A DNA stretch of 64,000 bases, from assembly GCF_021654855.1 (NCBI RefSeq), contig NZ_AP024202.1:1054001-1118000 (forward strand), written 5' to 3'. Positions within the stretch are counted from its first letter, which is position 1, and each line of letters begins with the position of its first letter. Position numbers and translations under genes: made by a program. This document shows, one piece after another, positions 1-64,000 of the stretch. This DNA is from Thiomicrorhabdus immobilis. Lineage in GTDB: Bacteria > Pseudomonadota > Gammaproteobacteria > Thiomicrospirales > Thiomicrospiraceae. Below the pieces are notes generated by a model. The model had not been told where the DNA came from and made no database searches. It worked only from the letters and a program-made list of their open reading frames with translations.

Positions 1-709
<709 letters not shown>

Positions 710-799
710 TTAAGCCAGATAATTATTTATTTCATGTCATTCTTTGATACGATTTGAATGTATAATCAAATCAAATTATGATTCGTTTAAGGTGGGGAA

Positions 800-1903
800 A
801 TGACTCAAAAGTGGGTGTGGGAAAATGAAAACTGGACGGCTTTTGTCGTAAATAAGGATATTTTAATGCCTTATTTAGATGTGGCTGTCCGAGCGGTTGC
901 ACCATTAATTAAGCTTGCTGGCGAACTGGAGCCGGCTAAACTTGCTGAGTTTGAAGGGCAAGTATTGCTGGAAGAAACATTATCCACCTCGGTAATAGAA
1001 AAGGAATACTTAGATCGAGATTCTGTCAGGTCCAGTATTGCACGTCATCTTGGCCTACCAAATGCAAAAGATGGAGATAGACGTTATGAGTCATTCACAC
1101 AGGTTTTCTTTGAATCTATCAGAACGGCTAATCAGCCATTAACTATCTCTCAATTGAAAAAATGGCATGAAATGCTATTTGTTGAGGTTCCTACATTTAA
1201 AACAGTTACTATTGGTGATTTCCGAGATGATGAGATGAGTGTTGTGTCTGGACATTTTGGTCGTAATGAAATTGTCCATTTCAAGGCCCCCTGTGATAGG
1301 CGTGAGTGCGTTGAGGAATATATGTCAGAATTCATGGGTTGGCTTAATAACCAATCTGGTATTTCTGATTATTTACGTGCTGCATTTGCTAAATTCTGGT
1401 TTGTTACTATCCATCCATTTGATGATGGTAACGGTAGGCTGTCGAGAATTATGGCAGAACGATGTTTGGCAGAGGCAGATAAAACAGATAGGCGTTTATA
1501 TTCACTCTCAACTGAGATTGAAAAAAACAAGTCAGAGTATTATGACATTCTTGAGCGTTGTCAAAAGGGCAGTGGCGATATAACAGAATGGGTAATTTGG
1601 TTTCTGGAGAGGGTTAAAGAGGCTGCAAATAACAGCATGAAACGTCTGGACAAAGTTAGGTTATCAACGCGGTTTTGGGATAAATACCGTGAGGTGGTCT
1701 TCAATGAAAGGCAGAGAAAACTGTTAATCCGCCTTTTTGAAACGGATGACTTTGAAGATGGTATTGCAAAAAGAAAGTACAAAAATCTAGTCTCAACTTC
1801 TGATGCTACCGCTGCCAGAGATTTGACTGAACTGGTTAGTGTCGGAGCTTTAAGAAAAGAAGGTGAAGGTAGAGGGGTCAAATACTATCTAAATTTCAGA
1901 TGA
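800..1903 (+). CDS. Fic-family protein (class II-like) with C-terminal winged helix
   Basis: This 367-residue Fido-domain protein probably transfers AMP or another nucleotide monophosphate to a target protein. The Fic motif HPFDDGNGRLSR is intact at residues 205-216, with catalytic His205. The N-terminal helical part contains TSVIEK at 63-68. It sits where class II Fic proteins carry the inhibitory (S/T)xxxE(G/N) motif, but its last position is Lys. The C-terminal 90 residues look like a winged helix, common in this family. The ATG at 800 follows a purine-rich GGTGGGG ribosome site. It stands alone beside a broken transposase and before a gene-poor stretch, so it was probably acquired laterally. 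No antitoxin partner gene is visible; inhibition would be intramolecular. Confidence 0.85.
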   Translation: MTQKWVWENENWTAFVVNKDILMPYLDVAVRAVAPLIKLAGELEPAKLAEFEGQVLLEETLSTSVIEKEYLDRDSVRSSIARHLGLPNAKDGDRRYESFTQVFFESIRTANQPLTISQLKKWHEMLFVEVPTFKTVTIGDFRDDEMSVVSGHFGRNEIVHFKAPCDRRECVEEYMSEFMGWLNNQSGISDYLRAAFAKFWFVTIHPFDDGNGRLSRIMAERCLAEADKTDRRLYSLSTEIEKNKSEYYDILERCQKGSGDITEWVIWFLERVKEAANNSMKRLDKVRLSTRFWDKYREVVFNERQRKLLIRLFETDDFEDGIAKRKYKNLVSTSDATAARDLTELVSVGALRKEGEGRGVKYYLNFR

Positions 1904-2366
1904 TTTAAAGCAACTTTAGAAGTGATATTACAGGTTAATTTGCAGTGTGGTTTTTTAGGATAATCTATAAAAAGTATTGATTATCAAAGCCAATGCGAAG
2001 AATAATTATGGGTTGGTTTAACTTAAGGCATCTGCTCGGAAGTAAATTTGGAGTGATGAAATGAATGATATAAAGAAGAGAATAGTGTGATGAGATGATG
2101 AAGTGTTTAACAATTTTTTGTAATACTGCATTTAAGCAAAAATTAATTGAAAGCTTTGAAAACCGATTTGTCTATCAAAAAACGACCAGTTTTGATAAAG
2201 TGGAATCTAGTTTTAATGAGCCAAACATGTGAAATTCAAAGCTTTTTTAAAGTAGGTGCAAGGGTGGGTGCAAAGTTAGTTTTAAATTAATGAATGCCAA
2301 TAAAATCAAATGGTTATAATGTTAATGTTGCACATTTCACAATAGTTCGTTAAATGTGCGTTTCAT
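1904..2366. other. Gene-poor stretch with an inverted repeat
   Basis: There is no convincing ORF here. An 11-bp inverted repeat, AAAGCTTTGAA at 2150-2160 and its complement at 2235-2245, encloses about 75 bases. It could fold as a long hairpin or mark the edge of a lost element. A short direct repeat, GGTGCAA, occurs twice near 2255-2277. The composition is AT-rich. I cannot assign a function. Confidence 0.4.
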
Positions 2367-2406
2367 AAAAAACCCCGATTAGCAGGTCTGTTAATCGGGG
2401 TTTTTT
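2367..2406. terminator. Bidirectional intrinsic terminator
   Basis: The 15-bp arms AAAAAACCCCGATTA and its complement surround a 10-base loop, giving A- and T-runs on both sides. It would stop transcription leaving ygfZ on the minus strand and anything arriving from the Fic side. The loop contains GCAGGTCTG, one base off the repeated palindrome found elsewhere in the window. Confidence 0.85.
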
Positions 2407-2436
2407 ATTGGTGTTTAGATTAATGATGGTTCATCA

Positions 2437-3522
2437 TCATTCGTCATCGGTAATGCTGTAGGGCAAAGGTTCAATCACGGCCGCTTGACCTGATTGCGTG
2501 AATAAATCACCTTCAACAGACTCCAATGATTTTAACGTACCAATCGCTAAACATAACGTGCCGTTGAAGATGTCCGGATTGGCATTTACAACGGTCAAAT
2601 TATAGGCTTTGTCATTTTTATCTTTTAATGTCAAAGTATCGCCAGCAGACAAGGTCAGTATTTCATTTAAATGGATGCGAAGCATGCGTTTGGTGACTTT
2701 ACCGCGGTAATGTACTCTCGCAATGATTTCTTGTCCTGGAAAACAGCCTTTTTTAAAGTTGATGGCATCAAACTTGTCTAGGTTGAAAAACTGGGCGATA
2801 AACTGGGCGCTGGTGGCACTGGTCACTTCTGGAACACCTGCGGCAATGTTGAGCAAGTTCCAATCGTAATTATTGGTCACATCGGCATTATCACGAATTT
2901 TTTTCCATGTTAAACTCATCTGTTCGGCTGGGCCAAACAGGGCATATTTGTGATAGGGTCCAGGCACTTTAATGACCAATACGTCCTGCATCTCATCAAG
3001 CTCGATCATGCCCGCTTCAAATACTTCTTTAACCTTGGTGCTTAAGCGACGTTGTATGTCCAAATCACCAAATTCACCGGCAAAGCCTACTTGAATCAAG
3101 TCGTTTGAAACTTCGGTTAGCTTTACATCCGAGCGTAAGACAAACATCGACAGACGTTTTAGAATGCTCTCTTTAAGGGAGCCGTCAAAGTTTAAGTAAT
3201 AATCGCCTTGGTATTTGAACACCAAGAAAATGGCAAGTACTTGGCCTTGTGGGTCGCAATAAGCCGAGAATTGAGCGTGGGTATCACTCACGCTATTCAG
3301 ATCACTGGTTAGCTGCGCCTGTAAGAAGCTCAATGCTTCACTGCCTGAAACTCTAATTAAGGCTTGGTGGGTCAGGCTGGTAACAACAGGACCATTTTTA
3401 ATCATAAAGCGTTCAAGTTCTGGCTGGCCAAAACTGCAAATCTTGCCTTGATCATCCCGTTGCGCATTTTGCGAGGCTAAAAAATCAGACCAAATTGGGC
3501 TTAAAGAAGCATTTGTTGTCAT
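2437..3522 (-). CDS. ygfZ: tRNA-modifying / Fe-S assembly protein YgfZ (GcvT-like)
   Basis: This folate-binding GcvT-fold protein is known in enterics to support certain Fe-S enzymes such as MiaB. The signature KGCFPGQE lies around Cys260 and is the best evidence. The frame is open for 33 more codons upstream, but the ATG at 3522 (MTTNASLSP) has a clear AAGGAT ribosome site and gives 361 residues. The longer N-terminus is low-complexity and unlike the family. It is transcribed alone towards the terminator at 2367-2406. Confidence 0.88.
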   Translation of the reverse strand: MTTNASLSPIWSDFLASQNAQRDDQGKICSFGQPELERFMIKNGPVVTSLTHQALIRVSGSEALSFLQAQLTSDLNSVSDTHAQFSAYCDPQGQVLAIFLVFKYQGDYYLNFDGSLKESILKRLSMFVLRSDVKLTEVSNDLIQVGFAGEFGDLDIQRRLSTKVKEVFEAGMIELDEMQDVLVIKVPGPYHKYALFGPAEQMSLTWKKIRDNADVTNNYDWNLLNIAAGVPEVTSATSAQFIAQFFNLDKFDAINFKKGCFPGQEIIARVHYRGKVTKRMLRIHLNEILTLSAGDTLTLKDKNDKAYNLTVVNANPDIFNGTLCLAIGTLKSLESVEGDLFTQSGQAAVIEPLPYSITDDE

Positions 3523-3812
3523 TATGTTATCCTTAATTTTTATTTGAAGCAGATGATACCGTACTCGTATCAAATAATAAAATATCTTGGCGTATTTCTT
3601 GCATGTAAAATAGCAGTTCACTCATTCTGCTATGAGTTTTTAAAATAGATGATAGCTGTTTGTTGCGAATAGATAAATTTAATTGAAATTTATCAGGCGA
3701 CTCAGTAGTATGAATGATTAAAATAGCACGCTTGGATTGGTTTGATTCATTCGGTTAAAACGTATTTAAACTTCTGAAACTTAGAAGCGGTCAGGTAAAA
3801 CGGAGACAACTA

Positions 3813-4367
3813 GTGTCGAGTTCTAAACAAGATTTTTTAACCTTCATTATTGGCAAAGAAGAGTTTGCGGTAGAGATTCTTCGCGTTCAAGAGATTAGGG
3901 GTTGGGTGACACCAAGTCCTTTGCCCAATGTACCCAAGTATGTAAAAGGGGTGGTTGATCTTAGAGGAACGGTTGTTCCCATTATTGATTTACGAGAGAA
4001 GTTCAAATTACATGCTAGTTACGACGGTACTACAGTGGTGATTGTTGTGCATGTTTTAACTTCTCAAGGTGAAAGAATTGTTGGCTTGGTTGTTGATGCG
4101 GTTTCTGATGTACATCAGTTTGACCTTGATAATTTGCAAGCAGCTCCGGATATTTCAGGTTCTATTGATAGCCAGTATATTTTAGGTCTAACAACCATTA
4201 AAGAAGGTCAGGGGCAGAGTAGTGCCTCTCAAATGGGAGTTGCTGAGAAGGCCTCTACGGATAAGGGGCGAATGGTTATTGTGGTTGATCTTGATAAACT
4301 TGCCGCCGAAGGGCTTATTGAAGACATTGTTGCCAGTGCGGAAAGTTTACCTACAGGCAATGGTTGA
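3813..4367 (+). CDS. cheW: CheW-like chemotaxis coupling protein
   Basis: CheW links chemoreceptors to the histidine kinase CheA. The 184-residue product has the typical CheW beta-barrel run: FIIGKEEFAVEILRVQEIRG near the N-terminus, NVPKYVKGVVDLRGTVVPIIDLR at 43-66, and the IVGLVVDAVSDV strand later. The start is a GTG at 3813 after CGGAGA. There is no response-regulator domain, so it is not CheV. It stands alone, without cheA or receptor genes, and is followed by a good terminator, so it is likely a monocistronic scaffold gene. Confidence 0.9.
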   Translation: MSSSKQDFLTFIIGKEEFAVEILRVQEIRGWVTPSPLPNVPKYVKGVVDLRGTVVPIIDLREKFKLHASYDGTTVVIVVHVLTSQGERIVGLVVDAVSDVHQFDLDNLQAAPDISGSIDSQYILGLTTIKEGQGQSSASQMGVAEKASTDKGRMVIVVDLDKLAAEGLIEDIVASAESLPTGNG

Positions 4368-4401
4368 CTATCTATCAACAATAGTTCTAGAGTTTCAAAG
4401 T

Positions 4402-4434
4402 AAAAAGCCGATTCATATTGAATCGGCTTTTTTA
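4402..4434 (+). terminator. Intrinsic terminator after cheW
   Basis: AAAAAGCCGATTC pairs with its complement across a five-base loop and ends in a T-run. It lies 35 bases after the cheW stop. The A-run on the other side means it could also serve queD on the opposite strand. Confidence 0.85.
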
Positions 4435-4471
4435 TTGTAGATACCTTGAAAGCGATTGGAAATGGTAATCA

Positions 4472-4849
4472 CTATTCCGAATAAGTGACGCAGTTACGGT
4501 CGTTTTCCCAAACGGTTAGGCTATGCATCTTAACCTCTGGACTTTGAATTCGTTTTTCAATCTCTTTATAAATGTAAACGGCAATATTTTCAGCTGTCGG
4601 GTTCAATTCCTGAAAGTGTGGATGATCGTTCAGGAAGGTATGGTCAAGTTCCTTTACGACTTCTTTTGCATGGCGTTTAATCTCTTTAAAATCGATTACC
4701 ATGCCAATTTCATTAAGCTGTGTGCCGGCTACTTGAACTTCAATTTTCCAGTTATGGCCATGAAGTTTTGCACAGTCTCCAGGGTAACCTCTAAGGCTAT
4801 GAGCTGAGGCGAAATCAAGTAAGGTTTTTAAAACAAAGGTTTGTGCCAT
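4472..4849 (-). CDS. queD: 6-carboxy-5,6,7,8-tetrahydropterin synthase QueD
   Basis: QueD converts 7,8-dihydroneopterin triphosphate to 6-carboxytetrahydropterin, the first dedicated step of queuosine synthesis. At 125 residues it has the normal family length. Zinc ligands His17, His30 and His32 (SAH...LHGH), catalytic Cys26 in GDCAKLHGH, the LDH pair at 68-70 and Glu115 in WEND are all present. No queC or queE neighbour is in the window. Confidence 0.92.
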   Translation of the reverse strand: MAQTFVLKTLLDFASAHSLRGYPGDCAKLHGHNWKIEVQVAGTQLNEIGMVIDFKEIKRHAKEVVKELDHTFLNDHPHFQELNPTAENIAVYIYKEIEKRIQSPEVKMHSLTVWENDRNCVTYSE

Positions 4850-5052
4850 AACGGAATCGATCTTCTTGTCATTTGTAAGTTCAATAAATTTTGTCAGCAG
4901 TATTTAGAATAGCATTCATTGATATAACTCTACATTATACAAAATAATGTGATGCTTCTACTGATAATAAAGGGTGCAGATTATAACGAAAAGTTTTAGC
5001 TATTAAAAGCTAACTTTTTGAAAGCTAAGATTTTTCTTAATTCTATATTGGT

Positions 5053-5074
5053 TTTTTTGCCAGGCAAACCTGGC
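5053..5074. repeat. Split variant of the repeated palindrome
   Basis: GCCAGG-CAAA-CCTGGC at 5059-5074 carries the two half sites of the window's CCAGGCCTGG palindrome, but separated. It lies just downstream of ispA. The T-run precedes it on the plus strand, so it is not in the right order for an intrinsic terminator of ispA. Confidence 0.4.
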
Positions 5075-5100
5075 GGTATGGATCTACTCAGTTTTTAAAG

Positions 5101-5988
5101 TTAGTGTTTTCTATCCGCAATATAGTCAATTAAAGAGAATAGGAAAGGGCTGTTTATATCCAAAAGCCTCAGTTCCGCCTTGGCTTGAGTGATTAAATCA
5201 TCTCTATAGATTTTCGCTTCAGCCAATCCGAGCAATTTGGGATAGGTCGATTTATCGAGTTCCATATCACTCCCTTGCGGTTTTCCTAAGGTTTTGGTGT
5301 CGCCTTCGATATCTAAAATATCGTCCTGAACTTGAAACGCCAAACCGATCAGTTCACCTAAATTGGCCAGGCCTGGTTGAATTTGACGATAGTTTTCGGA
5401 AGTTACCGCACCCATTAACAGAGCGCATTGAATCAAAGCACCTGTTTTCAAGGAATGAAGGGTTTTTAATGCGGATAAGCTAATGGTTTTACCTTCGGAT
5501 TGGATGTCTAAAACTTGCCCGCCAATCATTCCTAAAGGGCCGCTGGCACGACTCAGCAAACGAATCATTTCAATAATTTGTGGTGGTTTTAAGGCATTAT
5601 CTTCGCTAAGGATTTGAAAGGCCAGGGTTTGCTGAGCATCTCCAGCTAAAATCGCCGTAGCTTCATCGAACTGAATGTGACAGGTTGGCTGGCCACGACG
5701 CAAATCATCGTTATCCATAGCCGGTAAGTCATCGTGCACTAGAGAGTAACTGTGAATCAATTCAATTGCACAAGCGGCACTGTCAACCTGGTCAAGAGGA
5801 ACAGCCAAGGCATCGGCTACCGCATAGATTAGCGCTGGTCTAAGACGTTTTCCTTGGTTTAAAGTAGCGTATTCTATCGCCGGGAATAAGTTGTTTGAGT
5901 AACCATTTTGTTGGTTAGAAAAATGTTGCAAATGGTGTTTGAGCGTTTGATTAACGCGTTCTTGGTAGTGTGATAATTGAGTTTGCAA
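5101..5988 (-). CDS. ispA: Farnesyl diphosphate synthase
   Basis: IspA condenses IPP with DMAPP/GPP to make FPP for quinones and undecaprenyl lipids. The first Asp-rich motif DDLPAMDNDD is at residues 86-95 and the second is in QVQDDILDIEGD. I place the start at a TTG (5988) because GGAG lies 8 bases upstream. The open frame runs 18 codons further, but those codons overlap a terminator-like hairpin. The result is 295 residues, the usual length. The usual xseB and dxs neighbours are absent. The palindrome CCAGGCCTGG at 5367 encodes PGL here. Confidence 0.92.
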   Translation of the reverse strand: MQTQLSHYQERVNQTLKHHLQHFSNQQNGYSNNLFPAIEYATLNQGKRLRPALIYAVADALAVPLDQVDSAACAIELIHSYSLVHDDLPAMDNDDLRRGQPTCHIQFDEATAILAGDAQQTLAFQILSEDNALKPPQIIEMIRLLSRASGPLGMIGGQVLDIQSEGKTISLSALKTLHSLKTGALIQCALLMGAVTSENYRQIQPGLANLGELIGLAFQVQDDILDIEGDTKTLGKPQGSDMELDKSTYPKLLGLAEAKIYRDDLITQAKAELRLLDINSPFLFSLIDYIADRKH

Positions 5989-6002
5989 GAAATTTTCTCC
6001 AT

Positions 6003-6033
6003 AAAAAAGGCCGTCTATTTGACGGCCTCTTTT
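6003..6033 (-). terminator. Hairpin plus T-run just before ispA
   Basis: On the minus strand, AGGCCGTC and its complement form an 8-bp GC-rich stem with a 5-base loop, followed directly by TTTTTT. It lies downstream of the peroxiredoxin gene and only about 15 bases before the ispA start. It may simply end peroxiredoxin transcription. If the ispA promoter lies upstream of it, it would act as an attenuator. Confidence 0.75.
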
Positions 6034-6177
6034 GGGTTGCAAGTTTGAGTTGAATTGTACTCAACGCGTGCAACGAGTGCTATAAATAATGCTTCTATTT
6101 TAACGATTAATTGCTTTCAAAGAAACCAAAGACAGTTAAAGTTGAATTAAAAATCCATTATTTAGTCACCGATGAGA

Positions 6178-6780
6178 TTAAAGTTCATCTGAGTGTTGGC
6201 TTAGGTATTCAGCAACACCGTCTGGAGTATCCTTCATACCCGCATCACCTTTGTTCCAACCTGCTGGACAAACTTCACCCACTTCTTCGTGGAACTGAAG
6301 CGCTTCAACCATACGAACCATCTCATCTACGTTACGACCAAGAGGAAGATCGTTAACGACCTGGTGACGAACAACACCATCAGTATCGATTAGGAATGCG
6401 CCACGAAGAGCAACGTTTCCAGGGTGAACGATGCCATAAGCTTCCATGATAGAACCACCTAGGTCAGCAACCAATGGGAACTTAACCGGGCCAAGACCAC
6501 CTTGGTTTACAGGTGTGTTACGCCATGCGTTGTGAGTGAATTGAGAATCAACTGAGATACCGATTACTTCAGTACCCAATTCTTTGAATCTTTCAACACG
6601 GTGGTCAAAAGCAAGGATTTCAGAAGGACATACAAATGTGAAATCTAACGGGTAGAAGAAAACAACTGCATATTTACCAGCGATGTGGCTTTTTAGGTTA
6701 AAGTCATCAACAATAGATCCATCTGCTAAAACCGCAGCTGAAGTAAAGTCTGGAGCCTGTTTTGTTACAAGAACTGACAT
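6178..6780 (-). CDS. 2-Cys peroxiredoxin (AhpC/TSA family)
   Basis: This thiol peroxidase reduces hydrogen and alkyl peroxides. The peroxidatic Cys51 is in FVCPSE and the resolving Cys171 is in EVCPAGW, so it is a typical 2-Cys enzyme of 200 residues. It is closer to the Prx1/thioredoxin-peroxidase type (GGLGPV, C-terminal tail) than to enteric AhpC. No ahpF is next to it, so electrons probably come from thioredoxin. An AAGGAT ribosome site precedes the ATG. It is probably monocistronic. Confidence 0.92.
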   Translation of the reverse strand: MSVLVTKQAPDFTSAAVLADGSIVDDFNLKSHIAGKYAVVFFYPLDFTFVCPSEILAFDHRVERFKELGTEVIGISVDSQFTHNAWRNTPVNQGGLGPVKFPLVADLGGSIMEAYGIVHPGNVALRGAFLIDTDGVVRHQVVNDLPLGRNVDEMVRMVEALQFHEEVGEVCPAGWNKGDAGMKDTPDGVAEYLSQHSDEL

Positions 6781-7050
6781 AGTATTATCCTTATATTTAG
6801 TGAGTAATTACGAGTAAATTAACTGAAATAGTATAGACAATTGATAGGGCTTATTCTAGTTAATTTGCTGAGAATTTCTCGATTCGTTTTACGGTTTGTG
6901 CTTGGTCATTTTTTATTTTCTTTAAGTTTGTCGGTCTTGTGGTCGATAAACTGTTTTAAGAAGTAAGGTTTATTGTTGAAGTGTAAAATATCTTTTGAAA
7001 AATAGGCAGCAACTATGTTGTCCTCCTAAATACGATTGAGCGTTAATGTT

Positions 7051-7680
7051 ATGTTTATAGTTTACAGTCCAGATGGTCGAAGTATGATTGGTGCGGTACA
7101 GCAGTTGCCAGCACTCAAAGTTGACCCTGCGCAACGTATCAACAAAATCGAAGAGGCCGAGTTGGGAGCTTTACAGGTGAATGTGAAATCCCAGCAGCAT
7201 GGCCGTAAAGAGAGCACTGCTTTAAACGCGTATAAAAAAAATCAAACTAAGGAATCCGGTCAAATTATTGTGAATGTCGCTGAAATCATGGTTTCACCGG
7301 TGTTTACGATTAATATCAATAGCTCTATCGAGGAAGCTTGGCAGCTTATGCAAGCAAAAAAAATTAAGCATTTACCGGTATTGGATAACGCCGAGTTGGT
7401 CGGTATGTGTTCACAAGAAGATTTGCTTGCCAGGATGATTGTCAGTAAGGAGGGTGAGTTAGAGGGCGTCAAGCAAGAGCGTGTGGCGGATGTGATGCAA
7501 TCTGGCGTGGTGACGACCACTATAGATACTGATATTAGGCATATCGCCCAAGCGTTAACCGGTTATCAAATAGATGTTTTGCTGATTATGAGTGAGTATC
7601 ATCAAATTTTGGGAATTGTGACGGAAAGCGATTTGATACGGCGGCTTGCGAAAGAGCCGCCAATAGAGATTTATACCTGA
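7051..7680 (+). CDS. CBS-domain protein
   Basis: The product has two CBS domains, at about 75-130 (VAEIMVSPVFTININSSIEEAW) and 140-195 (VADVMQSGVVTTTIDTDIRHIAQ). CBS pairs usually bind adenosyl nucleotides and act as sensors. The first 70 residues are variable and have no known domain. A TTG at 7036 would add five residues. I chose the ATG at 7051, although neither has a strong ribosome site. No linked enzyme or transporter is fused to it, so its partner is unknown. Confidence 0.75.
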   Translation: MFIVYSPDGRSMIGAVQQLPALKVDPAQRINKIEEAELGALQVNVKSQQHGRKESTALNAYKKNQTKESGQIIVNVAEIMVSPVFTININSSIEEAWQLMQAKKIKHLPVLDNAELVGMCSQEDLLARMIVSKEGELEGVKQERVADVMQSGVVTTTIDTDIRHIAQALTGYQIDVLLIMSEYHQILGIVTESDLIRRLAKEPPIEIYT

Positions 7681-7727
7681 GAAAGTTGGCGAACGAACTA
7701 AGTTAGCCTATTTCATTGTCTTCTAAA

Positions 7728-9350
7728 TCAACGGTTTGGTTTTAATATCGTCGGCTTAGGGGTTTTGTGGATATGAGGGTAGTCCAAGTTGTAATGCAAA
7801 CCTCGGCTCTCTTTCCGTCTTTGAGCGCTTATGACCATGAGTTCTGCGACTAAAACCAAATTCCTCAGCTCTAATAAATCACGGTTCAACGTGTGTTGAT
7901 GATAATACTCATCCACTTCTTTTTGTAAGTTACGTATTCTTTGGCGGGCTCTTTTCAATCGTTTATTGGTTCTAACGATACCGACGTAATCCCACATGAC
8001 ACGACGCAGCTCATCCCAGTCATGGCTGACTAAAACCTTTTCCTTTGGCTCGGTGGTTCCGCTACTATCCCAAGGCGCAACATTTTCATGTGTAAATTGG
8101 GTGCTGGCAAAGGCTTTTTTGATGCTTTGTTGTGCCATCTTGGCAAAAACCAAACCTTCCGCTAGAGAGTTGCTCGCCAGGCGATTGGCTCCATGCAGAC
8201 CGGTGTAAGCGGTTTCACCAATGGCATATAATCCATCCAAACTTGTTTTACCTTCCAGGTCGGTCACCACGCCACCGCAAGTGTAGTGGGCGGCGGGAAC
8301 AACGGGGATTTGTTCTTTAGTAATATCTATCCCAACTTTTTTACAGCGTTCATAAATGGTTGGGAAATGGGTTTTAAGAAACTCTGCAGGTTTATGGGTG
8401 ATGTCTAAATAGACACAATCAATACCATGCTTTTTCATCTCCTGGTCAATGGCACGCGCCACAATGTCTCTTGGTGCTAAATCGGCATTTTCGTGATAAT
8501 GCTGCATAAAGGCTTCACCATTAGGCAGGCGTAAAATACCGCCTTCACCACGAACCGCTTCACTGATTAAAAAGGAGCGATCTTTTGGGTGATAAAGGCA
8601 AGTAGGATGAAATTGGTTGAATTCCATATTGCCGACCGTACAACCCGCTCTCCAGGCCATCGCTATACCATCACCAGTAGAGGTGTCAGGGTTGCTGGTG
8701 TATAAATAGGCTTTGCTCGCACCTCCCGTTGCCAAGACGGTAAATAAAGAGGAGATGGCCATAATGCTGTTGTTGATTTGATTGAGGGCATAAGCGCCAA
8801 TACAGCGGTTGCGACGTTGATTTTTGATTAAATCGATAGTGATGTGTTCAGGTAGCAAATTGATGTTTGGATGATTTTCAACACGTTCAATGAGGGTTTT
8901 TAGTACCGACTGTCCGGTATGGTCTGCCGCATGGATAACACGTCTATGACTATGACCGCCTTCTTGAGTCAAGTGAAAAGGGAAATCGATATTCTTATCT
9001 TTTTCATGGTCGTTTTTACTGTTATCAAGACTGAAAGGAACGCCTAAATCGATTAATTCCTGAATGGATTCTGCGGCATGCGAGGCCACAATCGCGACTG
9101 CTTTGGGGTCGCATAGACCCGCACCGGCAATCTGTGTATCTGAAATATGTGCCTCAATGCTATCAAAGGGGTCTAATACGCCAGCAATGCCGCCTTGTGC
9201 ATAATTTGTGCTGCCTTCGCTAAGTGAACCTTTGGCTAAAATTGTGATTTTATGCTCTTCAGCAAGTTTTAGGGCGATAGAAAGACCCGCAATTCCACTG
9301 CCTATAACAAGAATGTCGGTAGTTAATGTGTTGGCGATGACGGTTGACAA
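7728..9350 (-). CDS. nadB: L-aspartate oxidase
   Basis: NadB oxidises L-aspartate to iminoaspartate using FAD, the first step of NAD synthesis. The N-terminal dinucleotide fold GSGIAGLSIALKLA is followed by GSTNYAQGGIAGV, the typical substrate and FAD loop. HPTCLY, RGEGG and the C-terminal helical domain ending HYNLDYP are all family hallmarks. The length of 540 residues is normal. It is divergent from rseC, an arrangement also found in other gammaproteobacteria, where rpoE usually lies between. Confidence 0.95.
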   Translation of the reverse strand: MSTVIANTLTTDILVIGSGIAGLSIALKLAEEHKITILAKGSLSEGSTNYAQGGIAGVLDPFDSIEAHISDTQIAGAGLCDPKAVAIVASHAAESIQELIDLGVPFSLDNSKNDHEKDKNIDFPFHLTQEGGHSHRRVIHAADHTGQSVLKTLIERVENHPNINLLPEHITIDLIKNQRRNRCIGAYALNQINNSIMAISSLFTVLATGGASKAYLYTSNPDTSTGDGIAMAWRAGCTVGNMEFNQFHPTCLYHPKDRSFLISEAVRGEGGILRLPNGEAFMQHYHENADLAPRDIVARAIDQEMKKHGIDCVYLDITHKPAEFLKTHFPTIYERCKKVGIDITKEQIPVVPAAHYTCGGVVTDLEGKTSLDGLYAIGETAYTGLHGANRLASNSLAEGLVFAKMAQQSIKKAFASTQFTHENVAPWDSSGTTEPKEKVLVSHDWDELRRVMWDYVGIVRTNKRLKRARQRIRNLQKEVDEYYHQHTLNRDLLELRNLVLVAELMVISAQRRKESRGLHYNLDYPHIHKTPKPTILKPNR

Positions 9351-9654
9351 AAGCGATCCTTAAAAAATGTGAATTGATAATTCTGAAAACCTGTTTGATA
9401 GGGTTTGTGATTTGAATATTATATTGAAGAATGTTGCGCTTGATAGGTTATATTTAATGAACCCGTCTCGTTTAAAAAAATTAAAGTGTCAAAAAGTGTC
9501 AATAAGGGTGAAAAATTGCCTGGGCTATGATTGAAATCCATAATAATAAGCCTTATTAATTTAACTAAATTGTGTGTTAAATATGTTTTTGAACGGGTTT
9601 TACCTAGAGCTTACTTTTCACAATTTATTATGCAAAACCCAAATTAGGAATCAA
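9351..9654. other. nadB-rseC divergent intergenic region
   Basis: This 300-base AT-rich stretch must hold the promoters for nadB and the rseC-mucD pair. A short repeat, AAAGTGTCAA, occurs twice at about 9483-9503 and might be an operator. I see no clear sigma-E type promoter (GGAAC/TCTGA) and no RNA gene. Confidence 0.35.
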
Positions 9655-10128
9655 ATGGAAAATCAAATATCTAATCTTTTGCGAGAGCAGGGCGTAGTCA
9701 TTGGTATCGATGGTGATGAGGTTTTGGTTGAAACCCAAAGGTCAACAGGATGTTCTGGTTGTTCTTCTGAATCAGGGTGTGGAACATCGGCTTTAGCTAA
9801 GTTGTTTAGTACCACAAGTAAAGCGCCCATTAGAGTTAAAAACAACCTACACTGTGAAATTGGAGATAGCGTTGAACTCGTCTTGGATGAGTCACGATTG
9901 CTCCAACATTCATTTATGGCTTATGGTTTACCATTGATTGGACTTTTTGTCTTAGCGATAAGTTTTTCTAAAATTGCCTTACATGTATTTTCGTTATCAC
10001 CAGGCCTGGCAGAGTTGTCGGCGATTTTGGGTGGCGTTTTGGGGCTGTATTTAGGATGGTGGATAACTCGTAAACTGTATAAACCGGTTATGCCTGAGTT
10101 AAGTAAAGTCATCACAAAATCCCTTTAA
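9655..10128 (+). CDS. rseC: SoxR-reducing / sigma-E regulator RseC family
   Basis: RseC (MucC) is an inner-membrane protein linked to sigma-E control and, in enterics, to SoxR reduction. The 157-residue product has the N-terminal cysteine cluster GCSGCSSESGCG, which could hold an Fe-S centre. Two transmembrane helices follow at about 88-130 (FMAYGLPLIGLFVLAI, LSAILGGVLGLYLGWW). The frame is open 27 codons upstream, but the ATG at 9655 has TTAGGA before it and matches the family N-terminus. It is followed by mucD. The palindrome at 10000 encodes SPGLAE. Confidence 0.85.
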   Translation: MENQISNLLREQGVVIGIDGDEVLVETQRSTGCSGCSSESGCGTSALAKLFSTTSKAPIRVKNNLHCEIGDSVELVLDESRLLQHSFMAYGLPLIGLFVLAISFSKIALHVFSLSPGLAELSAILGGVLGLYLGWWITRKLYKPVMPELSKVITKSL

Positions 10129-10189
10129 ATGATATTTTTATGTCACATCTAATATTTACACAAATTCAAAAGAAAAATTAGGAGATCAT

Positions 10190-11626
10190 TTGAAAATGAG
10201 AAAGTTATCCATATTTTTTAGTGTAGTAATCAGTGCCTTGGTTGTCCTTCAGCCCATCAACAGTTACGCGGCTAAGGCGAATGAGTTTGGTTTACCAGAC
10301 TTTAGTCAACTTGTTGAAGATACCAATCAGAGTGTGGTGAATATCAGTACCACCAAAATGATTGAGCGTCAGGCTATGCCGGAGTTTAGAGGTATGCCTG
10401 AAGAGATGTTGCGTCACTTTTTTGGGTTGCCGCAGCTAAGAGGTGAGCCAAGAGGGCAGTTGCCTGAAAAGCCTCAAAAAGAGGAGTCGCACTCTTTAGG
10501 TTCTGGTTTCATTATTAGTGAAGATGGTTATATCTTAACCAATAACCACGTTATCGATGGTGCGGATGAAATTATTGTGCGTATGCGCAACCGTAAAGAG
10601 TTGGTGGCAAAAGTGATTGGTACCGATCCGCGCACCGATGTGGCTTTGATTAAGATTGATGCGGATGATTTGCCTTATGCGAAGATTGGTAAATCAAGCG
10701 ATTTAAAAGTGGGGCAATGGGTGCTGGCGATTGGTGAACCATTCGGCTTGGACTTTACCGCGACCCACGGCATTATCAGTGCGTTAGGGCGCGCTCTTCC
10801 TGATGACACTTATGTGCCCTTTATTCAAACCGATGTGGCGATTAACCCGGGTAATTCTGGAGGGCCGTTGTTTAATCTGGATGGTGAGGTTGTGGGTATC
10901 AATTCGCAAATCTACAGTAAAACAGGTGGCTCAATGGGATTGTCGTTTTCGATTCCAATCGATATTGCCATGAATGTGGTTCAGCAGCTTAAGAGTGAAG
11001 GTAAGGTCACTCGCGGTTATCTAGGTGTACAGATTCAAGAAGTGACCAATGACTTGGCAAAATCATTTGACTTGGCCAAACCACAAGGTGCTTTAGTCGG
11101 GCAGACGTATCCTGGTACGGCGGCTGAGAAAGCGGGAATCGAATCGGGTGATATCATTTTAGAGTTTGACGGTAAAGAGATTAAAAAATCGACGGATTTA
11201 CCGCCTATTGTCGGAATGACTCCGATTGATAAGAAAGTGAAAGTGAAGATATTGCGTCAAGGTAAAGAAAAATACTTTACGGTTAAGTTATCCTCACTCG
11301 ACAAAGCGGATCAAGTGGCCGCCAATTCTAGCGGCAAAACCTATAGTAATAATCGTCTAGGTGCTTTAGTCAAAGAGTTGGATAAGGAGACTTTGCAATC
11401 ACTGAATCTACCTTTTGGTGTGGTGGTGACCGATGTGCAAGGCGGTCCAGCACAGAAGGCGGGAATTCAGGCGGGCGATATTATCGTCACAATTGATTTC
11501 AAGCCGGTTAAAACGGCAGAAGATTTGAAAAGAATGATGAAAACCTTGCCTAAAAACCGTTCATTACCGGTAAGGGTTGTTAGAGATAACCGCTCTTTAT
11601 TCCTGCCGTTAGTGCTGGATAAATAG
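10190..11626 (+). CDS. mucD: Periplasmic serine protease DegP/MucD (HtrA)
   Basis: This is an HtrA protease-chaperone for misfolded periplasmic proteins. A signal peptide covers about residues 1-27 (cleavage near SYA-AK). The catalytic triad is His120 (TNNHVIDG), Asp150 (PRTDVALIK) and Ser223 (GNSGGPLF). Two PDZ domains lie at about 277-365 and 385-475. The start is either TTG 10190 (AGGAG five bases upstream) or ATG 10196; spacing is usable for both. Together with rseC this keeps the end of the usual rpoE-rseABC-mucD cluster, but rpoE, rseA and rseB are not here. Confidence 0.93.
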   Translation: MKMRKLSIFFSVVISALVVLQPINSYAAKANEFGLPDFSQLVEDTNQSVVNISTTKMIERQAMPEFRGMPEEMLRHFFGLPQLRGEPRGQLPEKPQKEESHSLGSGFIISEDGYILTNNHVIDGADEIIVRMRNRKELVAKVIGTDPRTDVALIKIDADDLPYAKIGKSSDLKVGQWVLAIGEPFGLDFTATHGIISALGRALPDDTYVPFIQTDVAINPGNSGGPLFNLDGEVVGINSQIYSKTGGSMGLSFSIPIDIAMNVVQQLKSEGKVTRGYLGVQIQEVTNDLAKSFDLAKPQGALVGQTYPGTAAEKAGIESGDIILEFDGKEIKKSTDLPPIVGMTPIDKKVKVKILRQGKEKYFTVKLSSLDKADQVAANSSGKTYSNNRLGALVKELDKETLQSLNLPFGVVVTDVQGGPAQKAGIQAGDIIVTIDFKPVKTAEDLKRMMKTLPKNRSLPVRVVRDNRSLFLPLVLDK

Positions 11627-11820
11627 GCTTTTTTAACCTGTAAAACATAGGGTGAAAATCTATAAAAGGTGGGTTTGAAATGCGTTTGAGGTTAAGCAAA
11701 TGACTCTATGAGATTTATCAATGCGAAAAACCTTAAATTAGCGTAAAATACCCGCCATTCATTGGTAACCAAAACAGCCAGGTTAAAGTTAAACAAAAAT
11801 AACTTAGTCAAGGTTGAATT

Positions 11821-11847
11821 AAAAGGGGCAGTGGCCCCTTTTTTTAT
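11821..11847 (+). terminator. Intrinsic terminator between mucD and lepA
   Basis: AAAAGGGGC and GCCCCTTTT pair across a short loop, followed by a seven-base T-run. It separates the rseC-mucD unit from the lepA operon. Confidence 0.85.
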
Positions 11848-11916
11848 AGTGTTTTTTTAGTTGATTTGCCGAGTAAAAGTTCAGCAAATTAAAGATATAG
11901 TTAAGTTGGAGCTTAA

Positions 11917-13722
11917 ATGTCAGACAGTTTGAAACATATTCGAAATTTTTCGATTATTGCACACATCGACCATGGTAAATCGACCATTGCGGATCGTTTT
12001 ATTCATTTATGTGGTGGGTTAACTGACCGAGAGATGCAAGCTCAAGTTCTGGATTCGATGGATATTGAAAAAGAGCGTGGCATCACCATCAAAGCACAAA
12101 GTGTTACGTTGAACTATAAGGCGGATGATGGTGAAACTTATCAACTGAACTTTATCGATACTCCTGGTCACGTCGACTTCTCTTATGAAGTTTCGCGTTC
12201 TTTAGCTGCTTGCGAAGGCGCTTTGTTGGTGGTTGATGCTTCTCAAGGTGTAGAGGCGCAAACGGTTGCTAACTGCTATACAGCCATTGAGCAAGGTCTA
12301 GAAGTGCTGGTGGTGTTGAATAAGATTGACCTACCTGCAGCCGATCCAGAACGTGTCATTGAAGAGATTGAAGAGATTATTGGTGTTGAGGCGGCTGATG
12401 CGGTGCGTGCGAGCGCTAAATCAGGTATTGGTATCCGCGAAACCTTAGAGGATATTGTTGCTAAGATTCCTGCTCCACAAGGTGATCCGGATGCACCGTT
12501 GAAAGCCTTGATTATCGACTCGTGGTTTGACAATTATTTAGGTGTGGTCTCTTTGGTTAGGGTGATTGACGGTAAAATCGGTAAAAAGACCAAAATGAAA
12601 GTCATGTCTACCAAAGAAGAGTACCTGGTCGATGATGTGGGTATCTTTACTCCAAAGCGTACCTCTAAGCCGTTTTTAAGTGCGGGTGAAGTAGGTTATG
12701 TTATTTCTGGAATCAAAGACATCGATGGCGCGCCTGTTGGGGATACCTTGTGTGATGCGGCCCGTGAAGCGGTCGATGCTCTGCCTGGTTTCAAACCGGC
12801 TCAACCCCGTGTTTTTGCCGGTTTATTTCCGGTAACTTCCGAGCAATATGAAGATTTACGTGAAGCGCTACGTAAATTGCGTTTAAATGACGCGGCTTTG
12901 CATTTTGAACCTGAAACATCAGAAGCTTTAGGATTTGGTTTCCGTTGTGGTTTCCTTGGTATGTTGCACATGGAAATCATCCAAGAACGTTTAGAACGTG
13001 AATACGACATTGACTTGATCACAACCGCCCCAACGGTTATTTATGAAGTCTTAACCAAAGCCGGCGATATCATCACCATCGATAACCCTTCTGAACTGCC
13101 TGATGCTGGCATTATTCAAGAGATTCGTGAGCCGATTATCCAAGCGAATATCTTGGTTCCGAATGAGTATGTTGGTGCGGTCATGAAGTTGTGTATCGAA
13201 AAGCGTGGGGTACAAAAAGACATGCAGTACTCTGGCGGACAAGTTTCTATCAACTATGAACTGCCATTGAACGAGGTCGTTTTAGACTTCTTCGACCGTT
13301 TAAAATCATGTAGTCGTGGATACGCTTCGATGGATTATGAGTTCAAACGTTTCCAGGCGGATGACCTGATTCGTGTCGACTTTATGATTAACGGTGAAAA
13401 AGTGGATGCCTTAGCGCTGATTGCGCACCGTAGTTTTGCGACAACTCGCGGTAAGGTGATTATTGAAAAGTTAAAAGATGTGATTCCTCGCCAAATGTTT
13501 GATGTCGCTATTCAAGCGGCGATTGGCGGCAAAATCATCGGTCGTTCCAACGTGAAAGCTTTACGTAAAAACGTAACCGCAAAATGTTATGGTGGTGATG
13601 TCTCACGTAAGAAGAAGCTACTGCAGAAACAGAAAGAAGGTAAAAAACGTATGAAATCAATTGGTAGTGTAGAGTTACCACAAGAAGCCTTCTTAGCGAT
13701 TCTAGACACAGGAGAGTCTTAA
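11917..13722 (+). CDS. lepA: Elongation factor 4 (back-translocating GTPase)
   Basis: LepA/EF4 is a ribosome-binding GTPase that acts in translation under stress and in ribosome assembly. It has G1 AHIDHGKST at residues 15-23, G2 ERGITIKA, G3 DTPGHVDF and G4 NKIDLP, plus the family-specific C-terminal domain ([35 protein letters not shown]). The 601 residues are normal. It begins the lepA-lepB-rnc-era-recO-pdxJ-acpS string, and lepB follows two bases after its stop. Confidence 0.97.
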
Positions 13723-13724
13723 AC

Positions 13725-14495
13725 ATGAGTTTTGAATTAATTTTAGTGATTGTCACAGCGATTACCGGTGTGATTGCTTATGTTGATAAAGTGGTTTGGC
13801 GTCCTAAGCGTTTATCGGCCATGATGCCGGAAAAGGAGCCTATTTTAATCGAATATGCACGATCACTATTTCCTGTGTTTTTAGTGGTATTGATTTTACG
13901 TTCTTTTATTATCGAACCATTCAGAATCCCATCGGGTTCTATGTACCCAACCTTGCAGATAGGCGATTTCATTGCGGTTAATAAGTTTTCTTACGGTGTA
14001 AAATTACCGGTTTTGCAAACTAAGATTATTCCTATTTCTGATCCGCAACGTGGTGATGTTGTGGTCTTTAAATATCCAAATGATCCCGATGTAGATTACA
14101 TCAAGCGTGTGATTGGTCTACCGGGCGATAAAATCACCTATGTAGGCCGTACATTGTTCATTAACGGTAAAGCGGTACCTCAACAATACATCGGTAAATA
14201 TCACGGCACAGAATCCAGCGCGATTATGAATGGCGCCTCGGTTGTCGAAGAGGATTTACCTGGTGGCAAAAAACATCAAATCCTGTTGGATATGGAAAAA
14301 TCTTCGCGTGATATGGATACCGTGACGGTACCTGAAGGTCACTATTTTATGATGGGTGACAACCGTGATCACAGTAACGATAGCCGTTTTTGGGGCTTTG
14401 TACCTGAGAAAAACCTAAAAGGTAAAGCTTTTGGTATTTGGATGAACTGGGATGATGGTTTACATTTGAATCGTCTTGGAACAGGAATTCAGTAA
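13725..14495 (+). CDS. lepB: Signal peptidase I
   Basis: LepB removes signal peptides from exported proteins at the inner membrane. Catalytic Ser72 is in PSGSMYPTL and the general base Lys127 is in DYIKRVIGLPGD. GDNRDHSNDSRFWG is box E. Two membrane segments lie near residues 3-21 and 47-64. It has 256 residues. An AGGAG lies before the ATG, inside the end of lepA, so translation is probably coupled. Confidence 0.96.
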   Translation: MSFELILVIVTAITGVIAYVDKVVWRPKRLSAMMPEKEPILIEYARSLFPVFLVVLILRSFIIEPFRIPSGSMYPTLQIGDFIAVNKFSYGVKLPVLQTKIIPISDPQRGDVVVFKYPNDPDVDYIKRVIGLPGDKITYVGRTLFINGKAVPQQYIGKYHGTESSAIMNGASVVEEDLPGGKKHQILLDMEKSSRDMDTVTVPEGHYFMMGDNRDHSNDSRFWGFVPEKNLKGKAFGIWMNWDDGLHLNRLGTGIQ

Positions 14496-14496
14496 T

Positions 14497-15207
14497 ATGG
14501 CCAAGCAAAGCAGTAAACTCTCTACAGAACGTTTAGCTAAGTTAGAGCAATTAGCCATAAAATTGGGCTATCAATATAAAGATATCTCCCTTTTACAACA
14601 TGCGCTTACCCACCGAAGCATGGGGGCGAAAAACAACGAACGTTTAGAGTTTTTAGGCGATAGCTTAGTGAACTTCATGATTGCTGATGTCTTGTTCCAT
14701 CAGTTCAATAAATTGCCTGAGGGCGATATGAGCCGTGTCAGAGCACATCTTGTTAAAGGGGATACTTTAGCGGTTATCGGTCGTGAGTATGCTTTGAGTG
14801 ATTACTTGGTTTTAGGTCCAGGCGAGCTGAAAAGCGGTGGTTTTAGACGTAACTCGATTATTGCAGATGCGGTAGAGGCGATTATTGCCTCGGTGTATGA
14901 AGATGGTGGTTTAGATGCTTGTCGTGAAATGGTCATGCGTTTCTATCAAAAACGCCTTCAGGAGCTCGACCCGAAAAAAGTCGGTAAAGATCCCAAAACC
15001 CGTTTACAAGAATATCTACAATCGCAAAATGAAGAGTTGCCTGAATACAGTATTATTAGCGTTAACGGTGCCGCTCATGATCAAGAATTCACCGTTTCTT
15101 GTTATGTCGGAAAACTGAATTCCAAGTTTGAAGCCATCGCCACAAACCGTAGAAAAGCAGAACAAAAAGCAGCCGAAATCGCTTTAGAAGCGTTAGGCGA
15201 ACTGTAA
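14497..15207 (+). CDS. rnc: Ribonuclease III
   Basis: RNase III cuts double-stranded RNA in rRNA and mRNA processing. The signature NNERLEFLGDSLVN is in the N-terminal third, and a C-terminal double-stranded RNA-binding domain runs from about residue 160 (DPKTRLQEYLQ...RRKAEQKAAEIALEAL). A TTG at 14476 would overlap lepB. I chose ATG 14497, one base after the lepB stop and preceded by AGGA, giving 236 residues. Confidence 0.95.
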   Translation: MAKQSSKLSTERLAKLEQLAIKLGYQYKDISLLQHALTHRSMGAKNNERLEFLGDSLVNFMIADVLFHQFNKLPEGDMSRVRAHLVKGDTLAVIGREYALSDYLVLGPGELKSGGFRRNSIIADAVEAIIASVYEDGGLDACREMVMRFYQKRLQELDPKKVGKDPKTRLQEYLQSQNEELPEYSIISVNGAAHDQEFTVSCYVGKLNSKFEAIATNRRKAEQKAAEIALEALGEL

Positions 15208-15234
15208 AATCGATAGTGCTGGACAGAGTCAAAC

Positions 15235-15248
15235 TACCAGGCCTGGTA
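15235..15248. repeat. 14-bp copy of the repeated palindrome (rnc-era gap)
   Basis: A perfect TACCAGGCCTGGTA lies 27 bases after rnc and about 30 bases upstream of a TATAAT box of the likely era promoter. It is one of five copies that extend the core to 14 bp. Confidence 0.8.
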
Positions 15249-15275
15249 AGTTCTGTTTTTCAACTCTAAAAATAC

Positions 15276-15281
15276 TATAAT
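15276..15281 (+). promoter_or_regulatory. Possible -10 box for era
   Basis: TATAAT lies 36 bases before the era ATG. No good -35 hexamer stands at the ideal distance (TTCTGT is 19 bases away), so this is only a candidate for an internal promoter in the lepA operon. Confidence 0.3.
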
Positions 15282-15316
15282 TAATCAACTAACAATTTGA
15301 TTAAATTGAGAAAATA

Positions 15317-16288
15317 ATGTCAGATAACGAATTGTCTTTAGAAAAAATCTTAGCGGGTAGTGATGCCGATAAAAATCAGCCTACCGATTACCAAGCCGGT
15401 TTTGCCGCTGTAATCGGTCGCCCTAATGTGGGTAAATCCACTATTATGAATGAGTTGTTGGGTCAAAAACTGAGTATCACCTCTCATAAACCGCAAACCA
15501 CTCGTCACCGAATTCACGGAATTTATACCACGCAGGAACACCAAATCATCTATGTGGATACGCCTGGTATGCATTTGGGCGGTGAGAAGTCGATTAATGA
15601 TTACATGAACCGTACCGCGAATAGTGCGTTTGCCGATGTTGATGTGATTTTATTTGTGGTGGAAGCCGGCCGTTGGACTAAAGAAGATGAAGCGGTTGCC
15701 AAAAAACTAAAGGGGATTGATACCCCGGTTGTGGTGTTGATGAATAAAATCGACAACTACAAAAACAAAGAAGACCTTTTCCCGTTTATGCAAAAAGTGG
15801 GTGAGAGTGTCACCATGGATACCCTGATTCCTATTTCTGCCTACAAGAAAAGTGGATTGGATTTGATCAAGAAAGAGGTGCTTAAGTACCTTCCACATCA
15901 AGAGAAAATCTTTCCGGAAGAGTATATCACCGACCGTTCACAACGCTTTTTAGCCGCGGAAATCATTCGTGAAAAGTTGATGCGTACCTTGGGTGAAGAG
16001 GTGCCTTATGGTTCAACGGTCGAGATTGAACAGTTTAAGTATGACGAAGAAGAGGGGCGTTGGTTGATCAACGCGCTTATCTTGGTTGAACGCAAAGGCC
16101 AAAAACAGATCGTAATCGGTAAAAAAGGTGAACTGATCAAGCAGATGGGCATACAGGCCCGTAAGGATTTGATTGCTTTGCTTGACGGTCGTGTGCATTT
16201 GGAACTTTGGGTTAAGGTGAAAGAGAACTGGTCTGATGATGCCCGTGCTTTGGCAAGTTTAGGGTATGACGATAACTATTCAAGCTAA
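15317..16288 (+). CDS. era: GTPase Era
   Basis: Era binds 16S rRNA and helps 30S subunit maturation. G1 GRPNVGKS is at 34-41, G3 DTPGMH and G4 NKIDN follow, and a C-terminal KH domain carries VIGKKGELIKQMGIQARKDL. It has about 20 extra N-terminal residues compared with enteric Era (323 in all), but the ATG at 15317 is the only well-placed start. It is followed closely by recO. Confidence 0.96.
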   Translation: MSDNELSLEKILAGSDADKNQPTDYQAGFAAVIGRPNVGKSTIMNELLGQKLSITSHKPQTTRHRIHGIYTTQEHQIIYVDTPGMHLGGEKSINDYMNRTANSAFADVDVILFVVEAGRWTKEDEAVAKKLKGIDTPVVVLMNKIDNYKNKEDLFPFMQKVGESVTMDTLIPISAYKKSGLDLIKKEVLKYLPHQEKIFPEEYITDRSQRFLAAEIIREKLMRTLGEEVPYGSTVEIEQFKYDEEEGRWLINALILVERKGQKQIVIGKKGELIKQMGIQARKDLIALLDGRVHLELWVKVKENWSDDARALASLGYDDNYSS

Positions 16289-16305
16289 TTGAGTAATAGG
16301 CTGTT

Positions 16306-17025
16306 ATGAACATAGAACAGTCTGCGTTTGTACTTCACTCTCGTCCTTATCGGGAGACTAGCGCCTTAGTGACTTTTTTTACTCCTGAGTACGGCAAAGT
16401 CAATGGCGTGGTTCGGGGAGTGCGTGGCGGACGAAAGACAGCTTCGCAAAAAACCGCCATGTTGCAGCCTTTTCAGCAGTTGACTTTGCAGTGGCGTGAA
16501 AAATCAAATTCACAAACCGATTTGCTGAGTATTCAGCAAATCGAACTTGCCAATTTGCGCTTTCCATTGCAAGCCGAAGCGAATATTTGCGGCCTGTATG
16601 TCAACGAATTGCTATACCGTCTACTTTTCCCTCAAGTCGCTACCGAAGCGTTATTCGATATTTATCAGCAAACCTTATATCAGCTGTTGGCGGCTCAGCA
16701 ACGCAGTGAACAGGCCTGGTCATTACGTCAATTTGAATTTCAACTGTTGTCGGAACTCGGGCATGGTCTGTTATGTGATCAAGATGTGCATCAGCAAACC
16801 ATATCCGCAGAAGCGACTTATCAATATTATCCGCAATATGGTGCGGTTCTGTCAGCCTGTGATTCACAGCAACAAGGTGTGTTAATCCAGGGTGAGTGTT
16901 TATTGGCATTGGATGAGATGCGTTATTGTGAACACTGTTTGCCACAACTCAAGCGTTTGTTCAGAGCCATCCTGGCGCTGTATTTGGGGGATAAGCCGAT
17001 AATGACACGTGAATTATTCAATTAA
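16306..17025 (+). CDS. recO: DNA repair protein RecO
   Basis: RecO acts with RecR in RecF-pathway recombination, loading RecA on gaps. The product (239 residues) starts with the OB-fold SAFVLHSRPYRETSALVTFFTPEYGKVNGVVRGVRGG, very typical. Conservation fades towards the C-terminus, as usual. The start is 17 bases after era. The palindrome at 16711 encodes QAW. Confidence 0.93.
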   Translation: MNIEQSAFVLHSRPYRETSALVTFFTPEYGKVNGVVRGVRGGRKTASQKTAMLQPFQQLTLQWREKSNSQTDLLSIQQIELANLRFPLQAEANICGLYVNELLYRLLFPQVATEALFDIYQQTLYQLLAAQQRSEQAWSLRQFEFQLLSELGHGLLCDQDVHQQTISAEATYQYYPQYGAVLSACDSQQQGVLIQGECLLALDEMRYCEHCLPQLKRLFRAILALYLGDKPIMTRELFN

Positions 17026-17151
17026 TCGTCAACCGATTGCGTTTCACTCAAGATTATCCACATTAAATTATCGATTTTTCCATGTTATTTGGCTTTCAAT
17101 TAGCGATAATAGTTCGTTTATTCTCAGCATATTATTTTTAAGGAACTTCTC

Positions 17152-17901
17152 ATGAATCCGATTTACTTAGGTTTGAATATTGATCACGTTGCGACTCTGC
17201 GCCAAGCTCGCGGTACACGATATCCGGATCCTATCAAAGCGGCACTGGATGCGGAAATGGCCGGTGCGGATAGTATCACCTTGCATTTACGTGAAGATAG
17301 ACGCCATATTCAGGATGAAGATGTGGTGCGTATTTCGGCCATGCGTCAGACCAAAGTAAATTTAGAGATGGCGGCTACCGAAGAGATGGTGCAGATTGCC
17401 ATTCAGCAAAAACCGGAAGATGTTTGCCTTGTGCCAGAAAAGCGTGAAGAATTGACGACGGAAGGCGGCTTGGATGTGGCTAGTCAAAAAGCTTGGTTAA
17501 CCGACGTTTGCGCTCGTTTAGCCGAGGCCGGTTGTAGGGTTTCGCTGTTTATCGATCCTGATGAAACGCAAATTGCAGCGGCCAAAGAAGTTGGTGCACC
17601 GGTGATTGAATTGCATACGGGAACCTATGCGGAATTGGAAAAACCGGCTGAAGTCCAAGCCGAGATCGAGCGTATTCAAAAGGCGGCGAGTTTTGGCCAT
17701 AGTCTTGGTTTAGTGGTCAATGCCGGGCACGGGTTGCATTACCACAATGTTCAGCCTATCGCTGCCATGAAAGAAATTGAAGAGTTGAATATCGGTCATG
17801 CCATCATTGCACAAGCGGTATATTCTGGTTTACCAGATGCGGTGCGAGAGATGAAACGCCTGATGGTTGAAGCGCGTCAACAAGCCTACCTCAACGACTA
17901 G
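17152..17901 (+). CDS. pdxJ: Pyridoxine 5'-phosphate synthase
   Basis: PdxJ condenses 3-amino-2-oxopropyl phosphate with deoxyxylulose phosphate to form PNP, the last ring-closing step of vitamin B6 synthesis. The TIM-barrel motifs [39 protein letters not shown] and [12 protein letters not shown] carry the known active-site His, Glu and Arg residues. The 249 residues are normal. AAGGAA precedes the ATG. acpS starts nine bases after the stop. Confidence 0.97.
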
Positions 17902-17910
17902 GCTTAGATA

Positions 17911-18297
17911 ATGATTATCGGTGTAGGTACGGATATCGTTGATGTTGAGCGCATCGAGAAGGTCTATAAAAAGCAAGGTGCTGCGTTTTCGGAGCGTTTA
18001 TTGTCCGATGCGGAGTTGCTTGAGTTTAAAAATCAGCTCTATCCCGAACGGTTTTTGGCAAAACGTTGGGCTTTGAAAGAGGCGGTTTCTAAAGCGTTAG
18101 GCACCGGGATTGCACATGGCGTTCGCTTCAAAGACATGACGGTTGGCCATAAAGAGAGTGGTCAGCCTATTTTATTGTTAGCGGGTTCAACCTTAGAAAA
18201 ATCAAATGAACTCGGTATAACGCACTGGTCGATTAGCATCAGTGATGAAAAACATCATACGGTTGCCTTTGTGGTAGCGGAACGAAATAACGATTAA
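17911..18297 (+). CDS. acpS: Holo-[acyl-carrier-protein] synthase
   Basis: AcpS moves phosphopantetheine from CoA to acyl carrier protein. IGVGTDIVDVERIE with the Mg-binding Asp is at the N-terminus, and FLAKRWALKEAVSKALGTGI carries the second conserved Glu/Lys motif. It has 128 residues. It sits after pdxJ, as in many gammaproteobacteria. Confidence 0.95.
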   Translation: MIIGVGTDIVDVERIEKVYKKQGAAFSERLLSDAELLEFKNQLYPERFLAKRWALKEAVSKALGTGIAHGVRFKDMTVGHKESGQPILLLAGSTLEKSNELGITHWSISISDEKHHTVAFVVAERNND

Positions 18298-18318
18298 ACA
18301 TATTGGAGTTTTTATTAA

Positions 18319-19023
18319 ATGAATAAGTCGTTAGTAACCAACTTGACTGCTGTTATCCTTTTGGTATTGGGTTATTTCTTGGAAAATACCTTTCTGTTAA
18401 TGGTTGGGTTATTTGCCTTATCGGGCGCTTTAACCAACTGGTTAGCCGTATATATGCTATTTGAAAAGGTACCAGGCCTGGTAGGTTCAGGTGTGATTCC
18501 CAATCGTTTTGTAGAGTTTAAAACGGCCATTAAAACCTTGATGATGGAACAGTTCTTCAATCAAGAGAATATTGATAAGTTTGTCGCCAATAGCGCACAA
18601 AATGCCAAGTTCGAGCTTAAGCCGGTAATTGAAAAAGTCGATTTATCGCCATCTTATGATCGTTTGGTTGAAGTGATCATGAACTCATCGTTTGGTTCGA
18701 TGTTAAGCATGTTTGGTGGTGCTGATGCCTTAACGCCGTTAAGAGAACCGTTTATAACCAATATGAAGAGTTCGTTGATTGAGATGACGCAAACGGATGC
18801 TTTTCATCAAATGTTACAGGATGAGTTGGACCAGCCTGATGTAATGGCAGATATTCAGGCCAAAGTCGCTGAAATCATCGATGCCCGGCTTGAGGAGTTA
18901 ACCCCGCAAATGGTTAAAGAGATGGTACAAAAAATGATTAAGGAACATCTTGGTTGGTTAGTCGTTTGGGGTGGTGTCTTTGGTGGATTGATCGGGTTGA
19001 TTTCCGCATTGATTATGAATTGA
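18319..19023 (+). CDS. DUF445 membrane protein
   Basis: The 234-residue product has an N-terminal double membrane segment (about 8-45, with GALTNWLAVYMLFEKVPGL typical of DUF445) and another hydrophobic segment at the C-terminus (WLVVWGGVFGGLIGLISALI). A helical soluble part lies between. Its function is unknown. It lies 21 bases after acpS and is probably the next operon member. The 14-bp palindrome TACCAGGCCTGGTA at 18470 encodes VPGLVG. Confidence 0.8.
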   Translation: MNKSLVTNLTAVILLVLGYFLENTFLLMVGLFALSGALTNWLAVYMLFEKVPGLVGSGVIPNRFVEFKTAIKTLMMEQFFNQENIDKFVANSAQNAKFELKPVIEKVDLSPSYDRLVEVIMNSSFGSMLSMFGGADALTPLREPFITNMKSSLIEMTQTDAFHQMLQDELDQPDVMADIQAKVAEIIDARLEELTPQMVKEMVQKMIKEHLGWLVVWGGVFGGLIGLISALIMN

Positions 19024-19056
19024 TACTGAATTGATAATCCCATATCTATAACCGGG

Positions 19057-20007
19057 TTGTTGCTTGCCGATAACCCAAAACTCCAGTTTAGGAATGATTT
19101 GATTTTACTTTTGGCATTTCCCGTTTGGGCGCTTTCTATCAGTGTGGTTGCGCTGATGTTTCCGCAATGGTTTGTGGATTTAAAAGTGTGGATAGTCCCT
19201 CTGTTAATGGCCGTTATGCTCGGAATGGGGCTGACACTCAGGTGGCAAGACTTTATTAGCGTATGGCAACATCGAACAGTCGTTGCTCTGGGAGTCGCCA
19301 TTCAATTTTTGGTGATGCCCCTGGCTGCTTGGATTTTGTCCCTGGTTTTTGGCCTCTCATTGGAGTTGACGATAGGGATGATGTTGGTCGGAGCTACGGC
19401 TGGTGGAACCGCCTCCAATGTGATGGCCTATTTGGCGAAAGGCGATGTGGCGTTATCGGTGAGTATGACCATTGTTTCGACCTTGGCCGCAGTGGTTTTA
19501 TTACCGGTATTGACCTGGTTGTATTTAGGGCAACAGGTCGATGTTGCCGTAAGTGCAATGCTGATGATGTTGTTTAAAATCATCATTGTTCCCATTGTGA
19601 TTGGCATGGCTCTAAAGACATTGTTTGACGATAAAATACAAAAAATTCAATCCATATTTCCACTTTTCTCTATGTTGGTGATCCTGTTTATCATTGCGAT
19701 TGTCGTGGCTTTAAATAGCAATAACCTTTCAACCGTCGCTTGGACAGTGGTGTTTGCCGTGATATTGCATAACTTAATCGGGTTAATGACAGGTTACTTC
19801 TTAGCGAAAAAGCTAGGCTACGATAGTGTCATTGCCAGAACTGTGGCAATCGAAGTGGGCATGCAAAACTCGGGGTTAAGTGTCGCTTTGGCACTAAAGT
19901 ATTTCAGTGTGGCAAGTGCTTTGCCCGGAGCTATGTTCAGTATTTGGCACAATCTATCGGGTGCTTTATTTGCAAGTTATTGGCAAAACCGAGATAAATC
20001 ACGTTAA
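19057..20007 (+). CDS. Bile acid:sodium symporter (SBF/BASS) family protein
   Basis: The protein has nine or ten hydrophobic helices and the SBF signatures LMAVMLGMGLTL, GATAGGTASNVMAYLAKGDVALSV and AIEVGMQNSGLSVALA. Bacterial members carry organic anions with sodium; the substrate here cannot be read from sequence. The frame opens with a TTG at 19057, 33 bases after the previous gene, and no strong ribosome site is visible, so the exact start is uncertain. Confidence 0.85.
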   Translation: MLLADNPKLQFRNDLILLLAFPVWALSISVVALMFPQWFVDLKVWIVPLLMAVMLGMGLTLRWQDFISVWQHRTVVALGVAIQFLVMPLAAWILSLVFGLSLELTIGMMLVGATAGGTASNVMAYLAKGDVALSVSMTIVSTLAAVVLLPVLTWLYLGQQVDVAVSAMLMMLFKIIIVPIVIGMALKTLFDDKIQKIQSIFPLFSMLVILFIIAIVVALNSNNLSTVAWTVVFAVILHNLIGLMTGYFLAKKLGYDSVIARTVAIEVGMQNSGLSVALALKYFSVASALPGAMFSIWHNLSGALFASYWQNRDKSR

Positions 20008-20062
20008 CTCAGTTCAATCAGGCTTACCTTGCAAATCATTTACCGGTAATTTTGAAAACGAG

Positions 20063-20072
20063 CAGGCCTGGT
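20063..20072. repeat. Palindrome copy, intergenic (SBF-NnrS gap)
   Basis: GCAGGCCTGGT lies between the SBF gene and NnrS. It has nine bases of the core decamer, with the recurrent G-for-C change on the left half. Confidence 0.7.
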
Positions 20073-20126
20073 GTTTAGGCATATTTATAATCGCTGTTTT
20101 CACCACTTCAATTTGAGCGTAAACCT

Positions 20127-21284
20127 ATGTATTTTTTTGATAGAGCCTTTCGTGCGTTTTTTCTAGGCGGCAGTCTGTTTGCGGCATTATCCATGCTGGT
20201 TTGGTGGTTGAATTATCCGCTCGCCATAACCGCGTTTTCGGGGGTTGACGCGATGTATTGGCATGCCCATGAGATGGTGTTTGGTTACGCTCTAGCCACC
20301 ATCAGCGGTTTTTTACTGACCGCGGTAATGAATTGGACGGGTTTAAATTCCGCATCCGGTAAAGCTTTGGCCAGTTTATTTGTCTTATGGTTTGTTGCGC
20401 GTGTTGGGTTTTTAATCAATCTCCCGTTAGCGTTCATCGCGCTCTTGGATATCGGCTTTACTTTAGGCTTGTTCCTTCATTTCTTTATTCCCATTTATAA
20501 AACAAAGCAGTGGAAACAGATCGGGTTGTCGGTTAAGTTTTTGCTATTGATTGTCGCTAATGGATTGTTTTATGCCGGTGCATTAGGATTTTTCCAGCAA
20601 GGTGTGTATTGGGGGGTTATCGGCGGATTGTTTCTCGTTTTGGCGATTAACCTGACTATGATGCGGCGTTTAATCCCATTCTTCACTGAAAAAGCATTAG
20701 GCTTGCCTGAAAAGGACAATGTTAAATGGATTGATGGTTTAGCCATCGGCGGTTTTTTAGCTTTAATGTGTGCGGCCGCACTTGCTCCAAATCATTGGAT
20801 TACCTCAATGGTTGCATTCCCTTTAGCGTTAATTCATTTTTTACGTTGGTATAAATGGCATCACCCTAAGGTATGGAAAATCGCGCTGTTATGGCCGTTA
20901 TATGTCTCTTATGCCTTTATGATCTTAGGTATGTTGTTGTATGGTTTCGTGGGCTTGAAAATGCTCAGTGAATCCTTGGCGATCCATGCCTTAGCGGCTG
21001 GCGGCATAGGATTGTTATGTTCATCTATCATGGCCCGAATCTCTTTGGGACACACTCATCGTAATGTCTTTGAACCGCCAAAGTGGCTGGTGCCGGTCTT
21101 CTTTATCTTAACCGTTACCGCACTGGTTAGAGTGGTGTTGCCAATGGTGGATTCAGCGCATTATCTGTTGTGGATGCAGTTGAGCCAATGGGGATGGATC
21201 AGTGCTTTTACGTTACTTTCGATTATCTATTGGCCGATCTTAACTAAACCTAGTCCGCCAAAACAGACTGGTATTCTTTTATAA
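20127..21284 (+). CDS. nnrS: NnrS family membrane protein
   Basis: NnrS proteins are haem- and copper-containing membrane proteins linked to nitric oxide stress. The 385-residue product has about 12 hydrophobic segments and the family hallmark AMYWHAHEMVFGYALATISGFLLTAVMNWTG near residues 45-75, with potential metal-ligand histidines, plus SIMARISLGHTHR later. No nitrate or nitric oxide reductase genes are in the window. Confidence 0.85.
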   Translation: MYFFDRAFRAFFLGGSLFAALSMLVWWLNYPLAITAFSGVDAMYWHAHEMVFGYALATISGFLLTAVMNWTGLNSASGKALASLFVLWFVARVGFLINLPLAFIALLDIGFTLGLFLHFFIPIYKTKQWKQIGLSVKFLLLIVANGLFYAGALGFFQQGVYWGVIGGLFLVLAINLTMMRRLIPFFTEKALGLPEKDNVKWIDGLAIGGFLALMCAAALAPNHWITSMVAFPLALIHFLRWYKWHHPKVWKIALLWPLYVSYAFMILGMLLYGFVGLKMLSESLAIHALAAGGIGLLCSSIMARISLGHTHRNVFEPPKWLVPVFFILTVTALVRVVLPMVDSAHYLLWMQLSQWGWISAFTLLSIIYWPILTKPSPPKQTGILL

Positions 21285-21319
21285 GATTCCAGTATAGAGG
21301 TGGCGTTTTAAAGAGATTT

Positions 21320-21350
21320 CAACAACCCACCAGGCCTGGTTGGGTTGTTG
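21320..21350. terminator. Hairpin built around the repeated palindrome
   Basis: CAACAACCCA and TGGGTTGTTG flank the core CCAGGCCTGG with one extra T, giving a nearly perfect 31-base inverted repeat. It lies between the convergent ends of nnrS and the yeeE-like gene. No T-run follows on either strand, so termination would have to depend on the hairpin itself. Confidence 0.55.
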
Positions 21351-21403
21351 ACTGAATGGGTTGGTTATGTGTAGTGGCTCAAGTGTAGCAAGTTAGGCCG
21401 CAA

Positions 21404-22543
21404 TCAAACTAGACGTTTGCGAATCATTAAGCCAAATATATTTCCTAACAGCGCAAACACCAACCATACCCAACCATGCAAACTACCCGAGGCGATTCCA
21501 CTAAAGAAAGCGCCGATATTGCAACCCGAAGCCATAACCGCACCATACCCCATTAAAACCCCACCAACCAAGCTACCTATCAAACCTTTATAGGTGATGG
21601 CGACTTTCGTTCTCGGCTTGAGTAAAGAGGCGGTGAAAGCTCCTAGAATCAACCCCATTGTGGTCAGGCTTACCGTGTTTTCAAAAAATCCTTGATTCAT
21701 GCGAGTGGTGTTTTCCATTGTGTAATCCCAAAAAGACCAGTCAAACGGTAGATTGAATAGGTCGATCAGATGGGTTCCCCAGTAAGGAAAGATGGAGCTA
21801 ATCGACCATGGCATTCCTGAAATAAACAGCAAACAAGCATTTAGAAACGCCAAGCTAACCGCTGCAATCAGGAAGGGATGGTTGATGCGTTTGCCATTCT
21901 CTTTACTGGATAGGCTGTGGTAGTCTTGATGGTGTTTGCGCTCGATGTTTTGCAGTAAGAAATACAGTCCCGCAAGTAAACTCAATTGAATGAACAGGCC
22001 TGGTAACCAACCAAACTCACGTTGAAAAGCGAACGGTTCAATAGACGGTAGGGTATTCCAGTCACTAAAGGTGTAGGCAGCAAAGGTTCCACCAATAACC
22101 ATAAAAAACAGGGTGGTAAAAGACATTGCTTGTAACTGGCCAACACGATTTAGTGTTCCAGAAGTACAACCGCAACCGATTTGCATTCCTATACCAAAAA
22201 TAAACGCACCCAATGGGATTGCCAGGCTTAAAGTACGGATAAATCCGTTAAAGCTTTGGCCATTGAAGTTTTGCATCGCTAATAGCGGTGCAAATAATAG
22301 AATGGCAATCGCCAATAACCAAATGATGGCACGCATGCCAGCGGTACGTTTTTCCAATAATAAAGAGCGAAAACTGCTACTGAATCCATACTGAAAATAA
22401 TTTAACGAAGCCCCTAAAAGCCCCCCAATAAGAATCAAGGTGATTGTATATAGCTGAGTGACTTGGGTGGCTTGATAGACAGCGTACAGCGCAAGCGGTA
22501 ACAGTAGCAATGCGGTTGTTAAAAAGGTTTGGGTTCTAATCAT
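21404..22543 (-). CDS. YeeE/YedE family (thiosulfate-type sulfur transporter)
   Basis: The family includes E. coli TsuA (YeeE), which takes up thiosulfate through a line of cysteines. The 379-residue product has about ten hydrophobic helices and two related halves, each with the conserved motif: GCGCTSGTLNRVG in one and ASGCNIGAFFSGIASGSLHGW in the other. The key cysteines are kept. Transport of a reduced sulfur compound fits the SQR-like gene nearby. A palindrome copy at 21996 encodes PGLF. Confidence 0.85.
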   Translation of the reverse strand: MIRTQTFLTTALLLLPLALYAVYQATQVTQLYTITLILIGGLLGASLNYFQYGFSSSFRSLLLEKRTAGMRAIIWLLAIAILLFAPLLAMQNFNGQSFNGFIRTLSLAIPLGAFIFGIGMQIGCGCTSGTLNRVGQLQAMSFTTLFFMVIGGTFAAYTFSDWNTLPSIEPFAFQREFGWLPGLFIQLSLLAGLYFLLQNIERKHHQDYHSLSSKENGKRINHPFLIAAVSLAFLNACLLFISGMPWSISSIFPYWGTHLIDLFNLPFDWSFWDYTMENTTRMNQGFFENTVSLTTMGLILGAFTASLLKPRTKVAITYKGLIGSLVGGVLMGYGAVMASGCNIGAFFSGIASGSLHGWVWLVFALLGNIFGLMIRKRLV

Positions 22544-22912
22544 TGCAGTTCCTTCATAACTTCTTTAGTTAGACGAGAATATTGTAATAAAATATATTTA
22601 TGAATAATAATTCAAAAAACTTATGACTGTATGAGTAGATTAAGAAAGTTTCCAGAGATGGTTCAATCACACCATATTCAGAATGAAGTTTTAATTTTGA
22701 GTTCTTGAGTACGCTATGTTGATAGATTTATTGAGTTTTAATAGATCGGTTTGTAGATGCCTCTGGCAAAGGATGAGCTGCTTTCATCGTTATGTTTTTG
22801 GCTATTTGGATATGGCGATAAATTTGGTTTTGTTTTGTGTAAATTCTGCTAAACTCAGATTAATTAGCAAGAAAAATCTCAATATAAAATTTTCTAACAA
22901 GAGGTGTTGAAA
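22544..22912. other. Divergent intergenic region
   Basis: This AT-rich stretch lies between the yeeE-like gene and the secreted propeller gene. A 64-codon frame inside it has no ribosome site and an implausible composition, so I do not call it. Promoters for both flanking genes must be here. No RNA gene or clear operator is visible. Confidence 0.35.
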
Positions 22913-23836
22913 ATGGGTTCAAAATTTAAAAAAAGTTCTTTAAAAGCACTGTTTAGTATCGCTTTTTTAAGTTTGGCTCTGCCTGTGCAGGTTACGTTTG
23001 CAAACGAAGCGAATGTGGCAGATGCTGAAGCGATCTATGTAAGTGATGTGGGATTTGCCACCCCTGAATCGGTTGAATATTATGCGGATGAAGATGTCTA
23101 TCTAGTCGCAAATATCAATGGCAACCCATTTGATAAAGACGACAATGGCTTTATCTCCAAAGTTTCACCTAATGGTGATGTGATAGAGCTGAAATGGTTG
23201 GACGGTGCTGCAGCGGATGTTGCCCTGAACGCACCAAAAGGCATGCAAATTATGGGTGATCGTTTATTGATTGCCGATATCGATACTGTTCGAGTTTTCG
23301 ATTTAAAATCCGCCAAGCAGTTGGATGATATTCCCGTGAAAGGTGCGACTTTTTTAAATGGCGTTTCTATTGCGGATAAAAACAGCATATATGTAACCGA
23401 TACCGGGTTAGCTCCAGGTTTTACCGGTTCGGGAACCGATGCCGTCTATCAAATCGGTTTGGATGGTAAGGTTTCTTCTTTAGTTAAAAGCACTGATTTA
23501 GGTAAGCCAAATGGTGTGGCTGCACATAATGGTGGTGTCATTATCGGTACTTTTGGCAGTGGTAAGTTAGTCTTGCTAGACAATAAAGGGGTAAAGCAGT
23601 CTGAGATGACATTAGAGGGCGGACGTTTGGATGGATTGTTGAGTTTGCATGACGGTACCATCATTACTTCAAGCTGGGAAACTTCTGCGGTATATGCCAT
23701 TGCCGCGGATAAAACAGTCACTACCATTGTCGATGGTTTGGAGTCACCCGCTGACTTAGGGTTGGATACTAAGCGTCATCGTGTGTTGATTCCTTTGTTT
23801 AAGGGCAATGAATTAGTGATTCAACCATTAAATTAA
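22913..23836 (+). CDS. Secreted SMP-30/NHL-type beta-propeller protein
   Basis: A signal peptide (KKSSLKALFSIAFLSLALPVQVTFA) precedes a 280-residue repeat domain. It has strands such as GDRLLIADIDTVRVFDLKSAKQL and KNSIYVTDTGLAPGFTGSG, typical of SMP-30/gluconolactonase-like propellers. The enzyme activity, if any, is unknown. I chose the ATG at 22913 after GAGG, rather than the GTG at 22904. A strong terminator follows, so it is monocistronic. Confidence 0.7.
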   Translation: MGSKFKKSSLKALFSIAFLSLALPVQVTFANEANVADAEAIYVSDVGFATPESVEYYADEDVYLVANINGNPFDKDDNGFISKVSPNGDVIELKWLDGAAADVALNAPKGMQIMGDRLLIADIDTVRVFDLKSAKQLDDIPVKGATFLNGVSIADKNSIYVTDTGLAPGFTGSGTDAVYQIGLDGKVSSLVKSTDLGKPNGVAAHNGGVIIGTFGSGKLVLLDNKGVKQSEMTLEGGRLDGLLSLHDGTIITSSWETSAVYAIAADKTVTTIVDGLESPADLGLDTKRHRVLIPLFKGNELVIQPLN

Positions 23837-23865
23837 AGACTCGGGTTAACACTCTAACCGAACTG

Positions 23866-23893
23866 AAAGCCAAGCGACAAGCTTGGCTTTTTT
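23866..23893 (+). terminator. Intrinsic terminator
   Basis: AAAGCCAAGC and its complement pair across a five-base loop, followed by a T-run, 30 bases after the propeller gene. Confidence 0.9.
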
Positions 23894-23932
23894 GGTTTTT
23901 AATGCGTGTGTTTTTAACTGATCAGGCCTGGT

Positions 23933-23942
23933 GGGATTGTTT
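23933..23942. repeat. Palindrome copy, intergenic
   Basis: TCAGGCCTGGT lies just beyond the terminator, between the convergent propeller and HlyD-family genes. Nine bases of the decamer match. Confidence 0.7.
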
Positions 23943-23986
23943 GGCACAGAAAAAACATGCCAATCAAGTTACATCTCTATAGAGCG

Positions 23987-25195
23987 TTAATTCGTTAAGC
24001 GTTGCTTAACTTTAACCCCATCATCAACGGCATCACTAGGATGGTTAATCAATTTCTCACCCTCTACCAGGCCGGATAGAATCTGCACACTCAACCCATT
24101 ACGCTGACCGATTTTAACGGGTTTGCGTTTGGCTACATTATCCTCTATAGAAAATACCGCCCAACCATCTTGATAGCGGAATAGGGCGCTTGAAGGAACT
24201 TGTAACACATCATCTTCATGCCAAAGCACAAACTTGGCATCCACTCGGTAACCGTCACCTAAACGCTGCCACTCTTCGGACGGTGAGGTAAAGTTTGAAA
24301 TCACCCAGACACGCTGCTCTTCAACCCCTAAGGCAGAAATTTTAGTGAAACCGACAGGTTCAATCAAACGCACCACACCTTCCAATGGATGATCGCCTCC
24401 CCAGCGGTCAAACAGGACTTTCATTCCTGGTTTGATTCTGACCGCATCGGCAGAAAGTACGTCCACCTCCACTTCTAATGCAGTAGGATCGCCAACCTCC
24501 AATAAAGCTTCGCCAGTCATAACCGGGCCTTCGCATTTGCGCTCTACCTTAAGGATTTTGCCAGTGATAGGGGAGTTGACCGCGACTCGTTCTTGCTGTT
24601 GCTTATCGGGTTGTATAGCTGAAAATTGCAAGGTGGTCATTGCCGCTTGCAGTTCATACTTAGCCACTTCCACCGCAAAATTGGCCGAACGCATATTGGC
24701 ATTGGCGGTTAAGGAGGCGGTTTTAGCTTCATCATGTGTTTCTTGAGAAATCAACCCCTTGCTCAACAAGGGTTGATATCGTTGGAATTTCTCTTGAGCT
24801 AATTGCGCAGCGGCTTTGGCTGAGTTTGCTTGAGCTTGAGCGGCTTGTACCGCTGATTTTGCCGCTGAAACTTGCGCTTCAGCTTGAGCTCGACTACGAG
24901 AATCGAGCACTTGCGACCTCAAAGGTGTAATCCCCAATAAGTTTTCACCTTGAGTAACCGTATCGCCAACATGCAACTTCATTTGGCAAGTCATGCCATT
25001 GACCGGTGCCAAAATCACATAACGGTCAATCACTCGAGTACGACCATCCTCTTCAATTCCGACGGTGAGTGGAGCGCGGTGTACTTGAGTGGTTTCAACC
25101 ATAACGGGTTTTGGCCAAAAGCCCCAAACCAATAAACCGGTAATGACCAAACCAACAATAAGAATGCCGGGATGGCTCTGTAATGGGAAGCGCAT
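23987..25195 (-). CDS. HlyD-family membrane fusion protein of an ABC exporter
   Basis: This is the periplasmic adaptor of a tripartite export system. One N-terminal membrane helix (about 9-26) is followed by a lipoyl-like half (VNGMTCQMKLHVGDTVTQGENLL) and a long Ala/Gln-rich coiled coil at about 85-175. The second lipoyl half and beta-barrel domains run to residue 402. It is the last gene of an operon, two bases after the permease. The outer-membrane TolC-type partner is not in the window. Confidence 0.88.
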   Translation of the reverse strand: MRFPLQSHPGILIVGLVITGLLVWGFWPKPVMVETTQVHRAPLTVGIEEDGRTRVIDRYVILAPVNGMTCQMKLHVGDTVTQGENLLGITPLRSQVLDSRSRAQAEAQVSAAKSAVQAAQAQANSAKAAAQLAQEKFQRYQPLLSKGLISQETHDEAKTASLTANANMRSANFAVEVAKYELQAAMTTLQFSAIQPDKQQQERVAVNSPITGKILKVERKCEGPVMTGEALLEVGDPTALEVEVDVLSADAVRIKPGMKVLFDRWGGDHPLEGVVRLIEPVGFTKISALGVEEQRVWVISNFTSPSEEWQRLGDGYRVDAKFVLWHEDDVLQVPSSALFRYQDGWAVFSIEDNVAKRKPVKIGQRNGLSVQILSGLVEGEKLINHPSDAVDDGVKVKQRLTN

Positions 25196-25197
25196 AG

Positions 25198-27561
25198 TTA
25201 CTCCTTAGCCTTTAATACCGCTACCATATCAAGGTGCGCAAGATTTCGCCATATCATAATCGCAGAAAGTAGTGAGGAAGCAATCACCACCAACGCGGCC
25301 ATGGCATAAACATCGTTATCTAAAATAAGGGGGATCCGGTATAAATCACTATCGAATTTCATCGCTAAATAGGCGCAAAAGCCATTGCCGATAACAAAAC
25401 CGATCGGTATGGCAAATAGGGTCAATACCGCTTGTTCACCTAATAGGATATAGGCGATTTCACTGCGGTGAAAACCCAACACACGTAAACTGGCCAGTTC
25501 CCGGTTACGTTCTGATAAGGCGATTCGCATACTGTTGTAAACCACACCAAAAGCGATGCTTCCTCCTAATAGTGTAGAGATGAAGCTAAAGAATAGAATG
25601 GTGTCGTCCATGGTCTCATAAAAGCCTTCAATAGCCGATTTTTGTTCGACCACACCGGCAATTCTAGGCATATTCTTCAGTTCGTTATACACCGGTTTCT
25701 GGTACTTTTCATCCACCTTTAAATAAGCACCCGAAATCACGTCCCCTTCTTTGAGCAGTCGATTTAAGGTGTTGCGTTGCATGTAGACGTTCAGCCCCAA
25801 ATATTCTTTGGCAGTGCCAATGACCGGTACCTGTAACATCGGGCGATTTCCCTCCAACACTTGGATGGTTAGGATGTCACCCGGTTGGATGTGAAGTTGT
25901 TCGGAAAGGTAATCGGTAATAATCACGCCTTGCTCAGGGATTTGAATCGGTTCAAGTTGGCTGTCGAGCAGACGTGTCAATGCCTGATTGGATTCGACCC
26001 CTTTTACCGAGGTTCGGTAAGAGCGATGTTCATACTTTAAATTGACGGATACATTACGGAAGCCTTCCGCCAACTCTACCCCTTGAATGTTCTCAATAGA
26101 ATAGAGTGAACGGGTTGAAGTCGGTTCTGCATACAATGCCATTAAATCTTCATGCTGGCTCATATTGTATTGAACGTCTACCATCTCATTGATAGCGCCT
26201 TCCTGAAACCCGCTGACCATCATAATTCCACAAGCCAAACTAATACCTAAAGTGGTAAGGAAAGATTTGAAAGGGCGACGCTCGATATGACGTAACACCA
26301 TGCGAGAAGGCTGAGAGAAATGTTTCTGTAAGCCGAGTTTTTCAACGACCGTTGGCCGGTAAATGGTAGGTTGTTCGGCGCGCATGCCTTGAGCGGGAGA
26401 CAATCTAACTGCTTTATTGACCGCATGCAGAGTACCGATTAATGCGACGCCATAACTCACCAAAGCGGCCGAAGCAATCACGCTGGGTTCCAATAGATAG
26501 TGCATATAGGGGAGGCTATAAATGTCCATGTAAAGTCCGCTTAGACCTTGCCCCATCCAAATACCTATCGCTATGCCGAATAGAATGCCTATGGAAACAA
26601 TCATTAACACCAGTTTGCTGTAGTGTAAGCCGATGGCTAAATTACTGTAGCCAAAGGCTTTGAGAATAGCGATTTGCTCTCTTTCTAAAGCAATCAAACG
26701 GCTGATTACCACATTCAATAAAAAGGCCGCCACGCCAAAAAAGATAATGGGGAACATGGTGGCCATGTTTTGTAGCTGTTTGAGTTCTTCACTCAAGAAG
26801 CGGTTTGACAGTTGGTCTTTACGTGCATAGGCTCCCACACCACCATAAGGCGCAAGAATATTGTCGAGTTCGTCAATCACATCTTGTTGATTGGTGCCTT
26901 TAGAGAGGGTGAGACTGACATTGTTAAAAGCCCCCTTCATATCGTATGCGCTGGCTAAAGGGGTGCGAGCCATCCACATGACGCCGTAGCTTTTATAGTC
27001 GGGAAACATCGCACCCGGGGCGATTTGATAGATGTATTCAGGGGATAAGCCGGTGCCGACGATGGTTAGGTTTTTACTGCGGCCATTGATGGTGGCTTTG
27101 AGTTTATCACCCGGTTTGAGTTGATGGGCATCGGCAAATTCTTCGCTCAGAATAATCTGATTATCACGGTTCGCTTCCAAAGTATGGCCGTCACGTAAAT
27201 AGATTTGGTTGAGTAAGCTTTTGCTATTGTCAGGCTCTGAAATCAAATGGCCGCTCACCGGGTCATCGTAACCGCTAATATCCAGGTTTACGTAGGTGAC
27301 CACACGTGTTTCCACCTTGTCCACACCCGGAATGGCTTCAATACTTTTTACGACAGAGAGTGGGGCGCGCTTTAGAGAGGCAAAAATATCGGCAAAATGA
27401 TTGTCTCGATAGTAGCTTTCACGAGTTTGATAGAGTGAGTCGTAAGTGCTTAACGACATGATGAAAATAGCCACACCGCTAATGATGACCATGGCAATCG
27501 CCATAGCCTGCATACGCATATTCCAAAGTTCTCGCCAAAGTTTGATATCAATTGCGTTCAT
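25198..27561 (-). CDS. FtsX-like ABC transporter permease (long, two-FtsX type)
   Basis: The 787-residue inner-membrane protein has an N-terminal helix and a large periplasmic (MacB_PCD-like) domain. A first FtsX block of three helices lies at about 270-390, then a second helix-periplasmic domain-FtsX block at about 435-787 (GSIAFGVVYNSMRIALSERNRELASLRVLGF). This duplicated layout differs from MacB (one FtsX domain) and resembles LolCE-type permeases. It works with the ATPase and HlyD protein on either side. The substrate is unknown; peptide, lipid or lipoprotein export are possible. Confidence 0.87.
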   Translation of the reverse strand: MNAIDIKLWRELWNMRMQAMAIAMVIISGVAIFIMSLSTYDSLYQTRESYYRDNHFADIFASLKRAPLSVVKSIEAIPGVDKVETRVVTYVNLDISGYDDPVSGHLISEPDNSKSLLNQIYLRDGHTLEANRDNQIILSEEFADAHQLKPGDKLKATINGRSKNLTIVGTGLSPEYIYQIAPGAMFPDYKSYGVMWMARTPLASAYDMKGAFNNVSLTLSKGTNQQDVIDELDNILAPYGGVGAYARKDQLSNRFLSEELKQLQNMATMFPIIFFGVAAFLLNVVISRLIALEREQIAILKAFGYSNLAIGLHYSKLVLMIVSIGILFGIAIGIWMGQGLSGLYMDIYSLPYMHYLLEPSVIASAALVSYGVALIGTLHAVNKAVRLSPAQGMRAEQPTIYRPTVVEKLGLQKHFSQPSRMVLRHIERRPFKSFLTTLGISLACGIMMVSGFQEGAINEMVDVQYNMSQHEDLMALYAEPTSTRSLYSIENIQGVELAEGFRNVSVNLKYEHRSYRTSVKGVESNQALTRLLDSQLEPIQIPEQGVIITDYLSEQLHIQPGDILTIQVLEGNRPMLQVPVIGTAKEYLGLNVYMQRNTLNRLLKEGDVISGAYLKVDEKYQKPVYNELKNMPRIAGVVEQKSAIEGFYETMDDTILFFSFISTLLGGSIAFGVVYNSMRIALSERNRELASLRVLGFHRSEIAYILLGEQAVLTLFAIPIGFVIGNGFCAYLAMKFDSDLYRIPLILDNDVYAMAALVVIASSLLSAIMIWRNLAHLDMVAVLKAKE

Positions 27562-27574
27562 CGGCCATCCCTTA

Positions 27575-28351
27575 TCACCAACTTAAGTCTTTGGGTGAAA
27601 TCAACGTTTCATTGGTGTGGATGTTGGTGATTAGACCGTCAGATAGGCTGATGACCCGGTTCGCCATTTGGGCGATTCCGGCATTATGGGTAATCACGGC
27701 GGTTGTTGTCCCTAACTCTTGGTTCACACGTTGCAATGCTTCGAGTACTTTAATGCCGGTTTGTGAATCCAAGGCGCCGGTTGGTTCATCACACAGTAAA
27801 ACATCGGGGTTTTTGGCAATGGCACGGGCAATGGCAACACGTTGCTGTTCACCACCAGAAAGCTGTGCGGGAAAGTGGTTCAAGCGTTCACCTAAGCCGA
27901 CAATTTGCAAGGCCTCTTCCGGGGTCATCGGCGCTTTGGCTATTTCAGTGACCACAGCCACATTTTCACGAGCCGTCAAGCTGGGGATGAGATTATAAAA
28001 TTGAAATACAAAACCCACATTAAACCGACGGTATTCGGTTAACTCATGTTCGGAGGCGCTGCTTAAATCAATCGTTTGTGGTTCTTGGGTTTGGGGGTTG
28101 TTGTTATGGTAAAGCACCTTGCCGGCCGTGGGAGTGTCTAAACCACCCAATATATTCAACAGGGTAGATTTTCCACTACCTGAAGCACCCAATAAAACAC
28201 TGAGCTCACCTTGATACAGTTTGAGATTGATGCCGCGTAATGCATGCACCTCAACTTCACCCATTTGGTAAATTTTGGTGATGTTCTCTACTTCAAAAAC
28301 CACCGTTTTATCGGAGCTTGAATCTGGTGTATTGGATTGCATCAGTTTCAT
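27575..28351 (-). CDS. ABC transporter ATP-binding protein (MacB/LolD type)
   Basis: This is the energy-coupling subunit of the exporter. It has Walker [10 protein letters not shown], signature [14 protein letters not shown], Walker [14 protein letters not shown] and the switch His in VITHN, all intact. Its length (258) and the [13 protein letters not shown] stretch fit the LolD/MacB/FtsE group. It is the first gene of the ATPase-permease-HlyD operon. The promoter should lie in the 280-base gap upstream; none is obvious to me. Confidence 0.92.
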
Positions 28352-28563
28352 AATAGAACCACTTGTTAAGGTTGCTTTAGAGAAATCAATTCTGCTTGGT
28401 TGAGTTTAGGTATATAAGATTAGTATATAGCAAGACTTTGCTGGTGCGCAGTGATTGTTGCGGTTGCAATTAACCTAAATCAAGAGTCGGTTGTTTAAGT
28501 GTTTTTATACAAGCCGCATGTAAACAGCTGGGATTGAGTTTATGAGGTTGAAAGAGGCTTTGA

Positions 28564-28573
28564 CCAGGCCTGT
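28564..28573. repeat. Palindrome copy, intergenic
   Basis: ACCAGGCCTGT lies in the gap between the ABC operon and the calcium-motif gene. Nine bases of the decamer match (final G changed to T). Confidence 0.65.
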
Positions 28574-28630
28574 AAGAATGAACAAGCCTAGAATGTCTTT
28601 CTTTAAAATACCCAAAAATTAATATTGACG

Positions 28631-29773
28631 TTAAACCACTAAATCAATTTGTTGAATTGTCCCGACTTGCCCTGATTCATGCAGAAAAACGCCTGAACTT
28701 CGGATTTGTCCATGTTGCTTGTTAGAATCGTTAAGTGCAAATTCGGTCGGTATGTTTTGTAGATAAATCGCACCGATATTCAACTCCAACAACCCCGATA
28801 ATTGATTCAAGCCGTTGGGCGTCTTTTGCCAAACTTGCAATTGGCTGAAAATGGTATCGTTCTCATCAATCCAACCGTTGGCATCCTCGTCAAACTGACT
28901 TAACTCAGCAAATCCATTACCGGTCATTGCGCCAAACAGTTCCGTTCCATCATTGATTACGCCATCCTGGTTTTTATCAAAGGCCAAAAAACCCGAGTTG
29001 TTGTTAACGAAGGAGATGTTTTCGCTTTGACCATCGGCATCCAAGTCGAATGCGAATTTATCAACTGTCAATGTCGCCGGCTGACCATTAAAGTTAATTA
29101 CCAACGGGTCCTTGAATATCACACCTTGCTGTTTTTCCAAGCTGAATTGCTGTGTAAACTGGCGAGACATGCTACTGGTCAAATTGAAATCGATAGCACG
29201 ACCATCCTCTGTGGTGACATGTCCGGTTGCTTGGAAACGGGTGTGTTCCTCTTCATGGAATATTTGATTCCATAACCAACGCTGTCCAGTGGTTGGGGTG
29301 GCGTTTTGTATGGAGGCTTGAGGATTCTGAAGGTTTTTGGCCTGTTGTGGAGAAAAAGATGACGTATCGTTACTCTCTTGCGGCGAAGTGTTATAGCCAT
29401 ACACCTGTAGTTTGACTTTTTTACCCGTCAATCGCTCCATCATGGCTTCAATAGCGGAAATCATCTCTTGCAACTTAGTGGGCAGTTGGGTTTGGCTTGC
29501 TGTCGTTGGCCCATCCACTTGCTGTAAATTGTTTAAACCTTGTGTATTTTGCAAAGATAGAGGGTGAAGGGCACTGAGTTGCCGTTGGTAGTTTTCCAAG
29601 GCACTAGGTTGAATAGTGAGTGTTTTGGTACTTTGCTGGGTATGTGAAAAGGTCATCGATTCACGTGTGGCAAGTTGACCGTTGATAAAAGTCTCATGCA
29701 CACGTTCACTTTGGCGCTGCTGCAACAACTGATGTTGCGATTGCAGTTGTATATTCTGGTCTTGTATTCTCAT
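28631..29773 (-). CDS. Hypothetical protein with EF-hand-like calcium motifs
   Basis: The 380-residue product has no signal peptide. The first 150 residues are Gln/Ser-rich and look disordered. The C-terminal half has a beta-rich stretch (VINFNGQPATLTVDKFAFDLD) and DxDxDG-type loops: FDLDADGQSE, FDKNQDGVINDGTELFG and FDEDANGWIDENDTIF. Similar proteins are found in marine gammaproteobacteria, annotated only by their calcium or VCBS-like motifs. I do not know its function. It is transcribed alone. Confidence 0.65.
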   Translation of the reverse strand: MRIQDQNIQLQSQHQLLQQRQSERVHETFINGQLATRESMTFSHTQQSTKTLTIQPSALENYQRQLSALHPLSLQNTQGLNNLQQVDGPTTASQTQLPTKLQEMISAIEAMMERLTGKKVKLQVYGYNTSPQESNDTSSFSPQQAKNLQNPQASIQNATPTTGQRWLWNQIFHEEEHTRFQATGHVTTEDGRAIDFNLTSSMSRQFTQQFSLEKQQGVIFKDPLVINFNGQPATLTVDKFAFDLDADGQSENISFVNNNSGFLAFDKNQDGVINDGTELFGAMTGNGFAELSQFDEDANGWIDENDTIFSQLQVWQKTPNGLNQLSGLLELNIGAIYLQNIPTEFALNDSNKQHGQIRSSGVFLHESGQVGTIQQIDLVV

Positions 29774-29932
29774 GAACCTATCCGTTTATGTTGTATGGTT
29801 GGAAGGTTCCCTTGTCTGTTTTTATATTTTTAGTTGTATCTTTTATAAATAGAGATAACGGCAGGGAAGAGAAAGTCTTTAGAAAAAAAATCAATGATAT
29901 GAGATGGTTAGGACGGAAGGTGTTGTAGGTGT

Positions 29933-30190
29933 TTAATCGTTTTTTTGCTTAATGTAGTCAGCAAGCTTTTGTTTGAATTTATTCCATACAGGTTTGCCCA
30001 ACAGCAAAATTGCAATATAAAATGAAACTTCACCCACAATAATTAATGCGGTAATTATTCCTGCTGTTTCGGCAATACTAAAATCTAAAAATGGAATCAC
30101 AAAAACCAATACCCAAGCGATGGTCGAAATCGCGAATAGTGTGTAAGCTAGAGGTTTTATCAATCTTGACAGTGGTTGGTTTGCACTCAT
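29933..30190 (-). CDS. Small membrane protein (transporter-suffix type)
   Basis: The 85-residue protein has two hydrophobic helices (about 12-34 and 39-63) followed by a Lys-rich tail (WNKFKQKLADYIKQKND). It resembles the short 'transporter suffix' family, whose function is unknown. It is divergent from the GDSL lipoprotein gene with only about 20 bases between the starts, so the two promoters must overlap. Confidence 0.65.
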   Translation of the reverse strand: MSANQPLSRLIKPLAYTLFAISTIAWVLVFVIPFLDFSIAETAGIITALIIVGEVSFYIAILLLGKPVWNKFKQKLADYIKQKND

Positions 30191-30210
30191 GATTATCGTT
30201 GCTCATTAAT

Positions 30211-30852
30211 ATGGAATTTTCAGTGAAAACGCATACTATACCAGGCCTGGTAAGATTTATATTAAGTCTCGTTATCAGTACGCTGCTGCTATCTTCATGC
30301 AGTAGAGTCCAACTACCCGCTTTACACTCCGATGACGTGGTTATCGCTTTTGGGGATAGTTTAACGGCTGGTTATGGGGTAGATAAAAGCCAAAGTTACC
30401 CCAGTATTTTAGCCAAACTAACCGGTTTGAATGTTGTCAATGCGGGTATTTCCGGTGAAACCACGACACAAGGATTAAAACGATTGCCTGAGGTATTGGA
30501 ACAGCATCAGCCTAAATTGGTGATTTTATTAGAGGGTGGTAACGATGTCTTGCAAAAGGTGGCGGAGTCGAAAATCAAATCAAACCTGAAGCAGATGATT
30601 CAACTTATCAAGCAGAGTGGGGCATCGGTATTGCTAGTCGGAGTGCCAGAGAAGAGATTGTTTGGCAGTGCATTGGATTTATACTCGGAACTGGCCAGCG
30701 AACTTGAAATCCCTTTGGAGGAAGATATTGTCGCGAGCCTAATGAAAAGACCGTCAATGAAATCGGACTATGTGCATTTCAATCAGCAAGGCTATCAAGC
30801 CATGGCAGAAGCGATTTATGAACAATTGCAAAATCGAGGGGCGGTTGATTAG
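30211..30852 (+). CDS. GDSL/SGNH-family esterase lipoprotein (TesA-like)
   Basis: The four SGNH blocks are present: GDSLTAGYG, GISGET, GGND, and the catalytic pair in DYVHFNQQGY. It resembles the TesA/arylesterase group, which hydrolyses acyl esters or thioesters. A hydrophobic segment with lipobox LLSSC near residue 30 suggests a lipoprotein rather than free periplasmic TesA. The start is uncertain: TTG 30199, ATG 30211 and GTG 30223 are all possible and none has a clear ribosome site. The 14-bp palindrome at 30239 lies in the first codons (IPGLV). Confidence 0.8.
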   Translation: MEFSVKTHTIPGLVRFILSLVISTLLLSSCSRVQLPALHSDDVVIAFGDSLTAGYGVDKSQSYPSILAKLTGLNVVNAGISGETTTQGLKRLPEVLEQHQPKLVILLEGGNDVLQKVAESKIKSNLKQMIQLIKQSGASVLLVGVPEKRLFGSALDLYSELASELEIPLEEDIVASLMKRPSMKSDYVHFNQQGYQAMAEAIYEQLQNRGAVD

Positions 30853-30878
30853 TTAGGCTTGGTTGTCCTTAAGCTTGG

Positions 30879-31367
30879 TTAATTTTCAAATGGAGTATAT
30901 TGAATCTTATTGATGTACCAGGTTTTTTTGCCCTCGGGCGTGTCCACAATCACTTCATCATCGATTTCTTTACCAATTAAGGCGCGTGCCATAGGGGAGT
31001 TGATACTAATGGCATTTGTTTTAGGATCAAACTCATCGGCACCGACAATTCGATATCGAACAACTAATGCATCATCATTCTCAAGCTCAACCCAAGCGCC
31101 AAAAAATACTTTGCCATCTTGTTGGGGGGAATATTCAACGACCTGAACCGCATCGAGACGTTTGCGTAGAAAACGAATTCGACGATCGATTTCCCTTAAA
31201 CGACGTTTACCTTCTTTATATTCCGCATTTTCAGAACGATCACCGTGGGCCGCAGCTTCGGTCACCGCTTGTGTTGTGATTCTGCGTTCTACTCGCCAAA
31301 GATGATCAAGTTCTTTCTCTAAGGCGACACGCCCTTGTCTGGTAATTAAATTTGCTCTGGATGTCAT
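30879..31367 (-). CDS. greB: Transcription elongation factor GreB
   Basis: GreB rescues backtracked RNA polymerase by stimulating transcript cleavage. The N-terminal coiled coil carries HGDRSENAEYKEGKRRLREIDRRIRFL, with the acidic tip residues. The C-terminal FKBP-like domain has VGADEFDPKTNAISINSPMARALIGKEIDDEV. The 162 residues and Arg-rich coil favour GreB over GreA. Confidence 0.93.
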   Translation of the reverse strand: MTSRANLITRQGRVALEKELDHLWRVERRITTQAVTEAAAHGDRSENAEYKEGKRRLREIDRRIRFLRKRLDAVQVVEYSPQQDGKVFFGAWVELENDDALVVRYRIVGADEFDPKTNAISINSPMARALIGKEIDDEVIVDTPEGKKTWYINKIQYTPFEN

Positions 31368-31400
31368 AGTCTTACTAATCGGTTAATGCCTAAGGAGGGA

Positions 31401-31871
31401 TTACATTTCTTCAGGATACCAAGCGGATTGCTCGGCTTGTTGATAGAGTTCGTTGAATTGGTCGTGAATCTCTTTTATCCAATCTTGGTCTTTTGCTTTT
31501 GCACAACCTCCCATTCTGTTTAAGTTTTTCTTAAAATCAATTTCTTGTGCCTCTTTTTCAGCGCGAACATCCGGGTTAATAAAATCTTTGATGAAGTTAT
31601 TGGCGGTAATACTGTATTTGGTGATATACAGGCGATTCACTTTATTGAAATTTTTGGCCACACTTGTACCACGGCAACGGATATTATAAAAGTCTAACTG
31701 TAGGGCTTTTAAGACCAGCTCTGAATGCAGTTTAAGTTCTGGATTTTGGTTGTTTGTTGTTTCATTGGCAAAGGACGTTGGTGCGAATAGGCTTAAAACA
31801 GGCATTAAAACCATTATAAGCATTAGTCTATTGATGGTCTTGAATGGCGGATGTGATTTGTAGGTAAACAT
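31401..31871 (-). CDS. Hypothetical secreted protein
   Basis: The 156-residue product has an N-terminal hydrophobic stretch (RLMLIMVLMPVLSLFAPTSFA) that looks like a signal peptide. A helical, charged mature part follows, with two cysteines (IRCRG and GGCAK) that could form a disulfide. I do not recognise the family. It lies 33 bases upstream of greB on the same strand and may share its transcript. Confidence 0.6.
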   Translation of the reverse strand: MFTYKSHPPFKTINRLMLIMVLMPVLSLFAPTSFANETTNNQNPELKLHSELVLKALQLDFYNIRCRGTSVAKNFNKVNRLYITKYSITANNFIKDFINPDVRAEKEAQEIDFKKNLNRMGGCAKAKDQDWIKEIHDQFNELYQQAEQSAWYPEEM

Positions 31872-31987
31872 AAAAATTCCAATAAGGGCTCATGTAATTT
31901 ACAGAGTCTGTTTAGTTTACTGGATATATTCGGTGTTTTGAATGCTTATGCGGATTTGGTTAAAATTTTATTGGTTGGGTGAAACTA

Positions 31988-32020
31988 GAAAGCCTCAAAC
32001 AAAAGCTTGTTTGAGGCTTA
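31988..32020 (-). terminator. Hairpin terminator
   Basis: AGCCTCAAACAA and its complement form a 12-bp stem with a 4-base loop. On the minus strand it is followed by TTTCTAGTTT. It lies 28 bases beyond the stop of the small SQR-partner gene. Confidence 0.7.
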
Positions 32021-32048
32021 GTATGTGGTTATACAGGACTTTGTTCAA

Positions 32049-32435
32049 TTATTTAACAAGCTGTTTAACCCAAGACTCCATGGTATCGTTGGCAATAGGA
32101 TTTGGAGCTTCCATAAAGTTAACGATAAAACGATCACCCATATCCGTTACACCAATTGAGCGTGGACGAACCGCAACTGGGTCGGCTGATGGTAATTGGA
32201 AACCAAAGCAGAGGATTAAGTTTTGAGCATCGACAATCCCTTCTCCAATTTCACCACCAATGCTTTTAGTGTGGCTAAAGTGGTCAAAACGGGCGATGTT
32301 TACCGCTTTTGGATCCGCTTCAACTTGTGCGTGCAAAAAATCTAAGATAGCTGGAACGCTATCGAATTTAGATTCTTCTTTGCTGAACTCTAGCGCGAAA
32401 ATTGGGTATTTTTCTTTAAAGATTTTTTGTTGCAT
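32049..32435 (-). CDS. Small conserved protein next to SQR-like gene
   Basis: The 128-residue soluble product has no signal peptide, no membrane segment and one Cys (LCFGF). Its pattern (FDHFSHTKSIGGEIGEGIVDAQNLILCFGFQLP) looks like a DUF6858-type protein, a family I associate weakly with sulfur oxidisers; this match is from memory. It follows the SQR-like gene on the same strand after a 120-base gap that contains a hairpin and two palindrome half copies. Its role is unknown. Confidence 0.6.
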   Translation of the reverse strand: MQQKIFKEKYPIFALEFSKEESKFDSVPAILDFLHAQVEADPKAVNIARFDHFSHTKSIGGEIGEGIVDAQNLILCFGFQLPSADPVAVRPRSIGVTDMGDRFIVNFMEAPNPIANDTMESWVKQLVK

Positions 32436-32471
32436 GTTTTTTCCTTAGCAATAAAGTGAGATTGATTCAAA

Positions 32472-32504
32472 GAGACCTTTGCACTCATCTCATACAAAGG
32501 TCTC
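32472..32504 (-). terminator. Hairpin between SQR-like gene and its small neighbour
   Basis: GAGACCTTTG and its perfect complement form a 10-bp stem with a 13-base loop. The T-run is short (TTT). It may end the SQR transcript or lower expression of the downstream gene. Confidence 0.5.
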
Positions 32505-32515
32505 AATAAAGTTAG

Positions 32516-32545
32516 CAGGCCTGTTCAGATCTAATGGGCAGGCCT
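32516..32545. repeat. Two palindrome copies in tandem
   Basis: GCAGGCCTGT at 32515-32524 is followed by GCAGGCCTAT, whose core is at 32539-32545. Because the core is self-complementary, the pair can also fold on each other. They lie downstream of the SQR-like gene. Confidence 0.6.
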
Positions 32546-32556
32546 ATAAGTTTTGT

Positions 32557-33681
32557 TTAGCGGTACTGGCGAAGGTACATCCATTCAAATGCACGTTTAG
32601 CCATGTGCAATAGACGGCAAGGAGGCAGTAGGGTAGTACCTTTCTCCGTTCGTTTGATTAAAATACCGTGAGAGAGCGTATCTACAATACAGATCAGCTC
32701 ATGTTTGAACTCTTCAAGGTCTGTTTGACCATTTAATGATTTCACAAGGTTTTTTGCCGCAGCTGTCGCTTGTAGGTCAGCCGCGTGTGCTTGTTTTGCT
32801 TGCCAATCCGGGCCTGGGAAACTTCCCGCATCACCCGCCACGTAAACATTCTCATAGCCTTCGACTTGGGCAAACATATTGGCCACAATCATGCCACCCG
32901 CTGATTTTGGCAATTCTGAGTTTGCTAGCCAAGCTGGCCCCGTCATCCCTGGCATGAATAGAATTAAATCGGCATCAAATTCACCCCCTTCGGTTTTGAC
33001 TTTATTGGCTTCAAAGCCAACCATCTTGTGACCTAGTTGGGTGTCGATGCCTTTTTTAGCCATCATTTTCACTAAGTTGCCAGGAACTTTAGGCCCAAGA
33101 CGTTTTCCTGGTTCAGGTGCAGGGTTGAAGAATACGATTTTGAATTTATCTCTGCGGCCTTGGCGACGTAATAAGGTATCGATACCAAATAGGAATTCAA
33201 ACATTGGGCCTCCACGCATTGCAGAAGGCTCATTAGGATTTCCGCCAAAACCGATGGCAATGGTTCCTCCACTCATACCATCAAGGCGATCTTTGATTTT
33301 GTTTGCGGCATCGATTCCTTCACAAGGCGTAATGGCGTGTTCAATTCCAGGCAGTTTTTTAATGAAACGTCCACCCGTTGCGATAATTAAACCATCGTTT
33401 TGGTACTCTCCATCAGAGGTGATCACTGTGCGCCCACCATTGGTCACGTTTTCAACAGACGCTTGAATGAATTGCACCTTTTGTCTGTTGAAGAAGTTAT
33501 GAAGATTAATGCGCAAATCATCACCTTTGCGGATACCTGACGGTACCCAGATTAGACTAGGGTAGTACACAAAAGATTCATTTGGAGCAATAACCGTAAT
33601 GTTTGCATTGGGTGCCGCTTTACGTGTTTGTTTTATAGCGGTTAACGCCGCAAAGCCTGTGCCTAAAATGGTAATGTTCAT
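32557..33681 (-). CDS. Sulfide:quinone oxidoreductase-like flavoprotein
   Basis: The FAD/NAD-linked reductase of 374 residues has an N-terminal ILGTGFAALTA fold and the second FAD motif VYVAGDAGSFPGPDWQAKQAHAADLQA typical of SQR and FccB. SQR oxidises sulfide and passes electrons to quinone. It has three cysteines, Cys120 (TPCEGID), Cys331 (ICIVD) and Cys355 (PPCRL). The middle region that holds the second redox Cys in classical SQR reads PSAMRGGPMFEFLFG and has none. It may therefore be a divergent SQR type or a related quinone reductase. The C-terminal amphipathic tail (HMAKRAFEWMYLRQY) could bind the membrane. Confidence 0.8.
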   Translation of the reverse strand: MNITILGTGFAALTAIKQTRKAAPNANITVIAPNESFVYYPSLIWVPSGIRKGDDLRINLHNFFNRQKVQFIQASVENVTNGGRTVITSDGEYQNDGLIIATGGRFIKKLPGIEHAITPCEGIDAANKIKDRLDGMSGGTIAIGFGGNPNEPSAMRGGPMFEFLFGIDTLLRRQGRRDKFKIVFFNPAPEPGKRLGPKVPGNLVKMMAKKGIDTQLGHKMVGFEANKVKTEGGEFDADLILFMPGMTGPAWLANSELPKSAGGMIVANMFAQVEGYENVYVAGDAGSFPGPDWQAKQAHAADLQATAAAKNLVKSLNGQTDLEEFKHELICIVDTLSHGILIKRTEKGTTLLPPCRLLHMAKRAFEWMYLRQYR

Positions 33682-33991
33682 AGTGATGATTCCATTAGTA
33701 ATATTTTGTCTATTATAGAATTAATTTATATTTTGGAGTGATAAATCGATTCAATTTTATAAATGAATCATAACAAAAAAAACTTATGACTAAAGGTTAA
33801 AAAAGAGGATTAATTTTACCGATAAAAATGCGATTGGTTTGATGTTGAAAATTATAGAATAAAATGAAGTTGGCTTATTTTATATATAAATAGCTTTAAG
33901 TTGTTTTTGGTATATTAAGATAGTTTTCATTTTGTCTTAATATGTTTTAAATCAATATGATGAATGGTTTTGTTAATTCGTTTTATAGGTT
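33682..33991. other. AT-rich intergenic region
   Basis: The 310-base, very AT-rich stretch lies upstream of the SQR-like gene and downstream of the PLP enzyme gene. It should contain the SQR promoter. I see no hairpin with a T-run, no repeat and no RNA gene. Confidence 0.35.
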
Positions 33992-34960
33992 TTACGTTCT
34001 TCCTTGAAGGCCTCCTGTATGGAGTAAAATTATTTTTGAGCCTTTAGGGATTTTCCCCGATTTGAGCTCTTGATAAAATGCGTAAACCATTTTTGAGGTG
34101 TAGATCGGATCCAATAGGATTTCAAATTCTGTTTCAAATTTTTCCTGAAACTCAGTCCCCTCAATGGAGTTTTTAGCATAACCCCCGTCATGATATTGTG
34201 TGAGTAATTGCCATTTGATGGAATTTTTATTTACTTTTTTATCCTTAGAATCGGTGTGATTTTGGCGGACTGAATTTATTAAATCTTCAATTTCTGTTCG
34301 TAAATAGTTAGCCTTTTTGAGCACGGCAACACCTAGGATTTTTCGCTCGATTTGGGTGTTTTCCAAAACTGCATTTTCGTTGCAATGGACCAATCCCGCT
34401 AAGGTTCCGCCAGTGCCGGTTGCGGTGAAAAGATGTGTCCAGTTCGGACATTGTCGATTGATTTCAGAAGTTAAGTCATCAAAACCCAAGACGGCATATT
34501 GGTTACTCCCTCCTTCAGGGATGATATAGGCGGATGGAAACTGGTTTTCACAAGCGGTTAAAAACCGTTGGTCTTGCTTTTGGCGATAGGTTTGTCTATC
34601 TACGAACTGGAATTGCATGCCATTGGCGCTGGCCAATTTCAGTGTGTGGCTCCAGGTCTCAGGCTTGTGGGCTAGCTCTTGGCCTCTGATGATACCAATG
34701 CTTTTAAAACCAGAGGCTTTGGCCGCAGCAGCTGTTGCGGCGATATGATTGGAAAAAGCCCCACCAAAAGTCAGTAAGGTGTCTCGGTTGAGTTTAGCGG
34801 CCTGTTGTAAATTGTATTTTAATTTATGCCATTTATTACCTTGAACGAGGGGATGGTTCAAATCGTCCCGCTTCATCCAGACCTCTACGTTATATTGCTC
34901 AAATAGCCTTGAATATAAAGGCGTTAACGGTGTTGTATTAATATTTTTTTCTATATTCAT
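33992..34960 (-). CDS. PLP enzyme, D-cysteine desulfhydrase / ACC deaminase family
   Basis: This is a fold-type II pyridoxal phosphate enzyme. The N-terminal VWMKRDDLNHPLVQGNKWHKLKYNL contains the PLP Lys region, followed by TFGGAFSNHIAATAAAAKASG and the phosphate loop TGTGGTLAGLV. Family members deaminate ACC or release sulfide from D-cysteine; sequence alone does not separate these here. The 322 residues are normal. It is transcribed alone, divergent from amt. Confidence 0.8.
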   Translation of the reverse strand: MNIEKNINTTPLTPLYSRLFEQYNVEVWMKRDDLNHPLVQGNKWHKLKYNLQQAAKLNRDTLLTFGGAFSNHIAATAAAAKASGFKSIGIIRGQELAHKPETWSHTLKLASANGMQFQFVDRQTYRQKQDQRFLTACENQFPSAYIIPEGGSNQYAVLGFDDLTSEINRQCPNWTHLFTATGTGGTLAGLVHCNENAVLENTQIERKILGVAVLKKANYLRTEIEDLINSVRQNHTDSKDKKVNKNSIKWQLLTQYHDGGYAKNSIEGTEFQEKFETEFEILLDPIYTSKMVYAFYQELKSGKIPKGSKIILLHTGGLQGRT

Positions 34961-35159
34961 ATTACGAATTTTGGTACAATTTTTCGCTTATGGGTGAGAT
35001 AAGCTTGCTCTAAGATAATAGGTCGCGTTTCGATGACCAAATCAATACTGATAAGTTCTTGAGGCGATAAACATAATCGGACTTTTAGGGTAGCTTACCC
35101 TGCTTGTTAATTAGATTAAAGCCGAAGATATTAAAGCTTGTAGCTTAAAGAGGAGCAAG

Positions 35160-36377
35160 ATGGAACAGTTAACAACAAGTTTGGATGTGTTGTTTATTCT
35201 TTTAGGTGCGATTTTAGTGCTGTTTATGCATGCCGGTTTTGCATTTTTAGAGGTAGGGACCGTACAACATAAAAACCAGGTAAACGCTCTAGTTAAAATC
35301 ATGAGTGATTTAGGTGTGTCAACCGTAGCGTATTTCTTTATAGGTTATGGGGTGGCTTACGGTGTGTTCCTCGGATTTAACATCGATGGCCAACTAACCC
35401 AAGCGATGACTGAAAAATCGGGCTATGAATTGGTTAAGTTTTTCTTTTTGATGACTTTTGCCGCTGCGATTCCTGCCATCGTTTCAGGTGGTATTGCTGA
35501 GCGTGCACGTTTCTATCCTGTCCTTCTCTCCACCTTTTTAATTGTGGCTTTTGTTTATCCTCTTTTTGAGGGGATTGCTTGGAACAGTAATTTTGGCATA
35601 CAGACCTGGTTGGAAGAGAGTTTTGGTGCTGGTTTTCACGATTTTGCAGGCTCGATTGTGGTTCATGGTGTGGGTGGCTGGATTGCTTTAGCGGCGATAT
35701 TGGTTTTAGGTGCGCGTCATAATCGTTATGACAAGCAGGGTACTATTCGTCAGTCACATCCGCCATCAAGCATTCCATTCTTGGCTTTAGGTGCATGGAT
35801 CTTAACCGTCGGTTGGTTTGGTTTTAACGTGATGTCAGCGCAAGCGATTGAAGGGATTCAAGGTTTAGTGGCCATGAACTCTTTAATGGCTATGGTTGGC
35901 GGGATTTTAGCGGCGACGTTTGTTGGGGATAAAGACCCGGGGTTTGTGCATAACGGACCTTTAGCAGGCCTGGTGGCAATTTGTGCTGGTTCTGATGTGG
36001 TTAGCCCGTTAGGAGCCTTGGTTATCGGTTTGGTGGCAGGGGCTTTATTTGTCAAAGCCTTTACCTGGACTCAAAAAACTTTAAGAGTGGATGATGTTTT
36101 AGGGGTTTGGCCTTTACACGGTTTAGTTGGTGTGTGGGGTGGTATCGCCGCGGGTATCTTCGGTTCTGAATCATTAGGTGGGCTTGGTGGTGTTTCATTA
36201 GCCTCTCAGTTGGTTGGGATTGGTATCGGTGTTGGCATCGCCTTTGTGGGCGGTTATGCGGTTTACCTGATCGTGAATACGATTTCGACCATTCGTATGA
36301 GTGAAGATGAGCAGTATCAAGGTGCGGATTTAGCTATCCACCGCATTCATGCAAATCCACCGCGTGAAGATTATTAA
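35160..36377 (+). CDS. amt: Ammonium transporter
   Basis: The 405-residue Amt/MEP/Rh protein has 11 hydrophobic helices. Conserved pieces include FLEVGTVQHKNQVNALVKIMSDLGVSTVAYFFIGYG, DFAGSIVVHGVGGWIAL (pore His) and the second pore-His region PLHGLVGVWGGIAAGIFG. It lacks an obvious cleaved signal peptide. AGAGGAGCAAG is a strong ribosome site. glnK, the usual partner, is not adjacent. A palindrome copy at 35965 encodes AGLV. Confidence 0.94.
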   Translation: MEQLTTSLDVLFILLGAILVLFMHAGFAFLEVGTVQHKNQVNALVKIMSDLGVSTVAYFFIGYGVAYGVFLGFNIDGQLTQAMTEKSGYELVKFFFLMTFAAAIPAIVSGGIAERARFYPVLLSTFLIVAFVYPLFEGIAWNSNFGIQTWLEESFGAGFHDFAGSIVVHGVGGWIALAAILVLGARHNRYDKQGTIRQSHPPSSIPFLALGAWILTVGWFGFNVMSAQAIEGIQGLVAMNSLMAMVGGILAATFVGDKDPGFVHNGPLAGLVAICAGSDVVSPLGALVIGLVAGALFVKAFTWTQKTLRVDDVLGVWPLHGLVGVWGGIAAGIFGSESLGGLGGVSLASQLVGIGIGVGIAFVGGYAVYLIVNTISTIRMSEDEQYQGADLAIHRIHANPPREDY

Positions 36378-36400
36378 TAGCAGACATGCATAATTCCGAT

Positions 36401-36431
36401 AAAAAGCCCGCACCGAGTTGCGGGCTTTTTT
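36401..36431 (+). terminator. Intrinsic terminator after amt
   Basis: AAAAAGCCCGCA and its complement form a strong GC stem with a short loop and a T-run, 24 bases after the amt stop. Confidence 0.92.
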
Positions 36432-36508
36432 GTTATAGTGTATTCAATATTTAACGTGTCAAAATAGCCTTTTACACGAGGCAAATAACAAGAAGAAAAA
36501 ACACACCT

Positions 36509-38899
36509 ATGCAAAAATTAACCGCACAGCAACTCTATCGTTTTACAGACCTATCTCAATCGGACTTTAATCCTTTGAATACAAAAGGTAAGGATGCAGA
36601 AATCCTCGATTTCATGCAACACTTTCACCCCCGCGCTTATCAGTCTTTAAACTTCGGTTTGCATATGAAGCGTAACCATAACCATATCTTTATTATGGGG
36701 GAACCGGGGATTGGCCGAATTGGTATGACCAAGGCGATGTTGAGCCAATCGGCACAGCAAAAGCCAATACCGGATGATGTGGTGCTGGTTTCAGATTTTA
36801 GTGAATCAAGCAAGACGCAATACCTCTATTTTGAAGCGGGTGTGGGGATTGAATTTAAGACAGCGGTTGAGAGTTTTGTGACTCAATTGAAAACTCAATT
36901 GCCGGTTCTGTTTGATGGCCACGCTTATCAGTTAAGAAGTCAGTTATTGGAAAATGAGCTGAATGAGAAGCAAGAGGCTGTTTTAGAGCCGGCTTTTGAA
37001 TTAGCTGAAGAATTGAGTATCGCGATTAACCAAACAGAGAATAACTTTGTCTTGTCGGCGATCATTGATGACAAGAACTACCGTGCGGCAGAGCTTAAAA
37101 ATTTTGATGAAACAACTCAAAGACATTTTTTAGAAGCGTTTGACAAGGTTGAAGAGGCCTTAAATAAAGGTTTGACTCACTTTCCATTCTTACAGCATGA
37201 ATATATGGATGCGGGTAAGCGCCTGAACACGGATGTGGCGAATGAGCATTTGGATCCATTGATTAAAACCTTGAAGATGGAGTTTGCAAAGACTCCAGAA
37301 ATTGTGGCTTATTTAGATGCGTTACAGAACAGCATCGTGTCTAAGTTACACTTGTTTTGGGATCAAAATGCCGACCAGGTTACTGCCAATAACCAATCCA
37401 GTATGGATGAGTTGCTGTCTGAACAACAAGGCTTGTCTATTTTCGAGGTTAATTTATTAGTCGATCACCGTGATTTGAAACATGCACCGATCATCTATGA
37501 ACAAAACGCCACTATGCCGAAGTTGTTTGGTTATACCATTAATTCAGCGGCAGCGACCGCAACGGACACTGTCAGCTTGGCAATGAGTCATCAAGCGGGC
37601 TTGTTGCAAAAAGCCAATGGCGGTTATCTGATTTTGAATATTCAGTCTATTTTGAAAGATCCTGAAATTTGGTCGAGTTTAAAAGCTGCCTTAATGAGTA
37701 AGAAATTGAGCTTTGAGGTGCCATCTTCGAGTAGTGTCGCGCCTTACCATCTGCCTGATTTTCCGCTGAGTTTAACCTTGGTACTGGTTGGTCAAGCCGC
37801 CCATTTTTATGCTTTGCAGGAGATAGATGCCCAGTTCAGCCGTCTATTTAAAGTCCAGGTTGAGTTTGAAGTGGAGCTTTCAAGAACCCCTGAGCATGAG
37901 ATTACCTTGGCTAAACAACTGGCCTCTGAAATTGAAGGCTGGGATGATTTACCGGTAAAGACTTCGGCCTTTGAGCGTTTGATTGAGTATGCATCACGTA
38001 TGGCTGAGGACGAGAATCGTTTATACAGTAACAAAGCCATTTTACGTGATGTTTTGGCGGAAGCGAATGCGTTTGCCCGAGCGAACGGTGAAGATTTCGT
38101 GAGTCGTCAGACGATTGAAGATACCATTCAACAGCGAGAGTTTCATACCGGTTCGATGGAAGAGTATTACCACCGAGCCATTACTGAACAGCAGGTTCTG
38201 ATTTTGACGGAGGGTCAGCATGTCGGCATGGTCAATGGTCTAACGGTTTTAACCGTAGGACGCCAATCATTTGGTCAGCCGGTGCGTATAACAGCGCAAG
38301 CTTCTGCCGGTGATGAAGGGGTGGTTGATATTGAACGTGAAGTCGAGATGGCTGGACCAATTCATTCGAAAGGTATGTTGATCTTGTCGGGTTACTTACG
38401 TGGCCGTTACATGAAGCAGCGAGCTTTAGGTTTTAGTGGTTCGATTGTTATGGAGCAGTCTTATAATGGCGTTGAAGGGGATTCCGCTTCATCGGCTGAG
38501 TTGTTGGCGTTGATTTCATCTATTGCACAATTACCGATGCGTCAAGATTTGGCTATCACTGGATCAATCAATCAGTTCGGGGAAATCCAACCCATCGGCG
38601 GTGTAAATGAAAAAATTGAAGGTTTCTATAAGATTTGTCATGCTCGCGGTCTAACGGGTACACAAGGTGTGATTATTCCGCAGGCGAATGCCAGCCATTT
38701 AATGCTGAATGTGGAAGTCCGTAAAGCGGTGGAACAAGGTCAGTTCCACATTTATACCATGAGTCATATTGACGATGCGCTGGCTCTATTTACCGGTATC
38801 AAGGCTGGTAAGCTGACTAAGAAAGGGACTTTTACAAAAAATAGTGTGAATGCTAAAGTGGTTAAAGCATTAGAGGTGATGAACTTAAAACATGAGTGA
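36509..38899 (+). CDS. Lon-family ATP-dependent protease (LonB/YcbZ-like)
   Basis: The 796-residue protein has an N-terminal AAA_32-type region and a C-terminal Lon protease domain. The catalytic dyad is Ser659 (EGDSASSAEL) and Lys702 (GGVNEKIEGFY). The nucleotide loop reads GEPGIGRIGMTK, with Arg-Ile where classical Walker A has Lys-Ser/Thr; this drift is usual in the family. It lacks the long Lon N-domain, so it is not LonA. It is monocistronic and ends at the terminator later split by the IS element. Confidence 0.88.
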   Translation: MQKLTAQQLYRFTDLSQSDFNPLNTKGKDAEILDFMQHFHPRAYQSLNFGLHMKRNHNHIFIMGEPGIGRIGMTKAMLSQSAQQKPIPDDVVLVSDFSESSKTQYLYFEAGVGIEFKTAVESFVTQLKTQLPVLFDGHAYQLRSQLLENELNEKQEAVLEPAFELAEELSIAINQTENNFVLSAIIDDKNYRAAELKNFDETTQRHFLEAFDKVEEALNKGLTHFPFLQHEYMDAGKRLNTDVANEHLDPLIKTLKMEFAKTPEIVAYLDALQNSIVSKLHLFWDQNADQVTANNQSSMDELLSEQQGLSIFEVNLLVDHRDLKHAPIIYEQNATMPKLFGYTINSAAATATDTVSLAMSHQAGLLQKANGGYLILNIQSILKDPEIWSSLKAALMSKKLSFEVPSSSSVAPYHLPDFPLSLTLVLVGQAAHFYALQEIDAQFSRLFKVQVEFEVELSRTPEHEITLAKQLASEIEGWDDLPVKTSAFERLIEYASRMAEDENRLYSNKAILRDVLAEANAFARANGEDFVSRQTIEDTIQQREFHTGSMEEYYHRAITEQQVLILTEGQHVGMVNGLTVLTVGRQSFGQPVRITAQASAGDEGVVDIEREVEMAGPIHSKGMLILSGYLRGRYMKQRALGFSGSIVMEQSYNGVEGDSASSAELLALISSIAQLPMRQDLAITGSINQFGEIQPIGGVNEKIEGFYKICHARGLTGTQGVIIPQANASHLMLNVEVRKAVEQGQFHIYTMSHIDDALALFTGIKAGKLTKKGTFTKNSVNAKVVKALEVMNLKHE

Positions 38900-38970
38900 T
38901 GGCTGTTTTGGTTTTCAATAAGCTATTTGATGTTTAGCAAAATAAAAAAGCCGTTAACCTATAATTAGTT

Positions 38971-38995
38971 TGAAGTGACCCCAAAAAGTTGGACA
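38971..38995 (+). repeat. Terminal inverted repeat of the IS (left)
   Basis: The repeat starts TGAAGTGACCCC and ends GTTGGACA. It pairs with the right end, with mismatches at positions 13 and 17. Confidence 0.88.
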
Positions 38996-39001
38996 TTTTA
39001 G

Positions 39002-39775
39002 TTAAGCGGCACTTAAGGCCTGATTTCGATATTCTATCGGAGTCAGGCCTTTTAGTTTCACCTTGATTCGTTTTGTATTGTAATACTCAATATAATCTTT
39101 AATCTCTTCCATCAGATGCTCAGCACTATTGAATTTCTTGCGATGGTACATCTCTGTTTTTAAAATCCCAAAAAAGTTCTCAGCAACTGCATTATCTAAG
39201 CAGTTCCCTTTTCTTGACATACTCTGAGTTAATCCATTTTCTTTCAGTAGCTTCTGTACATCACTATGCTGATACTGCCAGCCTTGATCACTGTGGAATA
39301 TGGGTTTGACTTTGCCTGTTAACTTATTGATTGCTTCTTTAAGCATGTCGGTCACCAGTGGTAGCCGTGCACTCTTAGCCACTCGATAACTAATCACTTC
39401 TTGGTTAAACAGGTCAATCACCGGGGATAAGTAAACTCGCTGTTCTCCGACTTTAAACTCCGTGACATCGGTGACCCATTTTTTATCCGGTGCATCAACA
39501 TGGAAGTTTCTTTGAAGCACATTCTCGGCAATTCGGCCTACTTGACCTCTATAGGATCGGTAACGCTTTGGCCTGACGAATGACTTCAAGTTCAGTTCTT
39601 GCATTAAACGTTGAACGGCCTTCTTGTTTAAAAAGTGACCTAAGCGTCTTAACGCATAGGTCATGCGTCGATACCCATAACGACCTTTATGTTCATTAAA
39701 GAGTTGTTGAATCGCTCTTTTAACGTCCGCATAACGATCAGGCAGCGCACTGCGCGCCTGATGGTAATAAAACAC
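39002..39775 (-). CDS. IS3-family transposase OrfB (DDE integrase)
   Basis: This is the catalytic half of the transposase: an HTH_21 part (YGYRRMTYALRR) followed by the rve core. The triad is Asp in WVTDVTEFKV, Asp in FHSDQGWQYQ and Glu in DNAVAENFFGILK. The listed start is a GTG, but the frame stays open upstream to about 39850 (reading LIDKLRKFYPLKHLLKAAGLARS). It is probably made only as an OrfAB fusion by -1 frameshifting at GAAAAAG (39856-39850). Confidence 0.93.
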   Translation of the reverse strand: MFYYHQARSALPDRYADVKRAIQQLFNEHKGRYGYRRMTYALRRLGHFLNKKAVQRLMQELNLKSFVRPKRYRSYRGQVGRIAENVLQRNFHVDAPDKKWVTDVTEFKVGEQRVYLSPVIDLFNQEVISYRVAKSARLPLVTDMLKEAINKLTGKVKPIFHSDQGWQYQHSDVQKLLKENGLTQSMSRKGNCLDNAVAENFFGILKTEMYHRKKFNSAEHLMEEIKDYIEYYNTKRIKVKLKGLTPIEYRNQALSAA

Positions 39776-39837
39776 ACTTCGTGCAAGCCCTGCGGCCTTG
39801 AGAAGATGTTTAAGTGGATAGAACTTTCTAAGCTTAT

Positions 39838-40350
39838 CTATGAGCCCTGCTTTTTCTTGCTTTGGCGTTCTTTTTCCTGAAGCAGGGCATCGAGCTTTTT
39901 TAAATAGGCATTCTCCGCTCGACGGTATTCGAGTTCTTCTCGTAACTCTTCTAGGCTCATTTGTTCGGTTGGTTTAATGGTTTCTTGCTTTTGGTTTTTT
40001 TTCATTTTTCTACCCTGCTTTTTAGGTTGTAAGCCTGAAAGGCCGAACCGTTCGAATTGAGTGAGCCAAGTAGAAATCGTACCCGCAGAACTCATGTTAT
40101 AGACAATACTGGTATAACTAATAGACCAGTGATTTTCACGCATGTGTTTTAGGATACGATATTTGTCTTCAAAAGAGTATGGTGTGTTACGTTTGATAAA
40201 CGCATTTTGACCATGGAAACGATAGACTTGTGTCCAGTAACGGATATAGCGATCTGGAATACCGAGTCGCTTGGAAATGGACAGACTGGATTCATGAGAA
40301 AGGCATTGCTTAGCAATCGCCAGTTTAAATTCTCGATTGTATTTGGACAT
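39838..40350 (-). CDS. IS3-family OrfA (DNA-binding)
   Basis: The 170-residue protein has two helix-turn-helix parts: EFKLAIAKQCLSHESSLSISKRLGIPDRYIRYW, and a second around SISYTSIVYNMSSAGTISTWLTQFERFG. A basic linker and a leucine-zipper-like coiled coil (LEELREELEYRRAENAYLKKLDALLQ) follow. It ends SKKKQGS over the run of A residues where ribosomes can slip into orfB. Confidence 0.92.
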   Translation of the reverse strand: MSKYNREFKLAIAKQCLSHESSLSISKRLGIPDRYIRYWTQVYRFHGQNAFIKRNTPYSFEDKYRILKHMRENHWSISYTSIVYNMSSAGTISTWLTQFERFGLSGLQPKKQGRKMKKNQKQETIKPTEQMSLEELREELEYRRAENAYLKKLDALLQEKERQSKKKQGS

Positions 40351-40369
40351 GAAAAACCCCCAAAGTTGG

Positions 40370-40394
40370 TGTCCAACATTTGGGGGTCACTTCA
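40370..40394 (-). repeat. Terminal inverted repeat of the IS (right)
   Basis: Read on the minus strand it starts TGAAGTGACCCCC and ends GTTGGACA, matching the left end at 23 of 25 positions. GTT follows outside. Confidence 0.88.
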
Positions 40395-40462
40395 GTTGGT
40401 TAACGGCTTTTTTATTTGAATGACAATGTCAGTGCACTTTAAAAGCGATTGATTGAGCGATA

Positions 40463-40918
40463 TCAATAGAGCGCTTCAATCTCTTCGTCGGATAATTCCA
40501 TGACCTGTTTTTCCAAAGTATTTATCGCACTCAGAAGTAGTTCGGAAATCTCGACTAATTTAGCCATTTGCTCTTGGGCGCTTTTCATGTTTTTTTCACG
40601 TAATTTGTCGGTAGAAGTGAATAGGGCTGCAAACAAGCCTTTTGGTTTTTTGACTTCACCGAAAATCAATTTGAATATCTCCATATAGACTTGGTGCAAC
40701 ATCGCATGTGGCGCATCGATTGCCGAATACCCTGGCAAACTTGAAAGCATCTGGCCTTTGCCATAATACCATTGACCGAACTTACAATTAGTGTGAATGA
40801 CAGGTACATGGTTTTGGTCTACAGAAAAACCATTGATAATCGCCTGAGCATAAGCACGCCACTGTATATGAGCGGCTTTGGCTGCTCTTAATTGTATAAC
40901 GATGTCCTTTTTTGTCAT
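40463..40918 (-). CDS. Stand-alone CZB (chemoreceptor zinc-binding) domain protein
   Basis: CZB domains sense zinc or, in some receptors, oxidants, through a His3Cys zinc site. Here His17, Cys45, His71 and His75 match the family spacing, with NCKFGQWYYGKG around the Cys. The 151-residue protein has no membrane segment, receptor domain or GGDEF domain, so it is a CZB module on its own. A partner must be supplied elsewhere. Its nearest chemotaxis gene in the window is the lone cheW at 3.8 kb. The IS lies just downstream. Confidence 0.82.
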   Translation of the reverse strand: MTKKDIVIQLRAAKAAHIQWRAYAQAIINGFSVDQNHVPVIHTNCKFGQWYYGKGQMLSSLPGYSAIDAPHAMLHQVYMEIFKLIFGEVKKPKGLFAALFTSTDKLREKNMKSAQEQMAKLVEISELLLSAINTLEKQVMELSDEEIEALY

Positions 40919-41082
40919 CCTGTAGGATTCCTTTGTTCATTTAGTCTTTTATTATGGTCGTTTTAAGTGCTTTCAATAAGATTGAACGGCTTTAGGTCAA
41001 TTTTAGTCAACTGCTTAACCATTTAAAATAGCAAACAGTCAGATAGCGCACGATTTAGTTGATTCTAAATAAGAATGGGGAG

Positions 41083-41121
41083 AAAACAACCCAAAAACCC
41101 TCTTATTTTTAGGTTGTTTTT
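41083..41121 (-). terminator. Likely terminator after the DUF2062 gene
   Basis: AAAACAACC and GGTTGTTTT form a 9-bp stem with a loop of about 20 bases, in the 290-base gap between the CZB gene and DUF2062. On the minus strand it ends in TTTTCTC. The rest of the gap shows nothing else I can name. Confidence 0.5.
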
Positions 41122-41211
41122 TGAATATGAAAAACTTAATATGAATAGATTATTATTTAGTAAGTCTTATTGCTTAAATAATTGATTGTAAGCAAAGTTT
41201 GTTGAGGATTT

Positions 41212-41748
41212 TTATTTGCTTTGGTTGTCCGTGACTGAATTGCCGTTGCGAGCTTTCCAGCTTTTCACAACATGATGGCGCCATAACAATTGCAATACCA
41301 GATAAGAGATTAAACCCAGTACCAAGCCGACTACCGCACTGCCTAAATATAAAGGCATCCATAAGTCACCTAATACATGAACCATCCAATGCCAGCTTAA
41401 CTCAAATGAGAGTTCTTCAGTGGCTTCTTGGCCAAGTAGATAAGTACCAACAACATAGTTGAAATAAAAAATAGGTCCCATTGTCAGGGGATTGCTTATC
41501 CAAACTAACGCCACACTTAGTGGCAGATTCGCCCTAAAGAGCACGGCGCTGATAGCAGAAAATATCATTTGTGAAGGAAGCGGAATAGACATCCAGAAAA
41601 GTCCGATAATGAAGGCTTTAGATACCGAATGTCGATTAAGGTGCCAAATATTAGGATTATGTAACCACTTACCAAGCACGCCCAAACCCTGCATGTTTTT
41701 AATTTTATCAGGGTGGGGTAAATAACGTTTAATGAGTTTTTTGGGCAT
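41212..41748 (-). CDS. DUF2062 membrane protein
   Basis: The 178-residue protein starts MPKKLIKRYLPHPDKIK, a typical DUF2062 N-terminus. Three or so hydrophobic segments follow, with GLFWMSIPLPSQMIFSAISAVLFRANLPLSVALVWISNPLTMGPIFYFNY. Its function is unknown; it is commonly found next to comEC in gammaproteobacteria. Its start codon overlaps the 5' end of comEC on the other strand by up to 17 bases. Confidence 0.85.
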   Translation of the reverse strand: MPKKLIKRYLPHPDKIKNMQGLGVLGKWLHNPNIWHLNRHSVSKAFIIGLFWMSIPLPSQMIFSAISAVLFRANLPLSVALVWISNPLTMGPIFYFNYVVGTYLLGQEATEELSFELSWHWMVHVLGDLWMPLYLGSAVVGLVLGLISYLVLQLLWRHHVVKSWKARNGNSVTDNQSK

Positions 41749-44449
41749 GTTTATTCAATTTGTTATTGGCTTACTCTGTAGCGCTATTCTATGTTATCAG
41801 CTAACTAACTTTCTACCCTTATGGAGTGGTTGGTTACTGGTAGGCTTGATTATTGTGCCGCTTTTTTCCATGAAAATGGTTGAGAAAACCTTACCGTTAA
41901 AGGTTAACTTGCTGTTTTTAAACATAAAAGAACAAGCTGTTTCGCGTGTTGTTTATTCGATGCTGAATTTTCTTCTGGGAGCAATTATTGGGGTAAATAT
42001 CGTCTTTTGGCAGGCTTTTTTTGCACCTAAGATAGAGGGGTTTTGGTTTAACCAACATGTTATGTTGGATGTGAAGTTGATACAAATACCCCGTTTAAAT
42101 CAAACCAATCACTTTTATAAACTCTCTTTTGACGCTGAATTAAACACAATCACGCAGAGTGTTAATGCCACCTCGGTGTCTAATTCTAAGCACCAAACCT
42201 GGTTTTTCAATAAACCTAAAATCAAAATCACTTGGTATATGGATATTGATGAATTCAATACTCTCCAGCGTGTACCTAAGGTTGGCGAAACTTGGCGGTT
42301 TTATGCCAAGCTGAAAAGCAATCACGCCTCAATCAATCCTGGCACAAGAGATTATGAGGCTTGGTTATTTCAAAATCATATTGACGCCAAAGCCTCTGTT
42401 TCAGGAGTATTCATTAAGTCTAACAATCAAACAGTACCGATAAAGACGTCATTCACAGCGATTAATCTCAAAGAGCAAAATTGGAAGGATTATCGGGTCT
42501 GGCGAGAGCGGATCGCACTATATCTATCTCAACTTTATGACAAAAGCGATTATCAGGGCGTTTATAACGCTTTACTGATTGGTGATAAAGGACTGATAAA
42601 AGATGAATCTTGGAAGCTGTTTCAACAAACCGGAACCATCCATTTAATGGCGATATCCGGATTGCATATGGGGATTATGGCGTTAATAGGATTTTGGGTG
42701 TTTAAAGCGGTTTGGTGGTTAGGGGCATATCGACAAACGCGGGTTATATTGCCGACCTTCAGCGCATTGGGGGCGATACTGTTTGCCACGGCGTATCTGT
42801 TTGTTTCTGGCGGAGCTATTCCTACCCAAAGAGCGTGGATCATGGTTGTTACCATTTTAGGTTTTTTGTGGATTAAAAGAGAGTTTCGTCCCTGGTATGC
42901 ATTGGCCATGGCGGCATTTTTAGTCGTTCTATGGGATTCACGAGCACTATTGAGTAGCGGTTTTTGGTTGTCGTTTGTGGCGGTCGGGTTGATTTTCTTG
43001 AGTTTACCGCTCTATAAAGACAAACCTAAATGGAAACAATTAATCGCGATTCAACTGATGTTATCCGCAGGCTTAGCACCGCTGATTTTATGGAACTTTT
43101 ATGAAGTGCCTTTGTATGGTTTGTTAGCCAATTTAGTTGCGGTGCCTTTTGTATCAATCGTTGGCTTGCCATCGCTTATCTTGGGCGCCTTTATAGGCCT
43201 CTTTTCCCGTGATTTGTCCCAGGACTATTTCAGGCAGGTGGATTGGTTATGGTCACAGTTCTGGGGGTATTTGCAGTGGGTGGCAACCTTGCCCAGAGTC
43301 GAGTTGGTAACCATGCAGCACAGTTGGTTTTGGTTAATGATTGTGTTGCTGGTCTTTGCAGGCGTTTATCGCACTTTTATAAAGTTACAGTCACGTTATC
43401 GATTATCTTCTTGGTGGTTTACCGCGGTTTTAATGGTTTATTTTGTGGTCTTGATTTTTTATCCTTATAAACTCGATAGGCCAAATTCTGATAATCTTTC
43501 GTCTAATCTTGAAAAACGCAATAACCAGGCCTGGTTAACGGTGTTGGATGTGGGGCAAGGGCAGGCAATTGTGATTGAAACCGCTAAGCATGTGGTGGTT
43601 TATGATACCGGAGCCAAGTGGGGCGAAACTACCGATGCGGCCAAAGCCGTGTTGCTTCCTTATCTAAAATCGAAAGCTTGGCAAGCGGTTGATTTGTTGA
43701 TTGTGAGCCATAGCGATATCGACCATGCCGGTGGTACTCAGAGTGTTTTGGATAACATCCCGGTAAACCAACTTATCAGTGGACAAGCTTTTGAGGTGAA
43801 TAAGCTGATTGCTCAAAATCAGTCAGCCAAACAAATCAAAGACAGAATCTATCCCAAGTTTGTCGCTTGTGACAATCAGCAGGCCTGGTGGTTTGATGGC
43901 ATTCATTTCGAGATTTTGTCACCATATGGCATTCAACCTACAACGGAGCATGCCAAGCAAAATAAAACCCTGAACCATGTCGGTAATAGATTGAAGTCCG
44001 ATAACGACCTCTCTTGTGTGTTGAAGGTTTCCAATGGCATACAGAGTGTATTGATTACTGGGGACCTAAGTGCAAAAGGCGAGGGTGTCTTACTTGACAA
44101 TTATCGTGATAGACCAGAAAAAATCCAGGCCAATCTACTGGTTGCCGGCCATCATGGCAGTAAATATTCCAGTTCAACCGAGTTCTTGAACGCCGTTAAC
44201 CCCAATAAGGTGGTTTTTTCCTCAGGTTATCTCAACCGTTATCGGTTTCCGAATCAGGAGGTGATTCAACGATTCAATGATTTAAATATTCAAAATCGAG
44301 TAAATTGGTGGAACACGGCCTGTTCTGGAGCGCTCTCTTTTGAATTGCAGAAATATGGAATCGATTTACGTTATGAAGCTCGCAAAACCCTGCATAAATG
44401 GTATCATCACTCCTGTTTGAAATCTCAGCAAGGAACCTATTTTCAGTGA
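41732..44449 (+). CDS. comEC: DNA uptake channel ComEC/Rec2
   Basis: ComEC moves single-stranded DNA across the inner membrane during natural transformation. The 905 residues contain an N-terminal OB-like domain between membrane helices (about 100-260) and the Competence core (TIHLMAISGLHMGIMALIGF, GGAIPTQRAWIMV). A C-terminal beta-lactamase-like domain has LDVGQGQAIVIET, SHSDIDHAGG and VAGHHGS, with metal ligands intact. Starts at 41732 or 41747 are both possible. Palindrome copies at 43525 and 43880 encode QAW. lpxK overlaps its stop. Confidence 0.92.
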   Translation: MSFLGMFIQFVIGLLCSAILCYQLTNFLPLWSGWLLVGLIIVPLFSMKMVEKTLPLKVNLLFLNIKEQAVSRVVYSMLNFLLGAIIGVNIVFWQAFFAPKIEGFWFNQHVMLDVKLIQIPRLNQTNHFYKLSFDAELNTITQSVNATSVSNSKHQTWFFNKPKIKITWYMDIDEFNTLQRVPKVGETWRFYAKLKSNHASINPGTRDYEAWLFQNHIDAKASVSGVFIKSNNQTVPIKTSFTAINLKEQNWKDYRVWRERIALYLSQLYDKSDYQGVYNALLIGDKGLIKDESWKLFQQTGTIHLMAISGLHMGIMALIGFWVFKAVWWLGAYRQTRVILPTFSALGAILFATAYLFVSGGAIPTQRAWIMVVTILGFLWIKREFRPWYALAMAAFLVVLWDSRALLSSGFWLSFVAVGLIFLSLPLYKDKPKWKQLIAIQLMLSAGLAPLILWNFYEVPLYGLLANLVAVPFVSIVGLPSLILGAFIGLFSRDLSQDYFRQVDWLWSQFWGYLQWVATLPRVELVTMQHSWFWLMIVLLVFAGVYRTFIKLQSRYRLSSWWFTAVLMVYFVVLIFYPYKLDRPNSDNLSSNLEKRNNQAWLTVLDVGQGQAIVIETAKHVVVYDTGAKWGETTDAAKAVLLPYLKSKAWQAVDLLIVSHSDIDHAGGTQSVLDNIPVNQLISGQAFEVNKLIAQNQSAKQIKDRIYPKFVACDNQQAWWFDGIHFEILSPYGIQPTTEHAKQNKTLNHVGNRLKSDNDLSCVLKVSNGIQSVLITGDLSAKGEGVLLDNYRDRPEKIQANLLVAGHHGSKYSSSTEFLNAVNPNKVVFSSGYLNRYRFPNQEVIQRFNDLNIQNRVNWWNTACSGALSFELQKYGIDLRYEARKTLHKWYHHSCLKSQQGTYFQ

Positions 44450-45483
44450 GTTGGCCGCAATTTTGGATTAAGAAAACCTGGCAAACCCAGTTATTGTCAC
44501 CACTAGCCAAATTGGTCTGTTGGGAGGCGTCGCGTCGCCTTAAAAAGTTCCGTGCGACACCGCCAGCAAAACAAACCAAAGCTAAAGTGATTGTGGTGGG
44601 CAATGTGGTGGTAGGTGGCACCGGTAAAACCCCTTTTATTATTTGGCTGGCTAACAGCTTGCAAGCCAAGGGGCTCAAAGTCGGGATTATCAGTCGTGGC
44701 TATGGCGCGAAAAACGATCAATGGCCTTATTGGGTGACCAGTAGCAGTCAAGCGCAAGATTGCGGTGACGAACCTTTAATGTTGTATAAACAGACCGGTT
44801 GTGCGGTAGCGGTTGCGCCTAAACGTCTTCAGGCCTTGCAGTTGCTGAATAAAAAAGCGCAGTGTGATGTGGTGATTAGCGACGATGGCTTGCAACATTA
44901 CGCTTTGGCGCGAGATATTGAAATTGTGTTGATTGATGCCAAAAGACAATTCGGCAACGGTTACTGTATGCCTTCTGGCCCTTTAAGAGAACCGCTCAAA
45001 AGAATCACACGAGTTGATTTTACGGTATGGAATGGCTTGTCAAAATCCGAATCGATTCCACAGCTCGACATCGCTCAGGCCAACCCTTCGACCATGCAAT
45101 TACAACCAGCCTGTTTTCGTTTGGTCGGTTGGCCGGATATTAGCCTTACGATTGATGGGTTTATGGCTAAATACCCAGATAAGTCGGTGTTGGCCATGGC
45201 AGGAATCGGTAATCCAAAACGGTTTTTTGAAACCTTGGAAAACTTGGGGTTGAAGGTGGATGGAAAGACCTTTGATGACCATTATGCCTATCAAAAAAAG
45301 GATCTCAACAAACTGGTGACCGAATGTGTTGAGCCAATCGATCGAAAACCGTTGGTTATGACTGAAAAAGATGCGGTAAAATGTACCCAATTTGCTGAAT
45401 CGGAAAAACATTGGTGGTATTTGCAGGTAGCCGCGGTGTGTGATGATCAGATTATTAAAGAGATTATTCAACGTTGTAAGTAA
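44446..45483 (+). CDS. lpxK: Tetraacyldisaccharide 4'-kinase
   Basis: LpxK phosphorylates the lipid A precursor at the inner membrane. The P-loop VGNVVVGGTGKTPF, DDGLQH and RRFGNG-like (RQFGNGYCMPSGPLREP) motifs are present. The frame is open for 16 codons upstream, but the GTG at 44446 overlaps the comEC stop (GTGA), has AGGA before it and gives the normal 345 residues. msbA, the usual upstream neighbour, is absent. ycaR and kdsB follow as in many relatives. Confidence 0.93.
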   Translation: MSWPQFWIKKTWQTQLLSPLAKLVCWEASRRLKKFRATPPAKQTKAKVIVVGNVVVGGTGKTPFIIWLANSLQAKGLKVGIISRGYGAKNDQWPYWVTSSSQAQDCGDEPLMLYKQTGCAVAVAPKRLQALQLLNKKAQCDVVISDDGLQHYALARDIEIVLIDAKRQFGNGYCMPSGPLREPLKRITRVDFTVWNGLSKSESIPQLDIAQANPSTMQLQPACFRLVGWPDISLTIDGFMAKYPDKSVLAMAGIGNPKRFFETLENLGLKVDGKTFDDHYAYQKKDLNKLVTECVEPIDRKPLVMTEKDAVKCTQFAESEKHWWYLQVAAVCDDQIIKEIIQRCK

Positions 45484-45531
45484 TCAGCGAATACTCTAAA
45501 CCAGTAAGAATAAACCAATTAAGAGTCAAAA

Positions 45532-45732
45532 ATGGATCCAAAATTATTAGAAATCTTAGTTTGTCCCGTCAGTAAAACCAAACTCATCTTCGATAAGTCG
45601 GCGCAAGAGTTAATCTCTACCGCGGCTAATTTGGCTTTTCCTGTAAGAGACGGTATTCCCATTCTGCTTGAAGACGAAGCGCGCCAATTGAGTGCCGAAG
45701 AAGTTGAAAGCTACCGTAAACAAAAAAGCTGA
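45532..45732 (+). CDS. ycaR: Trm112-family small protein YcaR
   Basis: The 66-residue protein reads [21 protein letters not shown]...[26 protein letters not shown]. Only one Cys of the usual zinc pairs remains, as in other proteobacterial YcaR proteins. It is invariably placed between lpxK and kdsB. The precise function is not known. Confidence 0.9.
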
Positions 45733-45742
45733 TTCGTTATTT

Positions 45743-46510
45743 ATGTCCTTTACGATTATTATTCCTGCCCGTTTTGAATCAAGCCGTTTACCCGGTAAGC
45801 CGTTGATGGATATCCATGGCAAGCCGATGATTCAATGGACTTGGGAAAAAGCGAAGTCTTCAGGCGCCGCACGTGTGATTGTCGCAACCGAATCAGTTCT
45901 AGTAGAGCAGGCTTGCAAGGCATTTGGTGCGGAAGTGATTATGACTCGTGCCGACCACCAATCGGGCACCGAACGTATTGCCGAAGTGATTGATCTGGCT
46001 GGGATTTCAGGCGATGAGATTTTGGTGAATGTTCAGGGTGATGAGCCAATGCTGCCTGCAGAACTTATCCATCAGGTGGCTGAAGGATTGGAACAACATC
46101 CAGAAATCTCCATGGCCACCTTGTGCGAACCGATTGTCGATATTGCCACGGTGTTTGATCCCAATGCGGTTAAAGTCAGCCGAGATGTGGCTAATCGTGC
46201 CATCAACTTCAGCCGGGCACCTTTGCCATGGTCTCGTGATACCTTTGCCGCTGAACATAAAACCATGCCAACCAATTGGGCCTATAAACGCCATATCGGT
46301 TTATACGCTTATCGTGCGGGTTTTGTAAAACAGTATGTGGCCTGGCCAGAGTGTGACTTGGAACATGTTGAGAAGCTGGAACAATTGCGCGTGTTATGGC
46401 ATGGCGAAAAAATTCTGGTGTTGGATGCGCATTGCGATGCGGGAGTCGGTGTGGATACCGAGGCGGATTTAAAGCAAGTGCGTTTACTTTTACAAGACAA
46501 AACGCTTTGA
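45743..46510 (+). CDS. kdsB: 3-deoxy-manno-octulosonate cytidylyltransferase
   Basis: KdsB makes CMP-Kdo for LPS inner-core synthesis. MSFTIIIPARFESSRLPGKPLMDIHGKPMIQW is the conserved nucleotide-binding start; NVQGDEP and HIGLYAYR follow. The ORF extends upstream into ycaR in another frame, but the ATG at 45743, ten bases after the ycaR stop, gives the standard 255 residues. Confidence 0.95.
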   Translation: MSFTIIIPARFESSRLPGKPLMDIHGKPMIQWTWEKAKSSGAARVIVATESVLVEQACKAFGAEVIMTRADHQSGTERIAEVIDLAGISGDEILVNVQGDEPMLPAELIHQVAEGLEQHPEISMATLCEPIVDIATVFDPNAVKVSRDVANRAINFSRAPLPWSRDTFAAEHKTMPTNWAYKRHIGLYAYRAGFVKQYVAWPECDLEHVEKLEQLRVLWHGEKILVLDAHCDAGVGVDTEADLKQVRLLLQDKTL

Positions 46511-46540
46511 AAGCCAATCACTCAATGATAATTTATCACT

Positions 46541-46747
46541 ATGTTTAAATACCTGACTTTATTAGCGGTTGTCTATTTCTTCTACTGGCTAATCAAACAG
46601 AAAATGCGTAACCGCAAGTTAGAATCTCAAGGCATCGTGGTCGAGCAGAAGGGCATGCGCCCGATTACCCTGATGAGTATCGTCATGGTGGTGATGTATG
46701 GCGGCTATATGATTTACTTTTTATTGTTTCAAAACCAGTCGGGTTAA
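46541..46747 (+). CDS. Small two-helix membrane protein, unknown
   Basis: The 68-residue product has two hydrophobic segments (about 4-18 and 43-62) joined by a basic linker (KQKMRNRKLESQG). I do not recognise the family. It starts 30 bases after kdsB and ends four bases before cobU, so it is probably translated as part of this run. Confidence 0.6.
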   Translation: MFKYLTLLAVVYFFYWLIKQKMRNRKLESQGIVVEQKGMRPITLMSIVMVVMYGGYMIYFLLFQNQSG

Positions 46748-46751
46748 GATT

Positions 46752-47294
46752 GTGTTGCACTTTATCTTAGGCGGCGCTCGTTCGGGTAAAAGTCGCTTTG
46801 CTGAAAATCTAGCCAAGCAGTTTGAATCTCAAGGTAAGACGGTGTTTTATGTTGCCACCGCAACAACACAATATGTCGATGAGAACGACCAAACTCAGGT
46901 TAATCAAGAGATGCTACAACGCATCGAGATTCATCAATCCGACCGTCCAAGCCATTGGCAAACCATCGAATCCCCAATCCATCTCAGCAAAACCTTGCGA
47001 AGTTTAGATAGTCAAAACCACTGTATCTTGATTGATTGCTTAACGCTGTGGAGTTTGAATCTACTTGAAGCCGATTCAATGCAATCTGAAAAGCGGAATT
47101 TAATGGCGTGTCTAGCCACTTTATCGGCTGAGGTCATTATGGTGAGCAATGAAGTCGGTATGGGTATTGTGCCATTGGGTGAGTTTACTCGTCAGTATGT
47201 GGACGAGTTGGGGCGATTGCATCAAGAGATTGCAGCAGCGTCCCAGAACATGATCTTTATGGTGGCAGGGCAACCTATTACCGTAAAAAATTGA
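46752..47294 (+). CDS. cobU: Bifunctional adenosylcobinamide kinase / guanylyltransferase
   Basis: CobU phosphorylates adenosylcobinamide and then adds GMP to activate it for nucleotide-loop assembly. The P-loop ILGGARSGKSRFAE is at the N-terminus. VFYVATATTQ, IDCLTLW and VSNEVGMGIVP are family motifs. It has 180 residues, with a GTG start at 46752. Unlike the reverse cobalamin operon, no riboswitch lies in front of it; it appears to be read from the kdsB side. Confidence 0.93.
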   Translation: MLHFILGGARSGKSRFAENLAKQFESQGKTVFYVATATTQYVDENDQTQVNQEMLQRIEIHQSDRPSHWQTIESPIHLSKTLRSLDSQNHCILIDCLTLWSLNLLEADSMQSEKRNLMACLATLSAEVIMVSNEVGMGIVPLGEFTRQYVDELGRLHQEIAAASQNMIFMVAGQPITVKN

Positions 47295-47428
47295 CTACCG
47301 TAAAAGCTTGAGTAGTCGTTTCTTGTAGCACATCCCGTTCTTATCAGGGGTTACTTCAAAGCACTTTTTAAGATTAGTAAATTTATGCTGAATCGCGATT
47401 AATGCACTTTAAAATATGAAATAGTTTT

Positions 47429-48454
47429 ATGAAACCGATTGATACCATCAGTATGGAATTGGCGCAACAACGTCAAAATTCGCTTACCAAACCGCCCGGT
47501 TCTTTAGGGCAACTGGAGGCTATCGCCATTCAGTTAGCCGCTTGCCAAGGCACATCTTGTCCGCAAATCAAACAGCCGTGGATAAGTGTATTTGCCGCCG
47601 ATCATGGCATTACCGAAGAGGGGGTTTCCGCCTTTCCAGCAGTGGTGACACAAGAGATGGTTAAAAACTTTTCTGCTGGCGGTGCGGCGATAACGGTTAT
47701 CTCTAAGCAAGAGAAAGCCTATTTTGAGGTGGTGGATGTTGGGGTGTTCAATGATGTCTCACCTTTGCCTAATTTAGTCTCTGAACGGGTGGCGCCAGGA
47801 AGTTTTAACTTTGCCCAACAGCCAGCGATGAATCAAACCATGTTGGCTCAAGCGATGCAGGTAGGCAAAAACGCGGTTGCCCGTGCTCTATCAAAAGGTG
47901 CCGACCTGTTTATTGCCGGTGAAATGGGCATTGGCAATACCAGTTCTGCGGCGGTCATTATCAGTCAGCTTTGTCAGTTACCCTTAGCGAATTTAGTGGG
48001 GCGCGGCACCGGGGTAAATGATGAACAGTTGTTGCATAAGTACAAGGTATTGAAGGCCGCTTTGAATTTACATCAGGCAGATATGCAAACACCTGAAGAC
48101 GTTTTACGTTGTATTGGAGGGTTGGAAATTGCCGCCTTGACGGGGGCTTATTTAGAGTGCGCCCGCGAGGGGTTGCCGATGGTGGTGGATGGTGTGATTG
48201 CCTGTGCGGCCGCACTTTTGGCGTATGAGATGCAACCCGCAGTAAAACCATGGATGTTGTTTGGCCATCAATCGATAGAACCGGCACAGCAGGCTGTGTT
48301 TAAACATATCGACGTGACGCCGATATTAGACTTGGAAATGCGATTAGGTGAGGGTTCTGGCGCCGCAATGGCGTTGCCAATCATTCGTTTGGCCTGTGCG
48401 TTACACGCCAATATGGCGACTTTTGAGGAGGCCCAGGTATCCGATGCGCATTGA
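47429..48454 (+). CDS. cobT: Nicotinate-nucleotide:dimethylbenzimidazole phosphoribosyltransferase
   Basis: CobT joins nicotinate mononucleotide and 5,6-dimethylbenzimidazole to give alpha-ribazole phosphate. SLTKPPGSLGQLE, FAADHGITEEGVSAFP, GEMGIGNTSSAA, VGRGTGV and the catalytic-Glu loop LGEGSGAAMALP are all present in 341 residues. The need for dimethylbenzimidazole matches the BluB domain encoded at 54.3 kb. cobC overlaps its last 11 bases. Confidence 0.95.
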   Translation: MKPIDTISMELAQQRQNSLTKPPGSLGQLEAIAIQLAACQGTSCPQIKQPWISVFAADHGITEEGVSAFPAVVTQEMVKNFSAGGAAITVISKQEKAYFEVVDVGVFNDVSPLPNLVSERVAPGSFNFAQQPAMNQTMLAQAMQVGKNAVARALSKGADLFIAGEMGIGNTSSAAVIISQLCQLPLANLVGRGTGVNDEQLLHKYKVLKAALNLHQADMQTPEDVLRCIGGLEIAALTGAYLECAREGLPMVVDGVIACAAALLAYEMQPAVKPWMLFGHQSIEPAQQAVFKHIDVTPILDLEMRLGEGSGAAMALPIIRLACALHANMATFEEAQVSDAH

Positions 48455-49091
48455 GCTTTTGCGTCATGGCGAGTGTGATGACCAGGCCTGGTTAAGAGGC
48501 CGTGTGGATTCTGCTCTGGGTGAACAGGGGTGGCTACAAATGCATAACCAGTTAAAACTTTTGTATGTGACGGATAAATCGGAGTTGGATAAACCCAATA
48601 TGGTTAAAGCGGATGTAGTGATCTCTTCACCCGCTAAACGTTGTGCTGAATTTGCCCAAAAAATTTATGACCAGGCCTGCTCAGATAATCTTGTGGTTGC
48701 AGCCCCGTGGCAAGAGCGCGATTTTGGGGTGTTTGATGGCTTGCCGTTTGACAGGGTGCAGCAGAAATATCCACAAGAATTAGAACGGTATCTACAAAAC
48801 CCCTATAAAAATCCCATCCCTAAAGCAGAGAGTTTTGCTGACTTCAAAACCCGGATTCAGCAGGCCTGGTCAAATTTAATTCATTCAGATTATCAGTCCG
48901 TTTTATTGGTTACGCACAGCGGTCCGATGCGTTTGGTCTTGCAGCAGATTTTAGGATTTCCCGACCAACAACTGTTTCAGCTTGAACTGGGTTATGGCGC
49001 GCGAATTTCGATTGACGTGATTCCAACCGACACGCAGCCATTTTGTAAGCTTGTCGAAATCGTGCAATCAAAGACACAAGCAATAGGGTAA
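48444..49091 (+). CDS. cobC: Alpha-ribazole phosphatase (histidine phosphatase)
   Basis: CobC removes the phosphate from alpha-ribazole phosphate. The catalytic His is in ELLRHGECDD and the second in VTHSGPMRLV. The frame is open far upstream, but ATG 48444 starts directly at MRIELLRHGE, overlaps cobT by 11 bases and gives 215 residues. Three palindrome copies (cores at 48483, 48672 and 48861) are spaced exactly 189 bases apart within this gene and encode QAW, QAC and QAW. Confidence 0.9.
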   Translation: MRIELLRHGECDDQAWLRGRVDSALGEQGWLQMHNQLKLLYVTDKSELDKPNMVKADVVISSPAKRCAEFAQKIYDQACSDNLVVAAPWQERDFGVFDGLPFDRVQQKYPQELERYLQNPYKNPIPKAESFADFKTRIQQAWSNLIHSDYQSVLLVTHSGPMRLVLQQILGFPDQQLFQLELGYGARISIDVIPTDTQPFCKLVEIVQSKTQAIG

Positions 49092-49093
49092 AA

Positions 49094-49831
49094 ATGAAAC
49101 CATTCTGGCTAGCGTTACAATTTATGAGTCGTTTACCGACACCGCAATTTGATTCTATCTCTGCACAAGAGATGGGGCGGTCGATTCAATTTTTCCCGAT
49201 TGTGGGGCTGATTGTCGGGAGTGTTTTGGTCGCCAGCGCACAGCTGCACTTTTTTTTGCCCAATGAGATTGTCGCGGGTTTGGTGTTAGCTGTATGGGCT
49301 TGGGTAACCGGCGCTTTGCATCTGGATGGTTTGGCTGATACCGCCGATGGCTGGCTGGGCGGAGTAGGTAACCAACAACGCGCTTTGGAAATTATGAAAG
49401 ACAGCCGTATCGGCACTGGAGGCGGTGTTGCTTTAGTGATTATTCTCTTATTGAAATGGTTGGCCTTAACCTATTTGATTGTAGCCCAGTCGTGGCTCTG
49501 GTTATTGTTTATTCCGCTTATAGCCCGAGTTGCCGCTATTGGACTGATGCCGTTTACACCTTACGTCAGTTTGCAAGGTTTGGCGGAAGAGATGGTGTTA
49601 AACCTCAATCGCTGGGGAGTGTTTGTTTGGTTGGGGTTAGTATTGCTCGTATTGATTTGGCTAGCTTGGCCATTGGCTTTGGGGTTGATCGGAGTCTGGT
49701 TATGGATGCGTTGGTTGATGATACGCATAACCGGGGGCATGACTGGCGATACCGCTGGGGCAATGACCGAAGTGATGGAGCTGGCGATGATGATTGGCTT
49801 GATTGCCTTTTTGGGTTTAGCGAACTCTTGA
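49094..49831 (+). CDS. cobS: Adenosylcobinamide-GDP ribazoletransferase (cobalamin synthase)
   Basis: CobS is the membrane enzyme that joins adenosylcobinamide-GDP and alpha-ribazole. FMSRLPTPQF starts the protein; GALHLDGLADTADGWLGG is the Mg-binding motif and KDSRIGTGGGVAL follows. Six or so hydrophobic helices are visible. It starts two bases after cobC. The gene converges on the reverse operon with 88 bases between and no clear terminator. Confidence 0.94.
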   Translation: MKPFWLALQFMSRLPTPQFDSISAQEMGRSIQFFPIVGLIVGSVLVASAQLHFFLPNEIVAGLVLAVWAWVTGALHLDGLADTADGWLGGVGNQQRALEIMKDSRIGTGGGVALVIILLLKWLALTYLIVAQSWLWLLFIPLIARVAAIGLMPFTPYVSLQGLAEEMVLNLNRWGVFVWLGLVLLVLIWLAWPLALGLIGVWLWMRWLMIRITGGMTGDTAGAMTEVMELAMMIGLIAFLGLANS

Positions 49832-49919
49832 TAAATCCCAGGTTTTGGTGATTTGAATAAGTCTTGCTACCGCGATTAATGGCTTTCAAACGCAATTTCA
49901 ATCAGATTCAATCAAGTCG

Positions 49920-50798
49920 TTATGGTTGTGTTTTGCGGACTTTATCGATTGTTTGGCACAAGCCTTCTATACTTTCAATCAAACGTTCGGTAGAGCGTTG
50001 AAATGTATCTGCATTTAACAGATAAATATGCTTGTTTTTCACCGCTTTCAAATTTGACCATTTTTGCCAATCTTTTAACCAGGCCTGCTGCACCGCTTTG
50101 AGTCCACCTAATAAAATGGTGTCAGGGTCCTTGGCAATCACACTTTCAATATTCACCTCTGCAGCCAATATCGGTAAATCCTCAAACACGTTGGTGGCAC
50201 CACAAATATTCAACGCCTGACTAATGAATTGTGAGCCGTTGATGGTCATTATCGGCGCATTCCAAATTTGGTAGAAAGCGCTGACCTTAGGTTTTGACTG
50301 GTAGGTCAATGCTAAACGTTCAAGTTGAATCTCTAAGCGCTTGGCCACTGAATCGGCTATCGTCTGGCTTTGTAGCTGTTCGCCAAAAAAACGGATCTCT
50401 TTAGGGATGTCAGCCAATTTATAAGGTTCGGAATAGATGACTTTAAACCCAAGTTGTTCAAGCTTTTCTATGTCTTTAATGCGGTTACCGCTACGCCAAG
50501 CGATAATTAAATCGGGGTTGAGTTGAATGATTTTTTCGATATTAAGCGCATGATAACTGCCGACGTTTTCGATTTTTAAGGCGGCGGCAGGGTAGTCAGA
50601 ATAACTGACCACTCCAACCACTTTATCGCCCGCACCGGCGGAAAACAGCATTTCGGTAATATGTGGGGCTAACGAGATAACACGCTGCGGAGCATTTTGC
50701 GCCTGACTTAATGAAGTATAAACAAGCAGGTATAAGCCACTCAGCAAGACAGCAAGGTGCTGCGTAAGCTTGGATCTAAATGGAAAATCAAACAACAT
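49920..50798 (-). CDS. BtuF-like cobalamin substrate-binding protein (copy 1)
   Basis: This periplasmic protein of the helical-backbone type has a signal segment ending LSQAQ. Core motifs are RVISLAPHITEMLFSAGAGDKVVGVVSYSDYPAAA, LNPDLIIAW and KNKHIYLLNADTFQRST. It probably binds cobalamin or cobinamide and hands it to an ABC importer. It is the last gene of the riboswitch operon and overlaps cbiB by 11 bases. No btuC or btuD is in the window. A palindrome copy at 50079 encodes QAW. Confidence 0.85.
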   Translation of the reverse strand: MLFDFPFRSKLTQHLAVLLSGLYLLVYTSLSQAQNAPQRVISLAPHITEMLFSAGAGDKVVGVVSYSDYPAAALKIENVGSYHALNIEKIIQLNPDLIIAWRSGNRIKDIEKLEQLGFKVIYSEPYKLADIPKEIRFFGEQLQSQTIADSVAKRLEIQLERLALTYQSKPKVSAFYQIWNAPIMTINGSQFISQALNICGATNVFEDLPILAAEVNIESVIAKDPDTILLGGLKAVQQAWLKDWQKWSNLKAVKNKHIYLLNADTFQRSTERLIESIEGLCQTIDKVRKTQP

Positions 50799-51717
50799 AA
50801 AATATCATCAGTAAACTGAACAATGTGAACACCACCACAGCATCGATTTTATTACGTAACTTTAAAGCGGTTTGTAAATGTTTGGCGGTAATTTGCTGGG
50901 GTTGTGATGGCTCTCCGAAATAGGCTTTGTGTTTCAGTTCTCCAAAATAATACGTATCGCCGCCCAATTGACATTGGCAATGTAACGCCATCGCACTGAT
51001 GGGATGGCCGGCATTGGGGCTATCGTGCTTTTTTCCATAAGGATAGAATTTCGATAAATGGCTTTTGGCACTTAAAATCATAATCAACAATGCGGTTATC
51101 CTTGCCGGAATCCAGTTTAACAGGTCATCCATTTTGGCGGAGGCCTTACCAAAATCTGCATAGCGAGCATTACGATAGCCCACCATCGAATCTAACGTAT
51201 TGACGGCCTTATAAACCACCAGGCCTGGTAAGCCGGCTAATAAAAACCAAAAAAGTGGGGCGATATAGCCATCACTCAAATTTTCAGCGTAGGTTTCAAT
51301 GCCAGCTTTGTAGCAATCACCATCGCTTAAGGATTGGGTATCTCGGCTGACCAACATCGCCACGGCCTGCCTTTTGTCGGGATTGTTAATCAATGCATTG
51401 ACGGAATCAAATAACATGCGATGTGCCAATAGCATGGAGGCGAACAATCCGGTGAACAGAATATTGAGCAGGCCTGGTAATTGAACAAAAAAGTAAACCA
51501 ACACACCGCTAAACCCTAAACAGAGCAGTAATAGACTCGCTAACAGCAGCACGCCACGTAATTGAGTGGCTTGGTAAAAATGGCGTTCAAAAAAGCTAAT
51601 CCAATCGCCCATCAAAATAACCGGGTGACGAATCCCTTTGAACTCGCCAAACAGACGGTCCACTAAAACAGCGAGCAACGCGCTGGTTAAAATCAATTCG
51701 AAATCAAATAGCAACAT
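50788..51717 (-). CDS. cbiB: Adenosylcobinamide-phosphate synthase CbiB
   Basis: CbiB attaches aminopropanol phosphate to adenosylcobyric acid. The 309-residue membrane protein has about five hydrophobic helices. The motifs are AVLVDRLFGEFKGIRHPVILMGDWI, ETYAENLSDGYIAPLFW, LDSMVGYRNARYADFGKASAKMDDLLNWIPAR and SPNAGHPISAMA. It overlaps the aminotransferase gene by 14 bases and the BtuF-like gene by 11. Two palindrome copies (51219, 51469) encode PGLV and PGLL. Confidence 0.94.
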   Translation of the reverse strand: MLLFDFELILTSALLAVLVDRLFGEFKGIRHPVILMGDWISFFERHFYQATQLRGVLLLASLLLLCLGFSGVLVYFFVQLPGLLNILFTGLFASMLLAHRMLFDSVNALINNPDKRQAVAMLVSRDTQSLSDGDCYKAGIETYAENLSDGYIAPLFWFLLAGLPGLVVYKAVNTLDSMVGYRNARYADFGKASAKMDDLLNWIPARITALLIMILSAKSHLSKFYPYGKKHDSPNAGHPISAMALHCQCQLGGDTYYFGELKHKAYFGEPSQPQQITAKHLQTALKLRNKIDAVVVFTLFSLLMIFYVV

Positions 51718-52816
51718 CGGTTATCGGTTCTTGGGTTAAATCTTCCAGCTGCGACCAGCTGGCGAGTAAACGGTTGTGGCTGGCTTCATCTTTGACGGCA
51801 AGGCGCAAGCTGTAATCGCCTAAACCAAAGTTTTGGCAGTCACGCACCAAAATACCGGTTTTAGCCAAAGCTTGTTGAATCACCTGAGCTTTAATGCGGG
51901 TTTTGACTAAAATAAAATTGACCTGGCCTGGGTAAATAGTCTTTACCAACGGAGATTCTTGCAGGGCTCGAATCAAATCGGTTTTAAGTTGCGTTTGTAG
52001 GATATGGTTTTGACTTTCCAGGCTGTGATCTTGCATCCGTTGCAATAATAAAGCTTGGTCTATGGCCGAAACCGGCCAGTGAGCTTGAGGCCATTGCGTT
52101 AAAAAATCCGGGTGGGCAAACACCGCACCTACCCGTAACCCCGGGCAGGCGTAATACTTGGTGAGCGATTGCAAAACAATCAGTTTTGGCCAAGTATCTA
52201 GTAATGAACGGCCGCTAATTTTAGGGTCAAAGCTGATAAAGGGTAAAAACGATTCATCGAGCAATACCCAGCAGTCTTGTTGTTGCCATAAATCAAACAA
52301 CGGTTTCAACTCTTGTAAACTCACATAACGTCCGTCCGGGGTAGAGGGATTGACCCAAACCACCAAACTGTTTTTGGCAATCGGTATCTGTGCCAATTTT
52401 TCAATTGAGTTGGCTGAAAATGCCGATTCTTGAGTCTGGCTGAGGCGTTCGATACGTTGGATTTTCGAACCGTAAGATAAGGCCACCCGCTCATATTCTC
52501 CAAAAATAGGTGTATATAACACAGTGTTTTTTGGGCGCAAATAGGCGAACAGATTGAGAATGGCACTGGAAATGCCATTGCTGACGGTTATGCAGTCTCT
52601 GTCAATTTGAAAACGGTTTTGTATGGTGTTGATAAGCGATTGATGTGTTGAGTCTGGATAGTGGAGCAAAGCCAGCGGATTAAAGTGCGGCGCTTCTGCA
52701 AAAAACCAAGGTGCGATGCTAGCAGAAAAATCCACACACTCGGTTAAGGCTTCATCAGCAGATAAGCCTTGTTGAGCTGCCAGTGTATAGATTTGTCCAC
52801 CATGATCGAATGCCAT
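51704..52816 (-). CDS. cobD: L-threonine-O-3-phosphate decarboxylase (CobD type)
   Basis: This class I aminotransferase-fold PLP enzyme supplies (R)-1-amino-2-propanol phosphate for CbiB. Lys220 in SLTKYYACPGLRVG is the PLP lysine. WVNPSTPDGR and LLDESFLPF are family motifs. The 370 residues and the position beside cbiB support this over histidinol-phosphate aminotransferase. Its ATG shares a base with the cobO stop (TAATG). Confidence 0.9.
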   Translation of the reverse strand: MAFDHGGQIYTLAAQQGLSADEALTECVDFSASIAPWFFAEAPHFNPLALLHYPDSTHQSLINTIQNRFQIDRDCITVSNGISSAILNLFAYLRPKNTVLYTPIFGEYERVALSYGSKIQRIERLSQTQESAFSANSIEKLAQIPIAKNSLVVWVNPSTPDGRYVSLQELKPLFDLWQQQDCWVLLDESFLPFISFDPKISGRSLLDTWPKLIVLQSLTKYYACPGLRVGAVFAHPDFLTQWPQAHWPVSAIDQALLLQRMQDHSLESQNHILQTQLKTDLIRALQESPLVKTIYPGQVNFILVKTRIKAQVIQQALAKTGILVRDCQNFGLGDYSLRLAVKDEASHNRLLASWSQLEDLTQEPITDVAI

Positions 52817-53436
52817 TATAAATCGACACCTTTTTGCGCTTTAATACCGCTTTTGTAGGCGTGTTTTTCGTCTTTGATTTCCGAAACCGTATCGGCCAGT
52901 TCACGCAGTTCGGCAATCGCCGAGCGACCGGTAACCACCACATGTTGCATCTCGGGGCGTTCGCTTAAGGTATTGAGCACCACGTCTTTATCCAGATAGT
53001 CATAACTTAATAGATAGGTTAGTTCATCTAATACCACCAAGTCGTAACTTGGATCCTGCAACATTTTAGTGGCAATCTGCCAGGCGCGTTCAGAGGTTTC
53101 AATATCACTGGTGCGGTTTTGGGTGTCCCAGGTGAATCCATCGCCCAATACATGCCATTCACAATTCGGTTGGGCGTTGAAAAAGGCCTCTTCACCCGTG
53201 TCGGTTCGGCTTTTAATAAATTGGCAAACCCCCACTTTCATGCCATGACCTAAAGCACGTGCGACCATTCCAAAGCCCGAAGTGGATTTGCCTTTGCCGT
53301 TGCCGGTAATCACTAATAAAATCCCTTTTTCTGTATCGGCACGGGCAATAGCGGCATCGATTTGGGCTTTTTTACGCTCCATTCGCACTTTGTGATAATG
53401 GTTTTTTCTATCTTCAGCGGACATTGAGTTTGTCAT
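52816..53436 (-). CDS. cobO: Cob(I)alamin adenosyltransferase (CobA/CobO/BtuR)
   Basis: The enzyme puts the adenosyl group on corrinoids. The P-loop GNGKGKST is at residues 45-52 and VLDELTYLLSYDYLD and VVVTGRSA follow. It has 206 residues, the usual length, with an N-terminal corrinoid-clamp segment (HYHKVRMERKKAQ). It lies in the middle of the riboswitch-led operon. Confidence 0.95.
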   Translation of the reverse strand: MTNSMSAEDRKNHYHKVRMERKKAQIDAAIARADTEKGILLVITGNGKGKSTSGFGMVARALGHGMKVGVCQFIKSRTDTGEEAFFNAQPNCEWHVLGDGFTWDTQNRTSDIETSERAWQIATKMLQDPSYDLVVLDELTYLLSYDYLDKDVVLNTLSERPEMQHVVVTGRSAIAELRELADTVSEIKDEKHAYKSGIKAQKGVDL

Positions 53437-53482
53437 GGGAATCCTTTTTGCCTAGTTTAAACAGGGTGGCTAGCGTTTAATT

Positions 53483-54316
53483 TCATTGCCAAAGTGGGTT
53501 ATCTTTAAGTTGTTGCAACCCTTTTAACAGAAGCGGTGCGGGTTGTAAAAAATTTGTGCCATCTAAGGTCACAATTTGTGTCCCTTGTGGCAATTTCATT
53601 AAACGGCAAGCGGGCGCAAGTTGGCGTTCAAAAATAAACACCAAGTTGGGTTGGGTTTGTTGAATCAAGATTTCCAATTGATTGGCAATTTTAGTTTCCG
53701 GTAAATGAGTGATGCGTTTTTGCTTGCCGACCACTTCGAAGCCAGCTTCTGTGAACAAATCCGCCAACCAGGATGATTTACCAAAAGCATAAGGTTGACC
53801 ACCGCAAGAGGAGATTAGTAACGCTTTAGGTGGGCTTGTATGCTTGGTATTTATGGTTCTGATTTGGGTGGCTTGGCTACGCCATGCAGAGGGAAACGCT
53901 TGGGCAAGTTGCAATGCATCAGCATCGTCACTGTGTCTGGCGATATCCATTAGATTGTCCTCAACCTGTTGCATAGAGTCAAAACTGTGTAAACGTAACG
54001 CGGTTTTGACATTGGGTTGAATCGCTTCAAAATCGGTTAATTTCGTCCAATCTGAGGTAATCCATAAATCGGCTTTGAGTTTAGCAATTGCCTCACTATC
54101 TGGGTCAAACAAGCCGCCAGTATCGACCAAACCCAAGGATTTGTCATAGCGACTGGCACCCACCATACAAGGCTTTAAGCCTAAATAGTCTAGCTGATGA
54201 GTGATATAGGGCGATTGACTGATAATACGTGGACAGTCGGCAAATATGGCTGTGCTGGTAAACAAGCTGATTAGGCTTATCATGCCTATTAAGGGGGGTA
54301 TCACTTTATTTGTCAT
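53483..54316 (-). CDS. BtuF-like substrate-binding protein (copy 2)
   Basis: The frame opens at 54403, but ATG 54316 ([19 protein letters not shown]) starts a clear signal peptide and overlaps the cobQ stop by 11 bases. The mature part ([33 protein letters not shown]) follows the helical-backbone metal-receptor pattern. It is only distantly like copy 1, with extra cysteines. It probably binds a corrinoid, but another metal complex is possible. No permease or ATPase lies nearby. Confidence 0.78.
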
Positions 54317-56519
54317 TGCTTTGTCCCCAATAATTAAGATAAGTAATTTCTTCTTTGGTTTGTGGGGTGCGCCAGTTTTCCTGCTCAAGCATGGGTTTGG
54401 CATAAAACTCCTCGACTTGTCCTAGGCATAAAATGGCAATCGGTTTGGCTTGGTTTTGAGGATTATCCGCCGTAGGAAACGCTAAACTTTGAGCCACTTT
54501 TTCAGGGTCAAATAGCGACACCCATCCCGTACCGATGCCTTCGGCACGGGCAGCTAAGGCTAGGTTTTGAATGGCACAACCGATGGATGCGATATCCATT
54601 TCCGGCAGGGTGCGGCGTCCGAAAACATGTTGTTCACGATTTTCACATAGCGCAACCACCAACACTTCGGCACAATCGAGAATACCTTCTACTTTTAGAC
54701 GCATAAACTCGTCTTCTCGCTCATTGAGGGCTCGGGCGGTGATAAGTCGTTCGGCCTCAACCAAATCGTGCAGTTGCTGGCGTAAAATCACATCGGTCAC
54801 TCGAATAAATCGCCACGGTTGCATCAAGCCAACGCTGGGTGCTTGATGGGCGGCTTGTAAAAAACGTTGCAACTGTTGCTCTGAGATTGGCGTTTTTAAA
54901 AAGTGGCGCATATCACGACGTTGGGAAATGGTTTGGTAGACCGCTTCAATCTGTTCCGATGAAAATGCCTGTGCCGAGTTTAAAGCGGAAGTTTTGGTTG
55001 TAAATGTCACAGGCGTTTGCAGAATGTTAAGAATCTGCTCAATATCCAAGTGGCTTTCAAAAGTGTCGGCTAAGCGTTCTATTTGTTGTTCACGATGTTG
55101 GTTTAAATCAAAGGTTTCACTTTCTAGCAGGCCTGCCCAATTTAGCAGAGTTTGTAGGCTCGTCGCTTCATCAAATAAACCGTGACAGTAAGTGGTGAAA
55201 ATTTGTTGGTCCTCACTGATTAAGCCATCTAGCTCACCATTGTCATATTTAATGGCGTAAAGTGAGTTTTGGGTGTCGCCGAAATCGGTAACACCTTGGT
55301 GGATTTCATAACCGGTGACAGAGGCGTGTTTGACCAGGCCTGGTGGATTTGTATTTTTGCGGCTCAAACAAACTGAATTCAAAGTCCCTTGACGATTGAT
55401 CAACTGTTTTTCGGACTGGTAAGTTGTGTTATAAGGCATCAATCCTAAGCCAGCAGTTTGTGCAATATCCGATTCAATCGCCTGTGGGTCAAACAGGTTT
55501 TGTCCTAGCATTTGCAAACCACCACAAATCCCTATTAGCTTGCCGCCATAGCGTAGATGTTTTTGTAGATAAGCTGACCACGCCTGGTCTTTTAACCAAC
55601 TTAAATCACTGATGACGCTTTTGGAGCCAGGTAAAATCACCAAATCGGCTTGCGGAATGGCTTGGCCATCTTGAATCCATTCAAAGTCTACTTGCGGGTG
55701 CAGCATCAGTGGATCTAAATCGGTATGGTTGGATATATGCGGTAATAACGGAGCGATGACTTTTAGGCGTTGTTGGCGGTTGTCATTTTTATCAGATAGC
55801 TGAACGCTAATGGCATCTTCGGCATCCAAATGCAAATCATGTAGATAAGGCAATACCCCTAAAACCGGTTTGCCCGTTTTGCTTTCAAGCCAATCCAAAC
55901 CATCTTGGAGTAGGGCGATATCGCCTCTAAAACGGTTGATGACAAAGCCTTTAATTCGATTTCTTTCAGATTCTGACAGACAGTCTAAAGTGCCGACAAT
56001 ATGCGCAAACACGCCTCCTTTATCAATGTCGGCAATTAATATGACTGGGCAGTTTACTTCTTCGGCAAAGCCCATATTGGCGATGTCGCCTTTACGTAAA
56101 TTCACTTCGGCAGGGCTACCAGCGCCTTCAACTAAAATGGTTTGGTACTGTTTGCTCAGAATTTGAAAAGAACCGAAAACCGCTTGTGCGGCTTTCGGTT
56201 TATATTCGTGGTAATCCAGTGCGTCTAAATTGCCAATGGAGTGACCTTGCAAAATCACCTGTGCCCCAGTATCGCTATTGGGTTTTAGTAATACTGGATT
56301 CATGTGTACTGACAAAGGCACTTTAGCGGCCATGGCTTGCAAAGCTTGTGCTCGACCAATTTCACCGCCATCCGGTGTAACCGCCGAATTCAAAGCCATA
56401 TTTTGCGGTTTAAACGGCGCAACTGAAAAGTTACGCCGTGCCAAAACTCGGCACAATCCCGCCACCAAAGTGCTTTTACCCGCATCGGAGGTGCATCCTT
56501 GGATCATTAGAGTGTGCAT
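54306..56519 (-). CDS. cobQ: Cobyric acid synthase CobQ fused to BluB (dimethylbenzimidazole synthase)
   Basis: Residues 1-495 are a full CobQ, which amidates adenosylcobyrinic acid diamide. They have an N-terminal P-loop-like [17 protein letters not shown] and a glutaminase domain with Cys332 ([10 protein letters not shown]) and His446 (TYCHGLFDE). Residues 524-737 are a BluB-type nitroreductase, which cleaves reduced FMN to 5,6-dimethylbenzimidazole: RRDMRHF at 534-540, [16 protein letters not shown] at 556-571, and the C-terminal GIGTGWVS. A linker of about 25 residues joins them. There is no stop or frameshift between, so this looks like a true fusion. Confidence 0.9.
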
Positions 56520-56582
56520 AAGGTGTCCATAATAAAATTAGTTACCATTGTTTTAGCCAAAATATATGCATCAAAGAAGTGA

Positions 56583-58385
56583 TTAGAATTTTGCATTGAC
56601 GCCAATATAAGCACTTCGTTCAGCAGTAGCATAGTTATCGATGACCTGATAGTAGGTATCAAATAAGTTTTCAACTTTTAGATAAGCGCTTATTGATTTG
56701 TTTATTTGATAATTTAAGTTTGCGTTCCAAACACTGTAGTTTTGAGTGTAATGCTCTTCTGAACGTTCACCTATATATTGAGCGTTTAGGTTGATATCAA
56801 GTTGGTTCGTAGCATACCAGGTCATGTCGAAACCAATTTGGGTTTCAGGGCGTCTGGCAAGAGGGGTACCATCTTCTTTTTCAGTCTTTAAGCGTGTGAA
56901 ATTAGTTGAAATATCAATTTTACCTAGAGATTTGCTGTAGCTAATTTCATAACCTTTAATATTTGTGCTACCTTCAACATTCTGAAATTGTGAAGATTGC
57001 CACTCAATGAGGTCTTCAATATTTTTATCAAATAAGCTCAGTGTAAAGCCGCCATTAGTGTAATTAAGGCTTAGTTCCCGACTGTTTTCCGGCTTTAAAC
57101 TTGGATTTGAAATTCCCCATGGGTTAACGATTTGCATTAGGCTTGGCGCATTGTATGCCGTACCATAATTCATCGAGATGGAACTCAATTCATCAATTGG
57201 AAACTTTGCCCCTATTTTTCCTGTGAATTTAGGGTCAAAGTTGCTGTAGTTGTCCCAACGTAACGCTTCATTGAAAACAACGCCTTCAAACTCATGAGAA
57301 TGGTTGGCAAATGCAGATACGGTTGTTGTATCTGTCTTCTGAATGAGTTGGTTTTGATAGGTTTTTATGTAAGTGGGTGCAGGGAAACTATAAACTGGTT
57401 TTTCAGAATCAATCTTATTGTAACTGTAAGCCGTTCCCAGTATTAGGTTGCCTAATTGTTGCGTTAGTTGAATTGATTGAGTGGTGCCTTCGACATTATC
57501 CGTGTAATCACTCTCTTTTTGGTTTGATGTAAATAACGATTGCTGAAGCGTTAATTTTGTATTATCAATTTTGTATTCAATACTCGTTAGGTCGGTTTGT
57601 GCATCCACTGCACCGTCACTATTAGGATTGGCGTATTCTGCATCATAATCCGACAATGCTTTTGTGTGGTGATGGGTTACGTTCAAGCTGCCATTTTCAC
57701 CAAAGTCTGTTGAAAACTTGGCACTGAAGTTCGTGTTGTCGTAACCATCATCTTCATACTGGCCGATATTCTCTCCGCGAGGAGCATAGGAGGTAAAACC
57801 ATCTGTTTCAATATGGCTGGCTGAAAGTGCTAGACTCGTTTTTTCGGCTTTAAGAGTTGTTGCTACACTCAGTTTTCTGGTGTTGTAACTCCCAGCTTCG
57901 GCATTAATAAAAGTATCTGGACTATCCTTGGTAATGATGTTGATAACCCCTGCAGCGGCATCAGAACCCCAGACACCAGATTGGGCTCCTTTAATCACCT
58001 CAATACGCTCTATATTGGCAATCATGATGTTCGCTAGGTTAGCCCCCGTAGTGCTTGATGGATCATTCGCTCTAATACCGTCAATAAGAATTAAAGTTCT
58101 ATTGTTGGATGAGCCTCTTAAAAGAATCGAAGTGCTTGAACCTAAGCCACCATTTTGTGTAAAGCTAATGCCGGGTAATGTGTTTAGGGCTTGAATGAGG
58201 GTTGTATAATGTTTCGCTTCAATTTCTTCAGCGGTGATAACGTGCATTTCAGAGGTGACTGAACGGACGTTTTGTGCAAAATTGTTAGCACTGACAATAA
58301 TTTGTTCTAAGGTGTTTTGATCAGCAAAAACGCTAGTCGGCAGAGCTGTGGCTAAAATCGCCGCAGTTATTTTTGATAGTTTCAT
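56583..58385 (-). CDS. btuB: TonB-dependent vitamin B12 receptor BtuB
   Basis: BtuB imports cobalamin across the outer membrane. A signal peptide (cleavage after VFA) precedes the TonB-box region NTLEQIIVSA. The plug domain has LPGISFTQNGG and RIEVIKGAQSGVWGSDAAAGVINIITK, then a 22-strand-type barrel follows, ending in the aromatic YIGVNAKF. The 600 residues are normal. It is first in the operon behind the cobalamin riboswitch. Confidence 0.93.
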   Translation of the reverse strand: MKLSKITAAILATALPTSVFADQNTLEQIIVSANNFAQNVRSVTSEMHVITAEEIEAKHYTTLIQALNTLPGISFTQNGGLGSSTSILLRGSSNNRTLILIDGIRANDPSSTTGANLANIMIANIERIEVIKGAQSGVWGSDAAAGVINIITKDSPDTFINAEAGSYNTRKLSVATTLKAEKTSLALSASHIETDGFTSYAPRGENIGQYEDDGYDNTNFSAKFSTDFGENGSLNVTHHHTKALSDYDAEYANPNSDGAVDAQTDLTSIEYKIDNTKLTLQQSLFTSNQKESDYTDNVEGTTQSIQLTQQLGNLILGTAYSYNKIDSEKPVYSFPAPTYIKTYQNQLIQKTDTTTVSAFANHSHEFEGVVFNEALRWDNYSNFDPKFTGKIGAKFPIDELSSISMNYGTAYNAPSLMQIVNPWGISNPSLKPENSRELSLNYTNGGFTLSLFDKNIEDLIEWQSSQFQNVEGSTNIKGYEISYSKSLGKIDISTNFTRLKTEKEDGTPLARRPETQIGFDMTWYATNQLDINLNAQYIGERSEEHYTQNYSVWNANLNYQINKSISAYLKVENLFDTYYQVIDNYATAERSAYIGVNAKF

Positions 58386-58450
58386 GATTTTCCTTCAATT
58401 CATAAATGTAAATGAACGAAGGCAAACGGACAGGGTGGTCATGGTATTAA

Positions 58451-58460
58451 CCAGGCCTGC
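58451..58460. repeat. Palindrome copy in the btuB leader
   Basis: AACCAGGCCTGCT lies between the riboswitch and the btuB start, about 65 bases before the ATG. Nine bases of the decamer match. It could alter folding of the leader RNA. Confidence 0.65.
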
Positions 58461-58574
58461 TTAGATAAATTACTTGGCACAAAAGCAACCGTGTTTAAGT
58501 TTGCTTTTAATTTGTGAATTTGGCTTATCTCCGTATTGCCCACCGCAATCGGGTTGAATGTGTCATAAACAGCA

Positions 58575-58755
58575 TTCGTCTTTCAGGCCGGTATCCGGGC
58601 TTAAGAGCAGTTTCAGATTGCCTTCTCAGAACGATTGTTCCAATGGCTAAAGTAATCTGTTTTCTCTATCACCGTTGCGGGGGCAGCGTAGGAATTGCTG
58701 GTATTAATGTGTATTAAGCCGGCTCACCAATCTTCCCGTTTAACTTTACTGGTTT
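58575..58755 (-). ncRNA. Cobalamin riboswitch
   Basis: Read on the minus strand, the leader of btuB contains the conserved blocks in order: GGGAA..GGTG, the core CTGCCCCCGCAACGGT (58686-58671), the B12 box AGCCATTG (58648-58641), GAGAAGGC (58627-58620), and AAGCCCGGATACCGGCC at the 3' end. This matches the class I cobalamin element. Bound cobalamin should lower expression of btuB and the six genes behind it. The further 190 bases before btuB have a weak hairpin around TTGCTTTT but no clear terminator, so control may be at translation. Confidence 0.93.
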
Positions 58756-58759
58756 TGAA

Positions 58760-58787
58760 ATATCAAGTTGAATCATTCAAAGGTAAA
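58760..58787 (-). promoter_or_regulatory. Candidate promoter for the riboswitch operon
   Basis: On the minus strand, TTTACC (58787-58782) and TGATAT (58765-58760) are separated by 16 bases. They would start transcription near 58753, at the 5' edge of the riboswitch. Confidence 0.4.
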
Positions 58788-58913
58788 GCACCTGAAAGCG
58801 CAAGATTTTACTGGGCTAAGCTTGAAATGCAAGTTTTTTAGATTTAATTGCTAGTATTCGTGTGTTTTTGTATAAAATTGGGTGGTTTTTTAAAGGTTTT
58901 GTGTGAGGGTTTT

Positions 58914-58939
58914 TAAAGTTACCAGGCCTGGTAACTTTA
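58914..58939. repeat. 26-bp perfect palindrome containing the repeat core
   Basis: Arms TAAAGTTACCAGG and its exact complement meet with no loop. The centre is the 14-bp TACCAGGCCTGGTA. It lies between the riboswitch promoter region and the end of the DUF3581 gene. No T-run follows on either strand, so it is not a classical terminator. Confidence 0.85.
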
Positions 58940-59030
58940 TAGGATTCAGAGATATGAAAGTTTGCTTGGATTTACTTGGATGTTTAAGGCAATGCTTGTT
59001 TTTAAGTAAATCCAGCTTAAAAGTCGGTAT

Positions 59031-59738
59031 TTAAGCGACATAGTCCTTTTTTGAAGTCTCGTATAGTTCAACTAAGCCATCTACTTGTGATTGTTCATAG
59101 TCTCGTAATCCACTCAATACCATGGTTTTATAACCCGAACCGACTTTGGTTTCACCATCTAGAACATCGAATTCAATACGTACGGTCCCACGTTTCCCAG
59201 CGACATCCAAGCTAGTGTTACTCAGTTTAAGGGCTGGCGATTTCACGTCCAGACGCTCAAACTCAAATGCCATGCTTTCGTAGATGACCATCGGTCTTTC
59301 TGGGTTGATCATCACATTATGTTGTTGCATCAGCGGCACTAAAATATGCGGAAAACTGTGCCCGGAAAACGCGACATAAGCGCGAGAGAATCCTTCGATA
59401 AAGTCCATGTCGTGGGTGGTTTGGCCATCACGCTCGACATCTAAATAAGGCTTGTCATTAGCGTCTTTGATGGTGAATGTCGACTCATCGGTTTCCGGGA
59501 AGACCAATTCCACCCCTTTACCCACCATACCTGTGTAATTGAAGGTCATTTTTTCAGATAAGCCTAGACGGGCTAAGGTCATCGCAAATAGCAGGTCGCC
59601 AGGAACACAAAAACGTTTTGAATCCGGGTTGTGTAGAGGGTTGAAATCATCTGAGACTTCTTTAGCAAAACGGCTGCCCTGTTCTGGAGTGATCTGAATT
59701 AAGTTGTTGTGAATGGTATGAAAAGCGTCTAAGTACAT
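59031..59738 (-). CDS. DUF3581 family protein
   Basis: The 235-residue soluble protein contains KEVSDDFNPLHNPDSKRFCVPGDLLFAMTLARLGL, which resembles the hydratase/hot-dog signature of MaoC-like proteins. The rest is typical of DUF3581, a gammaproteobacterial family of unknown function. It is transcribed alone. Confidence 0.75.
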   Translation of the reverse strand: MYLDAFHTIHNNLIQITPEQGSRFAKEVSDDFNPLHNPDSKRFCVPGDLLFAMTLARLGLSEKMTFNYTGMVGKGVELVFPETDESTFTIKDANDKPYLDVERDGQTTHDMDFIEGFSRAYVAFSGHSFPHILVPLMQQHNVMINPERPMVIYESMAFEFERLDVKSPALKLSNTSLDVAGKRGTVRIEFDVLDGETKVGSGYKTMVLSGLRDYEQSQVDGLVELYETSKKDYVA

Positions 59739-59970
59739 GGTTTCTCAATAAACTAAATAAAAAAGGAAAATAATTGCGGTTGTTTCACTAAGCGGGGAAT
59801 CATACCCAAATGCATGAAAAGAATCACGTTTTTAGACGGATTATTTTGTTTCAAAGGCTGTTTTCAGCCTTTCATTGGGCTTTTAACACTCATTAAGCCA
59901 CTCCATCCGGTTATCAGGTCAATGCGATACTAGAACAAGTCACAGTAAAATATTTACCAGAAACCGGTTG

Positions 59971-60010
59971 CAAACCGTCATGTCCAAACCGTCATGTTCA
60001 AACCGGTTTG
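59971..60010. repeat. 14-bp tandem repeat, nearly three units
   Basis: CAAACCGTCATGTC occurs twice in a row, followed by a shortened unit CAAACCGGTTTG. Just before it is AAACCGGTTG, so the block is also framed by an inverted repeat. It lies directly downstream of the DUF2798 gene. Confidence 0.75.
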
Positions 60011-60020
60011 ATAATGGGGT

Positions 60021-60257
60021 TTATTTTTTGTGTTCTGCGGTTAACACCAGGTTCACCAATCTATGCACCAGTGGTGAAACTAAAATAATCGTTGGAAAAG
60101 CCACCGCAAAAGCAAATAGCCAAGCTTTCAGCCACACTTCAATGATGTTTTCGACCAAGCCCACATTAAATAGGCTGATGACTAGAGACATGATGCAAGA
60201 CATAAGCAGTGACATGAAGAAGGAAAATACGATTTTATGGTGTTTTTGGTGGATCAT
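60021..60257 (-). CDS. DUF2798 small membrane protein
   Basis: The 78-residue protein has two hydrophobic helices (about 9-32 and 42-66) and the pattern SFFMSLLMSCIMSLVISLFNVGL...WLKAWLFAFAVAFPTIILVSPLVHRLV, characteristic of DUF2798. Its function is unknown. Confidence 0.75.
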   Translation of the reverse strand: MIHQKHHKIVFSFFMSLLMSCIMSLVISLFNVGLVENIIEVWLKAWLFAFAVAFPTIILVSPLVHRLVNLVLTAEHKK

Positions 60258-60403
60258 TTTATTTCTCTTAGGTTTGATGAAGTCGAGTTTGTTTTTAGTT
60301 TTCGAAAACTAGGTTAATCCGTTTGAAATCCAGTTCCGTTAAGTTGGAAATAATTAAACCAGTATTTTGGGCTAAGTAGAGTAATTATTCCTATTTGGTT
60401 GTG

Positions 60404-60991
60404 CTATTGAGCTTTTTGCCCGAATGTTCTCATTTTGTCCATGAGTCGATTACGTTGTTTTGTATTTAGGTTTTCTATTGAACCTATCAAGGTGTGTTTG
60501 ATGGGGGATATTCCGCAAAAGCTCAAAATATTGCGTTTTAGGTTTTTTAAACTGTGGGCGCAATAGAACCAACGATAAATGAAAGCGGGCATTCCCATCG
60601 TGACGACAATGTGGGCGCTTCTTCCTTTAAGCCGTTTCTGAGGCCAGCTATTCCTATCACCCGTTGTCATGGCAAACCCCGGTCTTAATACCTGTTCCCA
60701 AAACCCTTTTAGAATGGCAGGCATATCGCCTAGCCATAATGGATAGAAGACGATGATGTGTTCAGCCCACAGGATTTTATCTTGAGCGTCCTGGATGTCA
60801 CTTACAGGGGGTTGGTTTTCAAATTCCTGTTCACTGCTCAGAAGCGAGAAGTTGAGCTTTGCAACTTCAATGAGTTTAACCTGATGGCCGGCTTGTTGTG
60901 CCCCCTCAGTGTAGGCTTTAACCAAAAAGTGGCCGAGATGTTCCGTGGTTGAGTCTGGGTGGCCTTGAATGATGAGTATCTTTTTGGACAT
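60404..60991 (-). CDS. NAD(P)H-dependent flavodoxin-fold oxidoreductase
   Basis: The 195-residue protein starts KKILIIQGHPDS and has AEHIIVFYPLWLGDMPAILKGFWEQVL, the FMN-binding loop of the NQO/MdaB/KefF group. Members reduce quinones or activate potassium efflux; nothing nearby (no kefC) decides which. A 14-bp tandem repeat lies just upstream of its start. Confidence 0.82.
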   Translation of the reverse strand: MSKKILIIQGHPDSTTEHLGHFLVKAYTEGAQQAGHQVKLIEVAKLNFSLLSSEQEFENQPPVSDIQDAQDKILWAEHIIVFYPLWLGDMPAILKGFWEQVLRPGFAMTTGDRNSWPQKRLKGRSAHIVVTMGMPAFIYRWFYCAHSLKNLKRNILSFCGISPIKHTLIGSIENLNTKQRNRLMDKMRTFGQKAQ

Positions 60992-61014
60992 GTGGGTTAC
61001 TCCGCCAATGTTTT

Positions 61015-61056
61015 ATAGGCAATATCGTATAGCCAATATCTTGTAGCCAATATTGT
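61015..61056. repeat. Three 14-bp tandem repeats upstream of the oxidoreductase gene
   Basis: The units ATAGGCAATATCGT, ATAGCCAATATCTT and GTAGCCAATATTGT follow one another without gaps, 24 bases before the start of the flavodoxin-fold gene. The placement suggests an operator with three sites, or a variable-number promoter repeat. Confidence 0.8.
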
Positions 61057-61118
61057 ACCCCGATGAAACCCAAAGCTAAATTAAAGTGTTGTTATAGGCA
61101 TAAAGGGGGCGAGTTCTT

Positions 61119-62018
61119 TCAGTTGGGGTTGCGAGCTTTTGTAAGGTAATATTGGCTCGCTATCACAATGAATATTCCACCTAGAACCATCAGGCTGGAC
61201 AGGGTTAAGCGTTGGGTGATGGCTTCGGCGACAAATATCACTCCGCCAAAAGCGGCGATAACCGGTACGGAAAGTTGTACCACCGCCGCTTTGGTGGCTG
61301 TTAAGCCTGCTAAAGCCATATACCAAATGGCGTAACCCATGCCGGAAGCGATGGCGCCTGAAAAAATCGCTAAGATAATGCCTTGTTGGGATAGGTGGGC
61401 TTGTGCAAATGTGAAAGCGGCCACGATAAGCAGCAATGGCAGAGTGCGTAAGAAGTTATAGGCAGTATCCATGATTGCATTTTGACTGCCTCGTCCGATA
61501 AGCGAGTAAATCCCCCATGCGATTCCAGACAGGCTCATCAGAATGAAACCGTTCAGTGACGGGGTACTTAGCTCTGGCAGGATCAAATACACAAAACCCG
61601 TAAAAGCGATAATCAATCCCAACCATTCGCTGAGCTGTAGGCGATTGTTCGAGAACAGCGAGAGCAGAATCATCGTGATTTGAACGGAACCAAATAGAAT
61701 CAACGCGCCGGTGGCGGTATCCAGTGAAATGTAAGCGAATGAGAAACAGAGGGCGTAGATGAACAGCATCAAACTCGCCGACCAGCTACCTTTGGAAACG
61801 GGTTTTTGAGAAAAAGAGCTAAAACGTTTCAGCATCACTAAAATCAAAGCCAGTACTAACGCACCGGAGAGCAGGCGAATCAGTGTGAAACTGGCGGCAT
61901 CGATGCTGTTTTCATCTAACGCGAGGCGACATAAAACCGAGTTTGCCGCAAAAGCGATTAAAGCCAAAATGGTCAAAATTGTGGTTTTCAGAGTTGTTGC
62001 GGTCAAAAGGCTTGTCAT
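61119..62018 (-). CDS. DMT-superfamily transporter (EamA family)
   Basis: The 299-residue membrane protein has ten hydrophobic helices in two EamA repeats. Typical pieces are ASFTLIRLLSGALVLALILV and, in the second half, SGIAWGIYSLIGRGSQ and AVVQLSVPVIAAFGGVIFVAEAIT. It is a likely exporter of metabolites; the substrate is unknown. Confidence 0.85.
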   Translation of the reverse strand: MTSLLTATTLKTTILTILALIAFAANSVLCRLALDENSIDAASFTLIRLLSGALVLALILVMLKRFSSFSQKPVSKGSWSASLMLFIYALCFSFAYISLDTATGALILFGSVQITMILLSLFSNNRLQLSEWLGLIIAFTGFVYLILPELSTPSLNGFILMSLSGIAWGIYSLIGRGSQNAIMDTAYNFLRTLPLLLIVAAFTFAQAHLSQQGIILAIFSGAIASGMGYAIWYMALAGLTATKAAVVQLSVPVIAAFGGVIFVAEAITQRLTLSSLMVLGGIFIVIASQYYLTKARNPN

Positions 62019-62106
62019 GTGAATAAACGCCTAGATTAATGAAATTGGTTACAAAAGACACTCTAAATTAAAAGCTTGAAGTTTAATGTAAGCGTTATAG
62101 GCAGGT

Positions 62107-62385
62107 TTAATTTCGGTAAATGGTCTCAATTAAGTGATAGCCAAACTTGGTTTTGATTGGACCGTGTACCGTGAGGACTGGTAATTTGAAGACCACGTTG
62201 TCAAACGCTTTCACCATGGTTCCTGGGCGGAATTCGCCTAAGTTACCGCCTTTCTTTTTAGACGGACAGATCGAGTGTTTCTTGGCTAAGGTACCAAAAT
62301 CAGCACCTTTGGCAAGTTGTTGTTTGAGTTTTTCGGCTTCTTCTGGGGTTTTGACCAAAATATGTCGTGCACAGGCTAAGGCCAT
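62107..62385 (-). CDS. ppiC: Peptidyl-prolyl cis-trans isomerase, parvulin type
   Basis: This single-domain parvulin of 92 residues has [55 protein letters not shown] and TKFGYHLI, all conserved. It has no signal peptide, so it is cytoplasmic like E. coli PpiC. Confidence 0.93.
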
Positions 62386-62474
62386 TGTTTGTCTCCGGGA
62401 TCAATGATTCACAGGGTAGCCCTGATGGCTGAATTTGGATAAAAAGATTGTTTTGTAAATAAAATTAAAGCATT

Positions 62475-62807
62475 TTATCGATTGAAAATCTGCCACCATT
62501 TTTTACCGGTTTCTTCAACTTCGCGACCGTTTTCGATTTGTTTCTCAATCTCGGATTGTTTCGACTCACTTCGTTTATCGTCATCATCCTGTTTGTTTTT
62601 CTGCTTGTCTTTCAGTTTGTCTTTTTGATACTTTTTATCATCATAGTCGTGATTTTCGTTGTTATGTTTGTTTTTCATCTCATAACTATGTTGCTGTTTT
62701 TGTTCTACGCTCGGTTTGCCTTTGTTTCCTGCCCACTCAGGTTTATCTGCTAACGCAGGCAATGCGCAACAAAGCGTTAAACAAAATACACTTATTTTAG
62801 TTTTCAT
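62475..62807 (-). CDS. Small secreted highly charged protein
   Basis: The frame is open to 62855, but ATG 62807 has TAGGAG before it and starts a clean signal peptide (KISVFCLTLCCALPALA). The mature 90 residues start DKPEWAGNKGKPS and are then almost all Lys, Asp, Glu, Gln and His (DDDDKRSESKQSE). This is probably a disordered periplasmic protein. Similar 'KPEWAGxxGK' proteins exist without a known function. Confidence 0.7.
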   Translation of the reverse strand: MKTKISVFCLTLCCALPALADKPEWAGNKGKPSVEQKQQHSYEMKNKHNNENHDYDDKKYQKDKLKDKQKNKQDDDDKRSESKQSEIEKQIENGREVEETGKKWWQIFNR

Positions 62808-63031
62808 GGCCGTTCTCCTATGAGAGGGTTTCATTTTAGATTTCAAAATCAGCAATCAACATTGTGGTTGGCGCGTAATTAGATGAACTTTCTATTTAAC
62901 ACATATTTTTTGAATGAATCAAAAAAATCAGCGAATTTATTTTAACCAAGCCTGGTTGAATCACTTCTAAGCAATTGAAAAGAATGCTTCGGATATGCGT
63001 TATATTTAAAAATAGCGGTAATCAAAAATGC

Positions 63032-63037
63032 TATAAT
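63032..63037 (+). promoter_or_regulatory. Possible -10 box for glnS
   Basis: TATAAT lies 78 bases before the glnS ATG. No good -35 sequence is seen. It would put the palindrome at 63055 in the untranslated leader. Confidence 0.3.
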
Positions 63038-63054
63038 TTGCGCTATTTATTTCT

Positions 63055-63068
63055 TACCAGGCCTGGTA
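63055..63068. repeat. 14-bp copy of the palindrome upstream of glnS
   Basis: A perfect TACCAGGCCTGGTA lies 47 bases before the glnS start. A decayed copy, AACCAAGCCTGGTT, occurs about 110 bases earlier, near 62944. Confidence 0.8.
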
Positions 63069-63114
63069 GTTCTCCAAGCCCGATTCAATACGTTTTTAAC
63101 AGGTTTTTAGATAG

Positions 63115-64000
63115 ATGAGTAATAACGGTAAATCCGAAGCAGTTGATCGCCCAGTAAACTTCATTCGCAACATCATCAACGATGACTTAGCTCAGCACAA
63201 ACATGAGCAAGTACATACACGTTTCCCACCCGAGCCAAACGGTTATTTGCACATCGGTCACGCTAAATCGATCTGCTTAAACTTTGGTCTGGCAGAAGAT
63301 TATAACGGTGCGTGTAATTTGCGTTTTGACGATACCAACCCGGCAAAAGAAGACATGGAATATGTGGATTCGATTATGCAGGATGTCAGTTGGTTGGGTT
63401 TTCAGTGGGCGGGTGAGATTTGTTACTCTTCTAACTACTTTGACAAGTTTTACGGCTATGCGATTGAATTGATTGAAAAAGGGCTGGCTTATGTCTGTTT
63501 CTTGAATGCCGAAGAGACTCGTGAATACCGTGGTAACTTAAAAGAGCCAGGTAAAGACAGCCCTTACCGTGATACTTCGGTGGAAGAGAATTTGGCGCTG
63601 TTTGCCAAAATGAAAAACGGTGAATTCAAAGAGGGCGAGTGTGTGTTGCGCGCCAAAATCGATATGGCGTCTTCATTTATGTGTATGCGTGACCCAACGC
63701 TGTATCGTGTGCGTTTTGAACACCATCACCAAACTGGCGATAAGTGGTGTATCTACCCAATGTACGATTATGCGCACTGTATCTCGGATGCCATTGAAGG
63801 CATTACCCACTCATTGTGTACCTTAGAGTTCCAAGACAACCGTCGTTTGTATGACTGGGTATTGGATAATCTAAACGATTTCCAAAAACCGGATCGCCCG
63901 CATCAGTACGAGTTTTCACGTTTGAACTTGGAATACACGGTGATGTCTAAACGTAAGTTGCATCAGTTGGTGGACGATAAATTGGTCGAAGGTTGGAACG
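63115..64000 (+). CDS. glnS: Glutaminyl-tRNA synthetase (5' part, cut by the window end)
   Basis: GlnRS charges tRNA-Gln directly. The visible 295 residues include [24 protein letters not shown] with the HIGH signature, [19 protein letters not shown] and [19 protein letters not shown]. The reading frame is open to the last base, so the C-terminal half lies outside. The ATG at 63115 gives the expected N-terminus; the ribosome site before it is weak. Confidence 0.96.

Follow-up and report, generated by a model that had tools for sequence, protein, structure and literature searches.

Why should a single short palindrome recur time and again in one stretch of bacterial DNA? In the window (the whole stretch of 64,000 nucleotides that was analysed) the octamer CAGGCCTG occurs 26 times (Table 1), against a mean of 0.55 and a largest count of 3 in 100 dinucleotide shuffles. 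The first-pass annotation of the window had reported the same 26 copies, and we recovered its 12 full decamers at exactly the starts that it gave, as well as its 12 further octamers that carry nine of the ten decamer bases and in 8 of which the changed base is indeed G, on one or the other strand. The nine-base sites are real, but their octamer and decamer starts had been mixed, with positions off by at most 2, and the copy placed at 23933 begins at 23922 (decamer) or 23923 (octamer). The copy at 58915..58938 adjoins a cobalamin riboswitch.

Table 1. Copies of the motif and the comEC gene in the window (positions count from the first letter of the window).
Feature	Position	Strand	Context or evidence
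Motif copy, full decamer	5360..5383	.	inside FPP-synthase-like ORF 5101-6042
Motif copy, full decamer	9993..10016	.	inside ORF 9574-10128
Motif copy, full decamer	15230..15253	.	intergenic, codirectional ORFs
Motif copy, 9/10	16703..16726	.	inside ORF 16306-17025
Motif copy, full decamer	18465..18488	.	inside ORF 18319-19023
Motif copy, 9/10	20055..20078	.	intergenic, codirectional ORFs
Motif copy, full decamer	21323..21346	.	intergenic, convergent ORFs
Motif copy, 9/10	21987..22010	.	inside ORF 21404-22543
Motif copy, 9/10	23915..23938	.	intergenic, convergent ORFs
Motif copy, 9/10	28557..28580	.	intergenic
Motif copy, full decamer	30234..30257	.	inside ORF 30199-30852
Motif copy, octamer only	32508..32531	.	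intergenic
Motif copy, 9/10	35957..35980	.	inside ammonium-transporter-like ORF 35160-36377
Motif copy, full decamer	43518..43541	.	inside comEC
Motif copy, 9/10	43872..43895	.	inside comEC
Motif copy, full decamer	48475..48498	.	inside ORF 48348-49091
Motif copy, 9/10	48664..48687	.	inside ORF 48348-49091
Motif copy, 9/10	48853..48876	.	inside ORF 48348-49091
Motif copy, 9/10	50072..50095	.	inside ORF 49920-50798
Motif copy, full decamer	51212..51235	.	inside ORF 50788-51717
Motif copy, 9/10	51461..51484	.	inside ORF 50788-51717
Motif copy, octamer only	55120..55143	.	inside ORF 54306-56519 (CobQ-BluB-like)
Motif copy, full decamer	55327..55350	.	inside ORF 54306-56519 (CobQ-BluB-like)
Motif copy, 9/10	58444..58467	.	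between ORFs 56583-58385 and 59031-59738
Motif copy, full decamer, perfect 24-bp palindrome AAAGTTACCAGGCCTGGTAACTTT	58915..58938	.	between ORFs 56583-58385 and 59031-59738
Motif copy, full decamer	63050..63073	.	outside all listed ORFs >=100 aa
comEC/rec2, DNA internalisation channel gene	41732..44449	+	TIGR00361 3.3e-96, 322.9 bits, cut-off 190.05

The enrichment is not a local matter. The genome holding the window (G000, 2.54 Mb; other genomes are likewise given by number) contains 812 copies of CAGGCCTG and 7 of the reversed control, or about one copy per 3.1 kb, which favours a role in uptake. Within 524 kb of it we counted 153 copies, where Markov models of orders 3, 4 and 5, fitted after masking of the motif, predict 4.7, 6.0 and 7.2; expectations from maximal-order models were discarded because such models absorb the motif. 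The annotation had named genome counts near a Markov expectation, or an enrichment limited to the window, as outcomes that would speak against it, and neither occurred. The word is short, strongly enriched and genome-wide, as are the uptake sequences of the Neisseriaceae (DUS) and Pasteurellaceae (USS), and it is an over-represented palindromic octamer, as are the cyanobacterial HIPs. We tentatively take the palindrome for a self-DNA mark, i.e. a putative signal of the DNA-uptake type that is kept by biased uptake and recombination, and give this reading somewhat less than an even chance. The sparsest 20-kb samples of the genome, which include its own pilus clusters (L269 with 1 copy, L268 with 2), speak against it.

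The core of the motif had been recognised correctly, but its length had been set too short, as the flanks are informative up to some 12 bp away from the dyad. The full motif approximates AAWnYnACCAGGCCTGGTnRnWTT, in which the octamer is strict, the arms are looser, deviations concentrate at the outer positions and A-tracts lie 10-12 bp from the dyad. This layout, in which A-tracts flank a GC-rich core and sit roughly one helical turn away from the dyad, supports an uptake signal: the USS (AAGTGCGGT, ACAAGCGGT) is likewise dispersed in hundreds of copies or more, and has a GC-rich core, AT-tracts at helical spacing, clade-wise dialects and a common inner core (PMC12616744, in the part consulted). 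Unlike the present motif, the USS is non-palindromic with AT-tracts on one side; here only the G020 dialect is one-sided. A further difference, which may count against uptake, is that octamers with one mismatch show no excess (130 found, 121.8 expected), while for 9- and 10-mer uptake sequences an excerpt of PMC1939737 gives 3- and 5.8-fold one-mismatch counts. Among copies with intact AC/GT arms, 5 with a core mismatch were found where 0.96 were expected (about 5-fold), beside 71 perfect ones.

The main rival explanation draws on this same architecture. The word could be bound by an abundant chromosome protein that acts as a dimer (a nucleoid organiser or similar), and be selected genome-wide and lost or changed whenever the protein is lost or changed; we judge this unlikely on balance, though a serious candidate. 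A two-fold symmetric site of 24 bp with a strict centre and helically placed A-tracts is consistent with such a protein, as are the scarcity of near-miss copies and the random-like spread of the gaps between sites (CV 0.90, first 100 sites). No candidate protein was identified.

The placement of the copies bears on both readings, and also on a third, in which the word would have no function and be a passive by-product of codon usage or of biased mutation or repair. Copies are 5.4 times denser between ORFs than within them in G000, and the corresponding ratios in samples of other dialects are 7.7 (G023), 14.8 (G020) and 11.7 (G005, G017, G025). Among intergenic regions the density is highest or joint highest between convergent ORFs and lowest between divergent ones, which favours uptake and argues against a chromosome protein. 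Of 84 coding copies only 3 use the frame that would read AGG-CCT, a rarity in favour of uptake, and 81 fall in two frames (read as QAW, and as PGL or AGL); this restriction to frames that follow codon tolerance speaks against a chromosome protein and is what a passive bias might produce. A genome of another genus, G035, has copies that lack A-tracts and are nearly all coding (46 of the 48 sampled), which also suits a passive bias and counts against uptake. We nevertheless regard a passive origin as very improbable, given the excess over Markov expectation, the higher density between ORFs, the gain and loss of this particular word among related species, and the exact conservation of its copies: of 43 alignments of window octamers to G015, G009, G021 and G030, 28 show no change, compared with 13-14% for ordinary 8-mers. 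Such conservation in close relatives is a point for uptake and would also suit a chromosome protein. Octamers of G025 aligned to G017 are identical in 6 of 12 cases versus 10% for ordinary 8-mers, in favour of uptake; fewer window sites are kept in distant motif-rich genomes (2 of 5 in G008, 1 of 3 in G017 and 0 of 1 in G025), which weighs against it.

Among 32 genomes of the genus 15 are motif-rich and 17 motif-poor, and the motif is present in several genera of the family. Relatives carry arm variants (octamers flanked by AC, AG or A(A/G)), a point for uptake, and some motif-poor genomes carry a different word altogether. G023 has a replacement palindrome, ACCGGCCGGT, in 1,025 copies, and in the G020 samples the replacement is the one-sided, non-palindromic AAACTCAACAGGCCGGGT, at 0.2 per kb compared with 0.3 per kb for the octamer in G000. 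The abundance of this one-sided form indicates that two-fold symmetry is not essential, and it argues against a dimeric chromosome protein, as do the at least seven changes of motif state on a LepA tree, which would be unusual for an essential organiser. In G012, G016, G028 and G029, words made of a G-tract and an AT-tract are perhaps the replacement. The inner GGCC is constant in the octamer and in the G023 and G020 forms, and is absent from the G-tract lead. Variants within the family thus share a common inner core, as in DUS and USS; the DUS, whose receptor is ComP, varies in family dialects around a constant CTG where GGCC is constant here, and is described as continuous, non-palindromic and up to about 13 nt long; no ComP-like receptor was identified here. 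A candidate word in G003, AACAGCGGGT, was set aside, as it is partly one local tandem repeat and its remaining copies are scattered without shared flanks.

No sites could be aligned between G000 and G023. Of about five distinct ancestral sites aligned to G020, two now carry CAGGCCGG, a third is unchanged, a fourth differs at two positions and the last is gapped, which is suggestive only of dialect switching in place. The comEC gene of G020 is split by a 36.7-kb insert that has no copy of AACAGGCCGGGT, although a rate of 39 in 260 kb would predict about 5.5, and 2 copies of CAGGCCGGGT, against about 7 expected; this favours uptake.

Signals of the Chi and KOPS type are strand-oriented. They resemble the present word in being short, frequent and genome-wide, but the main form here is palindromic, and replication-strand skew was not seen in G000, where one-sided AC-arm copies number 20 versus 16 by the sign of the GC skew. 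The motif shows no clear strand bias, a point for uptake, and the asymmetric form of G020 occurs 34 times on the plus and 28 times on the minus strand.

A GGCC core is also known from phosphorothioation (Dnd), a further candidate modification. Could the word be made by modification, as a HIP in the sense of Elhai, with a solitary DNA methyltransferase acting on GGCC, AGGCCT or CCWGG and methyl-directed repair making and keeping the palindrome? The likeness to HIP1 and the alternate HIPs of cyanobacteria is considerable: an enriched palindromic octamer, deviations at the outer positions, and a different palindrome in a sister genome (G023). The density in G000, however, is 320 per Mb, compared with 500-2500 per Mb for cyanobacterial HIPs, and according to the same source (PMC4390886) cyanobacterial HIP genomes carry one or more putative methyltransferases that match, although some HIP1-rich genomes are also without a CGATCG methylase. 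We searched for PF00145, PF01555 and PF02086 (PF02384, PF07669 and other families lay outside the search): none of the three matched at E 0.001 in G000 or G023, all three went undetected in 7 of the 18 motif-rich genomes of the family, G000 included, and over 58 genomes they provided no consistent partner. These absences make a methylase-driven HIP unlikely, and since information reaches beyond what a methylase needs and the G020 form is non-palindromic, we hold it to be improbable. Of the three roles proposed by the annotation (uptake, nucleoid binding and methylation), uptake stands as the best, if putative, and methylation is disfavoured.

An uptake signal needs machinery, and here the evidence is divided. 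The annotation's comEC was borne out by a TIGR00361 match above the cut-off. In a search that covered 24 genomes of the genus (G024-G036 lying outside it), 11 of the 12 motif-rich genomes have a full-length ComEC and the twelfth, G006, has a fragmentary one, which favours uptake. Nine motif-poor genomes (G003, G011, G012, G013, G014, G016, G019, G022 and G023) carry it as a single open frame; it was undetected in the fragmented G004, and in G001 its pieces are spread over two contigs; the split comEC of the motif-poor G020, whose dialect is still abundant, counts against uptake. Loss of ComEC as the cause of motif loss was rejected, as most motif-poor genomes searched keep it. A ComEA-like match was obtained in 32 of the 37 family genomes and passes the cut-off in 20, with that of G000 just under it (1.2e-13, 52.4 bits, cut-off 53.1). 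G000 thus has ComEC together with a ComEA-like protein, as DUS and USS systems do; the pair is also present in the motif-poor G003, G013, G014 and G019 and therefore cannot explain the presence or absence of the motif. PilQ (TIGR02515) did not exceed its cut-off in any of the 37 genomes of the family, against 18 of 21 other genomes of the class in which it did; this differs from USS systems, speaks against uptake and suits a chromosome protein. The family shows other secretins only. Those examined in G000 belong to MSHA-like, Tad-like and T2SS-adjacent clusters, and an MSHA-like secretin is present together with a pilus ATPase. GspH-type minor pilins were rejected as the receptor, being undetected in 34 of the 37 family genomes with weak matches in G011, G019 and G026 only. 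Natural transformation in this group is not named among the literature matches listed, another point against uptake.

If the word does act as an uptake signal, a receptor at the cell surface would prefer DNA that carries it, ComEA and ComEC would bring such DNA in, and recombination would exchange weaker resident copies for perfect ones, so that copies would accumulate where genes and promoters tolerate the word. More doubtful than uptake as such is the fuller picture of a previously undescribed system, palindromic in origin, rewritten several times in one genus (as the G023 palindrome, as the one-sided G020 word through an altered half-site, and perhaps as the G-tract and AT-tract words) and working through a pilus of the MSHA type rather than the usual PilQ machinery.

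Uptake sequences have been described in two bacterial families, as far as the sources consulted extend, and they raise the question of how a receptor could shift dialect in step with hundreds of copies in the genome. Within this one genus the common word and its arm variants occur beside a new palindrome and an asymmetric word, and the word has been lost several times; since the genus has cultured members (PMC10608990, in excerpt) the dialect switch is open to comparative and experimental study. If the word were instead the site of a chromosome protein, it would be equally surprising for about 800 sites to be lost and rewritten repeatedly. In this marine, sulfur-oxidising host the word looks like a putative self-recognition mark for DNA uptake, rewritten as species split.

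The palindromic octamer CAGGCCTG occurs 26 times in the window, compared with a mean of 0.55 and a maximum of 3 in 100 dinucleotide shuffles; the first-pass annotation, which had reported this repetition, was correct apart from small slips in the coordinates. Twelve of these copies represent the decamer CCAGGCCTGG and 12 more are one base off it. The Thiomicrorhabdus immobilis genome (one contig, 2,539,444 bases) holds 812 octamers against 7 copies of the same letters reversed, and a 524-kb sample of it contains 153, where Markov models of orders 3, 4 and 5, trained with motif copies masked, predict 4.7, 6.0 and 7.2, respectively. The sites are spaced nearly at random (gaps between the first 100: mean 3,136, CV 0.90). 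No description of the motif was found in the open-access literature among the matches listed for uptake words, frequent palindromes and transformation in the genus. Judged by title, none of the papers listed for the octamer itself dealt with genomic words of bacteria; AGGCCT did not appear in those listed for the genus names, nor is it in the main text of the paper on highly iterated palindromes (HIPs; PMC4390886).

We aligned 141 copies from 464 kb of the genome and used the 153 copies from 524 kb as a second set. In the 141 copies the two positions outward of the octamer are C (0.78) and then A (0.83), followed farther out by T or C at -4 and an A-rich stretch at -6 to -8, all mirrored on the other side; the full motif is roughly AAWnYnACCAGGCCTGGTnRnWTT, and one window copy is a perfect 24-bp palindrome (see table). 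Both sides carry the AC arm in 75 of the 153 copies, a single side does so in 55, and 23 copies lack it altogether; the corresponding figures for the A-tract are 50, 62 and 41, the sides being near-independent in both cases. One-mismatch octamers are not in excess in the 464 kb (130 versus 121.8 expected). Core-mismatch forms inside intact AC and GT arms number 5 (0.96 expected) beside 71 perfect copies, and arm mismatches are far commoner. Near-miss copies of the uptake words DUS and USS stand at 3- and 5.8-fold, and the figure for HIP1 is ~11-fold (PMC1939737); the octamer's near-misses are scarce by comparison with DUS and USS, which would count against a role in uptake.

Placement was counted on longest-ORF calls. 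Inter-ORF DNA makes up 10.6% of the T. immobilis sample, yet it holds 60 of the 153 copies, with densities per kb of 1.71 in convergent, 1.15 in codirectional and 0.51 in divergent gaps (6 copies), and ~0.2 within ORFs. The coding copies in 464 kb fall in two frames in 81 of 84 cases, the AGG-CCT frame holding 3. There was no clear strand bias, neither for the one-armed copies of T. immobilis (20 versus 16) nor for the asymmetric form of its relative G020 (34 versus 28). Three 20-kb samples are motif-sparse: one copy at a Tad-like cluster (L269), two at an MSHA-like cluster (L268), and two in L092, which is mostly one ORF of 5,282 codons in which no copy is listed. Unlike the samples of the genus, those of G035 from another genus (L140, L275-L277) have 46 of 48 octamers in coding sequence and lack the A-tracts. 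We also observed a cobalamin riboswitch (RF00174, 97.7 bits) between two motif copies of the window, upstream of two ORFs, one of them CobQ-BluB-like.

Coordinates of the features discussed
Feature	Sequence	Position	Strand
Perfect 24-bp palindrome	window	58915-58938	
Cobalamin riboswitch	window	58569-58810	minus
ORF downstream of riboswitch	window	56583-58385	
CobQ-BluB-like ORF	window	54306-56519	
ORF of 5,282 codons (L092)	G000:C1	130221-146069	
MSHA-like cluster sample (L268)	G000:C1	1903001-1923000	
Tad-like cluster sample (L269)	G000:C1	1945001-1965000	
Locus adjoining T2SS genes (L270)	G000:C1	2365337-2375564	
Apparent comEC insert	G020:C1	51351-88066	
MethyltransfD12 gene	G020:C1	87209-87769	
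Sample with local CGTTAACG (L134)	G015:C1	400001-420000	

The best named match of the window's LepA is Thiomicrorhabdus sp. NP51 (88%), followed by MAGs of Hydrogenovibrio sp. (83%) and Sulfurivirga caldicuralii (82%), all of which we take to be marine sulfur oxidisers, in agreement with published abstracts. Among 32 genomes of the genus, including T. immobilis, 15 are motif-rich, exceeding ~100 copies per Mb with 236-1,173 octamers per genome, and 17 are poor (3-74 octamers each), some of the latter lying a few-fold above the reversed control (G003 32 versus 8, G020 74 versus 20, G028 24 versus 0). The five genomes from other genera of the family comprise three rich (409, 840, 668) and two poor ones (7, 10), and the top counts (control in brackets) in 21 genomes from other families of the class were 222 (91), 114 (27), 109 (86), 108 (15) and 108 (41). 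The states rich, poor and G023-type require at least seven changes on a LepA tree built from first and second codon positions, with 35 of the family's 37 genomes plus two outgroups; the tree represents one gene and has several unresolved forks.

Window octamers were identical in 7 of 12, 7 of 12, 6 of 9 and 8 of 10 alignments to G015, G009, G021 and G030, respectively (~76% overall identity; the four sets have sites in common and are not independent), versus 13-14% of ordinary 8-mers. They were kept in 2 of 5, 1 of 3 and 0 of 1 cases in the distant motif-rich genomes G008, G017 and G025, and in 1 of 3 in motif-poor G003; G025 octamers were kept in 6 of 12 alignments to G017 (background 10%).

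Several relatives use a dialect of the word. The arms, compared on 20-48 copies per genome outside T. immobilis (2-3 in G033 and G027), are AC in T. immobilis, G009, G015, G018, G021, G030 and G036, AG in G008, A followed by A or G in G005, G017 and G025, and AC or AG in G035. The octamer-poor G023 (12 copies) carries ACCGGCCGGT 1,025 times (reversed control 1), and its flanks retain T eight positions and A 10-12 positions from the dyad; among the 58 genomes, no other has more than 20 copies. In 260 kb of samples, rather than genome-wide, the octamer of motif-poor G020 is at background (8 versus 7.9 expected), while CAGGCCGGG occurs 58 times (2.7 expected) and AACAGGCCGGGT 39 times (0.05 expected), and the consensus aAAACTCAACAGGCCGGGT has arm and A-tract on one side only. 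Its sister G004 has one CAGGCCGGG in 16.9 kb, and two of about five distinct G017/G025 octamer sites aligned to G020 read CAGGCCGG, the new half-site. A chromosome-binding dimer that reads the word, the main rival to an uptake signal, would account for its symmetry, strictness and conservation, but leaves the asymmetric dialect and the frequent loss unexplained, and we consider it possible but less likely than uptake.

Runs of at least seven G number 81 in 172 kb of G012 (L144, L307), G016 (L145, L302, L303), G028 (L147, L304, L305) and G029 (L150, L306) versus 4 in 400 kb of T. immobilis, often within A-G(7-12)-A(G/A)AAAATTT. In G016 and G029 they are long and numerous; those of G012 and G028 mostly have seven G. 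Dispersed through this sister clade, which lacks the palindrome, stretches of 7-12 G precede AGAAAATTTT-like sequence, with about one per 1.5 kb in G016. The assemblies are fragmented, and the runs, a lead only, may represent a further dialect or arise from assembly. A clear replacement word was not found in 120 kb of G003, 65 kb of G024, 75 kb of G014 and G031, or 28-40 kb of G011, G013 and G026; a local repeat prevented a verdict on G019, and sampling of G001, G022, G032 and G034 was very thin. In G019 (L114-L116), words of 8 to 10 bases, GCAGCTAAGA and CGCCAAGGCA among them, reach ~96-103 copies in 40-60 kb and look like a coding tandem repeat. Another palindrome, CGTTAACG, occurs six times (non-overlapping) within ~5 kb of 33% GC in one G015 sample and once in the other three, an enrichment that looks local.

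Methylases of the families PF00145, PF01555 and PF02086 were undetected in T. immobilis and G023, and none of the three was detected in 7 of the 18 motif-rich family genomes (T. immobilis, G010 with an assembly 86% complete, G017, G021, G025, G027 and G033). Four features set the word apart from a methylase HIP: none of these three main families was detected, the motif carries information as far as 12 bp from the dyad, its A-tracts lie at helical distance, and one relative has an asymmetric form.

The window's ComEC scores 322.9 bits. The search for it covered 24 genus genomes (G000-G023): 11 of the 12 motif-rich ones have it at full length and 9 of the 12 motif-poor ones in one open frame, and it is fragmentary in G006 and G001 and undetected in the fragmented assembly of G004. 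In G020 comEC lies in two pieces on one strand, separated by 36.7 kb of apparent insert (L273, L274, L206) with a MethyltransfD12 gene near its edge and no convincing direct repeat at its edges; the insert contains 0 AACAGGCCGGGT and 2 CAGGCCGGGT, versus ~5.5 and ~7 predicted from the sample average. Of the 37 family genomes, 32 have a ComEA-like match, motif-rich and motif-poor ones alike, and in 20 the match exceeds the cut-off (that of T. immobilis scores 52.4 against a cut-off of 53.1). PilQ exceeds its cut-off in 0 of 37 versus 18 of 21 others. T. immobilis instead encodes T2SS genes, a Tad-like cluster and an MSHA-like cluster (MshEN-T2SSE ATPase, T2SSF, secretin, TPR and AAA proteins), putative names that reflect our reading of the domains. 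Adjoining the T2SS genes, L270 encodes a secretin, an AAA-PG-binding protein, a TPR protein and three N-methyl motif proteins, one match being just under the cut-off.

That the octamer serves as an uptake signal is our leading but tentative reading, quite possible if short of probable. Against it, PilQ is below cut-off, the presence of the uptake genes does not follow that of the motif, no receptor was found, and G035 departs in placement and flanks. The layout of core plus AT-tract in the T. immobilis word resembles that of the USS (PMC12616744), and the dialects of the family's words behave like those of DUS and USS. The simplest reading of the distribution would be that the motif is old in the family and was lost repeatedly. 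Placement by tolerance, scarcity in the G020 insert and the lack of clear strand bias would be expected of a word that biased uptake and recombination have spread.
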